64,000 nt of DNA from Planctomycetaceae bacterium (GCA_020426325.1 JAGQQG010000011.1:1-64000), one strand, 5' to 3'. Shown: positions 1 to 64,000, numbered from the stretch's first letter. The notes: generated by a model not told the origin, from the letters alone. Translations and numbers: made by a program.

Positions 1-92
1 CAGTGAAGCATTCATCTACGTCGCCATGATCCACATCATGGTCAGACGACTCAACTAACCCTTTTCAAACGCGTTCTAAGAGTTCAGCCAAC

Positions 93-965
93 TTGACCTC
101 TCCAACAACACGTCTGATCATCGGCTGCGGATACCTCGGTCGCCGAGTCGCCACCCGTTGGGTCAAGAACGGGGACATGGTGTACGCTCTCACTCGCTCA
201 TCCACTCACGCCGAAGAACTCGCCACACTCGGCGTTCGACCGATCCTCGGCGATGTGCTCGATCCATCGACTCTGACAGTCATGCCCCATGCGAGCACCG
301 TGCTCTACGCCGTTGGTTACGATCGCACGAGTGACGCCTCGAAAAGAGTGGTTTACGTCGAGGGCCTGCGAAATGTGCTTGCGGCTTTGCCGACATCCGT
401 CGAACGGTTCGTATACATCTCAAGCACCAGCGTGTACGGACAGTCTCAGGGTGAAGAGGTCGACGAAACCTCTCCCTGTCATCCCGCAACCGAAGGAGGA
501 CAAATCTGCCTCGATGCGGAGCTACTCGTGCGAGAGACGCTGGCGAATCGACTCTCAACACACATCCTGCGACTCTCCGGCATCTATGGCCCCGGTCGGC
601 TAATCGCGCGGATCGATGGTCTTCAAGCAGGGCGCCCGTTGCAGGTCGAACCCAATGGCTGGCTGAATCTGATTCACGTCGAAGATGCAACAACCGCCGT
701 CATCGCATGCACAAACCATGAAGCGACTGGCTCGCCTTTGACGCTGGTTTCAGACGACCGTCCGATACAACGCCGCACCTTTTACGAAACACTCGCACAG
801 CTGGTCTCTGCACCAGTTCCAAAGTTTGAGTGTTCTGCGGAAGTCACATCACAAATCGGTAAACGTTGCAACAATCGCCGTCTCCGCGACGACCTGGGCA
901 TCACACTCGCTTTCCCCACGATTGACGCAGGACTGCCACATGCAGTCACGGCAATCGCACGTTGA
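93..965 (+). CDS. NAD(P)-dependent SDR-family epimerase/reductase (YeeZ-like)
   Basis: A 290-residue extended-SDR-like protein. The N-terminus carries a dinucleotide-binding glycine motif (IIGCGYLGRRVA, residues 9-20), followed by a beta-strand ending YISSTSVYG near residue 110 and a GIYGPGR turn near residue 165, as in NAD-dependent epimerase/dehydratase proteins of the YeeZ type. The usual catalytic YxxxK pair is not obvious, so enzyme activity and substrate are unknown. The open frame begins with TTG; no in-frame ATG lies between it and the Rossmann motif, so TTG is the best start. No operon partner is visible: the next 90 bases are non-coding and a transposase relic follows. Confidence 0.8.
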   Translation: MTSPTTRLIIGCGYLGRRVATRWVKNGDMVYALTRSSTHAEELATLGVRPILGDVLDPSTLTVMPHASTVLYAVGYDRTSDASKRVVYVEGLRNVLAALPTSVERFVYISSTSVYGQSQGEEVDETSPCHPATEGGQICLDAELLVRETLANRLSTHILRLSGIYGPGRLIARIDGLQAGRPLQVEPNGWLNLIHVEDATTAVIACTNHEATGSPLTLVSDDRPIQRRTFYETLAQLVSAPVPKFECSAEVTSQIGKRCNNRRLRDDLGITLAFPTIDAGLPHAVTAIAR

Positions 966-1055
966 GTTTGAGTTTGGTCTCAGGATTGCATCTTCGGTGT
1001 GGAAGTCAACTGGCCGTGGTGGCCAGTGTTGGTTTTCAACACGGAGGAGAGCAGC

Positions 1056-1307
1056 ATGGTGGGACCGGCGAAACTTGTACAACGGCATTTTGAAAATGTG
1101 ACAGACCCGCGAGTTGAGAGTCACTACCTTTTAGCCGCATTGAGGCAGTATCGTTCCTGCCTCTGTGCGGTACTCTCTTGTCCAAGTCAAGTGTCACCGA
1201 GTGGGGAAACACAATCAAAGGTCTTTCCGCGACAACCCTCCTTCGCAGGAACTGTGGAAATGCTTGGTTGGTGGTGTTCTGGTCACATGGCTCTCGCAAC
1301 ACTTTGA
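1056..1307 (+). pseudogene. Possible ISAs1-like transposase 5' remnant
   Basis: A short frame starts at an ATG preceded by a good ribosome-binding site (GGAGGAGA at about 1042-1049). Its first 50 residues resemble the start of ISAs1/H-repeat-associated transposases: a hydrophobic lead, HFENVTDPRVESH, then LCAVL at the position where that family has a conserved CAVLCG. After that the frame no longer matches and ends after 83 residues, with no DDE core downstream. I read this as a decayed insertion-sequence remnant. The match is short, so this is a weak call; a chance ORF is the alternative. Confidence 0.35.
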
Positions 1308-1769
1308 ACTCCGTGCCTCAGGTGGCACAGATATTTCTGTCTGTGGACAGTTTGCCTCAGCGATGGACCATCAGATGAACGAGTCGGTCAAAATCGCTGC
1401 CAATTTGGCTGTCTGATGCTGAGTGTTGCCTTTCTGCAACATCAGTGGACTGCCTCTCTCACTTCTCTGATTCGTCTCAATCAGTTTGGTCATCAGGACC
1501 GCATCGGGGCGGTTGGATCGTAACGACATGTGGCGAAATGTCTTCGTGAGAGTTTGCGCAGGGATCGCACATTGCCCACGCGTTTCAGTTTCGCTGCGCT
1601 ATGCTTGGGCGGCAGATTCCGGGACCGGCTCGATTCTCCTGCATGTTCGAGATTTGGTCCCAATGACATTTGAAGCCGGTGTGAAACTCTGGCAGCATAA
1701 ATGATCGAAAGGATTCTGCAGGCCAACTGTGAATATCCCACTGATGAACCGATTTGGAGGAACGAGACC
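1308..1769. other. Intergenic stretch without a supported gene
   Basis: About 460 bases between the transposase-like remnant and the YTV-like gene. The short frames here lack ribosome-binding sites and recognisable motifs. The region may contain the rest of a decayed insertion sequence and the promoter of the downstream gene, but I see no clear promoter boxes. Confidence 0.4.
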
Positions 1770-3167
1770 ATGAGAACCGCACTTCTTGGAGCAGTGCTGA
1801 GTCTCATCGCACTGTCAGCGACGTCCGCCCAGGCGGGCGGATTCTGCGGGGCTGCCTGTTACAACAATTGTCCAACGACATGTTGTCAGCCGACCGCTTG
1901 TTACACCGCTTGCCGTGTCGAACGTCAGACGTGTCAGCGGACCGTCTACAAGACGTGTTATGAGCCACAGCAGTACACGACCTACCGCAATGTCTACGAG
2001 ACTGTCTGCGAGGAACAGCCGGTGACGTGCTACCGCACTGTTGTTGAGCAGGCATGTCGTGAGGAGCAATACCAGGTGCAACGCCTGGTGACCGAGACCG
2101 CTTATCGCGAAGAAAGCTATCAGGTGCAGCGTCCCGTTTGGGAAACGCAGTATCGCGAACAATGCTATCAGGTGTCTCGCCCCGTCTGGGAAGAGTCGAC
2201 CCGCGAGTGTCGATCAACCGTGTATCGTCCCGTAACCGAGACGTGCGAACGGGAAGTCTGCCGCACCGTCATGCGTCAGGTGACGGAAACGATCAATCAG
2301 GAGCGTTGCTACACGGTCATGCGACCCGTCACAACAACCCGCACGGTACGTCGGATGTCCGGTCAATGGCAGACTCAGACGTCTTACCATCCCGGTCCCG
2401 TGATGCCTCGACTGGTGCACGATCAGTGTGGCTGTCCGAGGATCTGTATGGTGCAATGTCCCGGGTTCACGACCTGCCGCCGCGTGTGGTGTCCACAGGT
2501 CGTCGAGTGTCAGGTGCCCTGCACCACCTATCAGCCGGAGGTCGTTCGCCAGAGTTGCCCGATTCAAGTCTGCAAAATGGTCCCGCAGACGATTGTCGAG
2601 AAGATCCCCTATCAGGTCTGCAAGATGGTTCCGCAGGAAGTCGTGACGAACGTGCCCGTGCGGACCTGCCGCTGGGTCAACGAGACCAAGACCTGCCAGA
2701 TCCCGTACCGCACCTGCAAGATGGTCTGCGAGACCAAGACCTGCCGGATTCCCTATCAGACGTGTCGCACAGTTTGTGAAACACGCACCCGTAAGGTGCC
2801 CTACTGCGTGCAGAAGCAGGTGCCTTATACGGTAACCAATCGTGTGAACAAGGTTGTCTGTCGTCAGGAACCTGTGACATGCACACGCATGGTCGCCAAG
2901 GTTGTCCCAACCGTCGAGTCATACGAAGTTTGCCGGATGGTCCCGGTGCAGAATTGCTGTGATTCGTGCGGCGGATGCTCGGACTGTGCAGACGGAAGTT
3001 GTGGATCAACAGCGGTCCCCTACGAGGCCGCACGTCCGATCAGCCCCGCTGACGGGACTGCTCCTCAGGAGGATGGTTCCTCAGAACAGCCTACTCCAGC
3101 GACTCCCGAAGAGTCTGATCCAAACTCAACCCTTTTTCCGGACCTTGAAGCCGGACCGGCAGCGTGA
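1770..3167 (+). CDS. Secreted Cys-rich YTV-like repeat protein (putative cell-wall protein)
   Basis: A 465-residue exported protein. The start is taken at the ATG at 1770, behind GGAGG at 1756-1760 and ahead of a signal peptide (MRTALLGAVLSLIALSATSA, then QAGG); the longer in-frame upstream extension has no such support. After the signal comes a Cys-rich segment and then about twenty imperfect short repeats of the pattern CYxVxxPVxET, including CYTVMRPVTTT. A Pro/Glu/Asp-rich tail follows a CDSCGGCSDCADGSCG cluster. The pattern resembles the planctomycete YTV repeat family, which is linked to the proteinaceous cell wall. That role, and disulfide cross-linking by the many cysteines, is inference. 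A strong terminator follows directly. Confidence 0.75.
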   Translation: MRTALLGAVLSLIALSATSAQAGGFCGAACYNNCPTTCCQPTACYTACRVERQTCQRTVYKTCYEPQQYTTYRNVYETVCEEQPVTCYRTVVEQACREEQYQVQRLVTETAYREESYQVQRPVWETQYREQCYQVSRPVWEESTRECRSTVYRPVTETCEREVCRTVMRQVTETINQERCYTVMRPVTTTRTVRRMSGQWQTQTSYHPGPVMPRLVHDQCGCPRICMVQCPGFTTCRRVWCPQVVECQVPCTTYQPEVVRQSCPIQVCKMVPQTIVEKIPYQVCKMVPQEVVTNVPVRTCRWVNETKTCQIPYRTCKMVCETKTCRIPYQTCRTVCETRTRKVPYCVQKQVPYTVTNRVNKVVCRQEPVTCTRMVAKVVPTVESYEVCRMVPVQNCCDSCGGCSDCADGSCGSTAVPYEAARPISPADGTAPQEDGSSEQPTPATPEESDPNSTLFPDLEAGPAA

Positions 3168-3193
3168 GACAATTTCTCTCGCCTGAAACGGAG

Positions 3194-3237
3194 ATCGGAC
3201 GGCTGGGCACGAATGTGCCAGCCGTCCGATTTTTTTG
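3194..3237 (+). terminator. Rho-independent terminator
   Basis: A 16-bp stem (arms 3194-3210 and 3215-3230, one bulged G on the left arm, GAAT loop) is followed by six T residues. It ends the transcript of the YTV-like gene. It also covers the TTG at 3235 that would otherwise be the first start of the next frame, which supports the ATG at 3262 as the peptidase start. Confidence 0.9.
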
Positions 3238-3261
3238 TCTTCATCTTCATTGCTGATTGCC

Positions 3262-4341
3262 ATGTCCCAGAAGCTTCGCGATCGGATCGCCCGCTACACG
3301 AATCTCGATGCTCCCGTTGGCTTCGAAGAACCGGTTTTGAAAGCCGCCAGAGAGGAGTTGGCCGCTTGCTGTGACCGTGTCGAAGTCGACTTGAGAGGCA
3401 ATCTTTACGCCTTCCAGACAGGCACGGATGAGCATGCCCCGCTCATCATGATCACCGCTCACGCGGACGAAATCGGCTTCATGGTAACATCGATTCTGGA
3501 GAACGGCTTTCTCCGATTTACCAAACTCGGGTATCCAACCGACACGGTGCTTCCAGGACAGCGAGTACGGGTCCTCGCTGACGGCGATGTTGCAGAAGGG
3601 GTCATTGGCGTCAAGCCCGCACACATCCTCTCTGCAGATGAAGCGAGACAGGTCCCGGCACTCAGCAATTTGTATATCGACATTGGAGCGACGTCTGCCG
3701 AGGAAGTGGCCTCCTGGGGCATCGAGGCGGGAACTCCCGTCACGTTCGTGGGTGAACTCATTCAGACACGTAACGAGCACCGTTGTTTCGGCAAGTGTGT
3801 CGACAACCGTGCGGGCATTGTGGCGCTGCTCGAAATTGCCGAGCAACTGCACGAAAATCCCTGTGCCGCCAGTGTGGCCTATGTCGTGGCTGTCGAGGAA
3901 GAGATTGGCCTGCGGGGGGCCGAGGTTGCAGCCCAGCATGTCAAGCCTGACGTCCTGTTTGTCCTGGATACCGTCCCCTCCGGAGGCACACCCGATCTGC
4001 GGCCTGACGAACTCCCCTGGGATATCGGCAAGGGGGCTTTGCTCAAGGTCCGTGAAGTCAAAGGCCTCTCGACACAACGTCCATTGAGGGACCTCGTGCG
4101 TCAGGTCGCGGAAGAAGCAGGTATCCCGTATCAGTGGATCGTCGATACCGCCGGGATTACCGATGCGACATCCGCTCAACAAGCGAGCGGCGACATCGCA
4201 GCGATGGTCATCGGCATCGCCCGACGCTATGCCCATTCAGCCGTCGAAATGTTCGATCTGAGAGATGTCCAGGCACAGATCGACCTGACAGTTGCCGCAA
4301 TAGCTCGTATTACCTCAGTCGACCAGCTTCGACGGCTGTAA
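3262..4341 (+). CDS. M42-family metallopeptidase (cobalt/zinc aminopeptidase, FrvX-like)
   Basis: A 359-residue cytosolic aminopeptidase of the M42 (glutamyl aminopeptidase/endoglucanase-like) family. All expected metal-binding and catalytic residues are visible: His67 in TAHADEIGF, Asp181 in CVDNRAG, the Glu212-Glu213 pair in VEEEIGLRG, Asp236 in LDT, and His325 in YAHS. The length is normal for the family. The start is placed at the ATG (MSQKLRDRI) because the earlier TTG lies within the upstream terminator. Members typically form large tetrahedral assemblies that trim peptides. No operon partner is evident; a gap of about 260 bases follows. Confidence 0.92.
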   Translation: MSQKLRDRIARYTNLDAPVGFEEPVLKAAREELAACCDRVEVDLRGNLYAFQTGTDEHAPLIMITAHADEIGFMVTSILENGFLRFTKLGYPTDTVLPGQRVRVLADGDVAEGVIGVKPAHILSADEARQVPALSNLYIDIGATSAEEVASWGIEAGTPVTFVGELIQTRNEHRCFGKCVDNRAGIVALLEIAEQLHENPCAASVAYVVAVEEEIGLRGAEVAAQHVKPDVLFVLDTVPSGGTPDLRPDELPWDIGKGALLKVREVKGLSTQRPLRDLVRQVAEEAGIPYQWIVDTAGITDATSAQQASGDIAAMVIGIARRYAHSAVEMFDLRDVQAQIDLTVAAIARITSVDQLRRL

Positions 4342-4605
4342 GATTCTCCACGTTGTCCGGCAATTTTTGCCATATTGTTACGACTGATAGAATCGATTCA
4401 TGTCACCCATCTTCTACGACCGATACGATGGATGAAAAGCCCTTGTCGCGGCGTGCTCAGAGGGCTGATGCGCTGCTCAAGAGACGCTCGTCATTAAGAG
4501 TTCAACGAAAGATCACTGAGGCATTTGCCTGATCGGTCACATCTTGTCCTCATTAGTCCGAGACTGCTCTTGAGGAGGCCGAATGCCAACGGTAAGGAGA
4601 CCACC

Positions 4606-6945
4606 ATGCGTCGCGTGCTGACGATTCTCGCCACTTGTGCCATGCTTGTCGGGCCCGCTCCCAGCCAAGCCGAGAACCCGTTCGACTTTAGCGACTGGGA
4701 TCGCAAGCCAAAGGCTGACAGTTGGCAGACCGACACGGCATCCCCTTCTGGGGAATTGACGGAGAGGCCATCTCGTCCTCCTCAGCGGCCTGCCAGTAAC
4801 ATCAAAAACTATTCGTCAGAACTTTTTGGCGGGGCAGGTGGTGAAGACCAGCAGCCCACTCGGTTCTCCCGAACAGAAACAAGTCGCAATCGACCGAACA
4901 ACTCATTAGCCGAGGGGGATGAGCTTCCATTGCCTCCCGAAGTCAAGCGGCATATCACCAAAGACGACCTTTACGTTCGGGAACCCGATGACACGCTTGA
5001 GCGGTTCAACGAGTTCCTCAAGGCACGCAAGGTTGACACGGCTGCGTATGTTCAGGACGCAGAGGCTTCCGCTGAACCAAAGATTCAAAGGGTCTCCGGC
5101 GAACGTGACTCGTCATCCATCTGGGATCTCGATCCGCAGCCAGAACCTCAGCCTGCTCGAAACGAATTCACGGAATCAGGTTCTTCAGATCAGCGAACCA
5201 ATCCCTTTGCAACTGAGACACCCACACGCAGCCGTTTCTCTTTTCTGGAAGAATCAGCGCCGAGTACGTCCAACAATCGGCCTCGCTTGACGGATCCAAT
5301 CTCGACGACTCGGGAGGTTCCAATGTCTGTGGATGTGCCGACATCCTTTGCCTCGCAATCGCAGGAACCGTCAGCACGACCCGATGTCAATCCGTTTGAA
5401 GTGCAGGACCTGCCCGTCAAGCGAGAGGAATCTGCCACTCAATTGGAAGGGGCCCGATCACGAACCGTAAACACCGCCAGTCTGGGGCGCGGGCCATTGC
5501 CCGAATTGCCAAGCGACCACCAGTCAACTGTTCCGACAGCGACGCACTCGCGTATCTCGTCGCACTTGAGCAGAATCGGTCAACAGGAGGCAGCTCCAGC
5601 AGTGTCTGCTGTCTGGAAGCCATTGGGGCCTCTGAACGTCGGTCAGGAGTGTCCGTGTGAACTCGTGGTCACAAATGAAGGTCAATCCATCGCAGAGCGA
5701 GTGAGTATTGAAGCTCGTCTTCCGGAATCAGTTCGGGTTGCGAAGAGCGATCCTGCCCCCGTCGATGAGAAAGCCTTCCTTGGTTGGCGTCTGGAAAACC
5801 TTCAACCGCAGGAAACACGCAGCATCAAAGTGACGATCATCCCCACTCAACCCGGCCCCGTCGACGCTTCTGCACAGGTGCGCTACACATCGTCCAGCGT
5901 TCAGTCGCTGACTGTTTCGGAACCTCAGTTGAATATCGTCGTCAGCGGTCCCACCGAGATTTCCGTCGGAGAACCGGCAACCCAGACCGTTACTGTTCGC
6001 AATCCGGGGACGGGTGTTGCCAGTAATGTCCGATTGGAAGCGATCATCCCCGCAGGTCTCGAACACGTCCGTGGGAGTCGTCTCCTCATGGACATCGGCT
6101 CGCTTAACCCTGGTGAAACACGCCGCATGCGATTGGCTCTTGCCGCAGTCGCTGGCGGACCGCAGATTATTCAAGTCCATGCCGAGGCAGATGCTGGTCT
6201 CGTCCACAACGCGTCTGCCGAGGTCAATGTTATCGCTCCCAGCCTCAAGGCTGCCATTGATGGTCCGGGTCTGCGGTATCTCGGACGAGAGGCAGTCTTC
6301 ACTCTCAGCGTGATGAACGACGGGGCAGCTGCCACCGACAACGTCCAACTGATGCATCATATCCCCGAGGGATACGAGTTTGTGAGTTCAGATCGTGGAG
6401 CCAAGTACGACTCATCAACGCGAATGTTGAACTGGTTCGTCGGCCGCCTGTCACCTGAGCAACCACAACAACTCCGCGTCACCCTGCTCGCCACCAAGGC
6501 GGGTGAGTTTACGCAAGCCGTGCGAGCAACCTCGGAGCATGGTTCCTACAGCGATGCACAGATGCAAACCCGCGTCGAAGGTACCGCCTCGCTCGTCGTC
6601 GAAGTCTCCGACCTCGATGATCCGGTCGAGACCGGAGTCGAGACAGCCTACGAGATCAGAATCATGAACGAAGGCACAGCGAGTGCCAACCAGGTCGGAC
6701 TTTCCTGCGAATTGCCGTCCGGGCTCGTCTTTCTCAAAGCGGCCGGCCCCTCACAACACAAGGCTGATGCGGGTGGCATCATGTTCAAGCCGATTCCCGA
6801 GGTGAAGGCCGGACAGACCATCACTTATCAGGTCTTCGTCAAAGGTGATGTCGCCGGAGACAAGCGATTCCGTTGCCGCCTCACCAGCGATGCCCTTTCA
6901 CAACCGCTGTTCACCGAAGAACTCACCAAGTTCTACGGAGAATGA
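4606..6945 (+). CDS. Secreted DUF11/CARDB-type repeat protein
   Basis: A 779-residue exported protein of unknown function. The ATG at 4606 is preceded by AAGGAGA (4593-4599) and begins a signal peptide (MRRVLTILATCAMLVGPAPS). Residues from about 30 to 330 are low-complexity, polar and probably disordered. From about residue 340 there are four or five tandem Ig-like modules of the DUF11/CARDB type, seen as repeated patterns such as VTNEGQSIAERVSIEARLP, VRNPGTGVASNVRLEAIIP and VMNDGAAATDNVQLMHHIP. Such proteins are common in planctomycete envelopes, where an adhesive or structural role is usually assumed. A terminator follows. Confidence 0.85.
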   Translation: MRRVLTILATCAMLVGPAPSQAENPFDFSDWDRKPKADSWQTDTASPSGELTERPSRPPQRPASNIKNYSSELFGGAGGEDQQPTRFSRTETSRNRPNNSLAEGDELPLPPEVKRHITKDDLYVREPDDTLERFNEFLKARKVDTAAYVQDAEASAEPKIQRVSGERDSSSIWDLDPQPEPQPARNEFTESGSSDQRTNPFATETPTRSRFSFLEESAPSTSNNRPRLTDPISTTREVPMSVDVPTSFASQSQEPSARPDVNPFEVQDLPVKREESATQLEGARSRTVNTASLGRGPLPELPSDHQSTVPTATHSRISSHLSRIGQQEAAPAVSAVWKPLGPLNVGQECPCELVVTNEGQSIAERVSIEARLPESVRVAKSDPAPVDEKAFLGWRLENLQPQETRSIKVTIIPTQPGPVDASAQVRYTSSSVQSLTVSEPQLNIVVSGPTEISVGEPATQTVTVRNPGTGVASNVRLEAIIPAGLEHVRGSRLLMDIGSLNPGETRRMRLALAAVAGGPQIIQVHAEADAGLVHNASAEVNVIAPSLKAAIDGPGLRYLGREAVFTLSVMNDGAAATDNVQLMHHIPEGYEFVSSDRGAKYDSSTRMLNWFVGRLSPEQPQQLRVTLLATKAGEFTQAVRATSEHGSYSDAQMQTRVEGTASLVVEVSDLDDPVETGVETAYEIRIMNEGTASANQVGLSCELPSGLVFLKAAGPSQHKADAGGIMFKPIPEVKAGQTITYQVFVKGDVAGDKRFRCRLTSDALSQPLFTEELTKFYGE

Positions 6946-6974
6946 CCGATCGAGTGACAGATCAACAACCCGCA

Positions 6975-7004
6975 GACGCCCGGCCCTCAGTTGCCGGGCG
7001 TTTT
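6975..7004 (+). terminator. Rho-independent terminator
   Basis: A perfect 9-bp GC-rich stem (6975-6983 pairing with 6993-7001) is followed by a short T run. It lies 30 bases after the DUF11-repeat gene and separates it from the PSCyt1 gene. Confidence 0.75.
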
Positions 7005-7142
7005 GCATTTGGTTCACACGCCATTCGGTGTCGAGAGCCGCCCGCGTTGATCCTCCACCAGTCAAAAGACATCGGGCAGACATCGATCTCGGCATACGCA
7101 ATTGTTGACCTCCAAACCTGTGATGTATGCTAATGAGATCAA

Positions 7143-10100
7143 ATGAAACTCATCCGGGTGCCCAACATGAGTTCTTCTCAGCAATTACTGGTATTCTGCC
7201 TTTGCGTGGCAGCCGCGCGTTTGTCCGTCAACGTTTCCCCTGCGATCGCTGAAGATGACGCCGGTTTCACCGCCGCTCAGATTGAGTTCTTCGAAAAAGA
7301 AGTTCGTCCACTTCTCGTTGAACGCTGCCACGCCTGTCATGGCTCCGACAAGCAAAAGGGCAGTCTGCGACTTGACTCACGAGCAGCGATCCTGCAGGGG
7401 GGCGACACGGGGCCAGCCATCGTGCTCCAACATCCAGACGAGAGCGAGCTGGTCAAGGCCATCCGTTATGGTGACGACGGCTATCAGATGCCGCCCGACG
7501 GCAAGTTGCCTCAGGAAGAGATCGACCTTCTCACCAAGTGGGTTGAAATGGGTGCCCCCTGGCCATCAGAGCACTCGGACTCTCCGTCTGCTGGCATCGT
7601 GCCACAAATGTTGGATTTCGATGAACGGACCAAGCACTGGTCGTTCCAACCCCTGCAGCGGCCAAAGATCCCCACCGTCGAGAACGTCGAGTGGTGCCGT
7701 TCGCCAATCGACCGATTTCTCCTCACCGAACTGGAAGAAGCTGGCATCACACCAGCTGCCGAAACCGATCGCAGCACTTGGCTCCGCCGAGTCTCCCTCG
7801 ATGTCATCGGACTTCCCCCGACTCCGAAGGAACTTGAGACTTTTCTGAACGACCACTCTCCAGACGCCTACGAGACCGTCATCAACAGACTACTCTCGTC
7901 GCCGCACTTTGGCGAACGCTGGGGACGCCACTGGCTCGACCTCGTCCGTTACGCAGAGTCACGGGGCCACGAGTTCGACTTTGACGTCGCCAACCCCTGG
8001 CACTACCGCGACTACGTCATCCGCGCCCTCAACGACGACGTATCGTACGACCAGTTCGTCGTCGAACATGTTGCTGGCGACTTGCTTGCAGACGGCGAAG
8101 AACATTTGCGCCAACTTAGAGCCTTGGAAGACGAACACTTCCGAGACTCACTCGCTCTTCATCCTGAGTTGTTGGAGTCATTTGCTCGGCGTGGAGAATT
8201 TCCTCAGCGATATAATCCGTTGACAGGTGGAAGCGAATCTATTCTTGCAACGGGCTTCTGGTTTCTTGGTGAATGGGTTCATTCACCGGTTGACATCCGT
8301 CAGGACGAGGCGGACCGCTTCGAGAATATGATCGACGTCTACTCCAAGACGTTCCTCGGCCTCACCGTCGCCTGTGCCCGCTGTCATGACCATAAGTTTG
8401 ATCCGATCACACAGAAGGACTTCTACGCCCTGCAAGGCTACTTGCAAAGCTCAGCGTATCGACAAGCTCACTTTGAAAACGAATCACACAATATGGCCAT
8501 TTCGCGAGAGCTTGCAGATATTCGGATATCGGCGAAATACAAGCTACTGAAAGTCATCCAGGATGCGGCGATGCCGGTCATCGACTCGCTGGACGATTAC
8601 TTGTTGGCTGCCTTTGAAATCATGAAACCAGATCGGACAGCAGAGCCTGCACAGCAGATTCTGCTGAAAGAGATCTCCACAAAGTATCAGGTCAATCCTC
8701 ATCGCTTGGGGCGCTGGGTGGCTCACTTGAGAACAGCAGCAGCAGATCACCAAGACCCATTTCACCTCTGGGCTAAGTTGTGCACAGGTGAATTTTCGTC
8801 AGTCGAGGATCTCCGGAGTGCTGCCGAATTAATTGTCCCGCCATCCAGTTTGTCATGGACCGTGGAATCTGACGATTCGGAACAGAGCTTTTCAATCAAA
8901 CATAGGGTGTCCAGCTCTGAGATGTCGGGAGACTCTCCCGCCATCAGTGAAGCTTTTCAAGGGGACGTTCTCGTCTCCAATGATGCTGGACATCCAATCA
9001 CTGGAGTCATTCCAGTCGATTGCCAATGGTACGACACAGGCTTCGATCGATTCGATTCTTCTGAAGGATCTCAAGCAGAACCGGGTTCCCTCGGAAAAGC
9101 AATGAGTTCAGGGCGGACAATCCGCACGCCGACATTTCAGATTTCAGGAGGGCACATCTCCGCGAAAGTACTTGGGCCAGTGACCACATGTGTTGTTGTT
9201 GATTCCCATCGTCTCATTAAAGGACCACTGCATGGTGGGCTGGTCCAGCACCATCACGAAGAGTCCGGATGGCGGACTGTTCATCACGATGTCACAAGAT
9301 ACAAGGGACACCGGGGACATTTGGAAATCATCGGCCAGCCAGGGAATCCATTCGCCGTCGACAGTGTCCAAGATGGGACTGAACCATTAGCTGATCGTCC
9401 CTCAGATTTCTTGTTCGTGGCACAACTCGTCGGCCTCATCACAGACACCGACAATGAGCACATCACACACAAAGACATTGCCCAACTCTTTCAGAAGCAT
9501 CTCCACTTAGAGATCACATGGGATATCGATATAGCTCTAGGGGAAAGGAGTGGTGCACATGATGGGGAACTCTTTCTCGCAGACTGGATCATCCATAACC
9601 CAGAGTTATTTGGTGTAGATGAACCAGTTTTTCAGAAGCGAATCCAGACAATTGCTGCACCATTCGTGGAAGGCAGGAATACTCTACTTGCACAAATACA
9701 CGAAAGTTCATTCACCGCACCGGCAATCACCGATGTTTCTGGAGAAAACGAATACGTCTTCATCCGCGGAAACTGGAAGAAACCCAGTGAGGAAGTTCCA
9801 AGACGATTCCTCGAAGTCTTTTCTGGCGAGAGTATGTGCGAAGATGCTAATTATCCCGACAAAGAGCAGATCGAAATCTACTCCCACCGGAAGCACGGCT
9901 ACAAGCTTCGATTCGGAGCAAGACAAGTCGAAATCAGCGGGAGGTGGCAGTTAGCCCGATGGATGGTCGATCCCGCTAAGACGCCCATCCTGCCACGGGT
10001 GATCGTCAACCGCATTTGGCAGCACTACCTTGGTGTCGGTCTCGTCTCGACTCCGGACGACTTTGGTCACATGGGTCGGCCGCCTTCACATCCGGAGTTG

Positions 10101-10820
10101 CTCGACTGGCTGGCGTGCGAACTTGTTCGCAGTGGTTGGTCGCTGAAACACATTCATCAATTGATCCTGAACTCCACCGCCTACTGCATGTCGAGCGAGT
10201 CGACGAGTGATGGCGACACTCAACCCTCAACTCTCAACCCTCAACTCTACGCCCGCATGCCCATCAAACGTCTCGAAGGCGAAATCATCCGTGACGCGAT
10301 GTTACTCCTCTCCGGTCGTCTCGATGACCGCATGGAAGGTCGCAGCGTGCCGGTGCATTTAACGTCCTTCATGGAGGGACGCGGACGCCCCGGCGAGTCT
10401 GGGCCGGTCGACGGGGCTGGACGACGCAGTCTGTATATCGCGGTGCGTCGCAACTTTCCCGATCCGTTCTTCCAGGCATTCGACATGCCCAACCCGCATA
10501 CAACGACCGGCCGACGCACCGTCTCCAACGTCCCGGCTCAGGCACTGGCGTTGATGAATAATCCAATGGTCATCGAGTTGTCACGCCAATGGGCCGACAG
10601 GTTGCTCGCCCAACTCCCTGATGCATCAGCAGAGGCACGCATCCGTCAAGCTTACCTCGCCTGTGTGTCGCGGGAACCGACCGCAACCGAAGTCGAAAAC
10701 GCCAGCGTGTTTCTTGGGCAACAGGCAACGGACCTCAACACAACTCCTGATGATCCCCGAATCTGGGCAGACCTATGCCAAGTGCTGCTGAATGCCAAAG
10801 AGTTTCTGTTCGTCCGCTAA
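7143..10820 (+). CDS. PSCyt1/DUF1549/DUF1553 c-type cytochrome protein
   Basis: A 1225-residue exported planctomycete-type protein. An N-terminal signal is followed by a PSCyt1 haem domain with a CHACH motif near residue 62 and a distal MPP at about residue 120. DUF1549 follows at roughly 180-430 and ends with a second CxxCH site (CARCHDHKFDP). The C-terminal third, about 930-1215, is DUF1553. The centre (about 430-930) is a less conserved insertion common in this family. The exact reaction is unknown; such proteins are thought to be periplasmic oxidoreductase-like partners of DUF1501 proteins, and the next gene is one. An internal alternative start exists at 7167. A heptanucleotide repeat at 10218-10245 is coded in frame inside DUF1553. 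Confidence 0.9.
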   Translation: MKLIRVPNMSSSQQLLVFCLCVAAARLSVNVSPAIAEDDAGFTAAQIEFFEKEVRPLLVERCHACHGSDKQKGSLRLDSRAAILQGGDTGPAIVLQHPDESELVKAIRYGDDGYQMPPDGKLPQEEIDLLTKWVEMGAPWPSEHSDSPSAGIVPQMLDFDERTKHWSFQPLQRPKIPTVENVEWCRSPIDRFLLTELEEAGITPAAETDRSTWLRRVSLDVIGLPPTPKELETFLNDHSPDAYETVINRLLSSPHFGERWGRHWLDLVRYAESRGHEFDFDVANPWHYRDYVIRALNDDVSYDQFVVEHVAGDLLADGEEHLRQLRALEDEHFRDSLALHPELLESFARRGEFPQRYNPLTGGSESILATGFWFLGEWVHSPVDIRQDEADRFENMIDVYSKTFLGLTVACARCHDHKFDPITQKDFYALQGYLQSSAYRQAHFENESHNMAISRELADIRISAKYKLLKVIQDAAMPVIDSLDDYLLAAFEIMKPDRTAEPAQQILLKEISTKYQVNPHRLGRWVAHLRTAAADHQDPFHLWAKLCTGEFSSVEDLRSAAELIVPPSSLSWTVESDDSEQSFSIKHRVSSSEMSGDSPAISEAFQGDVLVSNDAGHPITGVIPVDCQWYDTGFDRFDSSEGSQAEPGSLGKAMSSGRTIRTPTFQISGGHISAKVLGPVTTCVVVDSHRLIKGPLHGGLVQHHHEESGWRTVHHDVTRYKGHRGHLEIIGQPGNPFAVDSVQDGTEPLADRPSDFLFVAQLVGLITDTDNEHITHKDIAQLFQKHLHLEITWDIDIALGERSGAHDGELFLADWIIHNPELFGVDEPVFQKRIQTIAAPFVEGRNTLLAQIHESSFTAPAITDVSGENEYVFIRGNWKKPSEEVPRRFLEVFSGESMCEDANYPDKEQIEIYSHRKHGYKLRFGARQVEISGRWQLARWMVDPAKTPILPRVIVNRIWQHYLGVGLVSTPDDFGHMGRPPSHPELLDWLACELVRSGWSLKHIHQLILNSTAYCMSSESTSDGDTQPSTLNPQLYARMPIKRLEGEIIRDAMLLLSGRLDDRMEGRSVPVHLTSFMEGRGRPGESGPVDGAGRRSLYIAVRRNFPDPFFQAFDMPNPHTTTGRRTVSNVPAQALALMNNPMVIELSRQWADRLLAQLPDASAEARIRQAYLACVSREPTATEVENASVFLGQQATDLNTTPDDPRIWADLCQVLLNAKEFLFVR
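10218..10245 (+). repeat. In-frame heptanucleotide array (NCTCAAC type)
   Basis: Four consecutive 7-mers: ACTCAAC, CCTCAAC, TCTCAAC, CCTCAAC. They lie inside the DUF1553 region and encode the peptide TQPSTLNPQL. The same repeat unit, read on the other strand, forms the array at the start of gspH (29924-29951). Confidence 0.85.
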
Positions 10821-10835
10821 ATAGGATTCGCCTAA

Positions 10836-12233
10836 ATGTTCCCTATTGTGACTCGTCGCCAGATACTCAGCCTCGCTGCCAACGGCTTTGGGGCAGCTGC
10901 GCTGTCTGCGTTGATGGCCGATCCAGTCTACGGATACTCGGACGCAAGTGAACCACGGCAGCATCATCCGCCGCGGGCGAAGAATGTGATCTTTCTGTAC
11001 ATGGACGGCGGGCCTTCGTCGGTGGACACGTTCGATCCCAAGCCGCAGTTGGAGAAGGAGAACGGGCAACCGTTCAAGATGAAGATCCGGCCCACGCAGT
11101 TCGATAATGTCGGGACAACACTTGCCTCGCCTTGGAAGTTCCAACAGTACGGCGAAAGCGGGTTGCCGGTGAGTGAACTTTTTCCGGAAGTTGCGACCTG
11201 TGCGGACGACCTGTGTGTTATCCACTCGATGACCTCCAAGTTCTCCGAGCACACCAGTGCCAATTACTTTCTGCACACCGGTCACGGATTGCAGGGACGC
11301 CCCAGTATGGGGGCATGGTTTACGTACGGATTGGGGACTGAGTGTCACGACCTCCCCGGCTATGTCGTGCTCAATGGGGGACTGATCCCTCCGGGCGGCG
11401 TTGAGTGTTTTGGCAGCGGGTTCCTGCCGGCCACCTATCAGGGTTCAGTATTCAAGAGCGGCGTCACTCCGGTCGCCGATGTCACTCCGAGCGAGGCAAC
11501 GACCTCCGCACAACGTCGCAAGCTCGATCTGATGCGTAGACTCGATTCGTCGCTGCTCGACCGCATTGGCCCAGAGGATGCGGTCGAGTCGGCCATCGCC
11601 AATTATGAACTCGCCTTCCGCATGCAGTCTGCCGTGCCGGATCTGATGGACATCTCGCACGAAACGAAGGCGACGCACGATGCTTACGGCCTCTCTCACG
11701 ACTGGCCCGGGACAAAAACGTTCGGCAACCTTTGTCTCATCGCACGGCGACTCGTTGAACGCGGTGTGCGGTTCATTCAACTCACGTGTCCCGGCGGTAG
11801 CGGTGATCGTTGGGATCAGCACGGCAACCTGCGTGACGGTCACACGAAGAATGCCCGCTCAGTCGATCAGCCGATCGCAGCACTGTTGAAGGACCTCAAG
11901 TCACGCGGACTGCTTTCCGAGACCTTGGTCGTCTGGATGGGAGAGTTTGGTCGCACCCCGTTTGCCCAAGGGACCGACGGACGCGATCACAACCCGTTCG
12001 GCTTCACATTCTGGATGGCGGGCGGTGGCGTGCGAGGAGGCATGCGTTATGGAGCGACCGACGAGTACGGATATCACGCCATCGAAAACCGCCTCGAAAT
12101 CCACGACCTGCATGCGACGATGCTCCACCTCCTCGGCATCGACCACACACGCCTCACCGTCCGCAACAGCGCCCGCGACATGCGACTGACCGATGTGTTC
12201 GGGAATGTGATCCACGAGGTCATTGAGGCCTGA
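10836..12233 (+). CDS. DUF1501 protein (Tat-exported, sulfatase-like fold)
   Basis: A 465-residue protein beginning 15 bases after the PSCyt1/DUF1553 stop, so the two form the usual planctomycete operon pair. The N-terminus MFPIVTRRQILSLAANGFG carries a twin-arginine signal. DUF1501 hallmarks are visible: FLYMDGGPSSVDTFDPKP near residue 50, the LPVSELFPEVA block, VWMGEFGRTPFAQGTDGRDH near residue 370 and YHAIENRLEIHDLHATMLHL near the end. The family is related to alkaline phosphatase/sulfatase folds, but its substrate is unknown. Function in the periplasm together with the cytochrome partner is inferred from gene pairing. Confidence 0.92.
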   Translation: MFPIVTRRQILSLAANGFGAAALSALMADPVYGYSDASEPRQHHPPRAKNVIFLYMDGGPSSVDTFDPKPQLEKENGQPFKMKIRPTQFDNVGTTLASPWKFQQYGESGLPVSELFPEVATCADDLCVIHSMTSKFSEHTSANYFLHTGHGLQGRPSMGAWFTYGLGTECHDLPGYVVLNGGLIPPGGVECFGSGFLPATYQGSVFKSGVTPVADVTPSEATTSAQRRKLDLMRRLDSSLLDRIGPEDAVESAIANYELAFRMQSAVPDLMDISHETKATHDAYGLSHDWPGTKTFGNLCLIARRLVERGVRFIQLTCPGGSGDRWDQHGNLRDGHTKNARSVDQPIAALLKDLKSRGLLSETLVVWMGEFGRTPFAQGTDGRDHNPFGFTFWMAGGGVRGGMRYGATDEYGYHAIENRLEIHDLHATMLHLLGIDHTRLTVRNSARDMRLTDVFGNVIHEVIEA

Positions 12234-12259
12234 CCGCATTAATTGAGAGCACACTCCCA

Positions 12260-13201
12260 TCAAGGACGGGAGAACATGCACTCCTGTTCCACGACACGCG
12301 ATTGATCCATCAGCATTTCCAGATGGGAATACGCCTCTGCACACCCCAGGACGACGTGGAAGCCTTCCATCGTCCCGAACAGGCGTTGAGCAATCTCGTA
12401 GACAGTGAGACCGCTCTCACGTTTGAGGATTTTCACGATCTGATCCAGGCGTTCCTCGTGATGATGAATCAGTTCATTGCACCGCTCGGTGATGGACTCC
12501 ATCGGATCGCCGTGGCCCGGCATGACGATGAGTTTCTCGTCGCGCGTGAGATCCCGAACCTTTGCAAGCGAGTCGAGGTAATGACTCAGTAATCCTCGAT
12601 TCTTCAAATCACCGCCTCCGACATTAGGAGAGATGTTCGGCAAAACGTGGTCTCCGGAGAAGAGATAATTGTTGAATTTGAAACAGACTGAGCCCATCGT
12701 ATGACCGGGTGTGTGAATCACCTCAATCTCACCATCAGCAATTGCCAGCCGGTCGCCATCGAACAGGGGCGAGACCTCTGCAGATTCAATTGTCCAATGT
12801 GGGCCCGCCACATCTCGCGTGTCCGGTCTTACCTCCTCCGGAGCCCGCCAATCGTCGAGCCGACGTCTGGCGATGTCCGCGAAACGGTTCCCTGTCGGAT
12901 CGACATTATTGATCGAAGCTGTTTCACATTCATGAATGAAGATCTCCGCACCGTGATCCTGTTGGATCTTCCAGGCGTTCCCAATGTGGTCGATATGCTT
13001 GTGCGTAAGGATGACTCGTTTGATGTCAGCCGGGGTAAGTCCCTGTTCTCTTAACCCCTCGCCCAAGTCGTGTGAGGCCTTCTCGGTCGCGATTCCCGTG
13101 TCAATCATGGTGACCGGATCGGTACGGATGACATAGACACATGTCCGCCCTTCCACAAAAGGGTTCGGAACACGAATCCGATCGACACGAGGGGAATTCA
13201 T
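12260..13201 (-). CDS. MBL-fold metallohydrolase
   Basis: A 313-residue metallo-beta-lactamase-fold hydrolase. The zinc motif THKHIDHIG is near residue 67, the second histidine lies in HTPGHTMGSV near 165, the bridging aspartate in FSGDH near 185, and a further ligand in PGHGDPM near 225. The C-terminal third (from about 240) resembles the helical extension of LACTB2/glyoxalase-II-like hydrolases. The substrate cannot be told. It converges with the DUF1501 gene (26-base gap) and is transcribed in the same direction as the GGDEF gene upstream of it. Confidence 0.85.
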   Translation of the reverse strand: MNSPRVDRIRVPNPFVEGRTCVYVIRTDPVTMIDTGIATEKASHDLGEGLREQGLTPADIKRVILTHKHIDHIGNAWKIQQDHGAEIFIHECETASINNVDPTGNRFADIARRRLDDWRAPEEVRPDTRDVAGPHWTIESAEVSPLFDGDRLAIADGEIEVIHTPGHTMGSVCFKFNNYLFSGDHVLPNISPNVGGGDLKNRGLLSHYLDSLAKVRDLTRDEKLIVMPGHGDPMESITERCNELIHHHEERLDQIVKILKRESGLTVYEIAQRLFGTMEGFHVVLGCAEAYSHLEMLMDQSRVVEQECMFSRP

Positions 13202-13373
13202 GAAACGCCTTCAACAAACAGCCAGAGACTCAATGACGCGTCGATCGACATGATCACACGGAGACGAAGTCAGCTTTCAATGGTGAGAAAACCGATCAAG
13301 CTCTCTCCGTACCGCGACCGAGAGACAATAGACATTGCAGAGGCTCGGGACCAGTCCAGACGACGGCTATTAC

Positions 13374-14834
13374 TCAGCTGGTACTGCGAAGACTGATGAC
13401 CGGGCGAACGGAGTGACGAACCACGCGGTTTCTTCCGGATGCTTTGGCCGAGTACAGGCATTGGTCAGCCACTCGAACGAAGTCGTCGGTCGACTGCGTA
13501 CCTCCTGCAAACTCAGCGACTCCGAAACTGGCGGTCACGCGCATCTCACGTCCGTTTGACAGAAATGGATGCTGTTCGATCGTCGACCGCAGAATCTCAG
13601 CAAGTTCCGCTGCCCGGTCTTCGTCTCTGCCCGGAATCGCTGCAATAAATTCCTCTCCCCCGTAACGGGCCAGGATCGAGCAGTCGGGCATGACAGCTTT
13701 CCAGAGTTGGGCCAACTCACGAAGCACATCGTCTCCTGCCTGATGCCCGTAGTCGTCGTTAAAGCTCTTGAAGTAATCGACATCACTCATGATCAGCGAA
13801 AGAGGCGTCTCGTTGACGGAAGACTTGCGGACGAGGCTTCGCAGTTCACGCTGGAATGTCGTGTGGTTGTACAGTCCGGTGAGACCGTCCCTGAGTGCCA
13901 TCTCCTCGACACGCCGGAAAAGCTGAGCATTCTTGATCCCCAGGGCATAGATGTTCGCGAGCGTATCCAGCATGCGACGAAAACTTGACGAAGGTTGTCT
14001 GAGTTCGTCGATCACAATGAGTCCCAACAGGTCGCCACCCGCCGTGAGTGGCGCGACAGCGTGCGGGACGTAATCATCGTCAGACAACCCTGCTGAAAGA
14101 AGCCGTTCTGTTGCCACCTGCTCCGCTGTGATCAACTCACGTTCGCGAATCACCCAGGCAGCAAGCCCGTCATCAACATTGGGGACAAACCTGTCGATGG
14201 CCGCACTTGCGGTTCTCAAGGGATTGACGAGACTCGTTCCGGTGCGATCCCAGAGATAGACCCGGCATTGGTCGCAGTTCAGTGACGCAGTCGCGGTACT
14301 CACAATCGCCGGCAGAAGCGTGTCCAGATCGAGGTTCATCGAAATGCGATGTCCGATGTCTTCCAGCGTCTCCAGCAGAACAGGGAACTCATCAGGTGTA
14401 TCTTGTTCCATTTTGACACTGGCAGTTGATCGATTACCCTGGCCGCATTCGTCGAGATCTGGCAGAGAAGTAAGGGAAGCCCCTGAATCTGCAATCGCAG
14501 TTCTGAGGACTTGGACGGCGGTCGTGACCAGCAGTGTTAACGTGGTCACAATGAAGACGAGAGCAGCCGCAAAGCGATAGCCGGCACCTCCGTCTGGTCC
14601 CCCACTATAGAACGCCTCGATGACGATCGCCGTCGAGACTACGCAGCTGGCCACCAGCGACCAACGCAACTGTCCCGAGAGTGCGACCAAAGTCACAGGC
14701 AAAAGCAGGCTTGCCAGTGAGACTGCACCTCCGGTTCCTTCCCAGCGAATTCCACAAACAACAGCTAGCGGTGCCAGCGTCCCTATCAGGACAACGAGCC
14801 GCCAAGGTTTGGTGTTCAGAAGGGCACGGATCAT
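13374..14834 (-). CDS. Membrane diguanylate cyclase (GAF-GGDEF)
   Basis: A 486-residue predicted diguanylate cyclase producing c-di-GMP from GTP. The first 120 residues contain three or four hydrophobic segments, so the N-terminus is membrane-embedded. A GAF-like sensor covers about residues 150-320, followed by a short coiled linker and a GGDEF domain from about 320. The active-site signature is ARYGGEEF, an active variant, with LTGLYNHTTF and DVDYFKSFND blocks in place. The RxxD inhibitory site expected just before the signature is replaced by PDCS, so product inhibition through the I-site is probably lost. The GAF ligand is unknown. Confidence 0.88.
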   Translation of the reverse strand: MIRALLNTKPWRLVVLIGTLAPLAVVCGIRWEGTGGAVSLASLLLPVTLVALSGQLRWSLVASCVVSTAIVIEAFYSGGPDGGAGYRFAAALVFIVTTLTLLVTTAVQVLRTAIADSGASLTSLPDLDECGQGNRSTASVKMEQDTPDEFPVLLETLEDIGHRISMNLDLDTLLPAIVSTATASLNCDQCRVYLWDRTGTSLVNPLRTASAAIDRFVPNVDDGLAAWVIRERELITAEQVATERLLSAGLSDDDYVPHAVAPLTAGGDLLGLIVIDELRQPSSSFRRMLDTLANIYALGIKNAQLFRRVEEMALRDGLTGLYNHTTFQRELRSLVRKSSVNETPLSLIMSDVDYFKSFNDDYGHQAGDDVLRELAQLWKAVMPDCSILARYGGEEFIAAIPGRDEDRAAELAEILRSTIEQHPFLSNGREMRVTASFGVAEFAGGTQSTDDFVRVADQCLYSAKASGRNRVVRHSVRPVISLRSTS

Positions 14835-15091
14835 CGAGCGATAGCCATAAGATGGCTGATCACGCCATCATTCCTCACGGCCGCGATCACGTTCTCTCTT
14901 CGACAGCGTTCAGACTCCCTTCACGAACGCTGGCAGTCAGCACTCCGTGCCTGTTCTATATTGCAGTTTGATAAGACCAATTGCAAATTGGCCTCTTTCG
15001 AAGCTAGGAATCAGCGCCAAACTCAGTTGGGATATGCTCGCACGTTGCCAAAGATCAACACGGCAATCCGTGACCAGCGGAACAATCCATC

Positions 15092-15898
15092 TCATCGGGG
15101 CTGCCCGCCATCGCCCGGAATAGGCCAGTTGCGGCCACTGATCAGCCCGCCGTCGACATAGATCGTCTGGCCCGTCAGAAAGGCAGCAGCAGGTGATGCC
15201 AGAAAGAGGGCCGTCCCCACGAGGTCTTCCGGTTGCCCCAGTCGGCCCATGGGCGTGTTAAATCTCCCCCACTCCAGCATCGTCGGGTCAGACCAAAGTT
15301 GCTGCGTGAGGTCCGTCAGGATGAATCCTGGAGCAAGGCCATTGACCCTGACTCCCGCAGGTCCCCACTCGCGGGCAAGTGCCTGAGTCATCCCGTTCAA
15401 CCCGCACTTGCTCATCGCGTACGGGGTGACGTTCGTCAGCGGTGAATGGCTGTTCAACGAGTCGATGTTGATCACGCTCCCGGTCCCCCGTGACACGAGA
15501 TGACGTCCGACATGCTGCGCCATCAGAAAAGCGCCACGCAGGTTGATATCGAGCACAAAGTCGAACTGTTCTGGTGTGAAGTCCAAAGCGGGTTTGCGGA
15601 TGTTGACTCCCGCAACATTGAGAAGCGTATCGATCTGGCCACATTCGGCAATTACCTGTTGGACAGCAGCTTCGATCTGACTCGCCTCAGCGACATCACA
15701 AACGACCGATTGAACGGGATGAGACCCCACAGAGATCTCTTCGGCCGTGACTTTCAGTGTCTCTGCCTCACGACCGGAGATAACGACTTGAGCCCCTCTG
15801 GCAGCAAACCCTCTGGCCAGCGCCTTGCCAATTCCCCGACTTCCGCCGGACACAAGGACGACCTGATTTGAGACGTCGAAAAGTTGATCATCCGCCAT
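15092..15898 (-). CDS. SDR-family oxidoreductase (gluconate 5-dehydrogenase-like)
   Basis: A 268-residue classical short-chain dehydrogenase. The cofactor motif GGSRGIGKAL is near residue 20, NVAGVN near 95, the catalytic serine in INIDSLNS and the YxxxK pair in YAMSKCGLNG near 160. PGFILTDL and a C-terminal FLTGQTIYVDGG complete the family pattern, which resembles gluconate 5-dehydrogenase or 3-ketoacyl-ACP reductase-like enzymes. The substrate is unknown. I chose the ATG at 15898 (MADDQLFDV); a start 18 bases upstream at 15916 is possible. An insertion-sequence relic lies immediately upstream. Confidence 0.85.
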   Translation of the reverse strand: MADDQLFDVSNQVVLVSGGSRGIGKALARGFAARGAQVVISGREAETLKVTAEEISVGSHPVQSVVCDVAEASQIEAAVQQVIAECGQIDTLLNVAGVNIRKPALDFTPEQFDFVLDINLRGAFLMAQHVGRHLVSRGTGSVINIDSLNSHSPLTNVTPYAMSKCGLNGMTQALAREWGPAGVRVNGLAPGFILTDLTQQLWSDPTMLEWGRFNTPMGRLGQPEDLVGTALFLASPAAAFLTGQTIYVDGGLISGRNWPIPGDGGQPR

Positions 15899-15964
15899 TG
15901 GTTTAACTCTTATCAAGATCGCCTACAGCGGCAGTTTTATAATTGAGAGATATAGAGAAAACAT

Positions 15965-15990
15965 GAACGGGTTCCGGTGTGAACCCGTTC
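15965..15990. repeat. Perfect 10-bp inverted repeat (hairpin)
   Basis: GAACGGGTTC and its exact complement GAACCCGTTC are separated by a six-base loop. It lies between the SDR gene and the IS5-like pseudogene. There is no T tract on either side, so it does not look like an intrinsic terminator. It could be part of the insertion-sequence end or a dispersed palindromic element. Confidence 0.7.
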
Positions 15991-16013
15991 CAAGCAAGGA
16001 GTCGCACCTTCTG

Positions 16014-16612
16014 ATGCAAACAAAGTCTCCCACAGATTTGAGGGACGCTCAATGGCAAATTGTTCGTCCCTTTCTCCTTCGGTCCTCAAAACGGAGACGT
16101 CCACGCAAATTTTGTCGACGGAAGATGATAGAGGGGTGTTGAACTTTGAGTGGACCGGCTGCCCGTGGCAGATTCGGCCGCACGACCTTCCGCCGCGGAA
16201 GGCCATCTATCGGATAGTCTATCTCAGGAGGAGGAACGGCAATTTGCAAAGGATTTACGATTCGCTGCGGAAACAGGTCCACCAGCATGCCGGCAAAAAG
16301 GCTTCTCCAAACGTGGGCATCATCGATTCGCAAAGCGTGTAGACCACCGAAGTTGACGGTCTCGCACGCAGCTGCGATGGAAGCAAACAGGTGGTCGGAC
16401 ACAACCGGCACCGCGTGGTCGACACACTTGGCTTCGTCTTGGCGGTCTGCATACACGATGTGGGCCAACAGGATAACCGCGGGGCAATTCTGGTCTTGTT
16501 CACTCTGCGAGAGATGTTCAAACGGCTCCGCGTGAAGTTCGCCGAATCATGCTACGGTTGCAATGGTCTGCTGGGCTTTGTCCCTCAGACGTTGCCCTTC
16601 ACCAACAAGTAG
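16014..16612 (+). pseudogene. Broken IS5-family transposase
   Basis: A decayed transposase of about 198 codons. It begins with LRDAQWQIVRPFL, typical of IS5-group transposases (LTDAQWxxIxPLL). A one-base deletion in the G run at 16133-16136 moves the reading frame, after which WTGCPWQIRPHDLPP and a VDTLGFVLAVCIHDVGQQD block continue the family pattern. An in-frame TAG at 16340 interrupts the conserved SQSVKTTE motif. The end of the DDE domain is missing or diverged. With a frameshift and a nonsense codon it cannot make active transposase. It sits about 115 bases from tRNA-Ser. Confidence 0.85.
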
Positions 16613-16726
16613 CGACTGTCTTGGAAGTCAAGTGAGTTGCGGTTGTTGGTTCCATGCTTTTCCTTCACGGATCATGACGCTGGGGAAGACTCGCTCTGCG
16701 GTTGACGAAAGCTCCTTTTGAAAAAG

Positions 16727-16812
16727 CGGAGAGGGAGGGATCGAACCCTCGGTGAGCTTGCACCCACACTGGTTTTCGAGACCAGCACATTCGGCCACTC
16801 TGTCACCTCTCC
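16727..16812 (-). tRNA. tRNA-Ser (anticodon CGA)
   Basis: An 86-nt type II tRNA on the minus strand. The acceptor stem GGAGAGG (16806-16812) pairs with CCTCTCC (16728-16734), with discriminator G. The anticodon loop CTCGAAA gives anticodon CGA, reading UCG codons. A long serine-type variable arm and a GTTCGAATC T-loop are present. The 3' CCA is not encoded. Broken IS5-type transposases lie on both sides, as often happens around tRNA genes used as insertion hot spots. Confidence 0.95.
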
Positions 16813-17292
16813 ATGGTTGTATCCGAACAGTTTTTACTCCAGTGTAATCGGCTCGCAGGCTGACGAGATCCGTTGTCGATGATTTCAATGGAGCTCATCA
16901 TGACGAATGTGAGAAAGAAAATAAGAATAACATATCCCGATTTCCCTTTGTTCGCCCATCAAATCGGGCCATGATGCAAGAAGATTCACGGTAACCAGAA
17001 CTCCTTTGGACGCGGGAGGATCCTGACGCCGTGTTCAGGAATATCTCAGAACTCGCGGCGACCTTCAAGAAGGGCCAACGCATTTTCTCATCTGAGGGTG
17101 ATGCTTACGATTGGTGGGGTTGACGGAGAGTCGACTGTTCTCAACGAAGTTGAGTGATGGCATCCGCTTGTGGGGAGAGCTTGTTGGACACAAGTCGTCG
17201 ACCCTGATGAATTGAGTTGACGCTGTGTTTGGCGTTTTGGCTTGGCGGGCTGGTGAGAATTACAAGGAACTTAGACGGATCGTCTCCTTTTC
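16813..17292. other. AT-richer intergenic region next to tRNA-Ser
   Basis: About 480 bases between the tRNA (whose promoter must lie at its left end, since the tRNA is on the minus strand) and the second transposase relic. The only frames are short, lack ribosome-binding sites and match nothing I know. It is probably insertion-sequence flank or scar sequence. Confidence 0.4.
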
Positions 17293-17751
17293 TTGCAATT
17301 TGAGGCAGACCTGAAGCCCACAGGTCCCTCGGACACGCGGCTGCTCGATTTGTTTCGGGCCAGCTTGCGGCAGTTTCTCAATCCTGCGCATCCGTTGCTC
17401 AGCCTTGCGGCCAAGATCGATTGGACTCACTTCGACGCAGCGTTCGCTGAGTACGATTCGACCGACATGGGGGCACCGGCCAAGGCCGTGAGGCTGATGG
17501 TCGGGCTACATTATCTCAAGTATGCCTTCAACGAATTGGACGAATCGCTGCTGGAGAAGTGGGTCGAGAACCCGTACTGGCATGGGTTCTGCGGCTTCGA
17601 CACTGTGTTGTCTTGTGCGGCATGAGCCGCAACACAGCAGGAGGCTCCGCTGCATCCCACCTCGCTCGTCAAGTGGCGGCAACGGGTCGGGGCCGAACGG
17701 TTGACTCTGCTGTTGGAAGAAACGAACCGTGCCCCCAAGTACCCCAACTGA
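17293..17751 (+). pseudogene. Truncated IS5-family transposase with internal stop
   Basis: A transposase N-terminal part of 152 codons. It shows the IS5 N-terminal pattern: DLFRASLRQFLNPAHPL, LAAKIDWTHFDAAF, VRLMVGLHYLKYAFNELDE and WVENPYWHGFCG. An in-frame TGA at 17623 interrupts it, and the same frame then continues with PLHPTSLVKWRQRVGAERL, the next conserved block, before stopping at 17749. The whole catalytic domain is absent. It therefore carries a nonsense codon and a 3' truncation. It belongs to a different IS5 subgroup from the relic at 16014. Confidence 0.85.
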
Positions 17752-17843
17752 CGACGAGACTTTTTTGGGGTCGACTCCTTGACTGATCGAACTGAACAGA
17801 CAGTTAATCTTCATAATCATCTGTGGTGACAGCATGATCGGGG

Positions 17844-18644
17844 TCAGTCGTTGAGGCGGAAGCGGCGGGTTGATTCGTCGTTCGACTCATAGGTTGCCGC
17901 CTGAATGACATCCGCTTCTTCTGCCAACTGAGCGGCGACCTGTTGTAATCGTGAATGGGCCGAATTGGCTTGGGCCTGTCGGACGCTGCGATGGTCAGCC
18001 TCCATCGGGATTGAGGTCGTCAAACTGACTTCACGTTTGTCACCCTTTGCTTGGGGGGCGACAATTGAGTTGACTTCGGCTGGTTGAATCCGTCGCCGCT
18101 GTGGTTGCCAACTGTTGGCCAACTCTTTGGACTTCGCCCCCGGAAGTGTGACATTGGCCATCTTTGAGTAAACGGGTGAGCTACCCTCGGCGGGGGTAAA
18201 GCGGACCCGTAAGGCGCAGTTGACTTCGTGTGTTCCTTTGCGTGGATAGGGGATGAAGAGCTGATAGGCAGCACCCATATTGGTTTCACAGAGGTACTGT
18301 GAGAAGGTTCCGCCTTTGAAGTCGAACTGATGGATGGGCTTCGATTGATCTTCAGGTTTCCCCTGATCATCGAACAGGTAGACCCGTACATCACCATCGA
18401 CTTTGGCGGGTTCCGCAGTGCCACGCGTGAGGAACAACAACTGTCCCGCAAATCCCCGCGTGGGCAGATTGTCGAGACCTCGTCCCTCGGCGGGTTCCCA
18501 GAGACACACAACGTCGATGACCGGGTTCTTCGGACCAGCTTCGACGAAGTTGGACTGTTTGAACAGCGACGTCGCGTCCAGGCTACTGCAACCCGCGAGT
18601 GCGGCAAGCGTGATCATCAGGCAAGTGGTCAGGGATCGTGACAT
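17844..18644 (-). CDS. Secretion-operon lipoprotein (possible pilotin-like)
   Basis: A 266-residue lipoprotein. The N-terminus MSRSLTTCLMITLAALAGCSS is a clear lipoprotein signal with lipobox LAGC. The body has a beta-rich domain (about 40-165) and a Gln/Ala-rich, probably helical tail. No known family is recognised. It is the last gene of the secretion operon, 151 bases after the secretin. Its place next to gspD suggests a role in secretin targeting or assembly, like pilotins, but this is position-based inference; it is longer than classical pilotins. Confidence 0.75.
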   Translation of the reverse strand: MSRSLTTCLMITLAALAGCSSLDATSLFKQSNFVEAGPKNPVIDVVCLWEPAEGRGLDNLPTRGFAGQLLFLTRGTAEPAKVDGDVRVYLFDDQGKPEDQSKPIHQFDFKGGTFSQYLCETNMGAAYQLFIPYPRKGTHEVNCALRVRFTPAEGSSPVYSKMANVTLPGAKSKELANSWQPQRRRIQPAEVNSIVAPQAKGDKREVSLTTSIPMEADHRSVRQAQANSAHSRLQQVAAQLAEEADVIQAATYESNDESTRRFRLND

Positions 18645-18795
18645 AAGGAGTCGTTTTTAATGAATTGGTTTTCAGGTTCCTGATGGGTGTGGCTGGGAGT
18701 ACGTCACGGCAAGGAACTGTTCGAACTCGGCGTTACGAGGAGGTATTGCTGGACAAGCCAGCAGAGGCACCCGCAATTCAAACGGTGACAGACCG

Positions 18796-21700
18796 TTAGT
18801 CTGTGGGTGTGAGTTCAAACGTCGGTAGGTTATCATCCAGTAGTGGCGGTTCATCGATGAGCGGCATTTCGCTGGTCGGCACTTCGTTGCCGTATTCTTC
18901 TTCATAGGATTCCGGTGGAACTGCAAACAGAGGGCCGTGAATCTCCTCGGCTTCGTGTTCGAAGAAGTGCAGGCGTTCGACTTCGACCTGTTTGATGAGT
19001 TCAAAATCAGCGTCGTTGTAGACGATGCGTGGGGTGAGGAAGACGAGCAATTCCGAGCGACGATGATCGTTGGCGTCGTATCGGAAGGCCTGACCGATGA
19101 TCGGTACGTCGCCGAGCCAAGGGACCTTTCGTTCGAGAGTGGAATCCTGCTCGATAATCATCCCGCCAAGAACGACTGTCTGGCCGTCGTTCACCTTGAC
19201 GGTGGTACTTGCGAGTGTGACGTCGATGATGGGTGCTTCAATGACGGCTCCCGTGTTGGCATCGACGTAGATGGGGACACCGCTTCCCGAGAGGCCGCTC
19301 TTCTGTGCCTCGACCACCATCACCACTTGTCCTTCAGGACTGATCCGGGGCGTGACTGAAAGAATAATTCCCACGTTGGTTTGTTGGACTGTCGGGGATG
19401 TGACCAGGCCGGTCGTGGTGACGCCATTGACTGTGGGGACGGTCTGCCCCTCTTGAATCAAAGCCGCCTGATTGTCGAGGGCCATCACCTGTGGACGACT
19501 GAGGATGCGCACATCACGGCGTGCTTCGAGAGCACGGACGAGCACACTGACGGCATCGCTGCTCGCAGAAAGAACGAGTCCACCAAATCCCAGATCGGCG
19601 TTAGTACGACCAAGGGCGAAGTTGCTCAATCCCTGTGTTCCCACCTTCCCGGGGTTGCCCGCGATGTTGTTGCCGAGTGGCTGGTTGTTGAATTGAAAGC
19701 CAGGCGTCGCTGCCTGCGAAATGATGTTCTGTGTCGTGGTTTGGATCCCGGTGCCTGGGTCGGAGATTGTCGTGACGGTCGTCAACAGATTCTCAGCGGC
19801 AGTGACGCTCCGATCGAACAAGACGGAGTCTTGAAAGCCCAGTTCGATGCCGAATTCGTCAGTGTCAGTCAGTTCAACTTCGACGAGCATGGCCTGGATC
19901 ATGACTTGAGGTGGTTCGGCATCGAGTTGCTCTGCCAGCCGCAGGATCTCATCAAAGTAACGCGGGGAGGCACTGATGATCAGGCTGTTGGTCACGGCTT
20001 CCGGGACGACGATGTATGTCTGGTCGACGAGTTCGCTCGTGCTGACAAGGTTGGCGTCGATTTGCACAAGATCCAGTTGAGCTTGAATGAAGTCATTGAT
20101 GGCCTGAGCGACATCGGCTGCCGGACTGTTCCGCAGTTTGAAGACGACCTGTTTGCGTTGCCGCAGATCGCTTTGATCAAGACGCAACAGAATCGCTTCA
20201 ACGACCCGCAGGGCTTCGGCTCCACCAATCGCGACAACCGTGTTTGTACGGGTGTCAGTGGAGAATTTGAGCGGGATGAGGCTGCTGCTGGCGTCTTCAG
20301 CACCCGCGATCGCGATGTCCAGTGCGCCCTGTTCCTCACTTTCAAACAGTTCATTTAACAGGGTCACAGCTGTCGTGGCGTCAGCGTTTTCAAGCTGGAA
20401 CACCTTGATTTCTGCTACTGTCGCACTGGGCTGGTCGAGGATGTGAATGAGTTCTTCCATCAACACCAGCGTCTGCTTGGGGGCGACGACCGTGAGACTG
20501 TTCGTGCGAAGGTCAGCCGTCACGCGAACCTCTGACAACAGTCCCGAGCGGATGAGCTGTTGAGCAACGCCATCGGTCGTGAGGAATTCCAGGACGACCG
20601 ACCTGGTGTCACGGAGTTCCTGCGGCCCTTGACTGGCAGCACCACCGAACCCGCCGCCCGCCGCTGTCTGGGTAGGTGGATTGATCACTCCCTGGATGGT
20701 TGTATTGAGGAATTCTGAGAGTTCGTCGGCGACTGCATGCTGGAGCGGGATGACTCGCATCTGATTGGCCGATGCCGTTGTTCCCCGATCAATTTTACGG
20801 ATGATCAGTCGCACTTCTTCGAGATCACGTGGTCGAGCGTGCACAATGACCGTATTGGTGCGGACATCGACGGACACACGGACACGAGGTCCTAACCCCC
20901 CCCTCTCCGCGTAGAATTCGTCGAGAGTTGTCTTCACTTGGGTGGCGACTGCATGCCGCAAGGTGAAGATTTCAACTTCGTCTTGTGGGTCCCCGGGGAT
21001 GTCGAGTTCCTGGGCGAGACTGAGGATGGACTCCATCACACCTTGGGGAGCAAGGATCATGACGGCATTAGGTGAACCGACAGCAACGACCTTCACCGTT
21101 TGAGCTCCCTGCAGCGCGTTCACGTTCCGCAGGTCAGCCAGTTCCTCGTAGAGGCTGGTTAACAGCTCTGCGAGTGCGAATGAGTTCACATGCTGGAGGA
21201 AAAGCAGATGAATATCGGGACGACTGCCGACCGCCAGCCTCTCGATGGCGTTAATAACCTCCATCACTTGATCAATATCCTGCTCGTTGCCCCGGAGGAT
21301 CAGCAAGTTGAGATCGTCGAGTGCTTCCAGCGTCACGTCGCCGCGCAATCCGTTGAGGATAGCGGGAAGTTGGTCCTGCAGCGATGACGATCGGCCCGGT
21401 GCTACGCCGGATTCGGGAGGCTGCTCGGCCGCTGGTGGCTGTGGTGCGTTGCGGTCGTCCTGAAAGGCAACCTGGTCAGCACTTACGCTCGACGAACGTC
21501 GCAGTTCCTGCAGTCGTTGTTGACGGAAGCGAGCGAGTTCAGGTTCCAGTTGGCGTCCGATGTGAAGCGTTTCGGGTGTTCCCTGTACGATCTGGGTTGC
21601 ACGCTTGCTGTTGTCGAGCGGCCGATCGCATCGCTGGATGAGATTGAGGACGCCCCGAACCGTTTCGTCAGAGGCGGTGAATTGCAGCAGGTTGTTTTCC

Positions 21701-22593
21701 GTGTCAATTTCGACCATGAACCATGGCAAGGAATCCCTTGTTCCAATCGTCTGTTCCATGACCTGCAGCGCCGGGAGATCACGTGGACCATACTCAATCA
21801 ACTTGGTCCGTGGCTCGAAGGAACGGTACAGCAGTCGGAAAAGATCGACCGCTGACCTGTGCTGTGGCCGATACGTCGGCTCAACAGGGACTTGAGAATG
21901 CTGGGGGCCGACGTTCTCCAATTCCGAGGTGAACTCGCTTGTGATCACAGACTGATCACCAGAAGTGCCATTTGTCTGCAGAAGCTGGGAGTCCTGTTTG
22001 AGTTGCTGTGTGATCGAGTCAAACCGCCGCCTGGTTCGCATGGCATCGGTCTGCTGGCGGGCGGTTGGATGAGTAGGAGGCTCTGCTGGTCCTTCCTCCG
22101 CGTGGGCAACTTGAGTGACCTTGCGTGAATGAGACGCTGGGATCGGCGAGACGGGGCGACGATAGGTGCTTCTCGCTTGCTCCATCTTGAGGATTGTCAG
22201 GAAGCTCCCCTTCTCCAGGAGGCGATAGCCCTCAGGCTCGAGCTGTTGATTGAGAATGCGGACGGCCTCTGTTCTCGAATGTTTCTTCCAGTCGTGTCGC
22301 GAGAATCGCCCGGGCGGCAGATCATGGACTACGAGGGTCGAGTTCGTGTCCTTGGCAAGGTCGTTCAACACCTTCTGCCAAGGCGCACTGATATGATTCA
22401 ATCGGACTGACTGTTCTTCATCACGGGCGATGTTGGTGGGCCGTCCAGCGAACACTTCTGAGGCGGTTTCGGTGTCACCAATGATGGATGTTCGCTCGTC
22501 CCCTCGCACCAATGGGCGGACCGCATAGACACTCAGCAGGCACAGGGCGAGTGCTCCAACAAGAATCGTTATGTGCGGACCGCGGATGGTCAT
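18796..22593 (-). CDS. gspD: Type II secretion secretin GspD (with barrel domain)
   Basis: A 1265-residue outer-membrane secretin. After a signal anchor comes an N0-like module (APWQKVLNDLAKD...HDLPPGRF, about 55-125), a polar linker and at least six N1-type modules, each ending in a xxTNTVIVxAxxxxLE-like strand. The C-terminal secretin domain starts near PPQVMIQAMLVEVELTD (about residue 880) and includes the hallmark VPWLGDVPIIGQAFR and LLVFLTPRIV. This is longer than typical GspD (650-750). ATG 22593 overlaps the stop of a small ORF as TGATG; a TTG three bases upstream is also possible. It forms the exit channel of the system encoded upstream. Confidence 0.9.
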   Translation of the reverse strand: MTIRGPHITILVGALALCLLSVYAVRPLVRGDERTSIIGDTETASEVFAGRPTNIARDEEQSVRLNHISAPWQKVLNDLAKDTNSTLVVHDLPPGRFSRHDWKKHSRTEAVRILNQQLEPEGYRLLEKGSFLTILKMEQARSTYRRPVSPIPASHSRKVTQVAHAEEGPAEPPTHPTARQQTDAMRTRRRFDSITQQLKQDSQLLQTNGTSGDQSVITSEFTSELENVGPQHSQVPVEPTYRPQHRSAVDLFRLLYRSFEPRTKLIEYGPRDLPALQVMEQTIGTRDSLPWFMVEIDTENNLLQFTASDETVRGVLNLIQRCDRPLDNSKRATQIVQGTPETLHIGRQLEPELARFRQQRLQELRRSSSVSADQVAFQDDRNAPQPPAAEQPPESGVAPGRSSSLQDQLPAILNGLRGDVTLEALDDLNLLILRGNEQDIDQVMEVINAIERLAVGSRPDIHLLFLQHVNSFALAELLTSLYEELADLRNVNALQGAQTVKVVAVGSPNAVMILAPQGVMESILSLAQELDIPGDPQDEVEIFTLRHAVATQVKTTLDEFYAERGGLGPRVRVSVDVRTNTVIVHARPRDLEEVRLIIRKIDRGTTASANQMRVIPLQHAVADELSEFLNTTIQGVINPPTQTAAGGGFGGAASQGPQELRDTRSVVLEFLTTDGVAQQLIRSGLLSEVRVTADLRTNSLTVVAPKQTLVLMEELIHILDQPSATVAEIKVFQLENADATTAVTLLNELFESEEQGALDIAIAGAEDASSSLIPLKFSTDTRTNTVVAIGGAEALRVVEAILLRLDQSDLRQRKQVVFKLRNSPAADVAQAINDFIQAQLDLVQIDANLVSTSELVDQTYIVVPEAVTNSLIISASPRYFDEILRLAEQLDAEPPQVMIQAMLVEVELTDTDEFGIELGFQDSVLFDRSVTAAENLLTTVTTISDPGTGIQTTTQNIISQAATPGFQFNNQPLGNNIAGNPGKVGTQGLSNFALGRTNADLGFGGLVLSASSDAVSVLVRALEARRDVRILSRPQVMALDNQAALIQEGQTVPTVNGVTTTGLVTSPTVQQTNVGIILSVTPRISPEGQVVMVVEAQKSGLSGSGVPIYVDANTGAVIEAPIIDVTLASTTVKVNDGQTVVLGGMIIEQDSTLERKVPWLGDVPIIGQAFRYDANDHRRSELLVFLTPRIVYNDADFELIKQVEVERLHFFEHEAEEIHGPLFAVPPESYEEEYGNEVPTSEMPLIDEPPLLDDNLPTFELTPTD

Positions 22594-22835
22594 CAATTGT
22601 TAGCCGGAGGCGTCTGCCGCAGGGAGACTTCGGACGGATCAGCGAAGTTGGAGTTACTCAAGGATCGTCCGGGATGCTGGAGGTCGTCTTGGGGCACGGT
22701 TTCCACACGGACTGAGAGCGAGCCGGTAAAATCGCGCTGATCCGTACAGTCTCTGTTATCGGCACAGTTTGACATGCGGAATGAGGCGAAAACCTGTCTC
22801 GCTCCAAGACGGCCCTTGCCGCAACAAGCTGTCAA
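22593..22835 (-). CDS. Possible small coupled ORF before the secretin
   Basis: An 80-codon frame between gspM and gspD on the operon strand. Its TGA overlaps the secretin ATG (TGATG), an arrangement that fits translational coupling. The product is polar, Asn/Asp/Ser-rich, has no signal peptide or transmembrane helix, and matches nothing I recognise. The start codon is unsure; a start at the internal Met (MSNCADNRD) would give about 60 residues. It may be a real small component or a chance frame in a 290-base spacer. Confidence 0.3.
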   Translation of the reverse strand: MTACCGKGRLGARQVFASFRMSNCADNRDCTDQRDFTGSLSVRVETVPQDDLQHPGRSLSNSNFADPSEVSLRQTPPANN

Positions 22836-22882
22836 GAAATGGATTGCGGCAAGTGCATATGCCGCTGCTCACCAATTCGACG

Positions 22883-24589
22883 TCATTCTGCGGTGGGAGA
22901 AGCTGGAGCAATGGCCTCACCGACCGGCAGAAGTTGCCGCAGACTGTTACCAAGCGGCATCCGGAAGGTGCGGGATCCGATCGTCAGTTCGATATGGTTA
23001 CTGCTGATTTCCGAGATTTCCGCCTCGATGTCTGAGACCACAATCTGTTCACCGGGACGGGCGATCGTGCGTTCGTTGGTGGCACGGTTGTACAGAAAAG
23101 CCTCTGGCTGACCGTCCTCGCTGAAGTAGCCGACGAAATAGGTGTGCAACGCAGCATCTTCGTTGACGGTGATCGTCAACGAATGGTCCGTCGACTGCAG
23201 CGGTTCGCCACCGTCGGTCGCTGTAATCGTGATCGGGTAGTCCCCTAGCTCAAGTGAGAGCGGCGGGGTCCAGGAAACATCACCGGTGTGGGCATCAATT
23301 GTTACACCCTCGGGCAATTCACCTGTCAATGAATAAGTCAGTTCTTCAGGTGAACCATCGGGGTCACTCGCTGGGACCCTCATTGTGAGAGGACGCCCGG
23401 AATAGGCCTGTACGCGATCAATGTCCTCGAAGACTGGTGACAGGTTGGGGTCGCGAAGGATCAGGGTGAGAGTCGTGGAAACAACTTGTTGTGGATTGAT
23501 GCGGGACTGTGCACGCACATGAACATCGTACTCCTGTGAAATCGTTTCGTTGCCGGGAGTCCAACTCAGACGTCCAGTCACGGGATCGATTTCCATTTCA
23601 GCGGGGACGTTCTCAATGAGTTCAAAAACTGGGTTACCCCCCGATGGGTCCCAACCGGTGATGGTGAGGGTTGTTTCCCACGGGGTACCTCGCATCACGA
23701 CTGGGTCGCTGATGGGGGCAAACTCAGGTTTGTAGTCGATCAACGGAGCAGGCTTAGTAAACGGGCTGTGTTCGAGCAGTGCCGCGTAGTCATCGAACGT
23801 ATGCGTCTGATGATCACGGTCGACAGGAAAAAGTTCGACCGCTGTTCCCGCCGGATGAGCGACCGCGACCGTTTTCTCGGCTCCTCGCTCGATCGTCCAC
23901 CGATTGCCATCGATCTTCTGGACCATGACCAGTTCCTGCCCGAGCTTGACTTGAAATCCGGTGACATGCGGGAAGCGCTCGGGAGGCTCGACCTCGATCG
24001 TCGTCGCTTCTGCTGAGAGATCAGACGTTATCGAGGTACGTGGAAACAGGTAACGTCGTTCCTCTGCGTCCGGTAACGAGAGGCCGATCGCTGTCAGCGT
24101 CACTTCAAGCTGCGGATTGCCATCGCTCTGAGGGCTACTGACTTCTAACGAATCGATTCGATGCACGAGTGCGACTCGCTCACAGTGGTAAAGAAAGCGG
24201 GCCAGTTGTTCGAGCGTAGCCTTGGCTTCAATTGTGACGGGGATCTGCACGTACGTTGTCCCGCGCGGCGTGCGACGTCCCAGAGTCGGAGTCGCACTCT
24301 CGAATCCGGACATCGCCGCGAGATTCATCAGCCATTCCTGGTACTCTCGCTGTGCGGTCAGTTGATTGGGGGGGAGGCTTTCGTATTGCCAGTCCCTCAG
24401 TCGCGCCCGGGCAGTCTGGAGTTCGAGTTGTTGTTCTTCCCGTTGCGTGAGTTGGCTCCTGGCGACCTCCAGCAGTCCGCGCCGCTGTGTGACCGGTTGC
24501 AGGAACCAACCCTCAAACGCAGGCAGCACCAACCAGACGGCGACTGCGCCGCCGAGGATGAGTGCCAGTTTCTTCTCTCGTGCCTGCAT
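22883..24589 (-). CDS. gspM: GspM/PilO-like protein with Ig-like (putative Ig/cadherin) domains
   Basis: A 568-residue inner-membrane protein. An N-terminal transmembrane helix (LALILGGAVAVWLVLPAF) is followed by a coiled region (about 35-85) and a PilO/GspM-like ferredoxin fold (about 90-175, with VTIEAKATLEQLARFLYHCE). Unlike ordinary GspM (about 160-200 residues), it continues with two putative Ig modules of the He_PIG type, at about 300-390 and 395-475. Each shows a YSLTGELPEGVTID-like core and a DVSWTPP or RLSWTPG turn. A C-terminal segment (about 480-560) resembles the compact beta domain of GspC/PilP-type linkers, but this is uncertain. It begins 18 bases after gspL. Confidence 0.75.
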   Translation of the reverse strand: MQAREKKLALILGGAVAVWLVLPAFEGWFLQPVTQRRGLLEVARSQLTQREEQQLELQTARARLRDWQYESLPPNQLTAQREYQEWLMNLAAMSGFESATPTLGRRTPRGTTYVQIPVTIEAKATLEQLARFLYHCERVALVHRIDSLEVSSPQSDGNPQLEVTLTAIGLSLPDAEERRYLFPRTSITSDLSAEATTIEVEPPERFPHVTGFQVKLGQELVMVQKIDGNRWTIERGAEKTVAVAHPAGTAVELFPVDRDHQTHTFDDYAALLEHSPFTKPAPLIDYKPEFAPISDPVVMRGTPWETTLTITGWDPSGGNPVFELIENVPAEMEIDPVTGRLSWTPGNETISQEYDVHVRAQSRINPQQVVSTTLTLILRDPNLSPVFEDIDRVQAYSGRPLTMRVPASDPDGSPEELTYSLTGELPEGVTIDAHTGDVSWTPPLSLELGDYPITITATDGGEPLQSTDHSLTITVNEDAALHTYFVGYFSEDGQPEAFLYNRATNERTIARPGEQIVVSDIEAEISEISSNHIELTIGSRTFRMPLGNSLRQLLPVGEAIAPASPTAE

Positions 24590-24607
24590 GGTTCTGTTAC
24601 GACGGAT

Positions 24608-26104
24608 TCAGTTGAGGGTGACTCGCTGCCCAGAGTCGACCTGGTCGGTTTTGCTGACAGGGACTTCAATCTGAAGTTCAAACGCATAGGGGTAGTCCGG
24701 GTCGACTCGGCTGCGGTCAGCAACCGACGGCAGAACCCGGAAGCCGGCGTCTTCCAGGACTTCTTGAAGCTGTTCGACATCCTGTTGCGAAACGGCATAC
24801 CCGACGGCCGTCACTCGCAGTGCGGCGTCGCGAGTGAGCGTTTCCGACTTCAATTCGCGGAGGTACAGTCGATCGGTTCCCGGTGCCAGTCGGTTGAATT
24901 CCTCAATCACCGCGAGGGGGTCATGATTCCGTTCGACCCACTCGCCGATCAACGCGGCAGCGTTCTGATCGGGAAGTCCCTGCCGAAGTTCGGCGTCCAG
25001 ATCCTCGACTTGTTGTTCGATCTGTAAGGTCTGTGCTTCGAGATCAGTCAGATACGAGGAAAACATCCAATAACCAACACCGGTGACCAGCAAGCAGGCC
25101 GCAGCAGCCAGGCCTGCACGGATCCTGGTACGGTCCGGGGGAATGACGGCTCGGCGAGGATCGAGAAAGTCGACGCGGCTGACGTGTGGCCCCGTCTGTC
25201 CCAACAACGCCCCCAACGCGGGAGTGAACGCTGCGAGTTCTGTCACATTAATCTGCGGATCAACGATGAGACCGCGTGCCTGAGAGACATCCAACACCTG
25301 CAATTGTTGGCCAAAGCGAGTCTGCAGAGCCTCTTCCACGGCCGGGTCGGCATTGCCCGGATGAATGAGGCAGACCCGTGCGATTTCGATGTTCGATAAC
25401 GACTGTGACAATGCGACGATCGTCCGGTTGATCTCGGCGAGGGACGATTTCCGCCCTCCGCTGCTCTCCATCTCTGCCAATCGCGTGTGATGGCTGAAGA
25501 ACACCTGTTGCTGAATCAGTGCTGTGATCTCGACACGATGTGCATCTTGAAAGATGACCAGTGTTACCTGATTTGGATCGACCGAGTGATCAGGGCCGAT
25601 GCGAGTCACAACCTCGCCAACGCTGACAGGACTGATGCCGACGGTCAGCAGGTCGATGTTCGCAGCGGCAAGGGTTTCGTGGAGGTGACGCAACCGTGTC
25701 CCATCGATGGTCACCATCAGCACCTGACGCGTCGCATCGTCCGACTGCATGGGCAGCGGCAGATAGTCGAGAGTTAACCGGTCAAGTGGGGTTGATGATT
25801 TGGTCGCGGCCTGGAAACGAACGAGGTCCGGCAACTCGTCGTCCGGAGCGTTCGGGAGTTCGAGTTTCCGAACAACGATCGCCTCACGAGGCATCACGAC
25901 ATGGACGTCGCTGGCTGCGATTCCGTGTGCACGCATGGACTCGGCCAACCACCGCCCCAGCGCCTCAGATCGCTGACGGAGGTCAGCATCGTCCGGCCAG
26001 TCGATGCGAAAGCACTTGTTGACGCGCAAGCTATCCCCACTCACATCGGCAACAATGCCAGCGAGGTAATCGGCTTCCCAGTCAAAGGCGAGGGTGTGAG
26101 ACAT
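24608..26104 (-). CDS. gspL: GspL-like PilM-PilN fusion protein
   Basis: A 498-residue protein. Residues 1-310 form a PilM-like actin-fold cytoplasmic domain: it starts AFDWEADYLAG and has AMPREAIVVRKLELPN-like and AFTPALGALLGQ blocks. A single transmembrane helix (AGLAAAACLLVTGVGYWMF, about 330-350) leads to a coiled coil and a PilN/GspL-type periplasmic domain. This architecture matches GspL, which links the ATPase to the periplasmic GspM. The start is set at the ATG at 26104, directly before the conserved domain; the upstream extension is coded by repeat sequence. Confidence 0.82.
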   Translation of the reverse strand: MSHTLAFDWEADYLAGIVADVSGDSLRVNKCFRIDWPDDADLRQRSEALGRWLAESMRAHGIAASDVHVVMPREAIVVRKLELPNAPDDELPDLVRFQAATKSSTPLDRLTLDYLPLPMQSDDATRQVLMVTIDGTRLRHLHETLAAANIDLLTVGISPVSVGEVVTRIGPDHSVDPNQVTLVIFQDAHRVEITALIQQQVFFSHHTRLAEMESSGGRKSSLAEINRTIVALSQSLSNIEIARVCLIHPGNADPAVEEALQTRFGQQLQVLDVSQARGLIVDPQINVTELAAFTPALGALLGQTGPHVSRVDFLDPRRAVIPPDRTRIRAGLAAAACLLVTGVGYWMFSSYLTDLEAQTLQIEQQVEDLDAELRQGLPDQNAAALIGEWVERNHDPLAVIEEFNRLAPGTDRLYLRELKSETLTRDAALRVTAVGYAVSQQDVEQLQEVLEDAGFRVLPSVADRSRVDPDYPYAFELQIEVPVSKTDQVDSGQRVTLN

Positions 26105-26116
26105 GGCTGAAGTAGC

Positions 26117-26207
26117 AGGGTGGCAAAGTGAGAAGTGGCAAAGTGGGTAGTGAATTGGCACCGTGACCCTTTGTCACTCTGCCACTAACTACTTTGCCAC
26201 TCTCCCT
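26117..26207. repeat. Inverted pair of heptanucleotide arrays between gspK and gspL
   Basis: The spacer between gspK and gspL is almost wholly made of 7-base-periodic sequence. The left half repeats GTGGCAA/AGTGAGA/AGTGGCA/AAGTGGG and the right half carries the complementary series (ACTCTGC, CACTAAC, TACTTTG, CCACTCT). The two halves can pair into a long imperfect hairpin. Confidence 0.8.
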
Positions 26208-26213
26208 TGGATT

Positions 26214-27884
26214 CTACTCGACGGATGATGGGGACAGTTGGTCAATTCGATATCCCGGTCCGAGGTGTGTAAGATCCCGCTGAAAGACGACGCGTGGAGG
26301 CGTGATCGTGCTATCGATAATCGCTTCAACCCTCGCGACCGGACCGCCACGGTCGAAGTGACCGACCGCGTTAACTCGGTAGACACCTCCGCGGACGGTC
26401 AGATACCGGTCGAGCAACCGCATGGTTGTCAGGTCGGTCAGCCCATCGATGAGCAGCCAACCGGTCGTGTTGCGATACGAGAGCACGTCCGACGTCGGCT
26501 GTCCTTCGACAAACTGCGGAGCCGCCGCGACGATCGCCTCCGCCAGATCCGGAGGCATGTCCGGCAGCCCCAGCAGACATTCTAACCGCGCCTGATTGAC
26601 ATTGATCCGCCCCTCAATGAACTCCGCATCTCGGATCGTGAAATTCTCGAAGATGAACGGCAGGCTCTCCGCTAGTTCACCCGAGGCACTACCCCACGGA
26701 CTGACAAGTGTTTCGGTCGACGATGTCGCTCCCTTGATAATGTCGACCTCAATCTCTGCACCGATGAGGTCGTAAAGTGATATAAAATCGTAACTTGGCC
26801 CAACAGTGATGTCCATGCCTCCCCGTGTCACAGCGGAGCCGGTTCCGCCTCCAAGTGACTTGGCCAAACTCTGTGCGGCGTTCTGTAAGGCCTCATCGGT
26901 TTCGATGTCGCCTGTCGTGTTGTCGCTGCCTTCGGGGTACAGCGGCGGCAGGTTGGTCGAACCATTGAGGCGATAGGCGGTAATGAAATGCGGGATGCCG
27001 GAGTCCTCGCCGAACTCCTCCGCCAACTCGTCGTAGAGGACGGTCAATAGTGGTTGATTGATGTTGATCTTCGGCGTCCCGTCCGGGCGCAGGTTCGACT
27101 CACGACTGTGCACCGTCAGGAACGCGGCCCAGCCGGGGTTGAGCACGCCATCTGCATTGTCGAGCGGCGGGGTCGCTTCGCCGTCGTTCTCGTTCGGGTC
27201 GAGGAGTCCATTGCGATTGGCATCCTCCCCATACAACAACTCAGGAGTCACTCCGGCAATCAACAGCAATTCATCAACCGACTCCAGCGGACCGTTCTTC
27301 GCCTCATAAGGCGGAGTGAACGTGAGATACACGTCCGTCTCGGCTCCGTATTCCCGCGTGTCGTCATCCGTGTCGACCCAGTCGAGAATCGCATCCGCGA
27401 CATCCTCGGTCATGTCGGGGAGATACATCAACATCTCGCGAGTCAGATCGTCATCCAAGCCGAAGCCGATCAATGCATTCGGATTGAGCCGGGCCGATTC
27501 ATCGATCAGTCCGAAACGAATTTGTGTGCCGGTCGAGTCGGACTCAACTGGCGCCACGAGCGAAACTCGTCCCCGGCCGCGTTCCACAGCATGATCCTGC
27601 AAGAGTGCGGCTCGAAAGATCTCAGGGTTGTGATACAGATCGACGGGGTCCTGTTCCGGCGCCTGAAAGGGCCACGCAGCAGCCAGTTCGACTCCCGAAT
27701 CGGCGAAGGCTTGCGTGAGGGCACCACGACCGTAACGCTCCGTCGCTTCTGTCTCCGCAAGCATCAACTCGGTAAACGTGTAAGCCGCGAGCGACAACAG
27801 CACAATCACTACCAGCACCACCACAAGCGCCGTTCCCCCTCGTGGGTGATCCATGTCGATATTGTGTCGTCCCGGCAGATTCAC
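26214..27884 (-). CDS. gspK: Type II secretion minor pseudopilin GspK
   Basis: A 556-residue GspK-type minor pseudopilin. The N-terminus has the atypical class III signal of this family, with RGGTALVVVLVVIVLLSLAA as transmembrane helix. The large helical insert domain includes the helix-hairpin-helix-like blocks LLLIAGVTPELLYG and INVNQARLECLLGLPDMPPDLAEAIV, where the second marks the C-terminal domain. It is longer than the usual 300-350 residues. The ATG overlaps the gspJ stop as ATGA, indicating coupled translation. GspK, with I and J, caps the pseudopilus tip. Confidence 0.85.
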   Translation of the reverse strand: MNLPGRHNIDMDHPRGGTALVVVLVVIVLLSLAAYTFTELMLAETEATERYGRGALTQAFADSGVELAAAWPFQAPEQDPVDLYHNPEIFRAALLQDHAVERGRGRVSLVAPVESDSTGTQIRFGLIDESARLNPNALIGFGLDDDLTREMLMYLPDMTEDVADAILDWVDTDDDTREYGAETDVYLTFTPPYEAKNGPLESVDELLLIAGVTPELLYGEDANRNGLLDPNENDGEATPPLDNADGVLNPGWAAFLTVHSRESNLRPDGTPKININQPLLTVLYDELAEEFGEDSGIPHFITAYRLNGSTNLPPLYPEGSDNTTGDIETDEALQNAAQSLAKSLGGGTGSAVTRGGMDITVGPSYDFISLYDLIGAEIEVDIIKGATSSTETLVSPWGSASGELAESLPFIFENFTIRDAEFIEGRINVNQARLECLLGLPDMPPDLAEAIVAAAPQFVEGQPTSDVLSYRNTTGWLLIDGLTDLTTMRLLDRYLTVRGGVYRVNAVGHFDRGGPVARVEAIIDSTITPPRVVFQRDLTHLGPGYRIDQLSPSSVE

Positions 27885-28882
27885 TGGACGAGTTCCCCCG
27901 CGAATGGTTGTGCGTTCGGCAGGGTGACCACATGGCGATACGTCTTCGGCAGGACATCATTGACGCGGGACGTTGTACGGATGTGATCGCTGAACGACTT
28001 TGCTCCAACGCCGTCGATGTCTTGTTCGGCCGTGACAATGCCCAACGTGATTGCGATTGCTGAAGGAGGTTGACCCTCCACGATGGTGTCCCAAGAGTCC
28101 GTCCACTCCAGTCCGTTCCAGTAGGCGAAGTTTAAGGAGACGACTTCAGGGGCGAGGATCCGGGCATGAGTGGACAGCGTCTCCAGATCACCCGTCTCAC
28201 TCGCATGTTGCACCAGGAGACGATCCCCTTCCAGTCGCGTGAGGCCCGTGACGGTGCCCGCACGCGGAGCGTCCAGCAGAGACCCGTCATACGCTGCTTG
28301 AGCCACTTGACCGGCCAGCCCTGATGCTCCACGTACCGCGAGGAAGTAGTTGACGGCAGCCAGATCACTGTGTGATGTGGGCGAATCGGTCGTTTGGCCG
28401 ACAATCCGCGAGGGACGGCTGATATGCAGCACAAGCGACTGGCTGTCACCGAACACGCCGCTACTCTCATTCGCGAACGCCTCGTCCGGGGATGCCTTTT
28501 CGATCACAACCTCGACATCTTCTTCGGCAGCCGCTTCATCGGTCTGTGTCGCGTCCTCTTGGATGACGAACACAACTGAACGAATGTCAGACTCGATCGT
28601 CCGGAACAGGGCTCGCACGAGTTGGGCCTGCTCCATTTGCTCTCGCCCAGCAGTCGAGAGTTGATACGACACGTTGATGGACGCATAGACAGCGCTCAGC
28701 AGCACCACCGTCAGGGCGAGGGCGACGAGGACCTCGATGAGTGTGAAGCCGCGTCGGGTTGTGGGTTGAGGGTGAATGGTTGAAGGTCGAGAGTCGAAGG
28801 TCGAGCGGTGATTGTCATGGGAACGATCGGGACATCGACCATCCACTCCCCACTGCCTACTGGCCACTGCCCATTTCCTCAC
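27881..28882 (-). CDS. gspJ: Type II secretion minor pseudopilin GspJ
   Basis: A 333-residue pseudopilin. The prepilin cleavage motif RRG-FTLIEVLVALALTVVLL is clear, but it is preceded by about 44 residues instead of the usual 5-25. That leader is coded almost entirely by heptanucleotide repeats (28757-28805 and 28843-28884). The start is GTG and overlaps the gspI stop as GTGA. The mature part has a beta-rich head with the DLETLSTHARILAPEVVSLN and WNGLEWTDSWDT blocks typical of GspJ. GspD, E, F, G, H, I, K, L and M are all in the same operon. Confidence 0.87.
   Translation of the reverse strand: MRKWAVASRQWGVDGRCPDRSHDNHRSTFDSRPSTIHPQPTTRRGFTLIEVLVALALTVVLLSAVYASINVSYQLSTAGREQMEQAQLVRALFRTIESDIRSVVFVIQEDATQTDEAAAEEDVEVVIEKASPDEAFANESSGVFGDSQSLVLHISRPSRIVGQTTDSPTSHSDLAAVNYFLAVRGASGLAGQVAQAAYDGSLLDAPRAGTVTGLTRLEGDRLLVQHASETGDLETLSTHARILAPEVVSLNFAYWNGLEWTDSWDTIVEGQPPSAIAITLGIVTAEQDIDGVGAKSFSDHIRTTSRVNDVLPKTYRHVVTLPNAQPFAGELVQ
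28757..28805. repeat. Heptanucleotide array inside gspJ leader (GGTTGAG type)
   Basis: Seven consecutive 7-mers: GGTTGTG, GGTTGAG, GGTGAAT, GGTTGAA, GGTCGAG, AGTCGAA, GGTCGAG. They are coding on the minus strand and give the PSTIHPQPTT part of the GspJ leader. The unit is the same as at the gspH start. Confidence 0.85.
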
Positions 28883-28884
28883 GG
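28843..28884. repeat. Heptanucleotide array at the gspI/gspJ junction (CCACTGC type)
   Basis: Six 7-mers: CCACTCC, CCACTGC, CTACTGG, CCACTGC, CCATTTC, CTCACGG. The array contains the GTG start of gspJ and the stop of gspI. The unit is close to the arrays between gspK and gspL. Confidence 0.8.
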
Positions 28885-29334
28885 CGACACCTCCGTGGCA
28901 GCGGCATCAATGAACAGCTGTGGGTTACGAACAAGGCGTGTGAGTGTGAAACCAGCATTCTCAGTGCGGCTGAGCTGCTGGTGGGTGACGCTCACGTCGA
29001 GTTGCAGGAGATCCGGGTGCGGACCATCGATGATCGACAAGCTCCACAGCCAGCGCCCATCGTCAACAAACGGCTGTTCCTGGACGGCGACCATTGGCTC
29101 GACTCCGGCGATCACTTCGGCGAGCTTGGCCTCACACCGTAAGATCGCTTCACTTCGCAGCTGCCCTTCGGTCGCGGCGAGTGTTCCCACGTTGATCACT
29201 TGTCCGATGGCGGCAATCGCACCGAGAAAGATGCCCAAGGCCAGCAACACCTCGAACAGCGTGATCCCTCGACGGGCAGATCGTCGAGTGAGAAAGGGAC
29301 AGATTCTCCGCTGATTGAGTCGGCTGCGTGTCAT
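28879..29334 (-). CDS. gspI: Type II secretion minor pseudopilin GspI
   Basis: A 151-residue pseudopilin. The leader MTRSRLNQRRICPFLTRRSARRG ends in the prepilin peptidase site RG-ITLFEVLLALGIFLG, with the Glu at position +5 and a hydrophobic helix. The short beta-rich head (with MVAVQEQPFVDDGRWLWSLS) fits GspI by size. Its ATG overlaps the gspH stop as ATGA, and its stop overlaps the gspJ GTG as GTGA, so H-I-J-K are tightly coupled. Confidence 0.85.
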   Translation of the reverse strand: MTRSRLNQRRICPFLTRRSARRGITLFEVLLALGIFLGAIAAIGQVINVGTLAATEGQLRSEAILRCEAKLAEVIAGVEPMVAVQEQPFVDDGRWLWSLSIIDGPHPDLLQLDVSVTHQQLSRTENAGFTLTRLVRNPQLFIDAAATEVSP

Positions 29335-29957
29335 CGCTGGCTGGCCTCACGTTGGAGCGGACCTGTCGAGACACTGCCCGTCAGGCCACGCAGCGAGACA
29401 TCAATCGAGCGACCACTCTCGTCCTTGATGCGAAACGTCGCGTCGCTGGATGTTCCATCTGCAAAGAACAGCAGCGGCGGAGCCCAGGCAGTGGTTTCCA
29501 ACTCGTGGGCATCGATCAGGTTGGCAAACGCTTCGCGCGGCAAGCTCTCGACGACTGTTGCAGTGAACAGTCGCTCATCGGTTGACGTGAATTGACACGA
29601 CTCGTCGATCCTGCCGCTCAGGACGGGATAGATCTGCAATTGAGGAGAAGTCGAGTCGACACTTGTGGTAGCGTCGATGTTCTCCGGCGGATCAAACGGG
29701 ATAACAGTGAATCGCTGGCCACCGGGTTCATAGCGGAACTGGTACGTCAGCCCCGTATCGATTGCCTTGATGCGTGTCCCTAACACAGCCGTCTGTGCTG
29801 CTAATGCCGAGTCTCGAATGGCGGCCTCGCCCATATATCTCGTAACCGATGGCCATGTGATACCGACAATGACGGCCATCGCACTCAGGACCAGAAGCAC
29901 CTCCAGCAGCGTGAAGCCGTGTCGGTTGAGGGTTGAGGGTTGAGGGTTGAGGGTCAT
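29331..29957 (-). CDS. gspH: Type II secretion minor pseudopilin GspH
   Basis: A 208-residue pseudopilin with the prepilin motif RHG-FTLLEVLLVLSAMAVIVG. I place the start at the ATG at 29957, giving a 13-residue leader (MTLNPQPSTLNRHG). Most of this leader is coded by four perfect GGTTGAG heptamers read on the other strand. A longer in-frame extension to 30050 would overlap gspG and is not favoured. The head region ends RSIDVSLRGLTGSV, the C-terminal beta hairpin expected of GspH. It lies 44 bases after gspG. Confidence 0.82.
   Translation of the reverse strand: MTLNPQPSTLNRHGFTLLEVLLVLSAMAVIVGITWPSVTRYMGEAAIRDSALAAQTAVLGTRIKAIDTGLTYQFRYEPGGQRFTVIPFDPPENIDATTSVDSTSPQLQIYPVLSGRIDESCQFTSTDERLFTATVVESLPREAFANLIDAHELETTAWAPPLLFFADGTSSDATFRIKDESGRSIDVSLRGLTGSVSTGPLQREASQR
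29924..29951. repeat. Four perfect GGTTGAG heptamers at the gspH start
   Basis: An exact tandem array of four GGTTGAG units (CTCAACC on the coding strand), starting four bases inside the gspH ATG. It codes LNPQPSTLN. The repeat also occurs in diverged form in the gspJ leader and in the DUF1553 gene at 10218. Confidence 0.95.
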
Positions 29958-30000
29958 AACGGGACTCTCACAGATACAAACGCCGCTCGCGGTTTCGCTG

Positions 30001-30474
30001 TTACACAGAGGCCGGAGTCGTCCAGTTGTTGATGTCATCTCCCGATCCATCGTCGTTTTTAAGGTCTCGTCCGGATGACCAGATGGCCGGTTTGTCGCGA
30101 TCTGACTTGCTGTTGGGGTACTCGTAGTGCAACGGCGTCCCCCACGCGTCGAGTGGCATCTCGTCGAGGACTGGTTCGATCGGGCGACCGGTCTGGGGAT
30201 CGTTCCCGGGATTGATCAGTTTCTCGAAAACTTCATCTCCCCCCTGAGGATACTCTCCCTGATTGCTGACAGAGAATAACTTGACGGCCTGTTCCAGTCC
30301 GTGAATGCTGGCCTGCGTTGCCTTGATGTTGGCGGTCTGTTGCTGGCCGAGGAACCGGGGCACGACCATCGCGGCGATGACGCCCAGAATGGCCAGCACG
30401 ATGAGCACTTCCAGCAGTGTGAAGCCGCTGCGGCTTGCACGAATTGACTGTCGATGGCGGGGATTACGATACAT
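30001..30474 (-). CDS. gspG: Type II secretion major pseudopilin GspG
   Basis: A 157-residue major pseudopilin. The leader MYRNPRHRQSIRASRSG is followed by FTLLEVLIVLAILGVIAAMV. The mature protein keeps the GspG hallmarks: DAWGTPLHYEYP, and the calcium-binding C-terminal loop SSGRDLKNDDGSGDDINNW. I chose the ATG at 30474, which has TAAGGAT upstream; a longer frame reaches 30576. It is the main subunit of the pseudopilus and lies just downstream of gspF. Confidence 0.92.
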   Translation of the reverse strand: MYRNPRHRQSIRASRSGFTLLEVLIVLAILGVIAAMVVPRFLGQQQTANIKATQASIHGLEQAVKLFSVSNQGEYPQGGDEVFEKLINPGNDPQTGRPIEPVLDEMPLDAWGTPLHYEYPNSKSDRDKPAIWSSGRDLKNDDGSGDDINNWTTPASV

Positions 30475-30594
30475 GAAACTATCCTTAGATGTTCTCATCT
30501 GGTGTTTGAACTCTGAGATGCGAGATTTCGGTTGCGGGTGAGCGACAGTGGCTCGGCAGGAGCCTCGCCCTCCCATGATGTCGTTGATCTGATT

Positions 30595-31803
30595 CTAGAC
30601 AACTCCTGAGCTTTGCAGGATGGGAACGAGTAACGCAACGACCACAAACAACACGATTGCGGCCATAACGAGTAGCAGCAAAGGCTCCAACATGCGGACG
30701 GCGATGTCGAGTTCCCGGTTGGTACGACGTTCGAGATTGTCCGCGATGTCGATTAACACGTTCTCAAGATTGTTCGCTTCTTCTCCGACGGAGATCATCT
30801 CGACGATCTCCGTGGGGAATTGTTGACTTTGAGAGAGAGGCTTCGCCAGCGACTTCCCCTCCGAGATGTTCTCGGCAGCCTGCTCGATCGCTGTCGTGAG
30901 CACGACATTGCCGGTCGCGTCCTTGGCGATGCGCAGCGACTGCAGGATGGGCACGCCGTTCCTCAGCAAAGTGCCCAGGATGCGGCAAAAACGTGCGATG
31001 GCGAGACTCTTCACGATTCGACCGAACCCGGAAACACGCAGGCGTGCCGAGTCGAGATGCCATCGCCCCTGTTCTGTCCGGGATGCTTGACGCAGTGCGA
31101 CGGCCGCTGCGATAACGAGTCCAACCGCGACCCACCAGTATTGCTGGGCCGAATCGCTGAAGTTTAACAGGGCCGTTGTCGCCCAGGGCAGATCGCCTCG
31201 CTGAGCCATGCGATTGAAGATCGGTTCAAACTTCGGCACGAAGTACACGAGCAGCACGCCGACGATGATCGTGCCGAACACCAGCAGAAACACCGGATAG
31301 ACGAGTGCTCCGACGACCCGCCCTTTGAGTTCCTCCTGATGATCCGTGAACGCGGCGATCCGTTTGAGGACTTCTTCCAGGAATCCCCCCTCTTCACCCG
31401 CGCGAATCATGCTGACAACCAGCTCATTGAACGCAGCCGGATGCGCTTTCATCGCCTCGAACAACGGCGTGCCGTCCGCAACTCGACCGCGGACATCCTC
31501 CAGGACCAGACCGAGCGCAGGACTCGTTGACTGCTGCTGGAGCAATTCGAGCGATCGCAAGAGCGGGACTCCGGACTTCAGCAGATCGGCAAGCTGTCCG
31601 TAGAAGATCGACAGAACTCGTGGCTTGACCTTTCGCCCGACGTAGCGCTGCTGAGACTTCGCGTCTTCTGCCAGATCCACACTGACCGGAAACAACTGCC
31701 GCATGGCCAACGAAGCGAGCGCATCCTGCTCGGTCGTCGCAGTGAGGACGCCTGTCACTTGCTGACCAGAGAGTTCACGGGCTGTGTATTGGAAGTCAGG
31801 CAT
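30595..31803 (-). CDS. gspF: Type II secretion inner-membrane platform protein GspF
   Basis: A 402-residue platform protein with the two GspF domains (about 70-195 and 270-395). Hallmarks include FYGQLADLLKSGVPLLRSLELL, VSMIRAGEEGGFLEEVLKRIA, FCRILGTLLRNGVPILQSLRIA and MISVGEEANNLENVLIDIAD. Three hydrophobic segments are visible near 170, 215 and 375. It interacts with GspE and GspL. It is separated from gspE by an 83-base spacer built of heptanucleotide repeats. Confidence 0.95.
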   Translation of the reverse strand: MPDFQYTARELSGQQVTGVLTATTEQDALASLAMRQLFPVSVDLAEDAKSQQRYVGRKVKPRVLSIFYGQLADLLKSGVPLLRSLELLQQQSTSPALGLVLEDVRGRVADGTPLFEAMKAHPAAFNELVVSMIRAGEEGGFLEEVLKRIAAFTDHQEELKGRVVGALVYPVFLLVFGTIIVGVLLVYFVPKFEPIFNRMAQRGDLPWATTALLNFSDSAQQYWWVAVGLVIAAAVALRQASRTEQGRWHLDSARLRVSGFGRIVKSLAIARFCRILGTLLRNGVPILQSLRIAKDATGNVVLTTAIEQAAENISEGKSLAKPLSQSQQFPTEIVEMISVGEEANNLENVLIDIADNLERRTNRELDIAVRMLEPLLLLVMAAIVLFVVVALLVPILQSSGVV

Positions 31804-31886
31804 CGTTCAGGGAACAGCGTTGAGGGAACAGCGAACAGGAAATAGCGAACAAAACACGCTTTCACTGTTCGTTATTCCCTATTCGT
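31804..31886. repeat. Inverted heptanucleotide arrays between gspE and gspF
   Basis: The whole spacer is 7-base periodic: CGTTCAG, GGAACAG, CGTTGAG, GGAACAG, CGAACAG, GAAATAG, CGAACAA, then after a short centre GTTCGTT, ATTCCCT, ATTCGTT. The right part is complementary in type to the left, so the spacer can fold into a hairpin within the operon mRNA. Confidence 0.85.
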
Positions 31887-33569
31887 TCAAGTCACGTCTC
31901 CTCGGGTAATGCGCACAACCTCGTCGAGACTGGTGATTCCAATTTTGGCCTTCTCCCAAGCGGATTGTCGCAGCGTCAACATGCCTTGCTTGAGGGCGTG
32001 ATCGCGGATGTCGCCGGCGCTGGCGCGGTTGACGCAGAGTTTGCGAACCTGCGGGTCGTTGAGCAGGAGTTCAAAGACACCGGTCCGGTTTGTGTAGCCG
32101 ACGTCACGGCAGACGCGGCAGCCAACGGGACGCCAAAGCCGATCCACTGAATCCCTCCCGAGGTCGGGCGGTAGTTTGTCCCTGTCGGGTTGATATTCTT
32201 CGCGGCACTTGGGGCACAGTTCGCGAATGAGTCGCTGAGCCAACACACCTTCGACCGTACTGGCGACGAGGTACGGTTCGACACCCATGTCGATCAACCG
32301 GGTGAAGGCGCTGGGGGCGTCGTTCGTGTGCAGGGTGCTGAAAACAAGGTGCCCTGTGAGCGACGCCTGAATGGCACTCGTTGCCGTTTCACCATCGCGG
32401 ATTTCGCCGATGAGCACGACGTCCGGATCGTGTCGCAGGATCGACCGCAGACCGGCTGCGAATGTGAGGCCAATCTTGGTGTGCACCTGAATCTGACTGA
32501 TCCCGTCCATGTGGTATTCAACCGGATCTTCGACAGTGACTATCTTTGTCTCGGGCGATTTGATCTCGTTGAGGGCTGAATACAGGGTCGTTGTTTTCCC
32601 TGAACCGGTTGGTCCGGTGACGAGCACGATGCCATGCGGGAGTGAGATGAGTTCCTGAAATGGCTCTGCGACCTCCAACGGCATGCCGACGCTGGCGAGG
32701 TTGAAGACCATGCGGCCTTTATCGAGCAAACGCAGGACGATGCCTTCGCCGTGAATCATGGGGATGATCGATACTCGCACATCGACGTCTCGACCGGAGA
32801 CACGGAGCTTGATGCGTCCGTCCTGGGGCAATCGCTTCTCTGCGATATTCAACCGCGACATGATCTTGAGCCGAGTCACGATGGCCGATGCAAAGTGGTT
32901 GATCTCCGGCGGGACCGGCTGAGGACGAAGCATGCCGTCGATGCGGTTACGGATGGTGAGTCCATGCTCACCGGGCTCAACATGCACGTCGCTGGCACGT
33001 TGTTCGAGTGCTTCGATGAGCAACTCGTTGACGAGACGGATCACGGAGGCCGCTTGGGCTTCTTCGGCCAGTTCACCTAGTTCGCTCGGCAAGTCTTCAA
33101 GGAGTTCAACTCCTTCCTCCGACCGCTGGGCGACGAGTTCGTTAATCGTATCGCCACCGACGCCCAGGCTACCCTTGATGAGATCGACGATCTCCTGTCG
33201 GCAGGCCAGGACCGGATCGACGCGGCAGCCTCCCAGGGAACTCAGTTCATCGAGAGCTTCAAGATCGAAAGGATCACTGGTGGCCATCCGCACACGGCCG
33301 TCCATCGCTTCGAGCGGCAGCACCTCATGACGGAAGATGGCCGTCGTGGGGAATCGAGAGATGAGCGGCATGTCGACCTGAAAGTTCTTGAGATCGACGA
33401 AAGGGATCCCCAGTTCTTCACCCAGCGCACGGAGGGCGTCTTCCTCCCTGATCGCTCCCATCTCGACGAGGATCTGGTCGACACGTTTGCCGTTCGCCTT
33501 TGAGCGCGCGGACTCCATCTGCTGCTGATCAATCAAGCCACGCCGCAGTAAGAGTCCGCCAATCTCCAT
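31887..33569 (-). CDS. gspE: Type II secretion ATPase GspE
   Basis: A 560-residue assembly ATPase. The N1E/N2E domains occupy about 1-150 ([15 protein letters not shown]). The motor domain has Walker [16 protein letters not shown] near 315, the Asp box, Walker [14 protein letters not shown] near 385, and the His box [16 protein letters not shown] four-cysteine zinc motif, CPKC...CRVC, lies near 455-490 as in GspE. Its ATG comes two bases after the stop of the upstream GspD-like gene. It powers pseudopilus extension through GspL and GspF. Confidence 0.96.
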
Positions 33570-33571
33570 CG

Positions 33572-36500
33572 TTACCGGTCTCCTCGATCTCGTCCGAAGC
33601 GTCGCCGTCCGGAACCCGAATTGTCACCTCCCTGTCGAATACTTTCGAGTCCACCTCGACCATCGCTCCCGTTGCCTCTCCCCTCACGAAGTTGTCGGAA
33701 GAACTCGATACGACGTTGGATATCATCGGCTTGTGGCGTCTCGGTGTTTGGCGACTGACGTGTTTGATCTCCAGACGTCGTTGAGGATGTCCTCGCAGCA
33801 CTTGCGGTCGACGAGACGGTTACGCGCGGGATCAGTGAACTCAGTGTGTTCTGCACGGCCGATGCGTTCGTATTCTCCAGCGAGACTACGCGGACTGTCC
33901 GTCGGGCTTCGCGGGCAGCATTGTCGACCGACTGCACGAGTTGTTCGATTTCGTGAAAAATGGATTCACTTGATGACACGATCAGGTTGCTTGTTTGACG
34001 GTCGATTCCGATCGTGACCTTGGGTTCGCTGAGTGGTGCAGATTCATCTCCACCGCGACTCCCTCTGTCGCCGCGACCGCCGCCGAGCAGTGCTGCGAAT
34101 GCACCTCCAGGGACACCCGCACCACGCGGAGCCTGCAATTCGGGTTCATAGACACTCTTGACGATCTCGTAGACTTCGTTGATCTCAGCATACTTGACGG
34201 GGATCATCCGGGGGACACGATCACGGAGGGACTCGGTGAGCCCCGAGGCATCGAGGACTTCCAGCATGTCCCGGACCTCATCGACCCGATAGGTGGGACC
34301 GCTGACAAACAGCGCGTTCAGCCGAACGTCCGGGATGATGCGAAGTGTTTGTGGACCGGTGCCGAGGCTGTTGAGACCTGTCATCTGGCCGACGCTGCTG
34401 CCGAACGAACTGACACCGCTCGTGAGCATGCCGAGGACGCCGGAGGAACTCGATGATGTCTGACTGACGCTACTGTCAGGGAAGAGTTGCTCCAGCATGG
34501 CCGATGCTTCGGTCGCATCGGCCGACTGGAGGGGGATGACGGTCCAGGTGGTGCGCGGCGGGATCGCCTGCAGGACGTCTTCGAGCATCTGCTCCATCTC
34601 GTCGAGAGCCTCCTGGTCCTGCGAGATCAACACCAGATCGCTGCCCGTGACCCGAATGGTGACCGGTGATGCCCCTGCTGGTTCTAACGTGTCGACCGAT
34701 GACGTGTCCTCCGCATCATCAACACTCACCATAAAGGGGTCCGCGGTTCTCACATCACGAGACGTCTGCTGATCTTCCTCAGCGGGCGCATTGGACGCGG
34801 CAGGTGGCGGCTCAGGCGTGTGACGAGGTTCGTCTTCGAGAACTCGTGGTCCTCCCTGGAAGGTTCCGGGAGGGTTGACGACCCGGATCGAACTCCCTTT
34901 GCGTGTCTTCCAAAGCTGTTCGAGGATGGGGAGCACTTCGGCCGGATCACGGCTGCTGAGGTTGAAGGTCCGGATGGGACCACGGTTGGATCGTGCGCTC
35001 CCCGTGCCGTCTTCGCCCAGGTCAGTGAGGACTTGCCGCACCTGCAGGATCTGACTTTCCGTACCTCGAATCATGACCTGTCGTCCAATCATGTCGGCCT
35101 GGATCGTGGGCGCATTGTCTCCATCACGAATGAACAAACCTTGTAGCGTGAGCACCGCGAGCGACGGGTCCATGTTGGAGAGTGGGATTACGGAAACCTG
35201 CGTGCCGCCGCCGGCTCCATCCAGCTTGCGAATGAGTTCGCGAACCTCTTCGTGCTGAACGGGGGTTGCCATGATATTGATCAGCCCGTTACGACCGTCC
35301 TCATTGACAACGATCCCCGGCATCAATGCATCAATAGACTTCGTCACCTCACGCGCATCCGAGTTGGAGACGGCATAGGTGAAGAGGTAGGGCTTCTTGC
35401 TCATGAAGCTGCCGCTCGCCTCGACATCGATTGTTTTAACAGCTTCTTCGATAATCTGATGTTCCGATGGTGAGGCTGTCGCCAGCAGCCGATTGGTTCG
35501 CGGGTCTGCAATGATGCGTGCATTCGACATGTTCGCCGAGCCGATGGCATCACGGCTCGATTCGCGATCACGAGAGCGGAAATCGAAACGGCCGCGATCA
35601 GAGGTCGAACTGACATTGGTGACGCCGGTAGCCACGCCAAGCATATGTTTGATGAGCAATTCGGCTTCTTCGGCAGAGATGTTGGTCAGCGTGTAAGGAC
35701 GAAAGATCATGTCTTCCGAACCAGGCGCCACGTTCTGCAGCATGGACTGGATGCGGCGAAGGTTCGAGCCGATGTCCGTTACAATCAATGAGTTCGTGGC
35801 CGTCATGCCGACGACGGTCCCCTGTGGCCCTTTGAGCTTTTCAACTTCACCGGCCACAAGATTGACATCAGCACCTGCAAGCGGGAAGACGACCGTCAGC
35901 AACTCATTACGTCCCCGATTGAGCAACTCACTGGCATCAATTGTGGGAACGAGATTCGGTGGGATGCCCTGATCGATGTTAAGGCTGACCAGGAAGTTGT
36001 CACGCCTGACGAGCACATAGCCCCGAGCCAGGAGGTAGCCATTGAGGACGTCCAACGCTTCGGTAACGGTGTATTGCTTGTCGTCATAGTGATTGAATGT
36101 GCCCGGCGGAACATCATTGAGGTCGAGAGTCAGACCAGCAACGTCAGCGAAGCGTTGCAGCACGATTGACCAAGGGGCGTATCGAAAATTGAATGAGAGA
36201 GTGGGGCCGTTGTCACCGCGAGGCGTTTGATCGCGAGCCGTCGATTGTTGTCCGTCAACGGCGGCAAAGGATGCAACCGCTTCCGCACCTTCCGGGACGT
36301 CCATCTCAAACGCTGCCCGCTTCGCGGGAGCCTGGGGAGGTGCCGTGTTTGTGGTCGCTGCTCCGTCCTGACTTCCCAGCGGCGGGCCGAGGCGCTGTTG
36401 CCATGACTGCTGTTGTTCAGGCGTCAGGACGGCTGCAAACTTCGTATTCCATTCTTCATCGAACTTCGCACGATCCTCTTCGGAGGCACGAAAGCCCAAC

Positions 36501-37030
36501 TCGCGGCGGGCGTTATCCCGTTCTTCGACGAGGGTTTTGATTTGTGATTTCTGATCATCGGTGAGTCCCAGACTCTCCGCGACCTCGTCCTGACCAAGCG
36601 CACGCAGACCCTGTTGCTGGAGTGACACCTGTTGCAGCCGCGTTGTCTGCTGCTCATTGAGGATCGACTTGAGCTGTTCGTCCGACTCACGACGTCGTTG
36701 CTCGAAAGCGGATCGCATTTCTTCCCGGAGAGCTTCCCGCTCCTCGTCTGTCGTTGCATCCCGCATTCTTTGAAAGAGGTCTCCATTGTCACCAAAGTTA
36801 CGTGCCTGCTCACCCAACTCCTCGATTTGCTGAATCTGCTCCTCTGTGAGGTTCAATTCCGAGCGGACATCATCGCTGCGGAGCGTCCCCAACAAACCAC
36901 GGTCGCCGCCACGACCACCACCCCTGCCGCCTCGTCCTGGTTGGGCCTGCGTGACGTCCGCGCACAGGATCGCAACGAAACAGGCGATCAGCAAGGTGAC
37001 CACTGATTGAAATGGTTGTCTCATGCGCAT
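33572..37030 (-). CDS. GspD-like N-domain repeat protein lacking a secretin barrel, with LTxxQ N-terminus
   Basis: A 1152-residue exported protein and first gene of the secretion operon. After a signal peptide and a Gly/Arg-rich tract, residues about 45-215 contain three LTxxQ-type helical segments ([41 protein letters not shown]), as in Spy/CpxP-like or metal-sensing periplasmic proteins. An N0-like module ([20 protein letters not shown]...DVPPGTF) at about 275-350 parallels that of the secretin at 18796. About seven N1/N3-type modules follow. The chain ends in a disordered Ser/Gly/Arg-rich tail, and none of the secretin signature is present. It may build or extend the periplasmic ring or gate; that is inference. 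Confidence 0.8.
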
Positions 37031-37318
37031 TCGATTTCCCTGGTTCCCTGCAAGGAACTACTCTGTGTACCGGTCGTCAGCTTCGCCGGTATACACCCGG
37101 AAAGTATTTTATTGGATCTCAGTGACTTCACGTCTACACTGAACCTCTGAGGCGACGATGATGTGTGGGACAGGTTTAATCTCACAGTCTGGTCGAATGT
37201 CCCTTATTCTAAACGGTTTATCGTCGCATGGGGCGTCTCCTCTATCATGAGGACGTCAACTCCGCGGTGATTCCGGCAAACATTGAGCAGTTATCCATAA
37301 ATCAGGGACAGTTCGCCC
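37031..37318. promoter_or_regulatory. Divergent intergenic region upstream of the secretion operon
   Basis: The 288 bases between the first secretion gene (minus) and the EF-hand gene (plus) must carry the start signals of both. The stretch at about 37085-37215 is AT-richer than its surroundings. I cannot point to convincing sigma-70 boxes or operators, so no exact promoter is given. Confidence 0.4.
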
Positions 37319-38305
37319 ATGCATGGTCGATTTTTGAGCGTGCTGACGACTTTGACGGCGCTGGTCCTCTCCGCAACCTGCGCCTTCGGGCAACGGGGCG
37401 GGTTCTCGCCCGATGGTTTCTTCGACCGACTCGACCAGGACGGCAGCGGGGTCATCGAGCCGGAAGAGATCCAGGACTCACGGATGGCCAGATTTGTCGA
37501 GCGCATGGAGATCGACACGTCCCGAGGCATCACTCGTGAACAGTTCTCCAACGCGATGGACCAGGTCCGTCGGCGATATGAGGAAGAACGGGAGTCTCGT
37601 CAATTCGACAGTGAAAGTGATTCCGACCGTCGCCGAAGTCGGTGGAGTCGTTCCCCGGAATCAGACGACTCGGAACGGAGGAGCGAACGCGGACGGGGGC
37701 AAGGATCACGAACCCGCTCGCTGCCTGCGCCCGCTCCGATTCCGCAACAGCGAGTCACCCTCGACTTGCAGGCCGAATTCACCAAAGGGGACACCGACGG
37801 TGATGGCCAGATCGGGATGTATGAGTGGACACGATGGAAGTCCCGGGCGGCACTCGCAGAGTTTCTTGGGATGGATCGGAACCACGATGGGTTCCTCACA
37901 CCCCGTGAGTTGACCCGGGCTGCCGAGGCTGAGCCGGTCGACCTTGCAAGTGTCCTGCCCATCGCTCCGTCGTCTGTGAGCAAGTCGACAAAGGAGGCAG
38001 TTACACCTGTTTCATCCGAAACGGTCGAAGCACCAATACAGTCCGAAACTTCGCCGCCAGCGACAGCTAACTCATCAATCGTGATCGGGTCAGCGGACCC
38101 CGGACAAATCAAACAGGCCGAACGTTTCTTCGCATTGCTGGACAGCGATCGCAACGGTACTGTGTCGGAACTGGAATGGGAGAAGAGTAACCGGCTCAAA
38201 CCAAAGTTTGCTGCCGCAGGTGCTGACCTCGGAAAACCCATGACTTCTGAAGAGTTCGTCAGCTACTACGTTCGAATCTTCTCCAGCCCACAATTTGCCA
38301 ATTAG
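37319..38305 (+). CDS. Secreted EF-hand protein
   Basis: A 328-residue exported calcium-binding protein. A signal peptide (MHGRFLSVLTTLTALVLSAT) is followed by four EF-hand loops: DQDGSGVIEPEE near residue 40, DTDGDGQIGMYEW near 160, DRNHDGFLTPREL near 185, and DSDRNGTVSELEW near 280. An Arg/Ser-rich linker lies at about 90-140 and a Ser/Thr/Pro-rich linker at about 205-255. Loop ligands look intact. It is divergent from the secretion operon; a functional link is possible but not shown by the sequence. Confidence 0.87.
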   Translation: MHGRFLSVLTTLTALVLSATCAFGQRGGFSPDGFFDRLDQDGSGVIEPEEIQDSRMARFVERMEIDTSRGITREQFSNAMDQVRRRYEEERESRQFDSESDSDRRRSRWSRSPESDDSERRSERGRGQGSRTRSLPAPAPIPQQRVTLDLQAEFTKGDTDGDGQIGMYEWTRWKSRAALAEFLGMDRNHDGFLTPRELTRAAEAEPVDLASVLPIAPSSVSKSTKEAVTPVSSETVEAPIQSETSPPATANSSIVIGSADPGQIKQAERFFALLDSDRNGTVSELEWEKSNRLKPKFAAAGADLGKPMTSEEFVSYYVRIFSSPQFAN

Positions 38306-38328
38306 CCGTCCGTTGAAAGACTGCGTGG

Positions 38329-38396
38329 CACGGACATTCTTGTCTGTAACTCCATGGGATTTACCAGAGGCAGGAATGCCTGTTCCACTTTATCAA
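38329..38396. repeat. Imperfect inverted-repeat element
   Basis: A stretch starting GTGGCACGGACATTCTTGTC and ending in the near-complement of the same pattern (GAATGCCTGTTCCAC). It lies directly after the EF-hand gene and has no T tract. It looks like a small dispersed palindromic element rather than a terminator. Confidence 0.5.
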
Positions 38397-38473
38397 CGGA
38401 TATTTGAGATCGCTTACCTCTCCAGATCGAGACATCGATCTCGGGACGTCACCGGAATCGGATGAATAGAAGT

Positions 38474-38908
38474 TTAGTGATTGCAATGTGGATGTGTGCA
38501 CGGCGCGAGTTGGTGACGAGTATAGTAGGAGGGTTCATGGTTGGACTCTGTGGTTGAGAGCACGTATGGCGAGTAGTCCATCCGTTCACATCCACTTCGA
38601 CGAGCGACACCAATGCCGCGCGGGTTGAAGACCTCCGGGCGGCATCGTTCGATCGGGTGTGTCCCATACGACGTGGGCGACTCAAATGCACTGTAGATTC
38701 GCGTGGGGGGGCCGAAGTGCGTGCCATGTGGTCGCGGACGGCAGATCCGTCCGTTGTTCGGGACGCCTTCCACTTGAGGGGCGATTTGAGCCGCACCATC
38801 CTGCAGACCGGGGAGGAAATCGTCTGCTGCTGCGACTCCAGTCGAGGCAAACGACAAGCCGAGAGCGAACAGACACATTAGGGAACGAGGGGTGAAACGT
38901 CGAATCAT
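38474..38908 (-). CDS. Small secreted protein of unknown function
   Basis: A 144-residue protein not recognised from any family. The N-terminus has a good signal peptide (LMCLFALGLSFASTGVAAA), and a GGAG element lies about nine bases before the ATG. The mature part is rich in Pro, Arg, His and Tyr and ends CTHPHCNH, a potential metal-binding cluster. No neighbours on the same strand are linked to it. The signal peptide and RBS argue for a real gene; a chance frame cannot be excluded. Confidence 0.6.
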   Translation of the reverse strand: MIRRFTPRSLMCLFALGLSFASTGVAAADDFLPGLQDGAAQIAPQVEGVPNNGRICRPRPHGTHFGPPTRIYSAFESPTSYGTHPIERCRPEVFNPRGIGVARRSGCERMDYSPYVLSTTESNHEPSYYTRHQLAPCTHPHCNH

Positions 38909-39213
38909 GCCTGATCTCCATCCTTGTTCTGTCTCACTTGAAACTTCCAGTTCTCAGTCCTCAACGTCGGCAGATCCGCCCCGACTTAGACAGCAGCACT
39001 CACGCGTCTGGAGTCATCGCCATAACTGGCACAACCGGAATCCTTCGATGAAGGAACGCGATCGATTGCACATCGCCTGACGACGCAGCAGACTGCATTC
39101 ACCACTGTGCTCATCCACAAGATGGGGAGTTGAAACCCTCCAGGGGTGTCATAGGTACTCTGGTTCGACAGTCCACAAGCCGAGGATTGTTGGGTTTGTC
39201 AGGAACATCCGTC
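38909..39213. other. Divergent intergenic region, no gene seen
   Basis: About 305 bases between two divergent genes for secreted proteins. It probably holds both promoters. No repeats or clear boxes are visible. Confidence 0.4.
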
Positions 39214-40965
39214 ATGCAGAACTCATTAGGGTTTTCACATTCACTATCCGACCAGACTGTTCGGCGACAGCTTGTGAGAGCGAGTTGGCTGACGATCATC
39301 ATGCTACTGGGGCCAGGACTTGCAGCCAGTTCGCAGGCCCAGGACGATGCAAAGTCAGAGGAACCACCGGCACCTGTGCCCTTTGCAGTCATCAACGCAG
39401 CGAGTGTTGATCGTTTGCTTGAGGACGCCCAATACGTCGCAGAAGTTTCAGAGCGGCCGGATCTGATGAACTGGCTAAACGAGGGGCTTTCCGCAATCTC
39501 CGATCTCGGCGGTGTGGATCGCACACGGCCCTTCGGAGCCCTTTTCTATCTCGACTCCGGGCTGCCGCCGATTCCTTTTCCGGTCATGTATGTGCCGGTG
39601 ACAGACGAACGACGACTGCTCGACACGCTGTCGATCCGAGACACGAAATGGAAGAAGTCCGGGACTGCGGATAGTCGCTATGAAATGATCGATGCTCCGC
39701 ACATGAAACTCCGGTTCGCGGACGGCTATGCCTTTCTTGTGCGGCGTGGCGAGTGGGTCCTGGATGAAGACCTGCCGAACCCGGTGACCTTCTGTGAGCA
39801 CCTGACGAATCGGTATGACATTGCCGCATCACTAAGACTGGGTGCGATTCCGGAGGGCATCCGGCAGGTGTTTCTCGGATTCCTCCGATCAAGTACACAG
39901 ACCGAACTTCAACAGAGAGACGATGAACCCCCAGCTGCATATCGGATTCGACGCGCGAACGGCACAGGCATGCTCGAATTCCTGGAACAACTTCTCACAG
40001 AAGGAGACGAGATCCGGATTGGATGGGATGCTTCACGCGAACAGAGGACGGGCGTTCTTGAGATAGTGCTTAACGCTCAGCCGGACAGCGACTACGCCAA
40101 GCATCTCAAGAACTTCGCCGGCACGCAGACGATGTTCCATTCTCTGGCCTCAGATCAGCAGCCACTCACGATTGTTGGCTCATGGAAGCTCGACGACCGT
40201 GAGCAGAAAACGTATCAGGAATACGTGCTCGCCGCTCGTGAGACGATCGAGCAACAACTGACCGAGCAGGAGCAGCCCACCGAATCGTTGACGGGAATGT
40301 ACGATTCAGTGACAGCAACAATCGAGAACGGACAGATCGATGTCTGTCTGCAGTTTGTCGCTCCGGAACCGGAGAAGTTCGTCATTCGTGGAGGCGTCAA
40401 GTTGACTGGGGCACGCACGTTCGGTGCGTCGCTCAGCCAGTTCCTCACACAGATTCAATCGAACCCGGACATTGGGCAGATCGACGTCAATTACGCCGAG
40501 CACCAGGGAATCACCATTCATCGACTGGGAAAACAGGACGAAGGAACTGACGAGGGGGAGCAACGCCTGTTCGGCGGCCTTCCATCCTTACTTGTGGGGA
40601 CGGGGTCACAAGCACTCTGGTTTGCGATCGGGACCGACGTCGCCCTCCCTTCGATGAAGCAGGCGATCGATTTGGTGCAGCAATCAGTCGGTCAGCCACC
40701 CGTCACTGCATCTGGAGCCGCCCCCATTCAACTGATTTCGCGGATGAACGGCTGGTTACAGATTCCCCCCAGAAATCGGGGCGACGACGGTCCGCGACCG
40801 TTCCGCCTCATGGCCGAAGAAGCCTTTGCAGGGGACGATGACTCCCTGCGTATCGAGGTCCGCCCGACCGAGACTGGCGTGCGGGGTCGAATCCAGCTTG
40901 ATGAAGGCTTTCTGCGACTGTTGGGAATGGCCATCGGTCGCCAGTACGACCGCAGTCAGCTGTGA
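39214..40965 (+). CDS. Secreted planctomycete protein of unknown function
   Basis: A 583-residue exported protein. The ATG at 39214 has AGGAAC upstream and starts an N-terminus with a transmembrane-like signal (ASWLTIIMLLGPGLAASSQAQ); a longer frame reaching 39130 is less likely. The body is alpha/beta with no recognised catalytic motif. A pattern of PFAVINAASVDRLLEDAQYVAE at the start and FGALFYLDSG soon after resembles large exported planctomycete proteins annotated as hypothetical. It ends 61 bases before the convergent BON-like gene. Confidence 0.75.
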   Translation: MQNSLGFSHSLSDQTVRRQLVRASWLTIIMLLGPGLAASSQAQDDAKSEEPPAPVPFAVINAASVDRLLEDAQYVAEVSERPDLMNWLNEGLSAISDLGGVDRTRPFGALFYLDSGLPPIPFPVMYVPVTDERRLLDTLSIRDTKWKKSGTADSRYEMIDAPHMKLRFADGYAFLVRRGEWVLDEDLPNPVTFCEHLTNRYDIAASLRLGAIPEGIRQVFLGFLRSSTQTELQQRDDEPPAAYRIRRANGTGMLEFLEQLLTEGDEIRIGWDASREQRTGVLEIVLNAQPDSDYAKHLKNFAGTQTMFHSLASDQQPLTIVGSWKLDDREQKTYQEYVLAARETIEQQLTEQEQPTESLTGMYDSVTATIENGQIDVCLQFVAPEPEKFVIRGGVKLTGARTFGASLSQFLTQIQSNPDIGQIDVNYAEHQGITIHRLGKQDEGTDEGEQRLFGGLPSLLVGTGSQALWFAIGTDVALPSMKQAIDLVQQSVGQPPVTASGAAPIQLISRMNGWLQIPPRNRGDDGPRPFRLMAEEAFAGDDDSLRIEVRPTETGVRGRIQLDEGFLRLLGMAIGRQYDRSQL

Positions 40966-41026
40966 AGGAGCAGGTTTGACATCACACAACACATCGAGTC
41001 GGAGATGTCGACCGTCTCGGAGTGGA

Positions 41027-41797
41027 TCACTCCGCACTTTCAGACGGAGTCCGCAACTGAGGCGGCGCGGGCGCGACGATGATTTGATTTTCGACTTTAC
41101 GGATCCCCGGCTCCAATCGAGCGAGCGCTTCGGCGAGCTTGCGAGCTTCATCATCGAGAGCGGTGCCTCGAAGGACCAGCGTGCCATCAGGAGTCAGCGA
41201 GGCTTCGGTTCCGGTGATGCGATCTTGCAGCGGACGGAGGTGCGTTTGCAGACTATTTCGAACGGAAGGATCTCGAAGTGGCGAATAAGAAAACGCCACA
41301 CGATGACGCGGGCGGAGCCGGACAGCACGGCTGGGACCAGTCGCCTGACCGCGTCCTGCGTTGGTACCTCCCTGATTCCCTCCGAGGGCACCAAACTGCG
41401 GGCCAATCGTTCCGCCCACATTCGGTTGTCCTGACAATCGCTGACCGACAAATCCATCCGCCGTTCCCCGACCGACAAAATCGGTCGCGTTCTGATTCAA
41501 CGATTCACCGAAAGCCCGGAACTGTGGCTGCTGCACACCTTGACCAGTCAGACCGCCCCCTTGCGTACTTCCCGGCGTCACCGAGTTCGTCGTCGACGAA
41601 CCGGTCATGCTTGTTGTTCCGGTGGCAACTGCTCCACCCGTTGTACCTGAGTTAGCGGATGGTTGTTGCTGGGCGAATGCGATCCCCGAGGCCAACAACA
41701 CCCACACGCTGCCGACAGCTATAGCACACCTGCATTGATGACGTCGTAAACTCAACTCGAACCTCACTGATACGATTTCGGGTAACTGAATGCGCAC
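41027..41797 (-). CDS. Secreted BON-like domain protein
   Basis: A 256-residue exported protein. The signal segment is CAIAVGSVWVLLASGIAFAQ near residue 25-45. A Gly/Thr/Gln-rich low-complexity region follows (about 45-165). The C-terminal 85 residues look like a BON domain: SVRNSLQTHLRPLQ, then LTPDGTLVLRGTALDDEARKLAEALARLEPG and VENQIIV. BON domains bind membranes or surfaces and occur in OsmY-like proteins. The exact role is unknown. It is convergent with the gene at 39214. Confidence 0.72.
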   Translation of the reverse strand: MRIQLPEIVSVRFELSLRRHQCRCAIAVGSVWVLLASGIAFAQQQPSANSGTTGGAVATGTTSMTGSSTTNSVTPGSTQGGGLTGQGVQQPQFRAFGESLNQNATDFVGRGTADGFVGQRLSGQPNVGGTIGPQFGALGGNQGGTNAGRGQATGPSRAVRLRPRHRVAFSYSPLRDPSVRNSLQTHLRPLQDRITGTEASLTPDGTLVLRGTALDDEARKLAEALARLEPGIRKVENQIIVAPAPPQLRTPSESAE

Positions 41798-42391
41798 CGA
41801 TTCATACGGGAAGTCTACACGGTAAGACTGTCGACGACCGAACCAAAAGACTGTTAAACGTCCCCAAAAATCGAATCAAGTCGGAATCGTGTGATTGTGA
41901 ACATCAAGAAAAATGGAGCAGCGAGTGGTCCAACGGATGTTCCTGATGACAATTCGTGGTCCAGCACAGAATTGAATCTCAAGGCTATGTCCGGCAATGA
42001 GTTGAAGTTCTCTCGGTTTAGTCACCCACATCTCATGGAGTTCTTGGGGAGCCTTCCGATCGCTCAAATCAGATGAATGATCGTCGGGCGGATACAAACG
42101 GCCCATCGATCTGGAGCAATTTGTGGGACGGTTGCGGATAGATTTCTTGATGAGTGTGACTCGGAACATCAGGATAGCTGAATAGTTGATCAAGTCCGCA
42201 TCTCATCATTGACGTGTTGACAGCTTCTCTTGTGTTAGTTTGATTTCTGATGTGGAAACGGATCGTCATTCGACAATCGCTCTGGAAAATAAGATCGCGA
42301 CGGGAGATGATTCGTGGTTTGAAATCGAGCTGAGCAGATAACAGAAGTTAATAAACTTCGGATGATTGGCACTCTCAGAGTCAGGGGTCAA
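41798..42391. other. AT-richer intergenic region without a supported gene
   Basis: About 590 bases with lower GC than the surroundings. One minus-strand frame (41876-42193, 105 codons) exists, but it lacks a ribosome-binding site, signal or recognisable motif. A TTGACA hexamer at 42217-42222 could be part of a promoter for the patatin gene, but no good -10 box sits at the right distance. Confidence 0.4.
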
Positions 42392-43342
42392 ATGACGCAG
42401 CAGAATCTCACACTCGCATTGGGAGGCGGTGGAGCTCGTGGGGTGGCTCATTTGGGGGTCATCGAAGAGGTTCTGAAGGCCGGGTGGCTCGTCGACCGTG
42501 TGATCGGGATCAGTATTGGCAGCCTGGCCGGGGCCATGTATGCCTTTGATCCTGATATCCTTCAGGTGCAGGAACGAACGCTCGGCTATCTTCTCTCTCC
42601 TGAATTTGAACGCCAACAGAGGGAGTTGTTCCGGGCCGACCGTGGAAAAGACAACGGCGTACGTGGCGGACTCTTCTCCTGGTACCACACGGTTGCGAAT
42701 TACCTGGACGCTCACCAGACACTCACGAGAGCTGTCACACGAAAGTCACTGTTGCCGGGAGCGTTGCTGGAAGAAGTGGTTAAACATCTGTTGCCCGATG
42801 CGGACATTGCTGACGCGAAAATTCCCCTGTCGATTGCAGCTGTCGATCTGATCACTGGCGAAAGAGTGGCCTTGGAAGAGGGGCCGTTACGAGTTGCGGT
42901 CCAGGCCTCCGCTGCCATTCCGGGGATCTTTCCTCCGGTGAAGTGGGAGGGACGGCTGTTGTGTGATCTGGGCGTCCTCTCATCATTACCGGTGCGAATC
43001 GCTCGGAGATACAATCCCCGGATTCTGGTCGGAGTCGATGTTGGCGGACAGGCGAAGCAGTTGTCGGAGTATGCCACTGCACTCGATGTGCTAATGCGGA
43101 TCATTGAGATCGGTGAGATGACGTTTCGGGAGGATCTGCGAGCAGAAGCAGATCTCGTGATTGCACCCGCAGTGGCTGAGATCGAGTGGTTCGACTTTTC
43201 GAAGTCTCCGCAGTTGATTGAAGCCGGTCGCGAAGCTGCCTCGAAGGCACTGCTCAACATGCCCGATACGCAAACCCGTCTGCAAAGAGTCCTGGGTTTC
43301 CTGAAGCCTCAGCAGCCGAATCCCACACTCAAATCTCCCTGA
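42392..43342 (+). CDS. Patatin-like phospholipase
   Basis: A 316-residue patatin-like acylhydrolase. The oxyanion motif GGGGARGVAHLG is near residue 11, the nucleophile serine lies in GISIGS near residue 42, and the catalytic aspartate in CDLGVLSSLPV near residue 190. The last motif is usually D-G-G/A; here it is D-L-G, an unusual variant that could affect activity. It probably releases fatty acids from phospholipids. The start at 42392 is chosen because AGGGG lies five bases upstream; the first in-frame ATG is at 42362. Acyl-CoA metabolism genes follow on the same strand. Confidence 0.85.
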   Translation: MTQQNLTLALGGGGARGVAHLGVIEEVLKAGWLVDRVIGISIGSLAGAMYAFDPDILQVQERTLGYLLSPEFERQQRELFRADRGKDNGVRGGLFSWYHTVANYLDAHQTLTRAVTRKSLLPGALLEEVVKHLLPDADIADAKIPLSIAAVDLITGERVALEEGPLRVAVQASAAIPGIFPPVKWEGRLLCDLGVLSSLPVRIARRYNPRILVGVDVGGQAKQLSEYATALDVLMRIIEIGEMTFREDLRAEADLVIAPAVAEIEWFDFSKSPQLIEAGREAASKALLNMPDTQTRLQRVLGFLKPQQPNPTLKSP

Positions 43343-43569
43343 GTTCGAGCGATTCCCGACAGCCTTCTCATGAAACCATTGATAAGTGATTTGACGTGAA
43401 GCGGTTCGGGACCGAAAATTCATCTGCTGGGATGACTTTGGATGAATTCCTATTCATAAGGACTCGACGCACGCAGACTCGAAACATCGTTTTCAGTCCA
43501 GACACTCGATTGGCGTGGTGACGATTCTGTTTCAGTTGTCTTGCGTGTGCTTGGTTATGGAGTGAAGTC

Positions 43570-45423
43570 ATGGGGGCAAGTGTGGGCGAGAAGATCGGCA
43601 AGGCAGGAAGTCAACCCGATGCGACGCGGTGGCTCAGGTCTCTCAATTACCTCGCAGGCGAACGCAGTCGAGGGAAGTGGTGGACTTCCGATCGCGAACA
43701 GTCAAAGAAACCCTGGTTAAAACACTACCCAACAGGGGTTCCTGCTGAACTTTCTTATCCACGTGAGCGTCTCGGCTGGCTGCTGGAACAGGCGTTTGAG
43801 CGATATCCGGATCGAATCGCTTGCCACTACTACAGTCAACAGCTGACTTACGAGGAACTCTTTTCTCGTGCTCAGCGACTGGCGGCCGTGTTTGTCCGAG
43901 AAGGATTACAACCGGGTGACCGAGTCGGCATCTTGCTGCCGAATCTTCCTGAGTCACTCACCGCTCACTTCGCGACCTGGATGGCAGGCGGAGTGGTGGT
44001 TTCGCTGAGTCCGCTGATGGTCGCGGATGAAGTCGTGAGCATGATCCGAGCGACCGATTGCAGGTTTGTCGTCACGCTCGACATTCTCACGCCACTCGTC
44101 TGTCATAGCGATCAGCCTCCGGAACTGCTGATCCTTTCCAGCATGGCGGGACGACTGAGTCAAATCGAAAAATTGGGTTATGCGTGGATGCGTTTCCAGA
44201 AGGTTGGTCTTCGCTCGCCTGGTTCGCAGACGCGCGTGCTTTGGCTCGAGGAAGCCATCAAAGGCAGTTTCCTGGGATATCCTCGGGTCACGGGATCGGT
44301 GCACGCACCGGCGTTCGTGCTTCCAACAGGCGGGACGACTGGAGCCCCTAAAGCGGTCACTCTGTCGCATCACAATTTGATGTGCCAGGCCTGGCAGTTA
44401 TCTCACTGGTCACGAGGTCATCATGGTGAAGAAAAGGTTTTGGCAGTGCTGCCGTTCTTTCACAGTTACGGATTGTCAGCTTCCGTGATGACCGGTGTCG
44501 CGATGGGATCGACGCTCATCATGCATCATCGGTTCCGCCCCGCGACAGTTGTTGACCTGATCCAGGAGCACAAGCCATCCATGATGCTTGCGGTCCCCGC
44601 CATGCTGGCCGCCCTGAACAACGAAGTGCTCCGCGACGAAGACTGCGACATGACGTCGCTCAAAGTCATCATGTCAGGAGGGGCTCCGCTTCCGGAATCG
44701 GTGGCCAAAGAGTTTCAGGAACACTCGGGAGCTGTCATCGTTGAGGGTTATGGACTCTCAGAAGCCAGTCCGACAACTCATGCAGGGCCACTCAACGGCA
44801 CTGCCAAACCAGGCACGATCGGGTTGCCGCTGCCGGATACCGATGCACGCGTCGTCGACCCGGACAACCCCGCTAAGATCTTGGGACCGGGAGATGTGGG
44901 GGAGTTGTGTGTGCGCGGTCCGCAGGTCATGCTGGGGTACTGGAACAATCCGGATGCGACCGCAAGTGTGTTCAAGAGCGGTTGGCTGCACACCGGAGAC
45001 ATGGCGACTTACGATGAAGAGGGATTCTTTCGCATCGTCGACCGCATCAAAGATTTGATCATCACCTCGGGGTTTAATGTCTATCCTGGTGATGTTGAGG
45101 AAACTCTGCGGGATTACCCGGGGATCAAAGACGTGGCGGTCGTCGGTGTGCCTGATGAGGAACGAGGCGAAGTCGTGAAAGCGGTCCTTGTCGTCCAATC
45201 AAAGAAGGAGTTTTCACAAAGCGACTTCGAAGCCTTCGCCAAAGAGAAACTGGCTGCCCATAAGAGACCTCGCATCATTGAGTTCAGTGAACAGGATCTG
45301 CCTCGAAACTTCCTCGGGAAAGTTCTCAGGCGTCAACTCCGGGAATTGAAGCCCGAAGCCGAGCCTGCGCCTCCGGAAGTGACTGCGCAGGATGAGCATG
45401 ATCTCACTGTTCAGGATACATGA
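43570..45423 (+). CDS. Long-chain acyl-CoA synthetase (AMP-forming, FadD-like)
   Basis: A 617-residue ANL-superfamily ligase that activates fatty acids to acyl-CoA. The AMP-binding P-loop PTGGTTGAPKAVTLSHHNL is near residue 255, the YGLSEASPTTH motif near 395, and the HTGDMATYDEEGFFRIVDRIKDLI hinge near 475. The C-terminal lysine motif LPRNFLGKVLRR is near 585. Length is typical for long-chain members. It is the first enzyme of a beta-oxidation run (fadB/J-like and acyl-CoA dehydrogenase follow) and lies downstream of the patatin. Confidence 0.92.
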   Translation: MGASVGEKIGKAGSQPDATRWLRSLNYLAGERSRGKWWTSDREQSKKPWLKHYPTGVPAELSYPRERLGWLLEQAFERYPDRIACHYYSQQLTYEELFSRAQRLAAVFVREGLQPGDRVGILLPNLPESLTAHFATWMAGGVVVSLSPLMVADEVVSMIRATDCRFVVTLDILTPLVCHSDQPPELLILSSMAGRLSQIEKLGYAWMRFQKVGLRSPGSQTRVLWLEEAIKGSFLGYPRVTGSVHAPAFVLPTGGTTGAPKAVTLSHHNLMCQAWQLSHWSRGHHGEEKVLAVLPFFHSYGLSASVMTGVAMGSTLIMHHRFRPATVVDLIQEHKPSMMLAVPAMLAALNNEVLRDEDCDMTSLKVIMSGGAPLPESVAKEFQEHSGAVIVEGYGLSEASPTTHAGPLNGTAKPGTIGLPLPDTDARVVDPDNPAKILGPGDVGELCVRGPQVMLGYWNNPDATASVFKSGWLHTGDMATYDEEGFFRIVDRIKDLIITSGFNVYPGDVEETLRDYPGIKDVAVVGVPDEERGEVVKAVLVVQSKKEFSQSDFEAFAKEKLAAHKRPRIIEFSEQDLPRNFLGKVLRRQLRELKPEAEPAPPEVTAQDEHDLTVQDT

Positions 45424-45546
45424 ATTTCAAATCGAGGAGCCTCGCTGTCTATGGATCATGTCGTTGACAGAACCTGACAAAGCGGAGTTTGTATTGGAAA
45501 CTCGCCAACCTTTGATGCAGGGTGAGTCAACTAAGGTAGAGAGACG

Positions 45547-47700
45547 ATGAGCACATACGAACATCTGCACGTCGATCGAGATGCCCGTGGCGTCTGGACG
45601 ATCAGTTTCGATCTTGCAGGCCGTGCGGTCAATGTGTTTAACGAGTCCATTTTCCGTGAACTGACTGCAGCACTTGATCAGATCGATCGGGACAGTGGTG
45701 CGAAACTGCTGGTGCTCCGGAGTGCAAAGGAGGCAGGATTCTTTGTCGGAGCGGATGTCAACCGGATACAAGACCTCACGACACCCGAGGAAGCAGAACT
45801 CGCGATCAAGTCCGGCCAGGATCTCTTCCAGCGGATAGAAGACCTCAAGATTCCATCAGTCGCGGCCATTCATGGAAACTGTCTTGGTGGCGGGCTTGAG
45901 ATGGCACTTGCATGTACTTACCGCATTGTTCGGGACGACGGGTCTACGAAGCTGGGCCTGCCGGAGACACAGCTGGGAGTAATCCCCGGATGGGGAGGTA
46001 CCCAGAGGCTGCCGCGTCAAATCGGGCTGCAGAAGGCCGCACCAATGATTCTCACCGGCAGCTCCAAGAATGCCGTGAAGGCCAAACAAGCCGGACTGGC
46101 CGACGCGGTCGCATCCACAGAAAATTTCGACAGCGACGTCGCCGCCTTTGTTAATCAGTTGCTCGCCGGAAAGAAGCCGGACAAACATTCACCCAAACTT
46201 CGAGACCGGTTTCTCGACGGGACCGTTCTCGGACGCACCATCGTGATGAGGATGGCTCGCAAGCAGATCGCAAAACAATCGCAACACTATCCGGCCCTGC
46301 CTGCGGCATTGAATGCGATTGAAACTGGCCTGAAGCAAGGATTGAAGCCAGGGCTCGCAAAAGAGCGGGCCGAGTTTTGCCGAGTGCTGTTCACTCCAAC
46401 CTGTCGCAATCTGCTCGGACTGTTCTTTCAGCGGGAGATGGCTCGGTCAGCGGAGACCTGGGTCGGAACAACGGACATCGACGCTCCTCAAATCAAAACG
46501 ATAGCTGTCCTCGGTGCGGGAACGATGGGGGCCGGCATCGCACAGTTGGCCGCAACCAGCGGCTTTCAGGTTATTCTCAAGGACATCGATGAATTGACCG
46601 TCCAACAAGGGATCAAGCAGATTACCTCTCTCACGGAGAAAGGGGTCAGGAAAGGCGGCCTCTCAAGACAGGCTGCTGACAAGGCTCTCGCGGCGATTAC
46701 CCCCACCGCAGAGATGCAACCGGTCACTCAAGCGGACCTCGTCATCGAAGCAATCGTGGAACGCATGGACATCAAACAGAAAGTCTTCAGCGAACTCGAT
46801 CAGCAGTTGCCGCCACAAGTACTATTGGCGTCAAACACGTCATCGCTGTCGATCAGTGACATGGCGGCCGTCACTAAACGTGCTGACAAAGTTGCCGGAC
46901 TTCACTTCTTCAACCCGGTCCACAAGTTACCACTGGTTGAAGTCGTTCGGGCGAAGGAAACCTCAGCGAACACGATTGCTGCTTTGGTAAACGTAGCGAA
47001 GGCACTTGGCAAGACACCCCTGGTTGTCGCCGAGGGGCCGGGCTTTCTCGTCAATCGTATTCTGTTCCCTTATTTCGACGAAGCCGTCCGGCTTGTCGTG
47101 GAAGGTCATCCCATTCAGGAGATCGACCGCGAGGCCAAGCGGTTCGGAATGCCGATGGGGCCACTCGAACTGCTGGATACCGTCGGGATTGACGTCGGAG
47201 CAGACGTGGCCAGCCACCTGCCAATGGCGAGTGTGGACGAAAGCCCCACCCCAAAACAATTGGCCGAGATGGTTGTTCAGGGTCGTCGCGGCCTGAAATC
47301 CGGCAAGGGATTCTACGACTACAAAAACGGCAAACGTGATCAGCCAATGCCGTCACCCGTTAGCACGAGCAGTGCCCAACTCCCCCTCGCCGTCGATTTG
47401 AACGGTGAAACCATCAGCGGCATCCAGCAAAGGCTCATCCTCGCTTTGATCAACGCGGCCGGCCAATGCCTCCACGACAGAATCGTTGAGGAACCATGGA
47501 TGGTCGATTTGGGGATGGTCCTGGGGACGGGGTTCGCTCCGTTTCGTGGGGGGCCATTGCGGTTGGCGGAAACCTGGGGACGCGATAGGCTGAGAGAACA
47601 ACTCAACAACCTCGCAGACCTGTTTGGTCCGCGATTTGAACCCAGTCCATTTTTTACTGAGTCTCGTACTGCCACTCCTGCGTCGCACAATTCCGTCTAA
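45547..47700 (+). CDS. Bifunctional enoyl-CoA hydratase/3-hydroxyacyl-CoA dehydrogenase (FadB/FadJ-like)
   Basis: A 717-residue fusion protein of fatty-acid beta-oxidation. Residues 1-290 are a crotonase domain with GADVNRIQDL and the oxyanion motif HGNCLGGGLEMALAC, and a catalytic-glutamate region at LPETQLGVIPGWGGTQRLPR. From about 315 comes the NAD-binding HAD domain (VLGAGTMGAGIAQLAA), then HFFNPVHKLPLVEVVR and a C-terminal domain. Both active sites look intact. It hydrates enoyl-CoA and oxidises 3-hydroxyacyl-CoA. No thiolase is seen in the window. Confidence 0.95.
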   Translation: MSTYEHLHVDRDARGVWTISFDLAGRAVNVFNESIFRELTAALDQIDRDSGAKLLVLRSAKEAGFFVGADVNRIQDLTTPEEAELAIKSGQDLFQRIEDLKIPSVAAIHGNCLGGGLEMALACTYRIVRDDGSTKLGLPETQLGVIPGWGGTQRLPRQIGLQKAAPMILTGSSKNAVKAKQAGLADAVASTENFDSDVAAFVNQLLAGKKPDKHSPKLRDRFLDGTVLGRTIVMRMARKQIAKQSQHYPALPAALNAIETGLKQGLKPGLAKERAEFCRVLFTPTCRNLLGLFFQREMARSAETWVGTTDIDAPQIKTIAVLGAGTMGAGIAQLAATSGFQVILKDIDELTVQQGIKQITSLTEKGVRKGGLSRQAADKALAAITPTAEMQPVTQADLVIEAIVERMDIKQKVFSELDQQLPPQVLLASNTSSLSISDMAAVTKRADKVAGLHFFNPVHKLPLVEVVRAKETSANTIAALVNVAKALGKTPLVVAEGPGFLVNRILFPYFDEAVRLVVEGHPIQEIDREAKRFGMPMGPLELLDTVGIDVGADVASHLPMASVDESPTPKQLAEMVVQGRRGLKSGKGFYDYKNGKRDQPMPSPVSTSSAQLPLAVDLNGETISGIQQRLILALINAAGQCLHDRIVEEPWMVDLGMVLGTGFAPFRGGPLRLAETWGRDRLREQLNNLADLFGPRFEPSPFFTESRTATPASHNSV

Positions 47701-47742
47701 TGTGTGACATCGTTTCTCCGTCTCGATCGTGAGGTCTCTGAA

Positions 47743-49704
47743 ATGACGACCGTCAAAGACTCCGACTCTTCTGTCATTGACACCGAAAACGCACCTCGGA
47801 TACCGACTGAGGCCACGACCTTCGCAGCTGAAGCACTCAAGATGGGAGGGAAGTCCGAGGACGAAGTGAGACGAATGGGAGCCGTCGATGCGGCAGACGA
47901 CCGTGTCGAGCAGATGTTCGAGAAGCGTTATCAGACGGTCAACAGCCCTGCACATCGCGCGGTCTGGGAGTCGGTGGCCCCCATCGAACTCTTTGGGTTC
48001 GACAAACCGGCTGCCACGGCTTCGGAAGCAGCGACTCAGGTCATGGAAGCCTCGCTGAATGTCGTGCGCAAACATCTCGACGCAGGCACCCTGATGGATG
48101 AGGAGAAAAAAATCAGCAAACAGGTCCTCAACGATCTCGGCGAGGTCGGCTACTGGGGACTGTTGATCAGCCCTCACTTTGGCGGTTCAGGGGCATCATT
48201 TCTGCAATTCGCCACCTTCCTGACCAAAATGGCCACGCTCGATCCCACGATCGCCGGCCTTGCTTCTGTCCACGGCTGCATCGGTGCTGTCGACCCATTG
48301 ATCACGTTCGGCAACGATGATCAGAAGTCGAGGCTGCTGCCTTTGCTCGCCAGTGGCAAACGACTCTCCGCCTTCGCTCTCACGGAACCCGGAGCTGGTT
48401 CGGATCTCACCGCCCTGAAAACAACCGCAGTCCTGGATGGTGATGATTACGTTTTGAACGGTGAGAAGCTGTTCATCACCAATGTGCAACCCGGTCGTAT
48501 GATCGGTGTTGTCTGTCTCATCGACAACAAGCCCGCTGTGCTGATTGCCGAATTGCCGGAAGAGGAGAACGAAAACTTCAGCCTCCGGCGGTACGGTCTC
48601 TGGGCGCTCAAACATACTCACAACTGTGGAATCCTGTTTAACAACTTTCGCGTTCCGGTAGCGAACCGACTCGACCCGGGTGATGGAGACGGCCTGACAA
48701 TCGCTTATCACGGCCTCAACCGGGGCCGCGTCGCCCTGTGTGCCAATGCGGCCGGGACCATGCGAGGCATGCTGACCGACATGATCCCCTGGGCGAAGTT
48801 CCGGGTGACATACGGCGAGCCCATCGGCAAACGGGAACTGGTGCAGCGACGTCTCGGAGAAATCGCCGGACTCATTGTCGCCTGCGATGCACTGACCAAC
48901 TGGACCGGCAACCTGCTCGATCTCGGTTATCGCGGCGAGATGGAATGCGTCGTTGCGAAGATTTTCGGCAGTGAAGCACAGAAGCACGCTGCGATTGAAC
49001 TGCACATGAAGACCCATGGCGGACGTTCATTCCTGCACGGTCATATCTTCGGCGACAACGTACATGAGTTTTTGGCCCCCTGCATCTACGAAGGCGAAGG
49101 CGAGATGCTCGGCTTGGCATTCTTCAAGTCGCTGGTCAAACAGCATGGCCGACAGTTCTTCGAGCCGATCGGAAAAGCTCTCCAGAAGGCGGGTATCAAA
49201 AATCCCAACCCGGCCAACCCCGCTCACGCGTGGGCCCTCAAGGGGCCGTTGTGGGAGTACAGCAAATGGTTCACCCGCAGCAAACTCCAGCGGCGGCCCA
49301 CTCCGCAGTTTCCCAGGATGGATGCATCCCTACGGAAGCACGCCGAGTTTGCGGTCGACTTCCTGCATTATGCAGCCTTTGAAACCTCCGGCGCCATGCG
49401 GACTCACCAGCTCAAATTGGCCGATCGTCAATGCCGCATGGCCGAGATCTCCGCTCGCATTCAGAGGGGGATCGTGATCCTCAGCACCAGCCTCTACGCA
49501 GGTCAACACGAGAACGAACTCGTCCGTACCGCCGGCGATGTGATCTGCACACAACTCACTGACCAACTCCTCGGTCGCCGTCCCACAGATGCGTTCCTGA
49601 AGAAGGTCACCAGATTGGGAGAAAAACTCACAGCGCAAAAGTTCCCCGGCACGGAGCACATCGAACCGCCGCCAATCCTCATGACCTATTCCAATGATAA
49701 GTAA
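47743..49704 (+). CDS. Acyl-CoA dehydrogenase (long C-terminal extension)
   Basis: A 653-residue flavoprotein performing the first oxidation of beta-oxidation. The FAD/substrate motif AFALTEPGAGSDLTALKT is near residue 220, LNGEKLFITN near 247, and the C-terminal helical core carries IELHMKTHGGRSFLHGH. A C-terminal extension of about 150 residues makes it longer than medium-chain enzymes, as in FadE-type or very-long-chain groups. The ATG at 47743 is preferred over the upstream GTG at 47704. It begins 42 bases after the fadB/J-like gene, so the two are probably co-transcribed. Confidence 0.93.
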   Translation: MTTVKDSDSSVIDTENAPRIPTEATTFAAEALKMGGKSEDEVRRMGAVDAADDRVEQMFEKRYQTVNSPAHRAVWESVAPIELFGFDKPAATASEAATQVMEASLNVVRKHLDAGTLMDEEKKISKQVLNDLGEVGYWGLLISPHFGGSGASFLQFATFLTKMATLDPTIAGLASVHGCIGAVDPLITFGNDDQKSRLLPLLASGKRLSAFALTEPGAGSDLTALKTTAVLDGDDYVLNGEKLFITNVQPGRMIGVVCLIDNKPAVLIAELPEEENENFSLRRYGLWALKHTHNCGILFNNFRVPVANRLDPGDGDGLTIAYHGLNRGRVALCANAAGTMRGMLTDMIPWAKFRVTYGEPIGKRELVQRRLGEIAGLIVACDALTNWTGNLLDLGYRGEMECVVAKIFGSEAQKHAAIELHMKTHGGRSFLHGHIFGDNVHEFLAPCIYEGEGEMLGLAFFKSLVKQHGRQFFEPIGKALQKAGIKNPNPANPAHAWALKGPLWEYSKWFTRSKLQRRPTPQFPRMDASLRKHAEFAVDFLHYAAFETSGAMRTHQLKLADRQCRMAEISARIQRGIVILSTSLYAGQHENELVRTAGDVICTQLTDQLLGRRPTDAFLKKVTRLGEKLTAQKFPGTEHIEPPPILMTYSNDK

Positions 49705-49758
49705 GGCACTAGCGGTCTCGCGATCGACCGATCATCTCACTAAGTCCACGGAACCCGC

Positions 49759-50232
49759 ATGAACAAGGCCTTTGTCCGCGAACCTGATTTTGACGGACGT
49801 GCCTACTGCCCCCGTTGTGGTTCTCTGGGAACAGCGGTGACGTCGGTCACACTCGAACAACACCTGAAAGAAAGTGCTCGTCAGCAACTCGGTGAGACCG
49901 CCTGGTTTTGCGGTTTCGCATCTTGTGAGGTCGCCTACTTCGACCTCTACGAACGCTGCGTGACAACAGGCAAACTGCGAGCTCCTGTGTATCCGAAGGC
50001 CTCCGATGCTCCCATCTGTGCCTGCTTTGGTTTTACCACGGACGATATCGAAGCCGACGTGGCCGAGGGGACGCCAACCCGAATTCGAGACTTACTCAAG
50101 AAATCCGAATCTCCGGAAGCTCGCTGTCAAACCCTAGCCGCAGACGGCCACTGCTGCATGCGAGAAGTACAACGGCTCTACATGCGGCTACGTCAGGGCA
50201 ATCGCACGTTCAGGACGTCCGAGTTGCCCTGA
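49759..50232 (+). CDS. CopZ-like iron-sulfur metallochaperone/(2Fe-2S) protein
   Basis: A 157-residue Cys-rich protein. The first half has CPRCGSLG and a WFCGFASCEVAYFD block, resembling the N-terminal zinc-ribbon-like part of archaeal CopZ proteins. The second half contains the BFD-like [2Fe-2S] pattern CACFGFTTDDIEADVAEGTP and a HCCMREV pair. Copper or iron-sulfur handling is the family expectation. Sitting 54 bases after the acyl-CoA dehydrogenase, it may be linked to electron flow in this cluster; that is inference. Its last twelve codons lie in a large palindromic element (50194-50346), so the true C-terminus may have been replaced. Confidence 0.75.
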   Translation: MNKAFVREPDFDGRAYCPRCGSLGTAVTSVTLEQHLKESARQQLGETAWFCGFASCEVAYFDLYERCVTTGKLRAPVYPKASDAPICACFGFTTDDIEADVAEGTPTRIRDLLKKSESPEARCQTLAADGHCCMREVQRLYMRLRQGNRTFRTSELP

Positions 50233-50346
50233 ACATGTGCTTTCGTCACCGTAGCTGGACTCGCCAGAGTTCAGATTGATGATTGGCAACTGACATGACG
50301 GCTGAATTCTGGCGAATCCAGCTACATCGAACGTGCGATTGCCCTG
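50194..50346. repeat. 153-bp nested palindromic element
   Basis: Outer arms 50194-50211 and 50329-50346 are perfect 18-bp inverted repeats. Inside them, arms 50251-50274 and 50302-50325 (24 bp) are complementary with two mismatches. The left outer arm also nearly pairs with an inner segment. It overlaps the 3' end of the CopZ-like gene and looks like a miniature mobile or REP-like element. Confidence 0.85.
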
Positions 50347-50424
50347 GCGGCTACGTGACCAATCAACCACGTAAGCTAAATTCCTTTCCTCCCAATCGCC
50401 GTCATTCTCCGTCGAATGAAAAAG

Positions 50425-50500
50425 CGGAGAGGGGAGATTCGAACTCCCGGTGCCTTTCGACACGCTGGATATCAAGACCCTACAGCGATTCGAATAACGA
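50425..50500 (-). pseudogene. Degenerate tRNA-Ser remnant
   Basis: On the minus strand the 3' part of a serine tRNA is recognisable: a CTTGATA loop with anticodon TGA, a perfect GTGTC-GAAA-GGCAC variable-arm stem, a perfect GGGAG/CTCCC T-stem with TTCGAAT loop, and CTCTCCG. The acceptor 3' strand is one base short, the anticodon stem is mismatched, and no matching GGAGAGG is found at the 5' side. It is therefore not functional. It shares 15 bases across the 3' end with tRNA-Ser(CGA). Confidence 0.6.
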
Positions 50501-50661
50501 CCAAGTCACTCAGAAATGTGCGACGAAACCACGAGCGAGGTGCCCGGATCTGCGCCGAGCTTCGAAGCATCTCTCCCTTAGAGCACTTCCAAAGTAGGTG
50601 TTCATTGTTTTGGGGTATTGAGGTTATTCTCCTTGGGGCATCGCATTTAAGGAGGAGCACG

Positions 50662-51181
50662 ATGAAGCCTTCTTCGGTGGATTTGCGGTCGAGGGTCATT
50701 CAGGATGTGGACTCGGGACTCTCCGCCGCAAAGGCATCAGCGAAGTATTTGGTGTCGGCCCGCATGATCGACAAGTGGAAACGGCTCAATCAGGAGACGG
50801 GGAGTCCGGACCCGCGCCGAGGGAGGTCCGGCCCGTGCCTGAAACTCGACCCGTATCGCGAGGCGATTCTTAATGCGATCGAACAGAAGCCAGGACTGAC
50901 ACTGGAAGACCTCCGGTCGCACTTGAAGTTGCCGGGATGTGTGCAGACGTTGTGGAATGCCCTGCATCGCTGGGGGATCGTGCTCAAAAGTGATCCGTGC
51001 GACCGGGCAGCAACGGCCTGACGTTCAGCAGAAGCGTCGCTGGTGGAACATCCCGGTGTCTCCGCAGCGAGCGGAATGCCTGGTCTTCATCGAGGAGACG
51101 GCTGCGCCCCGACCATGCTTTGCGGTAGTATTCTTCAGCGAACTTCCGGTACTCCCTGATCCCTCTGAGCCGAGAGAATAA
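50662..51181 (+). pseudogene. IS630-family transposase remnant
   Basis: The ATG at 50662 follows AAGGAGGA. The first 115 residues match the IS630 N-terminal helix-turn-helix part: SVDLRSRVIQDVDSGLSAAKASAKY, WKRLNQETGS, LTLEDLRSHLKLPG. The frame breaks in the A run at 50986-50989, then resumes in another frame as QQRPDVQQKRRWWN and VFIEETAA (start of the DDE core, normally FxDET), after which all similarity is lost. The gene is frameshifted and 3'-truncated, so inactive. Confidence 0.8.
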
Positions 51182-51514
51182 GAAGCCACTCCTCAAATGG
51201 AGGGAGTAACAGCATCGCCAGCCGTCTCTCGAAGAGGTCATCGACTGGGGGGAAAGCTTCCGCAACTTCAACATGGCTCTGGTCATCGGTGAACAAAGTC
51301 CCCAATTACGCCGCAGCCTTCCGCAAAAATGCACTCAAACTCAAACATCTCCTGACCAAACTCGGCCTCCCCTCCTTTTGAGTCGCCGTGGAACAGGCAT
51401 GAATCTTCCTGTTTATCTACGACGTTGGCACATCAGTTGCCTTCGATGTCTCGATCCGAAGGGGTGAGAATACCCGTGATCAGACAACTTCTCCGTGAAG
51501 TCACTTTGCGATGA
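51182..51514. other. Intergenic region beyond the IS630 relic
   Basis: About 330 bases with no supported gene. A plus-strand frame reading NYAAAFRKNALKLKHLLTKL and ending near 51380 may be part of another decayed element, but no family can be named. Confidence 0.35.
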
Positions 51515-51862
51515 TCAAAGCAAAGCCTGCACATTCTCCGGCGGGCGACCCAGAATGGCGAGGTCTCCTTTGACGACGATCGGTCGTTCGATGAGTTTGG
51601 GATGTTCGTGTAACAGCTGGATCGCCTCCTTGTGAGAGAGGTTGCGTTTCCCAAGGCCGAGCTCTTTGTAGAGCGATTCCCCTTTGCGTATCAGTGCCTG
51701 CGGCTCGATGCCGAGCTTCTTCACGAGTTGTTCCAGCTCACGGATCGAAGGCGGAGTGTTCAGGTACTCGACAATCTCCGGCTCGATGCCCGCCTCCTGG
51801 ATCAACTGGAGTGTCTGCCGGCTCTTGGAACACCGAGGATTGTGATAAATGCGGATTGTCAT
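51515..51862 (-). CDS. arsC: Arsenate reductase (glutaredoxin-dependent, ArsC)
   Basis: A 115-residue ArsC-family reductase converting arsenate to arsenite with glutathione/glutaredoxin. The catalytic cysteine lies in HNPRCSKSRQT (Cys near residue 10). Arginines matching the ArsC arsenate-binding set occur in ALIRKGE (near 60), LIERPIVV and LGRPPENV, which separates it from Spx-like relatives. The start is set at the ATG at 51862 (MTIRIYHNPRC), directly ahead of the fold; the longer frame has no support. No other ars genes are nearby. It is divergent from a small secreted protein gene. Confidence 0.88.
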   Translation of the reverse strand: MTIRIYHNPRCSKSRQTLQLIQEAGIEPEIVEYLNTPPSIRELEQLVKKLGIEPQALIRKGESLYKELGLGKRNLSHKEAIQLLHEHPKLIERPIVVKGDLAILGRPPENVQALL

Positions 51863-51979
51863 ACTTTGTCTCTGTCTTTCGTTTTTCTTCGTCTCGACCG
51901 TGTAACACCCTTGGAGTCTTGTCGCTTTGCTGGATGTTGGAGGTCCCAACAAGTGATTCACATCTCTGAGGAGACGAAC

Positions 51980-52243
51980 ATGTCCCGCCTGGTTTTTTCC
52001 GCACTGATTTTTATGAGCTGTGTTCAAATGGTTGGTGCTGAGGTCATCTCGACGTCCACCAAGACTTCCACTCGACTGAACGGCGTCTGGACCGACCCTC
52101 GTCAGCTTGACGACCGACCCTGGGTCGATCCGACCGATCCCAAGGCCTGGGATACCACCCTTCCGGACTACGATGACTCAAACGTCGACCCACTCCTTGA
52201 TGACGAAAAACTCTTCTGGGAAATGATGCTCTTCGGATTCTGA
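51980..52243 (+). CDS. Small secreted acidic protein of unknown function
   Basis: An 87-residue protein with an AGGAG sequence about seven bases before its ATG and a clear signal peptide (MSRLVFSALIFMSCVQMVGA). The mature part is acidic, with a WVDPTDPKAWDTTLPDYDD stretch and an aromatic end (LFWEMMLFGF). No family is recognised. A hairpin terminator follows at 52263. The RBS, signal peptide and terminator all support a real gene. Confidence 0.7.
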   Translation: MSRLVFSALIFMSCVQMVGAEVISTSTKTSTRLNGVWTDPRQLDDRPWVDPTDPKAWDTTLPDYDDSNVDPLLDDEKLFWEMMLFGF

Positions 52244-52262
52244 CAATCAGGCGTCAAGCAAA

Positions 52263-52299
52263 ACAGGCTGGGATCGCTCACGAGCGTATCCCGGCTTGT
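52263..52299. terminator. Bidirectional hairpin terminator
   Basis: A stem of about 16 bp, with one bulge and two G-T pairs, lies between two convergent genes. On the minus strand it is followed by TTTT, directly after the stop of the ceramidase-like gene; on the plus strand by GTTATTT. It can serve both transcripts. Confidence 0.7.
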
Positions 52300-52300
52300 G

Positions 52301-53659
52301 TTATTTCTCTAGCAATTGCTGCATCGCGTTCATCAGCACCGGCTCCACGCCCGCTTTGGTGCGGGTGGCTCGGTCGCTTGTTTCGTAGCCGCCCTGGCCG
52401 TAGGCAAAGTCGGTGCCAATGTAGCCCGCTCCGTATTCGCCGTAGGCAGCCATACAGACGAAAGCATCAGGGCGCATCTGTTGAGCGGCCAGCTGGTATT
52501 CGACGAACAACTCACCCGGCATGTGCACGATGATTACGTCTCCCAGCCGTAGCGATGAGCAGTCGATTGTGCGACCGGCTTTCGTCCGTTGCAGCCACGC
52601 GAGGTGCTTGGCCGCACTCAGATGATCTCTGGCAGTCGCCTGTTTGTCGCTGAGGACCGCTTCGAGTTCGTCAGCCTGCAAATGGTCCCCCAGCGGCAGC
52701 GTCACCGGCACGACTCGCCATTCCAGGTCGTTGTTACTGAGAGGACTGCGAACGGTCGCCTCCCAGGCCGCTTGCATGCCGCGCTCCAGCCGATCAGCAA
52801 GAATGGGACGCAACTCGGTCGAACCGTCGTTGTACTTGCCGGCAGCAATGTTGCCGCCTGCCCCGTTGAAGTGCACGTGCAATTGCATGGGCTGCCCATG
52901 CTCTCTCGCGGCCCGGGCGAGGCCTACGAATTCCGACGTCACGTCCCCTTCACCGTAATAACTTTGCGGATGAGTCGCGTAATACGTCATCGAGACGATC
53001 GGTTCACCCCCGTTCCACAGGCTCACGCACTTCAACCAAGGGTCGATCGTGCCGTCCGGCGTGACGATCGCATCCGGGTCCTTCGACGCACTGTAACGCA
53101 CGATCTTGACCTTGCCGTCCGGCCCGAGCAGACGTCGATTTGAAGCGACCCCATCGATGAGTGCCTGCCCATGCCCAATGTGAGTGACAGGCACGGCCCT
53201 CGGAATGGCTGACCGTACCGTCGCCGCTGTCCGCTCGATCACCTCACGGCAAAACGCGAGATCGTACCACTGCCCGGGCTCTCCGTGATCTGCAAGCAAC
53301 TGTTCTGAGGAGAAGTCGCAGCGTGGTCCGTCGTGCTGATGGAGCGTGTGCACCGACACCCGTTCGTGCGTCGTTCCCGCAGCAGCAGCCAATTTCTCCC
53401 GCCACAGGTCGTGTCCTTCATTCGCAATTCCGATCCAGTCGACCGCACACAATACGATTGGCTGCTGATCCGACAACAGCACAATGCCCCGAGCACTGAG
53501 CGGATCAGTAATCGATCGAGCCAGCTTGTACGCAACCGGAGCCCCAATGGGCGGTGTCGCATCCTCGTTAAAAGTCGCCACACGAATGGGCTTCGCCGCA
53601 TCCGCCGTCGACAACAGACAGCCCCACATCAGCACTCCAAGCACCGTACTTCGCATCAT
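52301..53659 (-). CDS. Secreted neutral/alkaline ceramidase-like protein
   Basis: A 452-residue exported protein. The signal peptide is MMRSTVLGVLMWGCLLSTADA. The start of the mature chain, IRVATFNEDATPPIGAP and the RGIVLLSDQQPIVLCAVDW block, resemble neutral/alkaline non-lysosomal ceramidase N-terminal domains, as does HTLHQHDGPRCDFS (potential zinc ligands near residue 105). The C-terminal part keeps VHMPGELFVEYQL and MAAYGEYGAGYIGTDFAYGQGGYE. Planctomycete members of this group are common, and their actual substrate is unknown. It is convergent with the small secreted protein gene. Confidence 0.8.
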   Translation of the reverse strand: MMRSTVLGVLMWGCLLSTADAAKPIRVATFNEDATPPIGAPVAYKLARSITDPLSARGIVLLSDQQPIVLCAVDWIGIANEGHDLWREKLAAAAGTTHERVSVHTLHQHDGPRCDFSSEQLLADHGEPGQWYDLAFCREVIERTAATVRSAIPRAVPVTHIGHGQALIDGVASNRRLLGPDGKVKIVRYSASKDPDAIVTPDGTIDPWLKCVSLWNGGEPIVSMTYYATHPQSYYGEGDVTSEFVGLARAAREHGQPMQLHVHFNGAGGNIAAGKYNDGSTELRPILADRLERGMQAAWEATVRSPLSNNDLEWRVVPVTLPLGDHLQADELEAVLSDKQATARDHLSAAKHLAWLQRTKAGRTIDCSSLRLGDVIIVHMPGELFVEYQLAAQQMRPDAFVCMAAYGEYGAGYIGTDFAYGQGGYETSDRATRTKAGVEPVLMNAMQQLLEK

Positions 53660-53968
53660 TCCTCCCAGTCTTCAATGGCCAGTCATTGTTTCACGCGACC
53701 GCAATCAAACGTAGCTAGTCTCTGCGAAGACCTCAACCGGCTTGACACCAACTGCAAGGCATCGTCTCCGAAGGTTGGGGAATGCAGGCCCCTCTGCATA
53801 TTTTTTGGGAGAACGTCCTGAGATCAAGAATGTTCCTGATCCCAGCCGTCGTGTGAATGACATGTTTTCTCAAACCTAAACGCTCGTCGAAAGAATTCTC
53901 AAACACTTTGAGCCAATGGTCCCGAATCGAGTATCATGCGGTATCACTCTGATTTCCGAGACAACACC
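53660..53968. other. Intergenic region, no gene seen
   Basis: About 310 bases between the divergent ceramidase-like and DUF1501 genes. It presumably holds both promoters. It is AT-richer near 53800-53930; no clear boxes or repeats are seen. Confidence 0.4.
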
Positions 53969-55345
53969 ATGTTCAACTTCGGTCAACTCCGATCCCGCAA
54001 TTGTTCGGCGTCTTCGCTTTCGCGGCGGGCGTTGTTGCAGGCGGGGTCGCTGGGGGCGGTCGGGCTGACGCTGGGGGATCTACTGCGGCTGGAGGCGTCG
54101 GGGGCGGAGGGTTCGCCGCCGGCAAAGTCGGTCATTCTGTTGTGGTTGTGGGGCGGGCCGAGTCATCTGGAGACATTTGACCTCAAGCCTGAGGCACCAG
54201 TCGAGTACCGGGGCCCGTATCGGCCGATCCCCACAAACGTGCCCGGCATCGACATCTGCGAACTGTTGCCGCGGCTGGCGCGTCAAGCCGACCGCTACAC
54301 GATCCTGCGTTCGCTTCATTGCGAAACGAATGATCACGGCATGGCGGGCACGATCGGGCTGACCGGTTCCATCTCCGGGGCGATCAGCCTGGGAGGACAG
54401 ACACAGCCGGGCCGGATTCAACCGACACACGGCTCGATCGTATCACGGCTGCTTCCGACAGGATTGGACTTGCCGGACTTCATGACGGTTGGCGGACGGT
54501 TGCATCAGGGCAAGCGTGGCATCGCAGGCGAGGGGGCCTCCATTCTCGGCGCGAGTCATGAGCCGTTTCGCCTCGACTACCTACCCGGCGAAGGGCTCCG
54601 GTTTCCGGGCCTCGAACTCAACGACGGCCTCACCCCCAGCGGTCTTGATGCCCGTCGTACGCTGCTGACACGCTTGGATGAGGTCGCACTGCAGATTGAT
54701 CGGTCAGCAGAGACCACGCAGTTGGACGAATACTATCAGAAAGCATTCTCCCTGCTGACGTCCCAATCATCCAAGGAAGTCTTCGATCTCGATCGCGAGC
54801 CGGAACAGATCCGACAGCGGTACGGCAAGTTTCGATTCGGCCAGTGTTGTCTACTTGCCCGCCGGTTGATCGAGACGGGTGTCCGATTCGTGCAGGTCAA
54901 CTGGAGTTCGCACGTCGAGCCGATCGAAGACACAGGGGACGGCGGGTGGGACATGCACGACCGGAACTTTCAGCAATTTCAGGACCGCCATTCGTGGATG
55001 CTCGACCAGGCCGTCTCTGCATTGTTCGATGATCTGGCAGACCGGGGACTGCTGAGCGAGACGGTCGTGGTTGCGATTGGTGAGTTCGGTCGCACCCCGA
55101 AGATCAACGGCAAGGCCGGACGCGATCATTGGCATCACTGCTATTCGGGACTGGTTGCAGGCGGCGGACTCCGTGTTGGGCAAGTCATCGGCAGCAGTGA
55201 TCGTCATGCGGAACACCCGATCCTCCGCCCGGTAACACCCGCTGACCTGTTTGCCACGGTGTTTCGTCAGTTGGGCATCGGCACACCGGAACTCACGGAC
55301 ATCGACCTGCTTCCAGCTGGCGAGGTGATCGAGGAGTTGACATGA
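53969..55345 (+). CDS. DUF1501 protein (Tat-exported)
   Basis: A 458-residue DUF1501 protein. The start is taken at the ATG at 53969 (MFNFGQLRSRN), ahead of a twin-arginine motif (SRRALLQAGSLGAVGLTLG); a start 33 bases upstream is possible. Family motifs seen are LLWLWGGPSHLETFDLKP near residue 60, the CELLPRLARQADRYTILRSL block, VVAIGEFGRTPKINGKAGRDHW near 370 and PILRPVTPADLFATVFRQL at the end. Unlike the copy at 10836, it is not paired with a DUF1553 gene. Its stop overlaps the start of a PD40 propeller gene (ATGA), so the two are coupled. Confidence 0.9.
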   Translation: MFNFGQLRSRNCSASSLSRRALLQAGSLGAVGLTLGDLLRLEASGAEGSPPAKSVILLWLWGGPSHLETFDLKPEAPVEYRGPYRPIPTNVPGIDICELLPRLARQADRYTILRSLHCETNDHGMAGTIGLTGSISGAISLGGQTQPGRIQPTHGSIVSRLLPTGLDLPDFMTVGGRLHQGKRGIAGEGASILGASHEPFRLDYLPGEGLRFPGLELNDGLTPSGLDARRTLLTRLDEVALQIDRSAETTQLDEYYQKAFSLLTSQSSKEVFDLDREPEQIRQRYGKFRFGQCCLLARRLIETGVRFVQVNWSSHVEPIEDTGDGGWDMHDRNFQQFQDRHSWMLDQAVSALFDDLADRGLLSETVVVAIGEFGRTPKINGKAGRDHWHHCYSGLVAGGGLRVGQVIGSSDRHAEHPILRPVTPADLFATVFRQLGIGTPELTDIDLLPAGEVIEELT

Positions 55346-56238
55346 ATCGTCTGCTCTGGGCCGTCTGGATGGGTTACGTCTCACTCATCGTGTTGCCAGT
55401 CGCTGATGCCGATGAATCAAAGAGTGTCCAGCGACTGACTCATGACGGTCATTTCAAACAGCGCCCGGCTTGGTCTCCCGACGGCAACCGAGTGTTGTTC
55501 GCCCGACATGAAGGAAGCACGATCTTTTTGTGGCAGCTTGACCTCACAACTGGTGAGGAATCCCGGCTGACTGAGCGAACCGACCCGGAGTATGACGCCG
55601 TGTTCTCGCCGTCGGGTGAGGACGTGCTCCTCGCCGTCGACAAGGCCTCCCCCAATCAGGGGGATATCGACATCCACGTCATCCACCTCGCTGACGGGAA
55701 TGCACAGCCGGTCGCTGTCACGGAAGGCAAGCTCTCACACGAGGAGTGGCCCTCCTGGTCGCCCGATGGCAAACGGTTCACCTTCACCTCCACGCGTCAC
55801 GACAATCAGGAGGTGTACACCGCTGACAGGGACGGCCAGAATGTTGAACGACTCACAGGCGATCCTGCGACGGACATGCATCCCGACTGGTCGCCAAACG
55901 GGCGGACGATTGCCTTTGCGACCAATCGCTGGGGCGATCTGGAAATTGCTCTTTACGACCTTGCAACTCACGATTTGAGACAATTCACGGACAGCCCGGG
56001 CTTCGACGACTACCCCACGTTCTCCCCAGACGGTCATCACATCGCGTTTACCACCAATCGTCAGGGGCACTTCGACATCGCGATCGCCAACGTCGCGACA
56101 GGACGGATAATTCTGCAAACCGATGATGATTCGATTGAGAACTTCCCCTCGTGGACGCCCGATGGTCGTGTCTCCTACATCTCCAATCGCGACGGTGGTT
56201 TCGACCTGTACGTGCATGATGTACTGACGCTGCCATGA
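55342..56238 (+). CDS. Secreted PD40/TolB-like beta-propeller protein
   Basis: A 298-residue exported protein. A signal peptide (LLWAVWMGYVSLIVLPVADA) precedes six PD40/WD40-like repeats, each with a PxWSPDGxxxxF core: RPAWSPDGNRVLFAR, DAVFSPSGEDVLLAV, WPSWSPDGKRFTFTS, HPDWSPNGRTIAFAT, YPTFSPDGHHIAFTT and FPSWTPDGRVSYIS. This is the TolB-type propeller fold. Its ATG overlaps the DUF1501 stop, so the two proteins are probably made together. No catalytic residues can be assigned. Confidence 0.88.
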   Translation: MNRLLWAVWMGYVSLIVLPVADADESKSVQRLTHDGHFKQRPAWSPDGNRVLFARHEGSTIFLWQLDLTTGEESRLTERTDPEYDAVFSPSGEDVLLAVDKASPNQGDIDIHVIHLADGNAQPVAVTEGKLSHEEWPSWSPDGKRFTFTSTRHDNQEVYTADRDGQNVERLTGDPATDMHPDWSPNGRTIAFATNRWGDLEIALYDLATHDLRQFTDSPGFDDYPTFSPDGHHIAFTTNRQGHFDIAIANVATGRIILQTDDDSIENFPSWTPDGRVSYISNRDGGFDLYVHDVLTLP

Positions 56239-56260
56239 TTCGCTTGCCTTTGGTAATTCA

Positions 56261-56430
56261 CCACGGAGGCACAGAGTCAAGGAGAGCACCAAGCGGTTCG
56301 TAAGATATGAGTGAGTTCGGCTGAAGGCAGTGCCTCGCGGTCAGGAAGCAGGTGATGCCTGAGTCCAATCAATCTCAACCGAGCTGATATCTCGATGTTT
56401 CCTTGCTCTGTGCCTCCGCGTCTCTGTGGT
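56261..56430. repeat. Inverted pair of CTCTGTGCCTCCG-type repeats
   Basis: CCACGGAGGCACAGAG at 56261-56276 and the complementary pattern CTCTGTGCCTCCG at about 56406-56418 (part of a longer CTCTGTG-rich stretch to 56430) flank a spacer of about 130 bases. They fill most of the gap between the propeller gene and the glycosyltransferase gene, and the units are roughly 7-base periodic. Confidence 0.65.
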
Positions 56431-56478
56431 AAATCTTCATAAGAATCGCCAGATAGCAGATAGAAACGGGGGGTTGCT

Positions 56479-57612
56479 TCACGTTTCCGCCCCCCCTCCC
56501 CTCATCCTCATCTGCCGGATCCAAACTGCTTCAAACCCGGCGATTGTCTGCTCCCAACTGAACTGCTCACGGACGTGTGCCTGTCCTGCCGACGCGAGTC
56601 TGGAGGACAGAGATTGATCAGTCAGCAGTCTTTCCATTTGTTTTGAGAGCGATGGTGGATTTGGTTGAGCCGTCAGGCCGGTCTCACCGTCGAGAATCAG
56701 TTCGCTGACTCCTTCAACGTTCGTCGCCACACAAGGCAGGCCGGCGGCCATCGCTTCGAGGAGTACGTTCGGCATCCCTTCCCACCGTGAGGAGAGCACA
56801 AACAGATCGGCAGCTTGCAGTAGGGGCGCAGTGTCAGATTGCCGGCCGATGAGGTGAACAAAGTTCGTCATACCTTGCTCCTCAATATCGACCTGCAAAC
56901 CACCTCGATCCGGACCTTCGCCGACGATCAGCAGATGCAGGTTTTTACCGACATGATCCTGATTAAAGAGTTGGGCAAACGCATCAATCAGGTTGTCGAA
57001 TCCTTTCTGCGGATGTAACCGTCCGACGGAGATGATCGTGCGGGCCTCCCTGGGAATACCGAATGCCGTGAGATCGGCTGGTTCCGCGTTGGCGAAACGC
57101 TCGAAGTCGACGCCGTTAGGAACGACGGTGAGTTGTTCCTCTCGGTATCCCAGTTTGCGGTACGCATCGGCGACCGCGCGGCTGACACAGATCGTGTGGT
57201 CAACAAGCCGGTTCGTCCAGCGATCGAGAAGCATCCGCCAGCGCATGTCGGGTTCGATCACTCTCACGCCTGCGATGACGATCGGTACGCCGGCCCTCCA
57301 GGCAGCGAGGCGTCCTACGATGTTCCCATGAAACATGAACGTCTGCAGAATCTCCGGACGAAACTCCTTCAAGGCTTTTGTCAGCCGTCTTACTACCGCG
57401 AAGTCCCGTCCAGAACGCACGTTGAGGCAGGTGAGAGGCACGCCCGCGTTGTCGAGGTCGTCAGCGAGCGGTCCGCGTTCGGCCAGACAGTACACATGGG
57501 GTGACCAGCGCGATCGGTCCAACCCCATAACGATCCGCACCAATGCCCGCTCGGCCCCGCCCGGGTCGAGTTCGGTGATACAGAAGGCGATGCGAGTCGG
57601 GGTGTCTGACAC
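56479..57612 (-). CDS. Family 4 glycosyltransferase
   Basis: A 377-residue GT-B glycosyltransferase of family GT4. The N-terminal domain begins IAFCITELDPGGAERALVRI, typical of the acceptor-side Rossmann fold. The C-terminal donor domain shows ISVGRLHPQKGFDNLIDAF near 190 and the E-x7-E region FVLSSRWEGMPNVLLEAMA near 270, followed by GLPCVATNVEGVSELI. The sugar donor and acceptor are unknown. The start is GTG, with no ATG near. It is divergent from queA, with an 82-base gap. Confidence 0.9.
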   Translation of the reverse strand: MSDTPTRIAFCITELDPGGAERALVRIVMGLDRSRWSPHVYCLAERGPLADDLDNAGVPLTCLNVRSGRDFAVVRRLTKALKEFRPEILQTFMFHGNIVGRLAAWRAGVPIVIAGVRVIEPDMRWRMLLDRWTNRLVDHTICVSRAVADAYRKLGYREEQLTVVPNGVDFERFANAEPADLTAFGIPREARTIISVGRLHPQKGFDNLIDAFAQLFNQDHVGKNLHLLIVGEGPDRGGLQVDIEEQGMTNFVHLIGRQSDTAPLLQAADLFVLSSRWEGMPNVLLEAMAAGLPCVATNVEGVSELILDGETGLTAQPNPPSLSKQMERLLTDQSLSSRLASAGQAHVREQFSWEQTIAGFEAVWIRQMRMRGGGAET

Positions 57613-57694
57613 GGAAACGATGAATGAGTTTGGCGAGCAGGTTGTCAGACTATACGATCACACGCCCACGATTCGCGAGACAAACCGATCATCA

Positions 57695-58792
57695 ATGTCC
57701 GATCCTGACCGACTTTCCAGTTACGACTATCATCTCCCGCCGGAGTTGATTGCGGACCGTCCGCTTCCACAGCGAGACGCCTCCCGACTGCTTGTGCTCA
57801 ACCGGAAATCGGGTGACATCCAGCACCGCACGTTTCGCGAATTCCCGTCCCTCATACGGCCTCAAGACCTGCTGGTCATCAACGAGACTCGCGTCATTCC
57901 GGCGAAACTCACCGGGTATCGCACGGCTACCGGCGGACGCTGGGAAGGCTTGTTCCTTGGCGTAACCCCCGAGGGAGCCTGGCGACTCATCGGCCAGACA
58001 CGTGGCAAGCTGCAGCCGGGCGAGACGATTACACTGGTTCCGGGAGACGCGTCAGACCTGCCTGAAGATTCACTTGTTGTCACCCTGGTTTCTCGTAGTG
58101 AGGGTGGGAGTGGAGAATGGACGGCGACCGTCGATCGTGTCGCTGACCATCTCACCCTGCTCGCACAATTCGGCAGCGTCCCACTTCCGCCCTACATTGA
58201 GCGGGACAGACCGTCCGAGGAAGACCAGGAAAGGTATCAGACGACCTATGCGAGGACGCCCGGAGCGGTCGCCGCCCCGACGGCCGGTTTACACTTCACT
58301 CCCGAGATTTTGGAACAATGTTGTACCAGAGGGGCGGAGGTCGCAAAGGTCACGCTTCACGTGGGGCTCGGCACGTTTCGTCCAATCGCAGTCGATCAAC
58401 TGAGTGACCACGAGATGCACTACGAGTGGTGCGAACTCCCGCAATCAACCGTTGACGCCGTCACAGCGACCCGCGCTGCGGGCGGACGAGTGATCGCGGT
58501 TGGCACCACAACAGTCCGCACGCTGGAGTCGGCTGCCGCGATAGGGCCACTGGCTGCCTTCTCGGGAGAAACGAATCTTTTCATTCGTCCGCCGTACGAG
58601 TTCCAGGTGGTCGATGCCCTGCTGACAAACTTCCATCTTCCGAAATCAACGCTGCTGGTGCTTCTCGCAGCCTTCGCAGGGCGTGAGCAAGTGCTCGCTG
58701 CGTATCACGCCGCGATTGAGGAGAAGTACAGGTTTTACAGTTATGGGGACGCAATGTTCGTTTGCGACGAGCGAGTCGGGAGTAGCAAATAG
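57695..58792 (+). CDS. queA: S-adenosylmethionine:tRNA ribosyltransferase-isomerase QueA
   Basis: A 365-residue enzyme that adds the ribosyl moiety of AdoMet to preQ1 in tRNA to form epoxyqueuosine. Family hallmarks are YDYHLPPELIADRPLPQRDA at the start, LLVINETRVIPAKL, QTTYARTPGAVAAPTAGLHFT near 190, VTLHVGLGTFRPI and NLFIRPPYEFQVVDALLTNFHLPKST near the end. The start is set at the ATG at 57695, which fits the family N-terminus; an in-frame ATG at 57620 and a longer frame exist. Its stop codon lies within an array of heptanucleotide repeats. Confidence 0.95.
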   Translation: MSDPDRLSSYDYHLPPELIADRPLPQRDASRLLVLNRKSGDIQHRTFREFPSLIRPQDLLVINETRVIPAKLTGYRTATGGRWEGLFLGVTPEGAWRLIGQTRGKLQPGETITLVPGDASDLPEDSLVVTLVSRSEGGSGEWTATVDRVADHLTLLAQFGSVPLPPYIERDRPSEEDQERYQTTYARTPGAVAAPTAGLHFTPEILEQCCTRGAEVAKVTLHVGLGTFRPIAVDQLSDHEMHYEWCELPQSTVDAVTATRAAGGRVIAVGTTTVRTLESAAAIGPLAAFSGETNLFIRPPYEFQVVDALLTNFHLPKSTLLVLLAAFAGREQVLAAYHAAIEEKYRFYSYGDAMFVCDERVGSSK

Positions 58793-58844
58793 GGAGTCGT
58801 ATTCCGACTGCATCCTACTCCCTGTTCCCTATTCGCTGGTCCCT
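58778..58844. repeat. Inverted heptanucleotide arrays at queA/dehydrogenase 3' ends
   Basis: Left units GGGAGTA, GCAAATA, GGGAGTC and right units ACTCCCT, GTTCCCT, ATTCGCT, GGTCCCT are complementary in type and can form a hairpin. The two arrays contain the stop codons of both convergent genes: queA at 58790 and the dehydrogenase at 58829. They may act as a bidirectional terminator. Confidence 0.8.
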
Positions 58845-61800
58845 TGGCCGATTACTTCCCCCGGCACTGTTCCGCCGACGTAGCGCCAGTTCTTCAGGTA
58901 CGAGAGCAGATCGGCCATCTGCTGCACGTCGACATTCTTCTCCAGTCCCACGGGCATGAGTGACTTGCCGGTCGAGACGAGTTCGTCGATATCGCGACGC
59001 AGCAGGGTGACGTCTTTTCCCTCCGGTTGACGCAGCGTGACGGACGAACTGGTTTCGTTGGTGATGATGCCCGTGTGGATGCGCCCTTCGGTGTCGATGA
59101 TCGAGTAGCCGAAGTAGTTGCCGTCGACAGCTTTGTTGGGGTCGAGAATGTTGGTCAGCAGTTGCTCTGGCGTCTTAGTGCGGGTATCAGAAATGTCAGC
59201 CCCCACGTTCACGCCAACGTCCCCCACGCGGTGACATGTCGCACACGTCTTCGCGAACACAGCCCGTCCTCGCTGGAGATCATGCGATAGCGACAGCGCT
59301 GGCTGGTAAAGCGTGATGACTTCCTGCCGATCGGCATCCACGTTCGACGCCAGCAGTTGGTTGGCTCTGGCCTTGAGTTCAGCGTCCGTCAGTCGGTCAA
59401 CTCGCTGGCGAAACGTCGGGTCGAGATCGCTGACCGCAATACGTCCGGCGTCGATCTCGTCCAGCATACGGCTGATCCTCTCAGGCGTGGTCATTTCTGC
59501 AAGGATCGCATTCCGCACACGAGGCGTCCGGCCGTGGAACCCATCGAGCAGAGCATCGGTCGTCCGCGGATCGTGATGCTGGGCGATTGATTCGACTGCA
59601 GCGAGTGTGACCCTCTGATCGTTTTCCTCGTCAACAAGTTCTGGCAACACGGACGTCGCGATGTCTGTCGGTGAGTCGCCCAACACGTTGATTGCCTCGA
59701 CCCGAATCTCCGGAGCAACGGAATTATCGGTTGCAATGCTCGTTGCCATAGTCATCAGTGCATCTATAGTCTGCTGACGGTGTCGTTCCAGGCGGTCCCC
59801 CGCCTGTCGGAGTCCCCGTGCAAGTCCGTTGAACAGAGCAAACGCCAGTCGTTGTTGCGATTGTGAGGCACCGGCTTCACCGGAGAAGAGTTGCGGTAAG
59901 ACTGCGAGTATCTTGTGGATGTCTGGTTCCTGGTTGCGGGAACCAATGATCTGAGCATACTGCTCGATCAATTCCACTTGGTCTGCGACGTCAAGCACTT
60001 TCCCCATCGGCAACACATTGCCATCTCTCCATTCTTCAAGGACAAAAACTAGCAATTCTGGCATCGTCTCGACCGCACTGGTTGCGACCGCTGTGCACAA
60101 CCAGTGGTCATCAGCGTGCTGAGCCACAACGGACGCAAGCGCCGGTGTCACAGCATCATTCTGAGGGAATGTCCCGATGCTCAATGCCGCTTGAAACAGC
60201 AATCGCTCGTCACTTCTGGGATCACCAAGGATCGCGACACACGAATAGCAATAGAGGGCCTCATCGGGAAACCGATGTTCGGCAAGTTTTAAGGCATGTT
60301 CCGCAACCCGACCGCTGTCAGTCAGTGCGACGCCGACATCATTCCCTGAGAGTTTGCCCAAACCATCCAACAGGGAAAGGGATTGAATGATCGTGTCATC
60401 GGAGATCCCTGAGAGTGCAAGTTCGGACAACAATGGGGCGACTGACTTGTCCTGACTCTCTAACAAAAGACGAGCAGCTGTGTCTCGCACCCAGGGATTC
60501 TGCGTCTTCAACAACTCGACCAATTGCGTGCCACTGGCCGATGAGAATGTTGTCGAGGTAACTTCTGGCTTTGCCGTCCGATGACGAGGAACGATGCGAT
60601 AGATGCGACCGCGATCGCGACCGTTGGTGAGGTCGGACCGTTCCTTGAGTTCGACCGGCATGAACTCCGGATGCTCAATGACCGAGCGGTACATGTCAGC
60701 GATGTAGAGTGCTCCATCCGGACCGTGTGTGAGATTGACCGGGCGGAACCATTCGTCCTTCGTGGCGAGGAACTCAACGCCATCTCTTCCGGGGTGCGAG
60801 GTGAACGTCGCACCTCGGGGGCTGAGCACGTCACGGTGGATGAGGTTGGATGTTGGCTCGCACGTAAAACTGTTGCCGTGGTATTGCGAAGGGAGACAGC
60901 CGCCCCTGTAGATCAACAGGCCACAAGCCGCGGTGAACTGATTGGCATGCAGGTTGGACGTCGTCCAGATACGGCTGATCGGGTACAGCGTCGACTTCTC
61001 AGCAGCCGGGGAGACGTCCTCGTGAACCTTCGAGACCGCGAGAGACGGGTTGCGTTTGAGATAGTGGTCTTCGAGGACGATGTGATTGCACGGATTCCGA
61101 TTACTACACACAAAGCGGTTGCCGTAGTCATCGAAGCACAGGCCGAACTGCCCCACCCCGGAGACGGACTCGTACGTTCCTGCCATCGGGTCGAAGCGAA
61201 AGTCGCGACCACTGAGCGAGACGGGTTGTGCATTCTCCTTCCAACCTTCACGGGCCGCGATGACCTCACCCCCACGAAGTCCGCTCGCTACATAGATGTG
61301 ATTGTCCAGGCCAAGTGTGGGATGATTGGCCCGCAACTGGGGATTGTCCTTTTTGAACCCCTCGAACCAGATCTCCCGCTCGTCGGCTCGACCGTCGCCA
61401 TCAGTGTCTCGCAGGAAGAGGACCTGTCCATTGGTCGTGACCAGCACGCCGTCCTTCCAAAGCATGAGGCCATTCGCGAACAGCAGCTTGTCAGCAAAAG
61501 TAACCGGGTCGCTGTATCGCCCATCGCCGTCCGCATCGCTGAGCACGCGCAATCGCGAGAGAGGCGGACCGTTCTCCGGTGGACCATTGGGGTAATCGGA
61601 CATCTCGATCACCCACAAACGTCCGTCCGGCCCGAACTGCATCGCAACCGGATCGATGACATCCGGCTCCGCAGCAACCAGTTGGATTTGCACATCGTCC
61701 GGCAGCACGAACCGCGTCACAGCGGTCTCTGCATCAACCGGATCGGGACGCTGAGCGACGGTGTTGTCGCCCAAAAGACTCGAAACCGTCGAGAACATCA

Positions 61801-61975
61801 GAGCAAATACTATCAGAGCCGCGCCCGTCAGGAAGCGGCCGCTGGCAAGGGTGTATCGTTCAAAGAGCATTCGTGAGTGTGTGAACGGCCGCTTCCTGAC
61901 GGGCGCGGCTCTGAATGCGCTCATATGTTCAACGGCTTCTCGCTCGTGTTGGCCTTGGTTCATCGATAGACTCAT
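58829..61975 (-). CDS. PVC-type membrane-bound dehydrogenase with HEAT repeats and haem domain
   Basis: A 1048-residue exported protein. After a signal/anchor region (to about residue 70) comes a six-bladed propeller of the PQQ-dependent sugar dehydrogenase-like type (about 85-470; VDPVAMQFGPDGRLWVIEMSD and HGPDGALYIADMYR). HEAT-like helical repeats follow (about 490-880), then a C-terminal planctomycete haem-binding domain with CATCH near 915 and the NITNETSSSVTLRQPEG-like region. This is a very common planctomycete family; substrate unknown. The start is uncertain: ATGs at 61975, 61924 and 61870 are in frame, and the signal region is partly coded by a 27-bp palindrome pair (61816-61912). 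Confidence 0.88.
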   Translation of the reverse strand: MSLSMNQGQHEREAVEHMSAFRAAPVRKRPFTHSRMLFERYTLASGRFLTGAALIVFALMFSTVSSLLGDNTVAQRPDPVDAETAVTRFVLPDDVQIQLVAAEPDVIDPVAMQFGPDGRLWVIEMSDYPNGPPENGPPLSRLRVLSDADGDGRYSDPVTFADKLLFANGLMLWKDGVLVTTNGQVLFLRDTDGDGRADEREIWFEGFKKDNPQLRANHPTLGLDNHIYVASGLRGGEVIAAREGWKENAQPVSLSGRDFRFDPMAGTYESVSGVGQFGLCFDDYGNRFVCSNRNPCNHIVLEDHYLKRNPSLAVSKVHEDVSPAAEKSTLYPISRIWTTSNLHANQFTAACGLLIYRGGCLPSQYHGNSFTCEPTSNLIHRDVLSPRGATFTSHPGRDGVEFLATKDEWFRPVNLTHGPDGALYIADMYRSVIEHPEFMPVELKERSDLTNGRDRGRIYRIVPRHRTAKPEVTSTTFSSASGTQLVELLKTQNPWVRDTAARLLLESQDKSVAPLLSELALSGISDDTIIQSLSLLDGLGKLSGNDVGVALTDSGRVAEHALKLAEHRFPDEALYCYSCVAILGDPRSDERLLFQAALSIGTFPQNDAVTPALASVVAQHADDHWLCTAVATSAVETMPELLVFVLEEWRDGNVLPMGKVLDVADQVELIEQYAQIIGSRNQEPDIHKILAVLPQLFSGEAGASQSQQRLAFALFNGLARGLRQAGDRLERHRQQTIDALMTMATSIATDNSVAPEIRVEAINVLGDSPTDIATSVLPELVDEENDQRVTLAAVESIAQHHDPRTTDALLDGFHGRTPRVRNAILAEMTTPERISRMLDEIDAGRIAVSDLDPTFRQRVDRLTDAELKARANQLLASNVDADRQEVITLYQPALSLSHDLQRGRAVFAKTCATCHRVGDVGVNVGADISDTRTKTPEQLLTNILDPNKAVDGNYFGYSIIDTEGRIHTGIITNETSSSVTLRQPEGKDVTLLRRDIDELVSTGKSLMPVGLEKNVDVQQMADLLSYLKNWRYVGGTVPGEVIGQGTSE
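61816..61912. repeat. Perfect 27-bp inverted repeat within a signal-peptide region
   Basis: Arms 61816-61842 and 61886-61912 are exact reverse complements over 27 bases, with a 43-base spacer. On the coding (minus) strand they encode RAAPVRKRP and GRFLTGAAL in the N-terminus of the dehydrogenase. A related single arm occurs at 63477-63502. Confidence 0.95.
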
Positions 61976-62031
61976 GGTTTCGATCGTTCAGTTTGACAGT
62001 CTCTCATCACAAGCATATCTGTCCGTTGCGA

Positions 62032-62505
62032 ATGAACCAACCGGTCCGACAAGTCGGTCTGATGATCGCCCGTTTTGCCCTGTCTGCATGGGTGGGAGCT
62101 GCAGCTCTGTTTGTCATTAACGGCGTGCTGCTGGTGACGTCGCCGGCGTTCGATTCCGCAGGACGCGATCACATCGCACTGATTCGCTTTCCGCCCTACT
62201 ACGTCACGGGAGCCGTTCTGATGGGGTTCACGTGCGCGGGACTTCTGGCTGCTCGCGGACTGACGGGGCTGACAAATCGTCGTTGGGCGACACTGCTCAT
62301 CCTGACGCTTCTGGCCTCAGCGGTCATCCTGGGGGACTATCTGTGGGTCTATTCTCCCTTGGCGCAGATGATCACCCCGCCCGGAAGTTCCAGACCACAG
62401 GGGTTCCGCACGCTGCACTATGCGTCGGAAACGGTGAACTCAATCCAGGTTGCACTTTGTCTGATCGCAGCCATGATTGCGAACTGGCCAATCCGCAGTC
62501 GGTGA
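62032..62505 (+). CDS. Small integral membrane protein of unknown function
   Basis: A 157-residue membrane protein with four predicted helices: about 10-35 (IARFALSAWVGAAALFVINGVLL), 55-75, 80-105 and 132-150. The ATG at 62032 (MNQPVRQVG) is chosen; a longer frame from 61915 would run through the repeat-coded start of the divergent dehydrogenase gene. No family is recognised. The divergent position suggests its own promoter in the 60-base gap. A role cannot be assigned. Confidence 0.7.
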   Translation: MNQPVRQVGLMIARFALSAWVGAAALFVINGVLLVTSPAFDSAGRDHIALIRFPPYYVTGAVLMGFTCAGLLAARGLTGLTNRRWATLLILTLLASAVILGDYLWVYSPLAQMITPPGSSRPQGFRTLHYASETVNSIQVALCLIAAMIANWPIRSR

Positions 62506-62592
62506 ACGCATCTTCGATGAGTCGCTAAACGACCTGATCCCACCATTTCGGCTGCGATGGACGAATTCGCTTTCTGTGATGACCGGCGATTT

Positions 62593-63462
62593 TCACGGTC
62601 CGACGATGCGAATCTCATATAAACTTGGCCAGTTCTTGCCTGTGACGAACAGGCGTCCTGCGGACTTGTCGTAGGCGATGCCGTTGAGGACGTGCTCCTT
62701 GCTGGGCCGAGTTCGGGCCGGCCAGAGAAGGCGGAGGTCGAGCCATCCCAGCAGGCGACCATCCGTGGGTGAGATGCGGGCGATCATGTCTGAGTACCAG
62801 ACGTTTGCGTAGATCTCGCCGTTGACGAACTCCAGTTCGTTCAGCTTGTCGATTCGACGGCGCCCGTCGTGCACTGTGATCCTGCGGATTTCTTCAAAGG
62901 TGGTCGGATCGAGAAACCGCAAACTGGCGGTGCCGTCACTCATGACAAGATGCGTCCCGTCATGGGTGAGACCCCATCCTTCCCCCTGATACTGGAAGGT
63001 TTTTTCGTAGTTGAAGGTATTGAGATCGAAAGCGTAGGCCCGTCGCTGTTTCCAGGTCAGCTGGACGATGGAGTCATCCCAGAGCGTGATGCCTTCGCCG
63101 AAGATCTTGTCCTGCAGGTTGACATGCCGCAGTACACGTCCCGTTTTGAGATCCACCTCTCGCAGGCTCGACTTGCCATATTGCCCAGTCCCTTCGAACA
63201 GTCGACCATTCTCGAACACAAGGCCCTGACAAAACGCCTCCGGATCATGCGGGAATGTGTTGACCACTTCGATCGTGGAGATGGGGACCGAGGACGAACC
63301 TCCCACGGCCATCATCCCGCCGACGGCACAGACCGTCAGAAATAAAGCACCAATGATGAAGATCATCCGTCGATCACGAGGTCGGAACGGTGCTTGCGTG
63401 GTCTTTGAAGTACCGGTCACAACGGGTGATCGCTTGTGAGGGGATCGGGTTATCACTGTCAT
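62593..63462 (-). CDS. Glutaminyl-peptide cyclotransferase (plant/bacterial type)
   Basis: A 289-residue glutaminyl cyclase of the five-bladed propeller type, forming N-terminal pyroglutamate in exported proteins. A membrane/signal helix (MIFIIGALFLTVCAVGGMMA) precedes the catalytic domain, which shows FPHDPEAFCQGLVFENGRLFEGTGQYGKSSLREV, GEGITLWDDSIVQLTWK and GEGWGLTHDGTHLVMSDG, and LNELEFVNGEIYANVWYSDMIARI. The length fits. ATG 63462 gives a short cytosolic lead; ATG 63366 would start directly at the helix. The frame extends further upstream through repeat sequence, which I do not consider coding. Confidence 0.88.
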   Translation of the reverse strand: MTVITRSPHKRSPVVTGTSKTTQAPFRPRDRRMIFIIGALFLTVCAVGGMMAVGGSSSVPISTIEVVNTFPHDPEAFCQGLVFENGRLFEGTGQYGKSSLREVDLKTGRVLRHVNLQDKIFGEGITLWDDSIVQLTWKQRRAYAFDLNTFNYEKTFQYQGEGWGLTHDGTHLVMSDGTASLRFLDPTTFEEIRRITVHDGRRRIDKLNELEFVNGEIYANVWYSDMIARISPTDGRLLGWLDLRLLWPARTRPSKEHVLNGIAYDKSAGRLFVTGKNWPSLYEIRIVGP

Positions 63463-63476
63463 CAGTCGTTGATGAA

Positions 63477-63502
63477 GGGCCGCATCCTGACGGCGCGGCT
63501 CT
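63477..63502. repeat. Copy of the palindrome-arm repeat
   Basis: This stretch matches one arm of the inverted repeat at 61816-61912 with two differences (one substitution, one deletion). It lies between proB and the glutaminyl cyclase gene, and only one arm is present. Confidence 0.75.
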
Positions 63503-63577
63503 GATGGTCTGAGGAGCGAATGTGATTCGTGCTCCGGGCATTGTCCTTTGTCGGGGTCGATGCGCGAAGGGGGATTC

Positions 63578-64000
63578 TCAGTGGGTGACGACCAGATTGT
63601 CCCGATGAACGACCTCCGTGTAGGAGAGATCGCCGAGCAGGCTTTGGATCTGATCGCTGCGTTTTCCCGCGATTGTGGCCGCGTCACGGGAACCGAAGTT
63701 CGTCAGGCCGCGACCGAGTTCTCTCCCGTCGGGACCAATCAGCGTGATGATGGCCCCTTTCTCAAAATCCCCTTCGACCCTCGTGACCCCAATGGCCAGC
63801 AACGAAGTCCCGCGTTCACACACTGCGCGGCGGGCACCGTCGTCGAGGTGCAAGCGTCCGCTCGAAGGCATCGAATATCCGATCCAGCGCTTCCACGCCG
63901 GCAATGAGCGTCCTCCGGCGAGGAACAGGGTGCCGACCTCCTGCCCTGCGAGGATGTCGTCCAGAACGGTCGGACTGGTGCCATTCGTGAGGATGACGCT
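63578..64000 (-). CDS. proB: Glutamate 5-kinase, C-terminal part (cut by window edge)
   Basis: The last 141 codons of glutamate 5-kinase, which phosphorylates glutamate in proline synthesis. The visible part starts in VILTNGTSPTVLDDILAG, typical of the kinase-domain end, and then has GTLFLAGGRSLPAWKRWIGYSMPSSGRLHLDDGARRAV, the beginning of the PUA domain. The C-terminus runs to a stop at 63578. The 5' end lies beyond the window; no defect is seen. A repeat copy follows downstream. Confidence 0.9.
   Translation of the reverse strand, partial: SVILTNGTSPTVLDDILAGQEVGTLFLAGGRSLPAWKRWIGYSMPSSGRLHLDDGARRAVCERGTSLLAIGVTRVEGDFEKGAIITLIGPDGRELGRGLTNFGSRDAATIAGKRSDQIQSLLGDLSYTEVVHRDNLVVTH

Follow-up and report, generated by a model that had tools for sequence, protein, structure and literature searches.

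What does a protein built of secretin N-domains do when it has no secretin barrel, and how does it relate to the complete secretin encoded in the same operon? This question is raised by a secretion operon in the DNA analysed here, a stretch of 64,000 nucleotides that we refer to as the window. The operon occupies positions 37030 to 18796 of the minus strand, and its genes are, in order, those for P0001, GspE, GspF, GspG, a GspH-like protein, GspI, GspJ, GspK, a GspL-like and a GspM-like protein, and P0002; the barrel-less protein P0001 is the first gene, the secretin gene P0002 is the last, and GspE–M lie in between. Both open reading frames were recovered where the initial annotation had placed them, and the genes are as follows.

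33572..37030, minus strand: P0001, barrel-less N-domain protein, 1152 aa (ORF; PF03958 x6, no PF00263)
31887..33569, minus strand: GspE ATPase (PF00437, E 2.1e-131; MshEN)
30595..31803, minus strand: GspF (PF00482, E 3.9e-60)
30001..30576, minus strand: GspG major pseudopilin (PF08334, E 1.2e-12)
29331..30050, minus strand: GspH-like minor pseudopilin (N_methyl; XpsH/GspH models below cut-off)
28879..29334, minus strand: GspI-like minor pseudopilin (weak PF02501 and operon position)
27881..28882, minus strand: GspJ-like minor pseudopilin (N_methyl; weak PF11612)
26214..27884, minus strand: GspK (PF21687, E 1.4e-16)
24608..26161, minus strand: GspL-like (PilM-like) protein (no Pfam match; weak PilM/Amuc_1101; operon position)
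22883..24589, minus strand: GspM-like protein with C-terminal Ig/cadherin-like (He_PIG) domains (weak PF10741; PF05345, E 5e-18; weak XpsM)
18796..22596, minus strand: P0002, secretin GspD, 1266 aa (PF00263, E 2e-45; PF03958 x6)

The initial annotation had described two GspD-like proteins, only one of them with a barrel, and had proposed a profile search of both. This search bore it out: each protein contained six PF03958 stretches above threshold (E 1.5e-55 in P0001), and the barrel PF00263 was found in P0002 (residues 1022–1192, E 2e-45) and not in P0001. Because it lacks PF00263, P0001 alone is not a secretin. By an iterated N-domain profile, P0001 had eight modules, the eighth matching profile positions 1–35 only, and P0002 had seven. 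Against the NCBIfam model TIGR02517 (cut-off 351 bits), P0001 scored 158.9 bits and P0002 missed narrowly with 341.6 bits. An AlphaFold model of P0001 (two sequences) had a pLDDT of 34 and was discarded. The parts of P0001 are listed here from its N-terminus.

36941..37030, minus strand: signal peptide (residues 1–30, ...VTQAQ; judged by eye from sequence)
36383..36895, minus strand: Spy-like LTXXQ domain (residues ~46–216; PF07813, E 1.6e-7; profile matches PDB 3oeo, Spheroplast protein Y)
35975..36202, minus strand: N0 domain (residues 277–352; N0 search; 62% mean identity)
33920..35890, minus strand: seven complete N modules (residues 381–1037; iterated N-domain profile)
33791..33901, minus strand: orphan first half of an N-domain (residues 1044–1080; profile positions 1–35; hhalign template 1–26; conservation 43%)
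33575..33790, minus strand: low-complexity S/R/G-rich tail (composition)

N0 was the most conserved portion of the P0001 family. The N-terminal domain passed the Spy/LTXXQ family test, with 32.4 bits for PF07813 against a cut-off of 24.3. Neither this domain nor the terminal half N-domain had been mentioned in the initial annotation. The parts of P0002, whose start codon is probably the ATG at 22593 (one codon further in than the listed TTG), are the following.

22168..22416, minus strand: N0 domain (residues 61–143; N0 profile, E 1.8e-31)
21619..21876, minus strand: N module (residues 241–326; N-domain profile)
21346..21501, minus strand: P/Q-rich linker preceding the half-domain (residues ~366–417; composition)
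21232..21345, minus strand: second half of the junction N-domain (residues 418–455; hhalign template 53–92 of 93, E 4e-7; co-linear with fusions)
19918..21201, minus strand: five complete N modules (residues 466–893; N-domain profile)
19021..19533, minus strand: secretin barrel (residues 1022–1192; PF00263, E 2e-45)

As in a GspD, both proteins combine N0 with Secretin_N modules, and their operon carries GspE–M. The usual GspC partner for N0 was lacking. The initial annotation had seen no GspC in the operon, and the search widened this result: PF11356 was found in 0/40 genomes, no GspC was found in the window's own genome or operon, and the E. coli and Caulobacter controls were positive. Wherever the genes are linked within the window's family, their order is invariant (N-only, E–M, D). 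Contig C329 of the window's genome holds a second operon of identical order, which encodes a 2183-aa N-only protein with 27 modules and a 1323-aa GspD with nine. N-only proteins of the C329 type reach at least 2832 aa and 40 modules in genome G023, and 3259 aa in G191. Additional barrel-less paralogue families are also present.

We consider it likely that P0001 and P0002 together make up a single, very long secretin of the GspD type, in a type II secretion system (T2SS) that lacks GspC. Relatives in which both parts occupy a single gene argue for this reading. Eleven fused ORFs of 1892–3911 aa contained both parts, and ten of them had an N-terminal N0; the eleventh (G138) is truncated where its contig ends. 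The fused loci comprised eight from families f3/f60 (L043, L044, L047–L049, L075–L077) and two from f4 (L045, L046), each a single ORF of 1892–3269 aa with an N-terminal N0, 9–31 modules and a barrel. The G138 protein, from another family of the phylum, is at least 3911 aa long, with 42 modules and a barrel. BLAST showed that the fusions are co-linear with the pair, residues 277–1060 of P0001 corresponding to the N-terminal part and residues ~418–1221 of P0002 to the C-terminal part that follows; P0002's own N0 is missing from them.

A tree built from the C-terminal regions of 44 secretins had fused G138 outermost, followed by the fused f3/f60 group (100/99); 29 split GspD formed a single clade (100/98), to which the fused f4 pair was sister (96/86). 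The family f6 protein (G041), also split, branched apart with weak support (91/57). A fused/split label required two changes on this tree, with two incomplete rows left out. Together, the co-linear fusions in relatives and the tree place the N- and C-terminal parts of one ancestral secretin on two genes. The simplest reading of these sequences is that the ancestor was a giant one-gene secretin that split once or twice, with a root that rests on one distant outgroup.

The two parts also occur together. We sampled 90 genomes of the class that were at least 95% complete and sought relatives of P0001 with a protein query. Window-type GspD was present in 62/90 genomes and a P0001 match in 60/90, and all P0001-positive genomes were GspD-positive as well. 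A stand-alone GspD was found in 44 genomes, and a separate barrel-less ORF in 44/44 of these. Of the two results that the initial annotation had named as refuting its proposal, a barrel in P0001 and frequent absence of the P0001 gene, neither was thus observed. Conversely, 28 of the 90 genomes (23 of them from family f2) were without window-type GspD, and the barrel-less partner was detected in 0/28. The remaining 18/90 were fused, truncated or ambiguous (f3, f60). In G051, GspD is truncated where the contig ends, and an apparent three-way split in G216 was rejected as an artefact of runs of N.

In several genomes the gap between partner and GspD was 0.3–2.5 Mb, with distances of 2.5 Mb in G008, 1.9 Mb in G134, 0.6 Mb in G036 and ~0.4 Mb in both G169 and G187. 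Because the genes are far apart in several genomes, the association is more than operon linkage. Divergence of the partner was correlated with that of GspD (r = 0.84, 22 pairs, 0/5000 permutations), a correlation to which common descent contributes.

The fusions also locate the cut. Their junction is one N-domain, whose first strand and helix lie 134–246 low-complexity residues away from its second half; in the f3/f60 fusions this linker is Gly-rich and then Pro/Gln-rich. N-only proteins close with the first half; the chain then either stops at once or continues into a tail that is short or of low complexity. At a threshold of ≤1e-3, a half-domain profile detected the orphan half in 38/46 N-only tails versus 2/1840 shuffled tails; the profile was trained on 29 of the 46, and most of the weak tails belong to side families. 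Profile-profile comparison (hhalign) showed that GspD of all three split groups match the second half only, and the half-domain profile detected no first half in GspD of the window's clade. In G041, GspD lacks the first half altogether: a signal peptide and a linker lead directly into the second half. Mean identity was 43% for the orphan half, 34–52% for complete modules and 18–20% for linkers; the orphan half evolves like the complete modules and unlike the linkers.

Because P0001 ends in the first half and P0002 carries the second, the joint may be a composite domain. We put forward tentatively, as somewhat short of an even chance, that a ring domain is assembled there from two polypeptides, with its first half from P0001 and its second from P0002. 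GspD of the C329 type, which forms part of the split clade, has a first half of its own (E 1e-4 to 4e-6), and therefore the orphan half there need not be completed by GspD.

The N0 domains reveal how labour may be divided between the two proteins. As the initial annotation had suspected from their pattern, the N0 modules of P0001 and P0002 are paralogous (E 4e-12 to 1e-12; N0 profile against P0002 residues 61–143, 1.8e-31). N-only proteins carry N0, whereas among stand-alone GspD the N0 profile found it in 12/12 of the window's clade and 0/18 elsewhere. Only the barrel-less partner therefore supplies N0 in the lineages of those 18. In T2SS described so far, N0 is the domain on the inner-membrane side (PMC8134430); in most lineages, this domain is then borne only by the N-only protein. 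The extra N0 on P0002, confined to the window's clade, could stem from duplication of a giant secretin and complementary loss.

Domain content, operon, fusions, co-occurrence, cut position and N0 distribution are direct observations. The proposal of the initial annotation, a two-part N-domain stack that the barrel-less protein extends, gains support from the co-linear fusions, the co-occurrence of unlinked genes, the correlated divergence and the partner-only N0 of most lineages. In the arrangement we propose, P0001 would be exported to the periplasm and form the lower, inner-membrane-proximal ring stack from N0 and roughly seven and a half N modules, its membrane end bearing the Spy-like helical domain. 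P0002 would supply the upper, outer-membrane-proximal stack and the outer-membrane pore, and the two would meet end to end at the point where one ancestral N-domain was cut. The GspG–K pseudopilus, powered by GspE/F, would work within the combined channel. Taking 2.5–3 nm per ring, we estimate roughly 40 nm for such a coaxial tube. Ring formation, stacking order, physical contact and secretion function are what we infer for P0001 and P0002 from their sequences. The split arrangement probably lets stacked rings span the unusually deep planctomycete envelope.

Two points count against this arrangement: the second N0, on GspD of the window's clade, is superfluous in a simple end-to-end stack, and the first-gene position of the partner could mean another role. 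P0001 might, for example, form a ring or scaffold of its own at the inner membrane, replacing GspC as a connector or recruiting substrates, instead of continuing the GspD channel coaxially. Such a role would agree with the loss of GspC while N0, its usual partner, is retained on P0001, and with the Spy-like domain; GspD of the window's clade, having its own N0, could then be a complete channel. We regard this as unlikely, because in the fusions P0001 precedes the GspD modules on the N-terminal side and lines up with them, the 18 stand-alone GspD without N0 rely on the partner for it, and the cut is located within a domain.

It is very improbable that the partner of P0001 is a different secretin encoded in the genome, from a type IV pilus or some other system, rather than the operon's GspD. 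There are seven PF00263 loci in the genome, the N-only gene is distant from gspD in several genomes, and further barrel-less paralogue families exist; however, the fusions involve window-type GspD, the operon is common to both proteins, and presence or absence of P0001 tracks window-type GspD over the 90 genomes. Spy is a periplasmic chaperone, which would suit an assembly chaperone, and duplication with complementary loss would account for both the two N0s and the truncated last domain if P0001 were a decaying relic of a giant secretin that had been duplicated. Yet across families the modules are conserved, as is the orphan half, and the linkers are not, and in the sample of 90 genomes the partner gene was never missing where a stand-alone GspD was present. 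We give equally little credence to these two versions, in which P0001 has no structural role.

If P0001 and P0002 are indeed two parts of one secretin, a T2SS channel would be kept continuous across an enlarged periplasm by multiplied ring domains and not by one connector (GspC). Multiplication would have come first, in one giant protein, and later two polypeptides cut within a domain. Since one of the parts has a gene of its own, it can be removed to test the idea of a ring stack. Genome G212 belongs to Planctopirus limnophila DSM 3776, as its 37,010-base contig matches NC_014149.1 with 100% identity across the 20 kb compared. The window genome is in the same family and hence in the Planctomycetaceae. 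G212 has the split pair, an N-only protein of 1191 aa adjoining gspE and a GspD of 1469 aa. Gene deletion and cryo-tomography are established in this species (PMC5394234), and with the pair present the test is therefore feasible.

The same test would include the question of crateriform structures. Cryo-tomography of P. limnophila has described these as outer-membrane complexes with press-stud-like links between outer and cytoplasmic membranes, sometimes with fibres; we found no description of their composition in the literature. That the two-part giant secretin is, or is part of, these structures, and that its two polypeptides are joined through a split ring domain common to both, seems to us quite improbable. 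Proteins of both the P0001 and the P0002 type were missing from 23/23 sampled genomes of family f2, which includes Isosphaera pallida (Isosphaeraceae). Crateriform structures have been reported for one member of the Isosphaeraceae (PMC7716859). Craters in at least one species of a family that lacks both proteins argue against a simple identity.

The planctomycete pair resembles several known systems in part. It shares N0, Secretin_N rings, a PF00263 barrel and a GspE–M operon with canonical T2SS GspD (E. coli, Klebsiella PulD). Canonical GspD, however, is one polypeptide of ~650 aa with N0–N3 and a GspC partner, whereas P0001 and P0002 distribute ~15 modules over two polypeptides, without GspC and with the secretin gene at the operon end. 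The SpoIIIAG sporulation ring also places barrel-less ring-building domains between two membranes, but it belongs to a different family and has no paired secretin. Rhizobial RhcC1/RhcC2 likewise carry the N- and C-terminal parts of a secretin on two separated genes (PMC3574062, PMC3973906); they serve type III secretion, whereas the planctomycete operon has the features of a T2SS and not of type III. Mitochondrial GspD with GspDN1-3 is T2SS-derived, has separate Secretin_N proteins and no GspC, and in a yeast two-hybrid assay its GspD gave a signal with GspDN1 (PMC8134430). Its parts in protists are single N-domains or halves with a truncated barrel, whereas the planctomycete parts have N0 and 6–40 modules. 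Split secretins are thus known already from rhizobial type III and mitochondrial type II systems; the planctomycete split is apparently unreported, as neither a split nor a giant T2SS secretin of planctomycetes turned up in our search of the literature (mainly open-access). The long N-ring stack of Thermus thermophilus PilQ, described as among the largest secretin systems, is also thought to cross a wide periplasm (PMC5745081). That protein is one polypeptide with six rings in a type IV pilus, and the 15 to more than 40 modules of the planctomycete secretins are far above its six.

GspC was not found in the window's whole genome or in 39 relatives. Despite this absence, N0, the GspC-binding domain, was highly conserved. 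Homologues of the operon's GspM-like protein differed in length, from 292 to 620 aa. The pairing of a PSCyt1/PSCyt2/PSD1 protein with a DUF1501 protein, also seen in the window, is common in planctomycetes.

22883–24589: GspM-like protein, Ig/cadherin-like (He_PIG) domains at C-terminal end
37319–38305: protein with several EF-hands, divergent neighbour of the secretion operon
1701–3167: protein with three YTV (PF07639) repeats
7143–12233: PSCyt1/PSCyt2/PSD1 protein and adjoining DUF1501 protein
53936–55345: additional DUF1501 protein

The same genome carried a second T2SS-like operon on another contig, in which the barrel-less protein was 2183 aa long with 27 N modules (Secretin_N-type domains) and the GspD was 1323 aa long and lacked N0.

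C329:13000–34900: second T2SS-like operon (loci L020, L021)

Additional barrel-less families (880–1050 aa; N0 plus 5–6 modules) were encoded in the same class, away from gspD genes of the window's type, and part of these genes adjoined pseudopilin-like or GspE-like genes.

L120:4741–7848, L121:4022–7186, L122:3998–6748, L123:3703–6447: barrel-less proteins
L124:3314–6001, L125:3588–6539, L126:3928–6933, L127:4076–6730: barrel-less proteins

A Spy-like (LTXXQ) protein had its own gene adjoining gspE or the gene for the barrel-less N-domain protein in certain lineages, and was fused into the latter protein in others.

L065:9448–10248, L082:6833–7765, L093:16901–17641, L059:19469–19900: separately encoded Spy-like proteins

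Lastly, a genome from another family of the phylum (G138) encoded a one-gene, fused secretin with 42 N modules and a barrel.

L094:2–11737 (G138:C86): giant secretin ORF

The contig end interrupts its frame, so that its length is at least 3911 aa, and it possibly ranks among the largest secretins.
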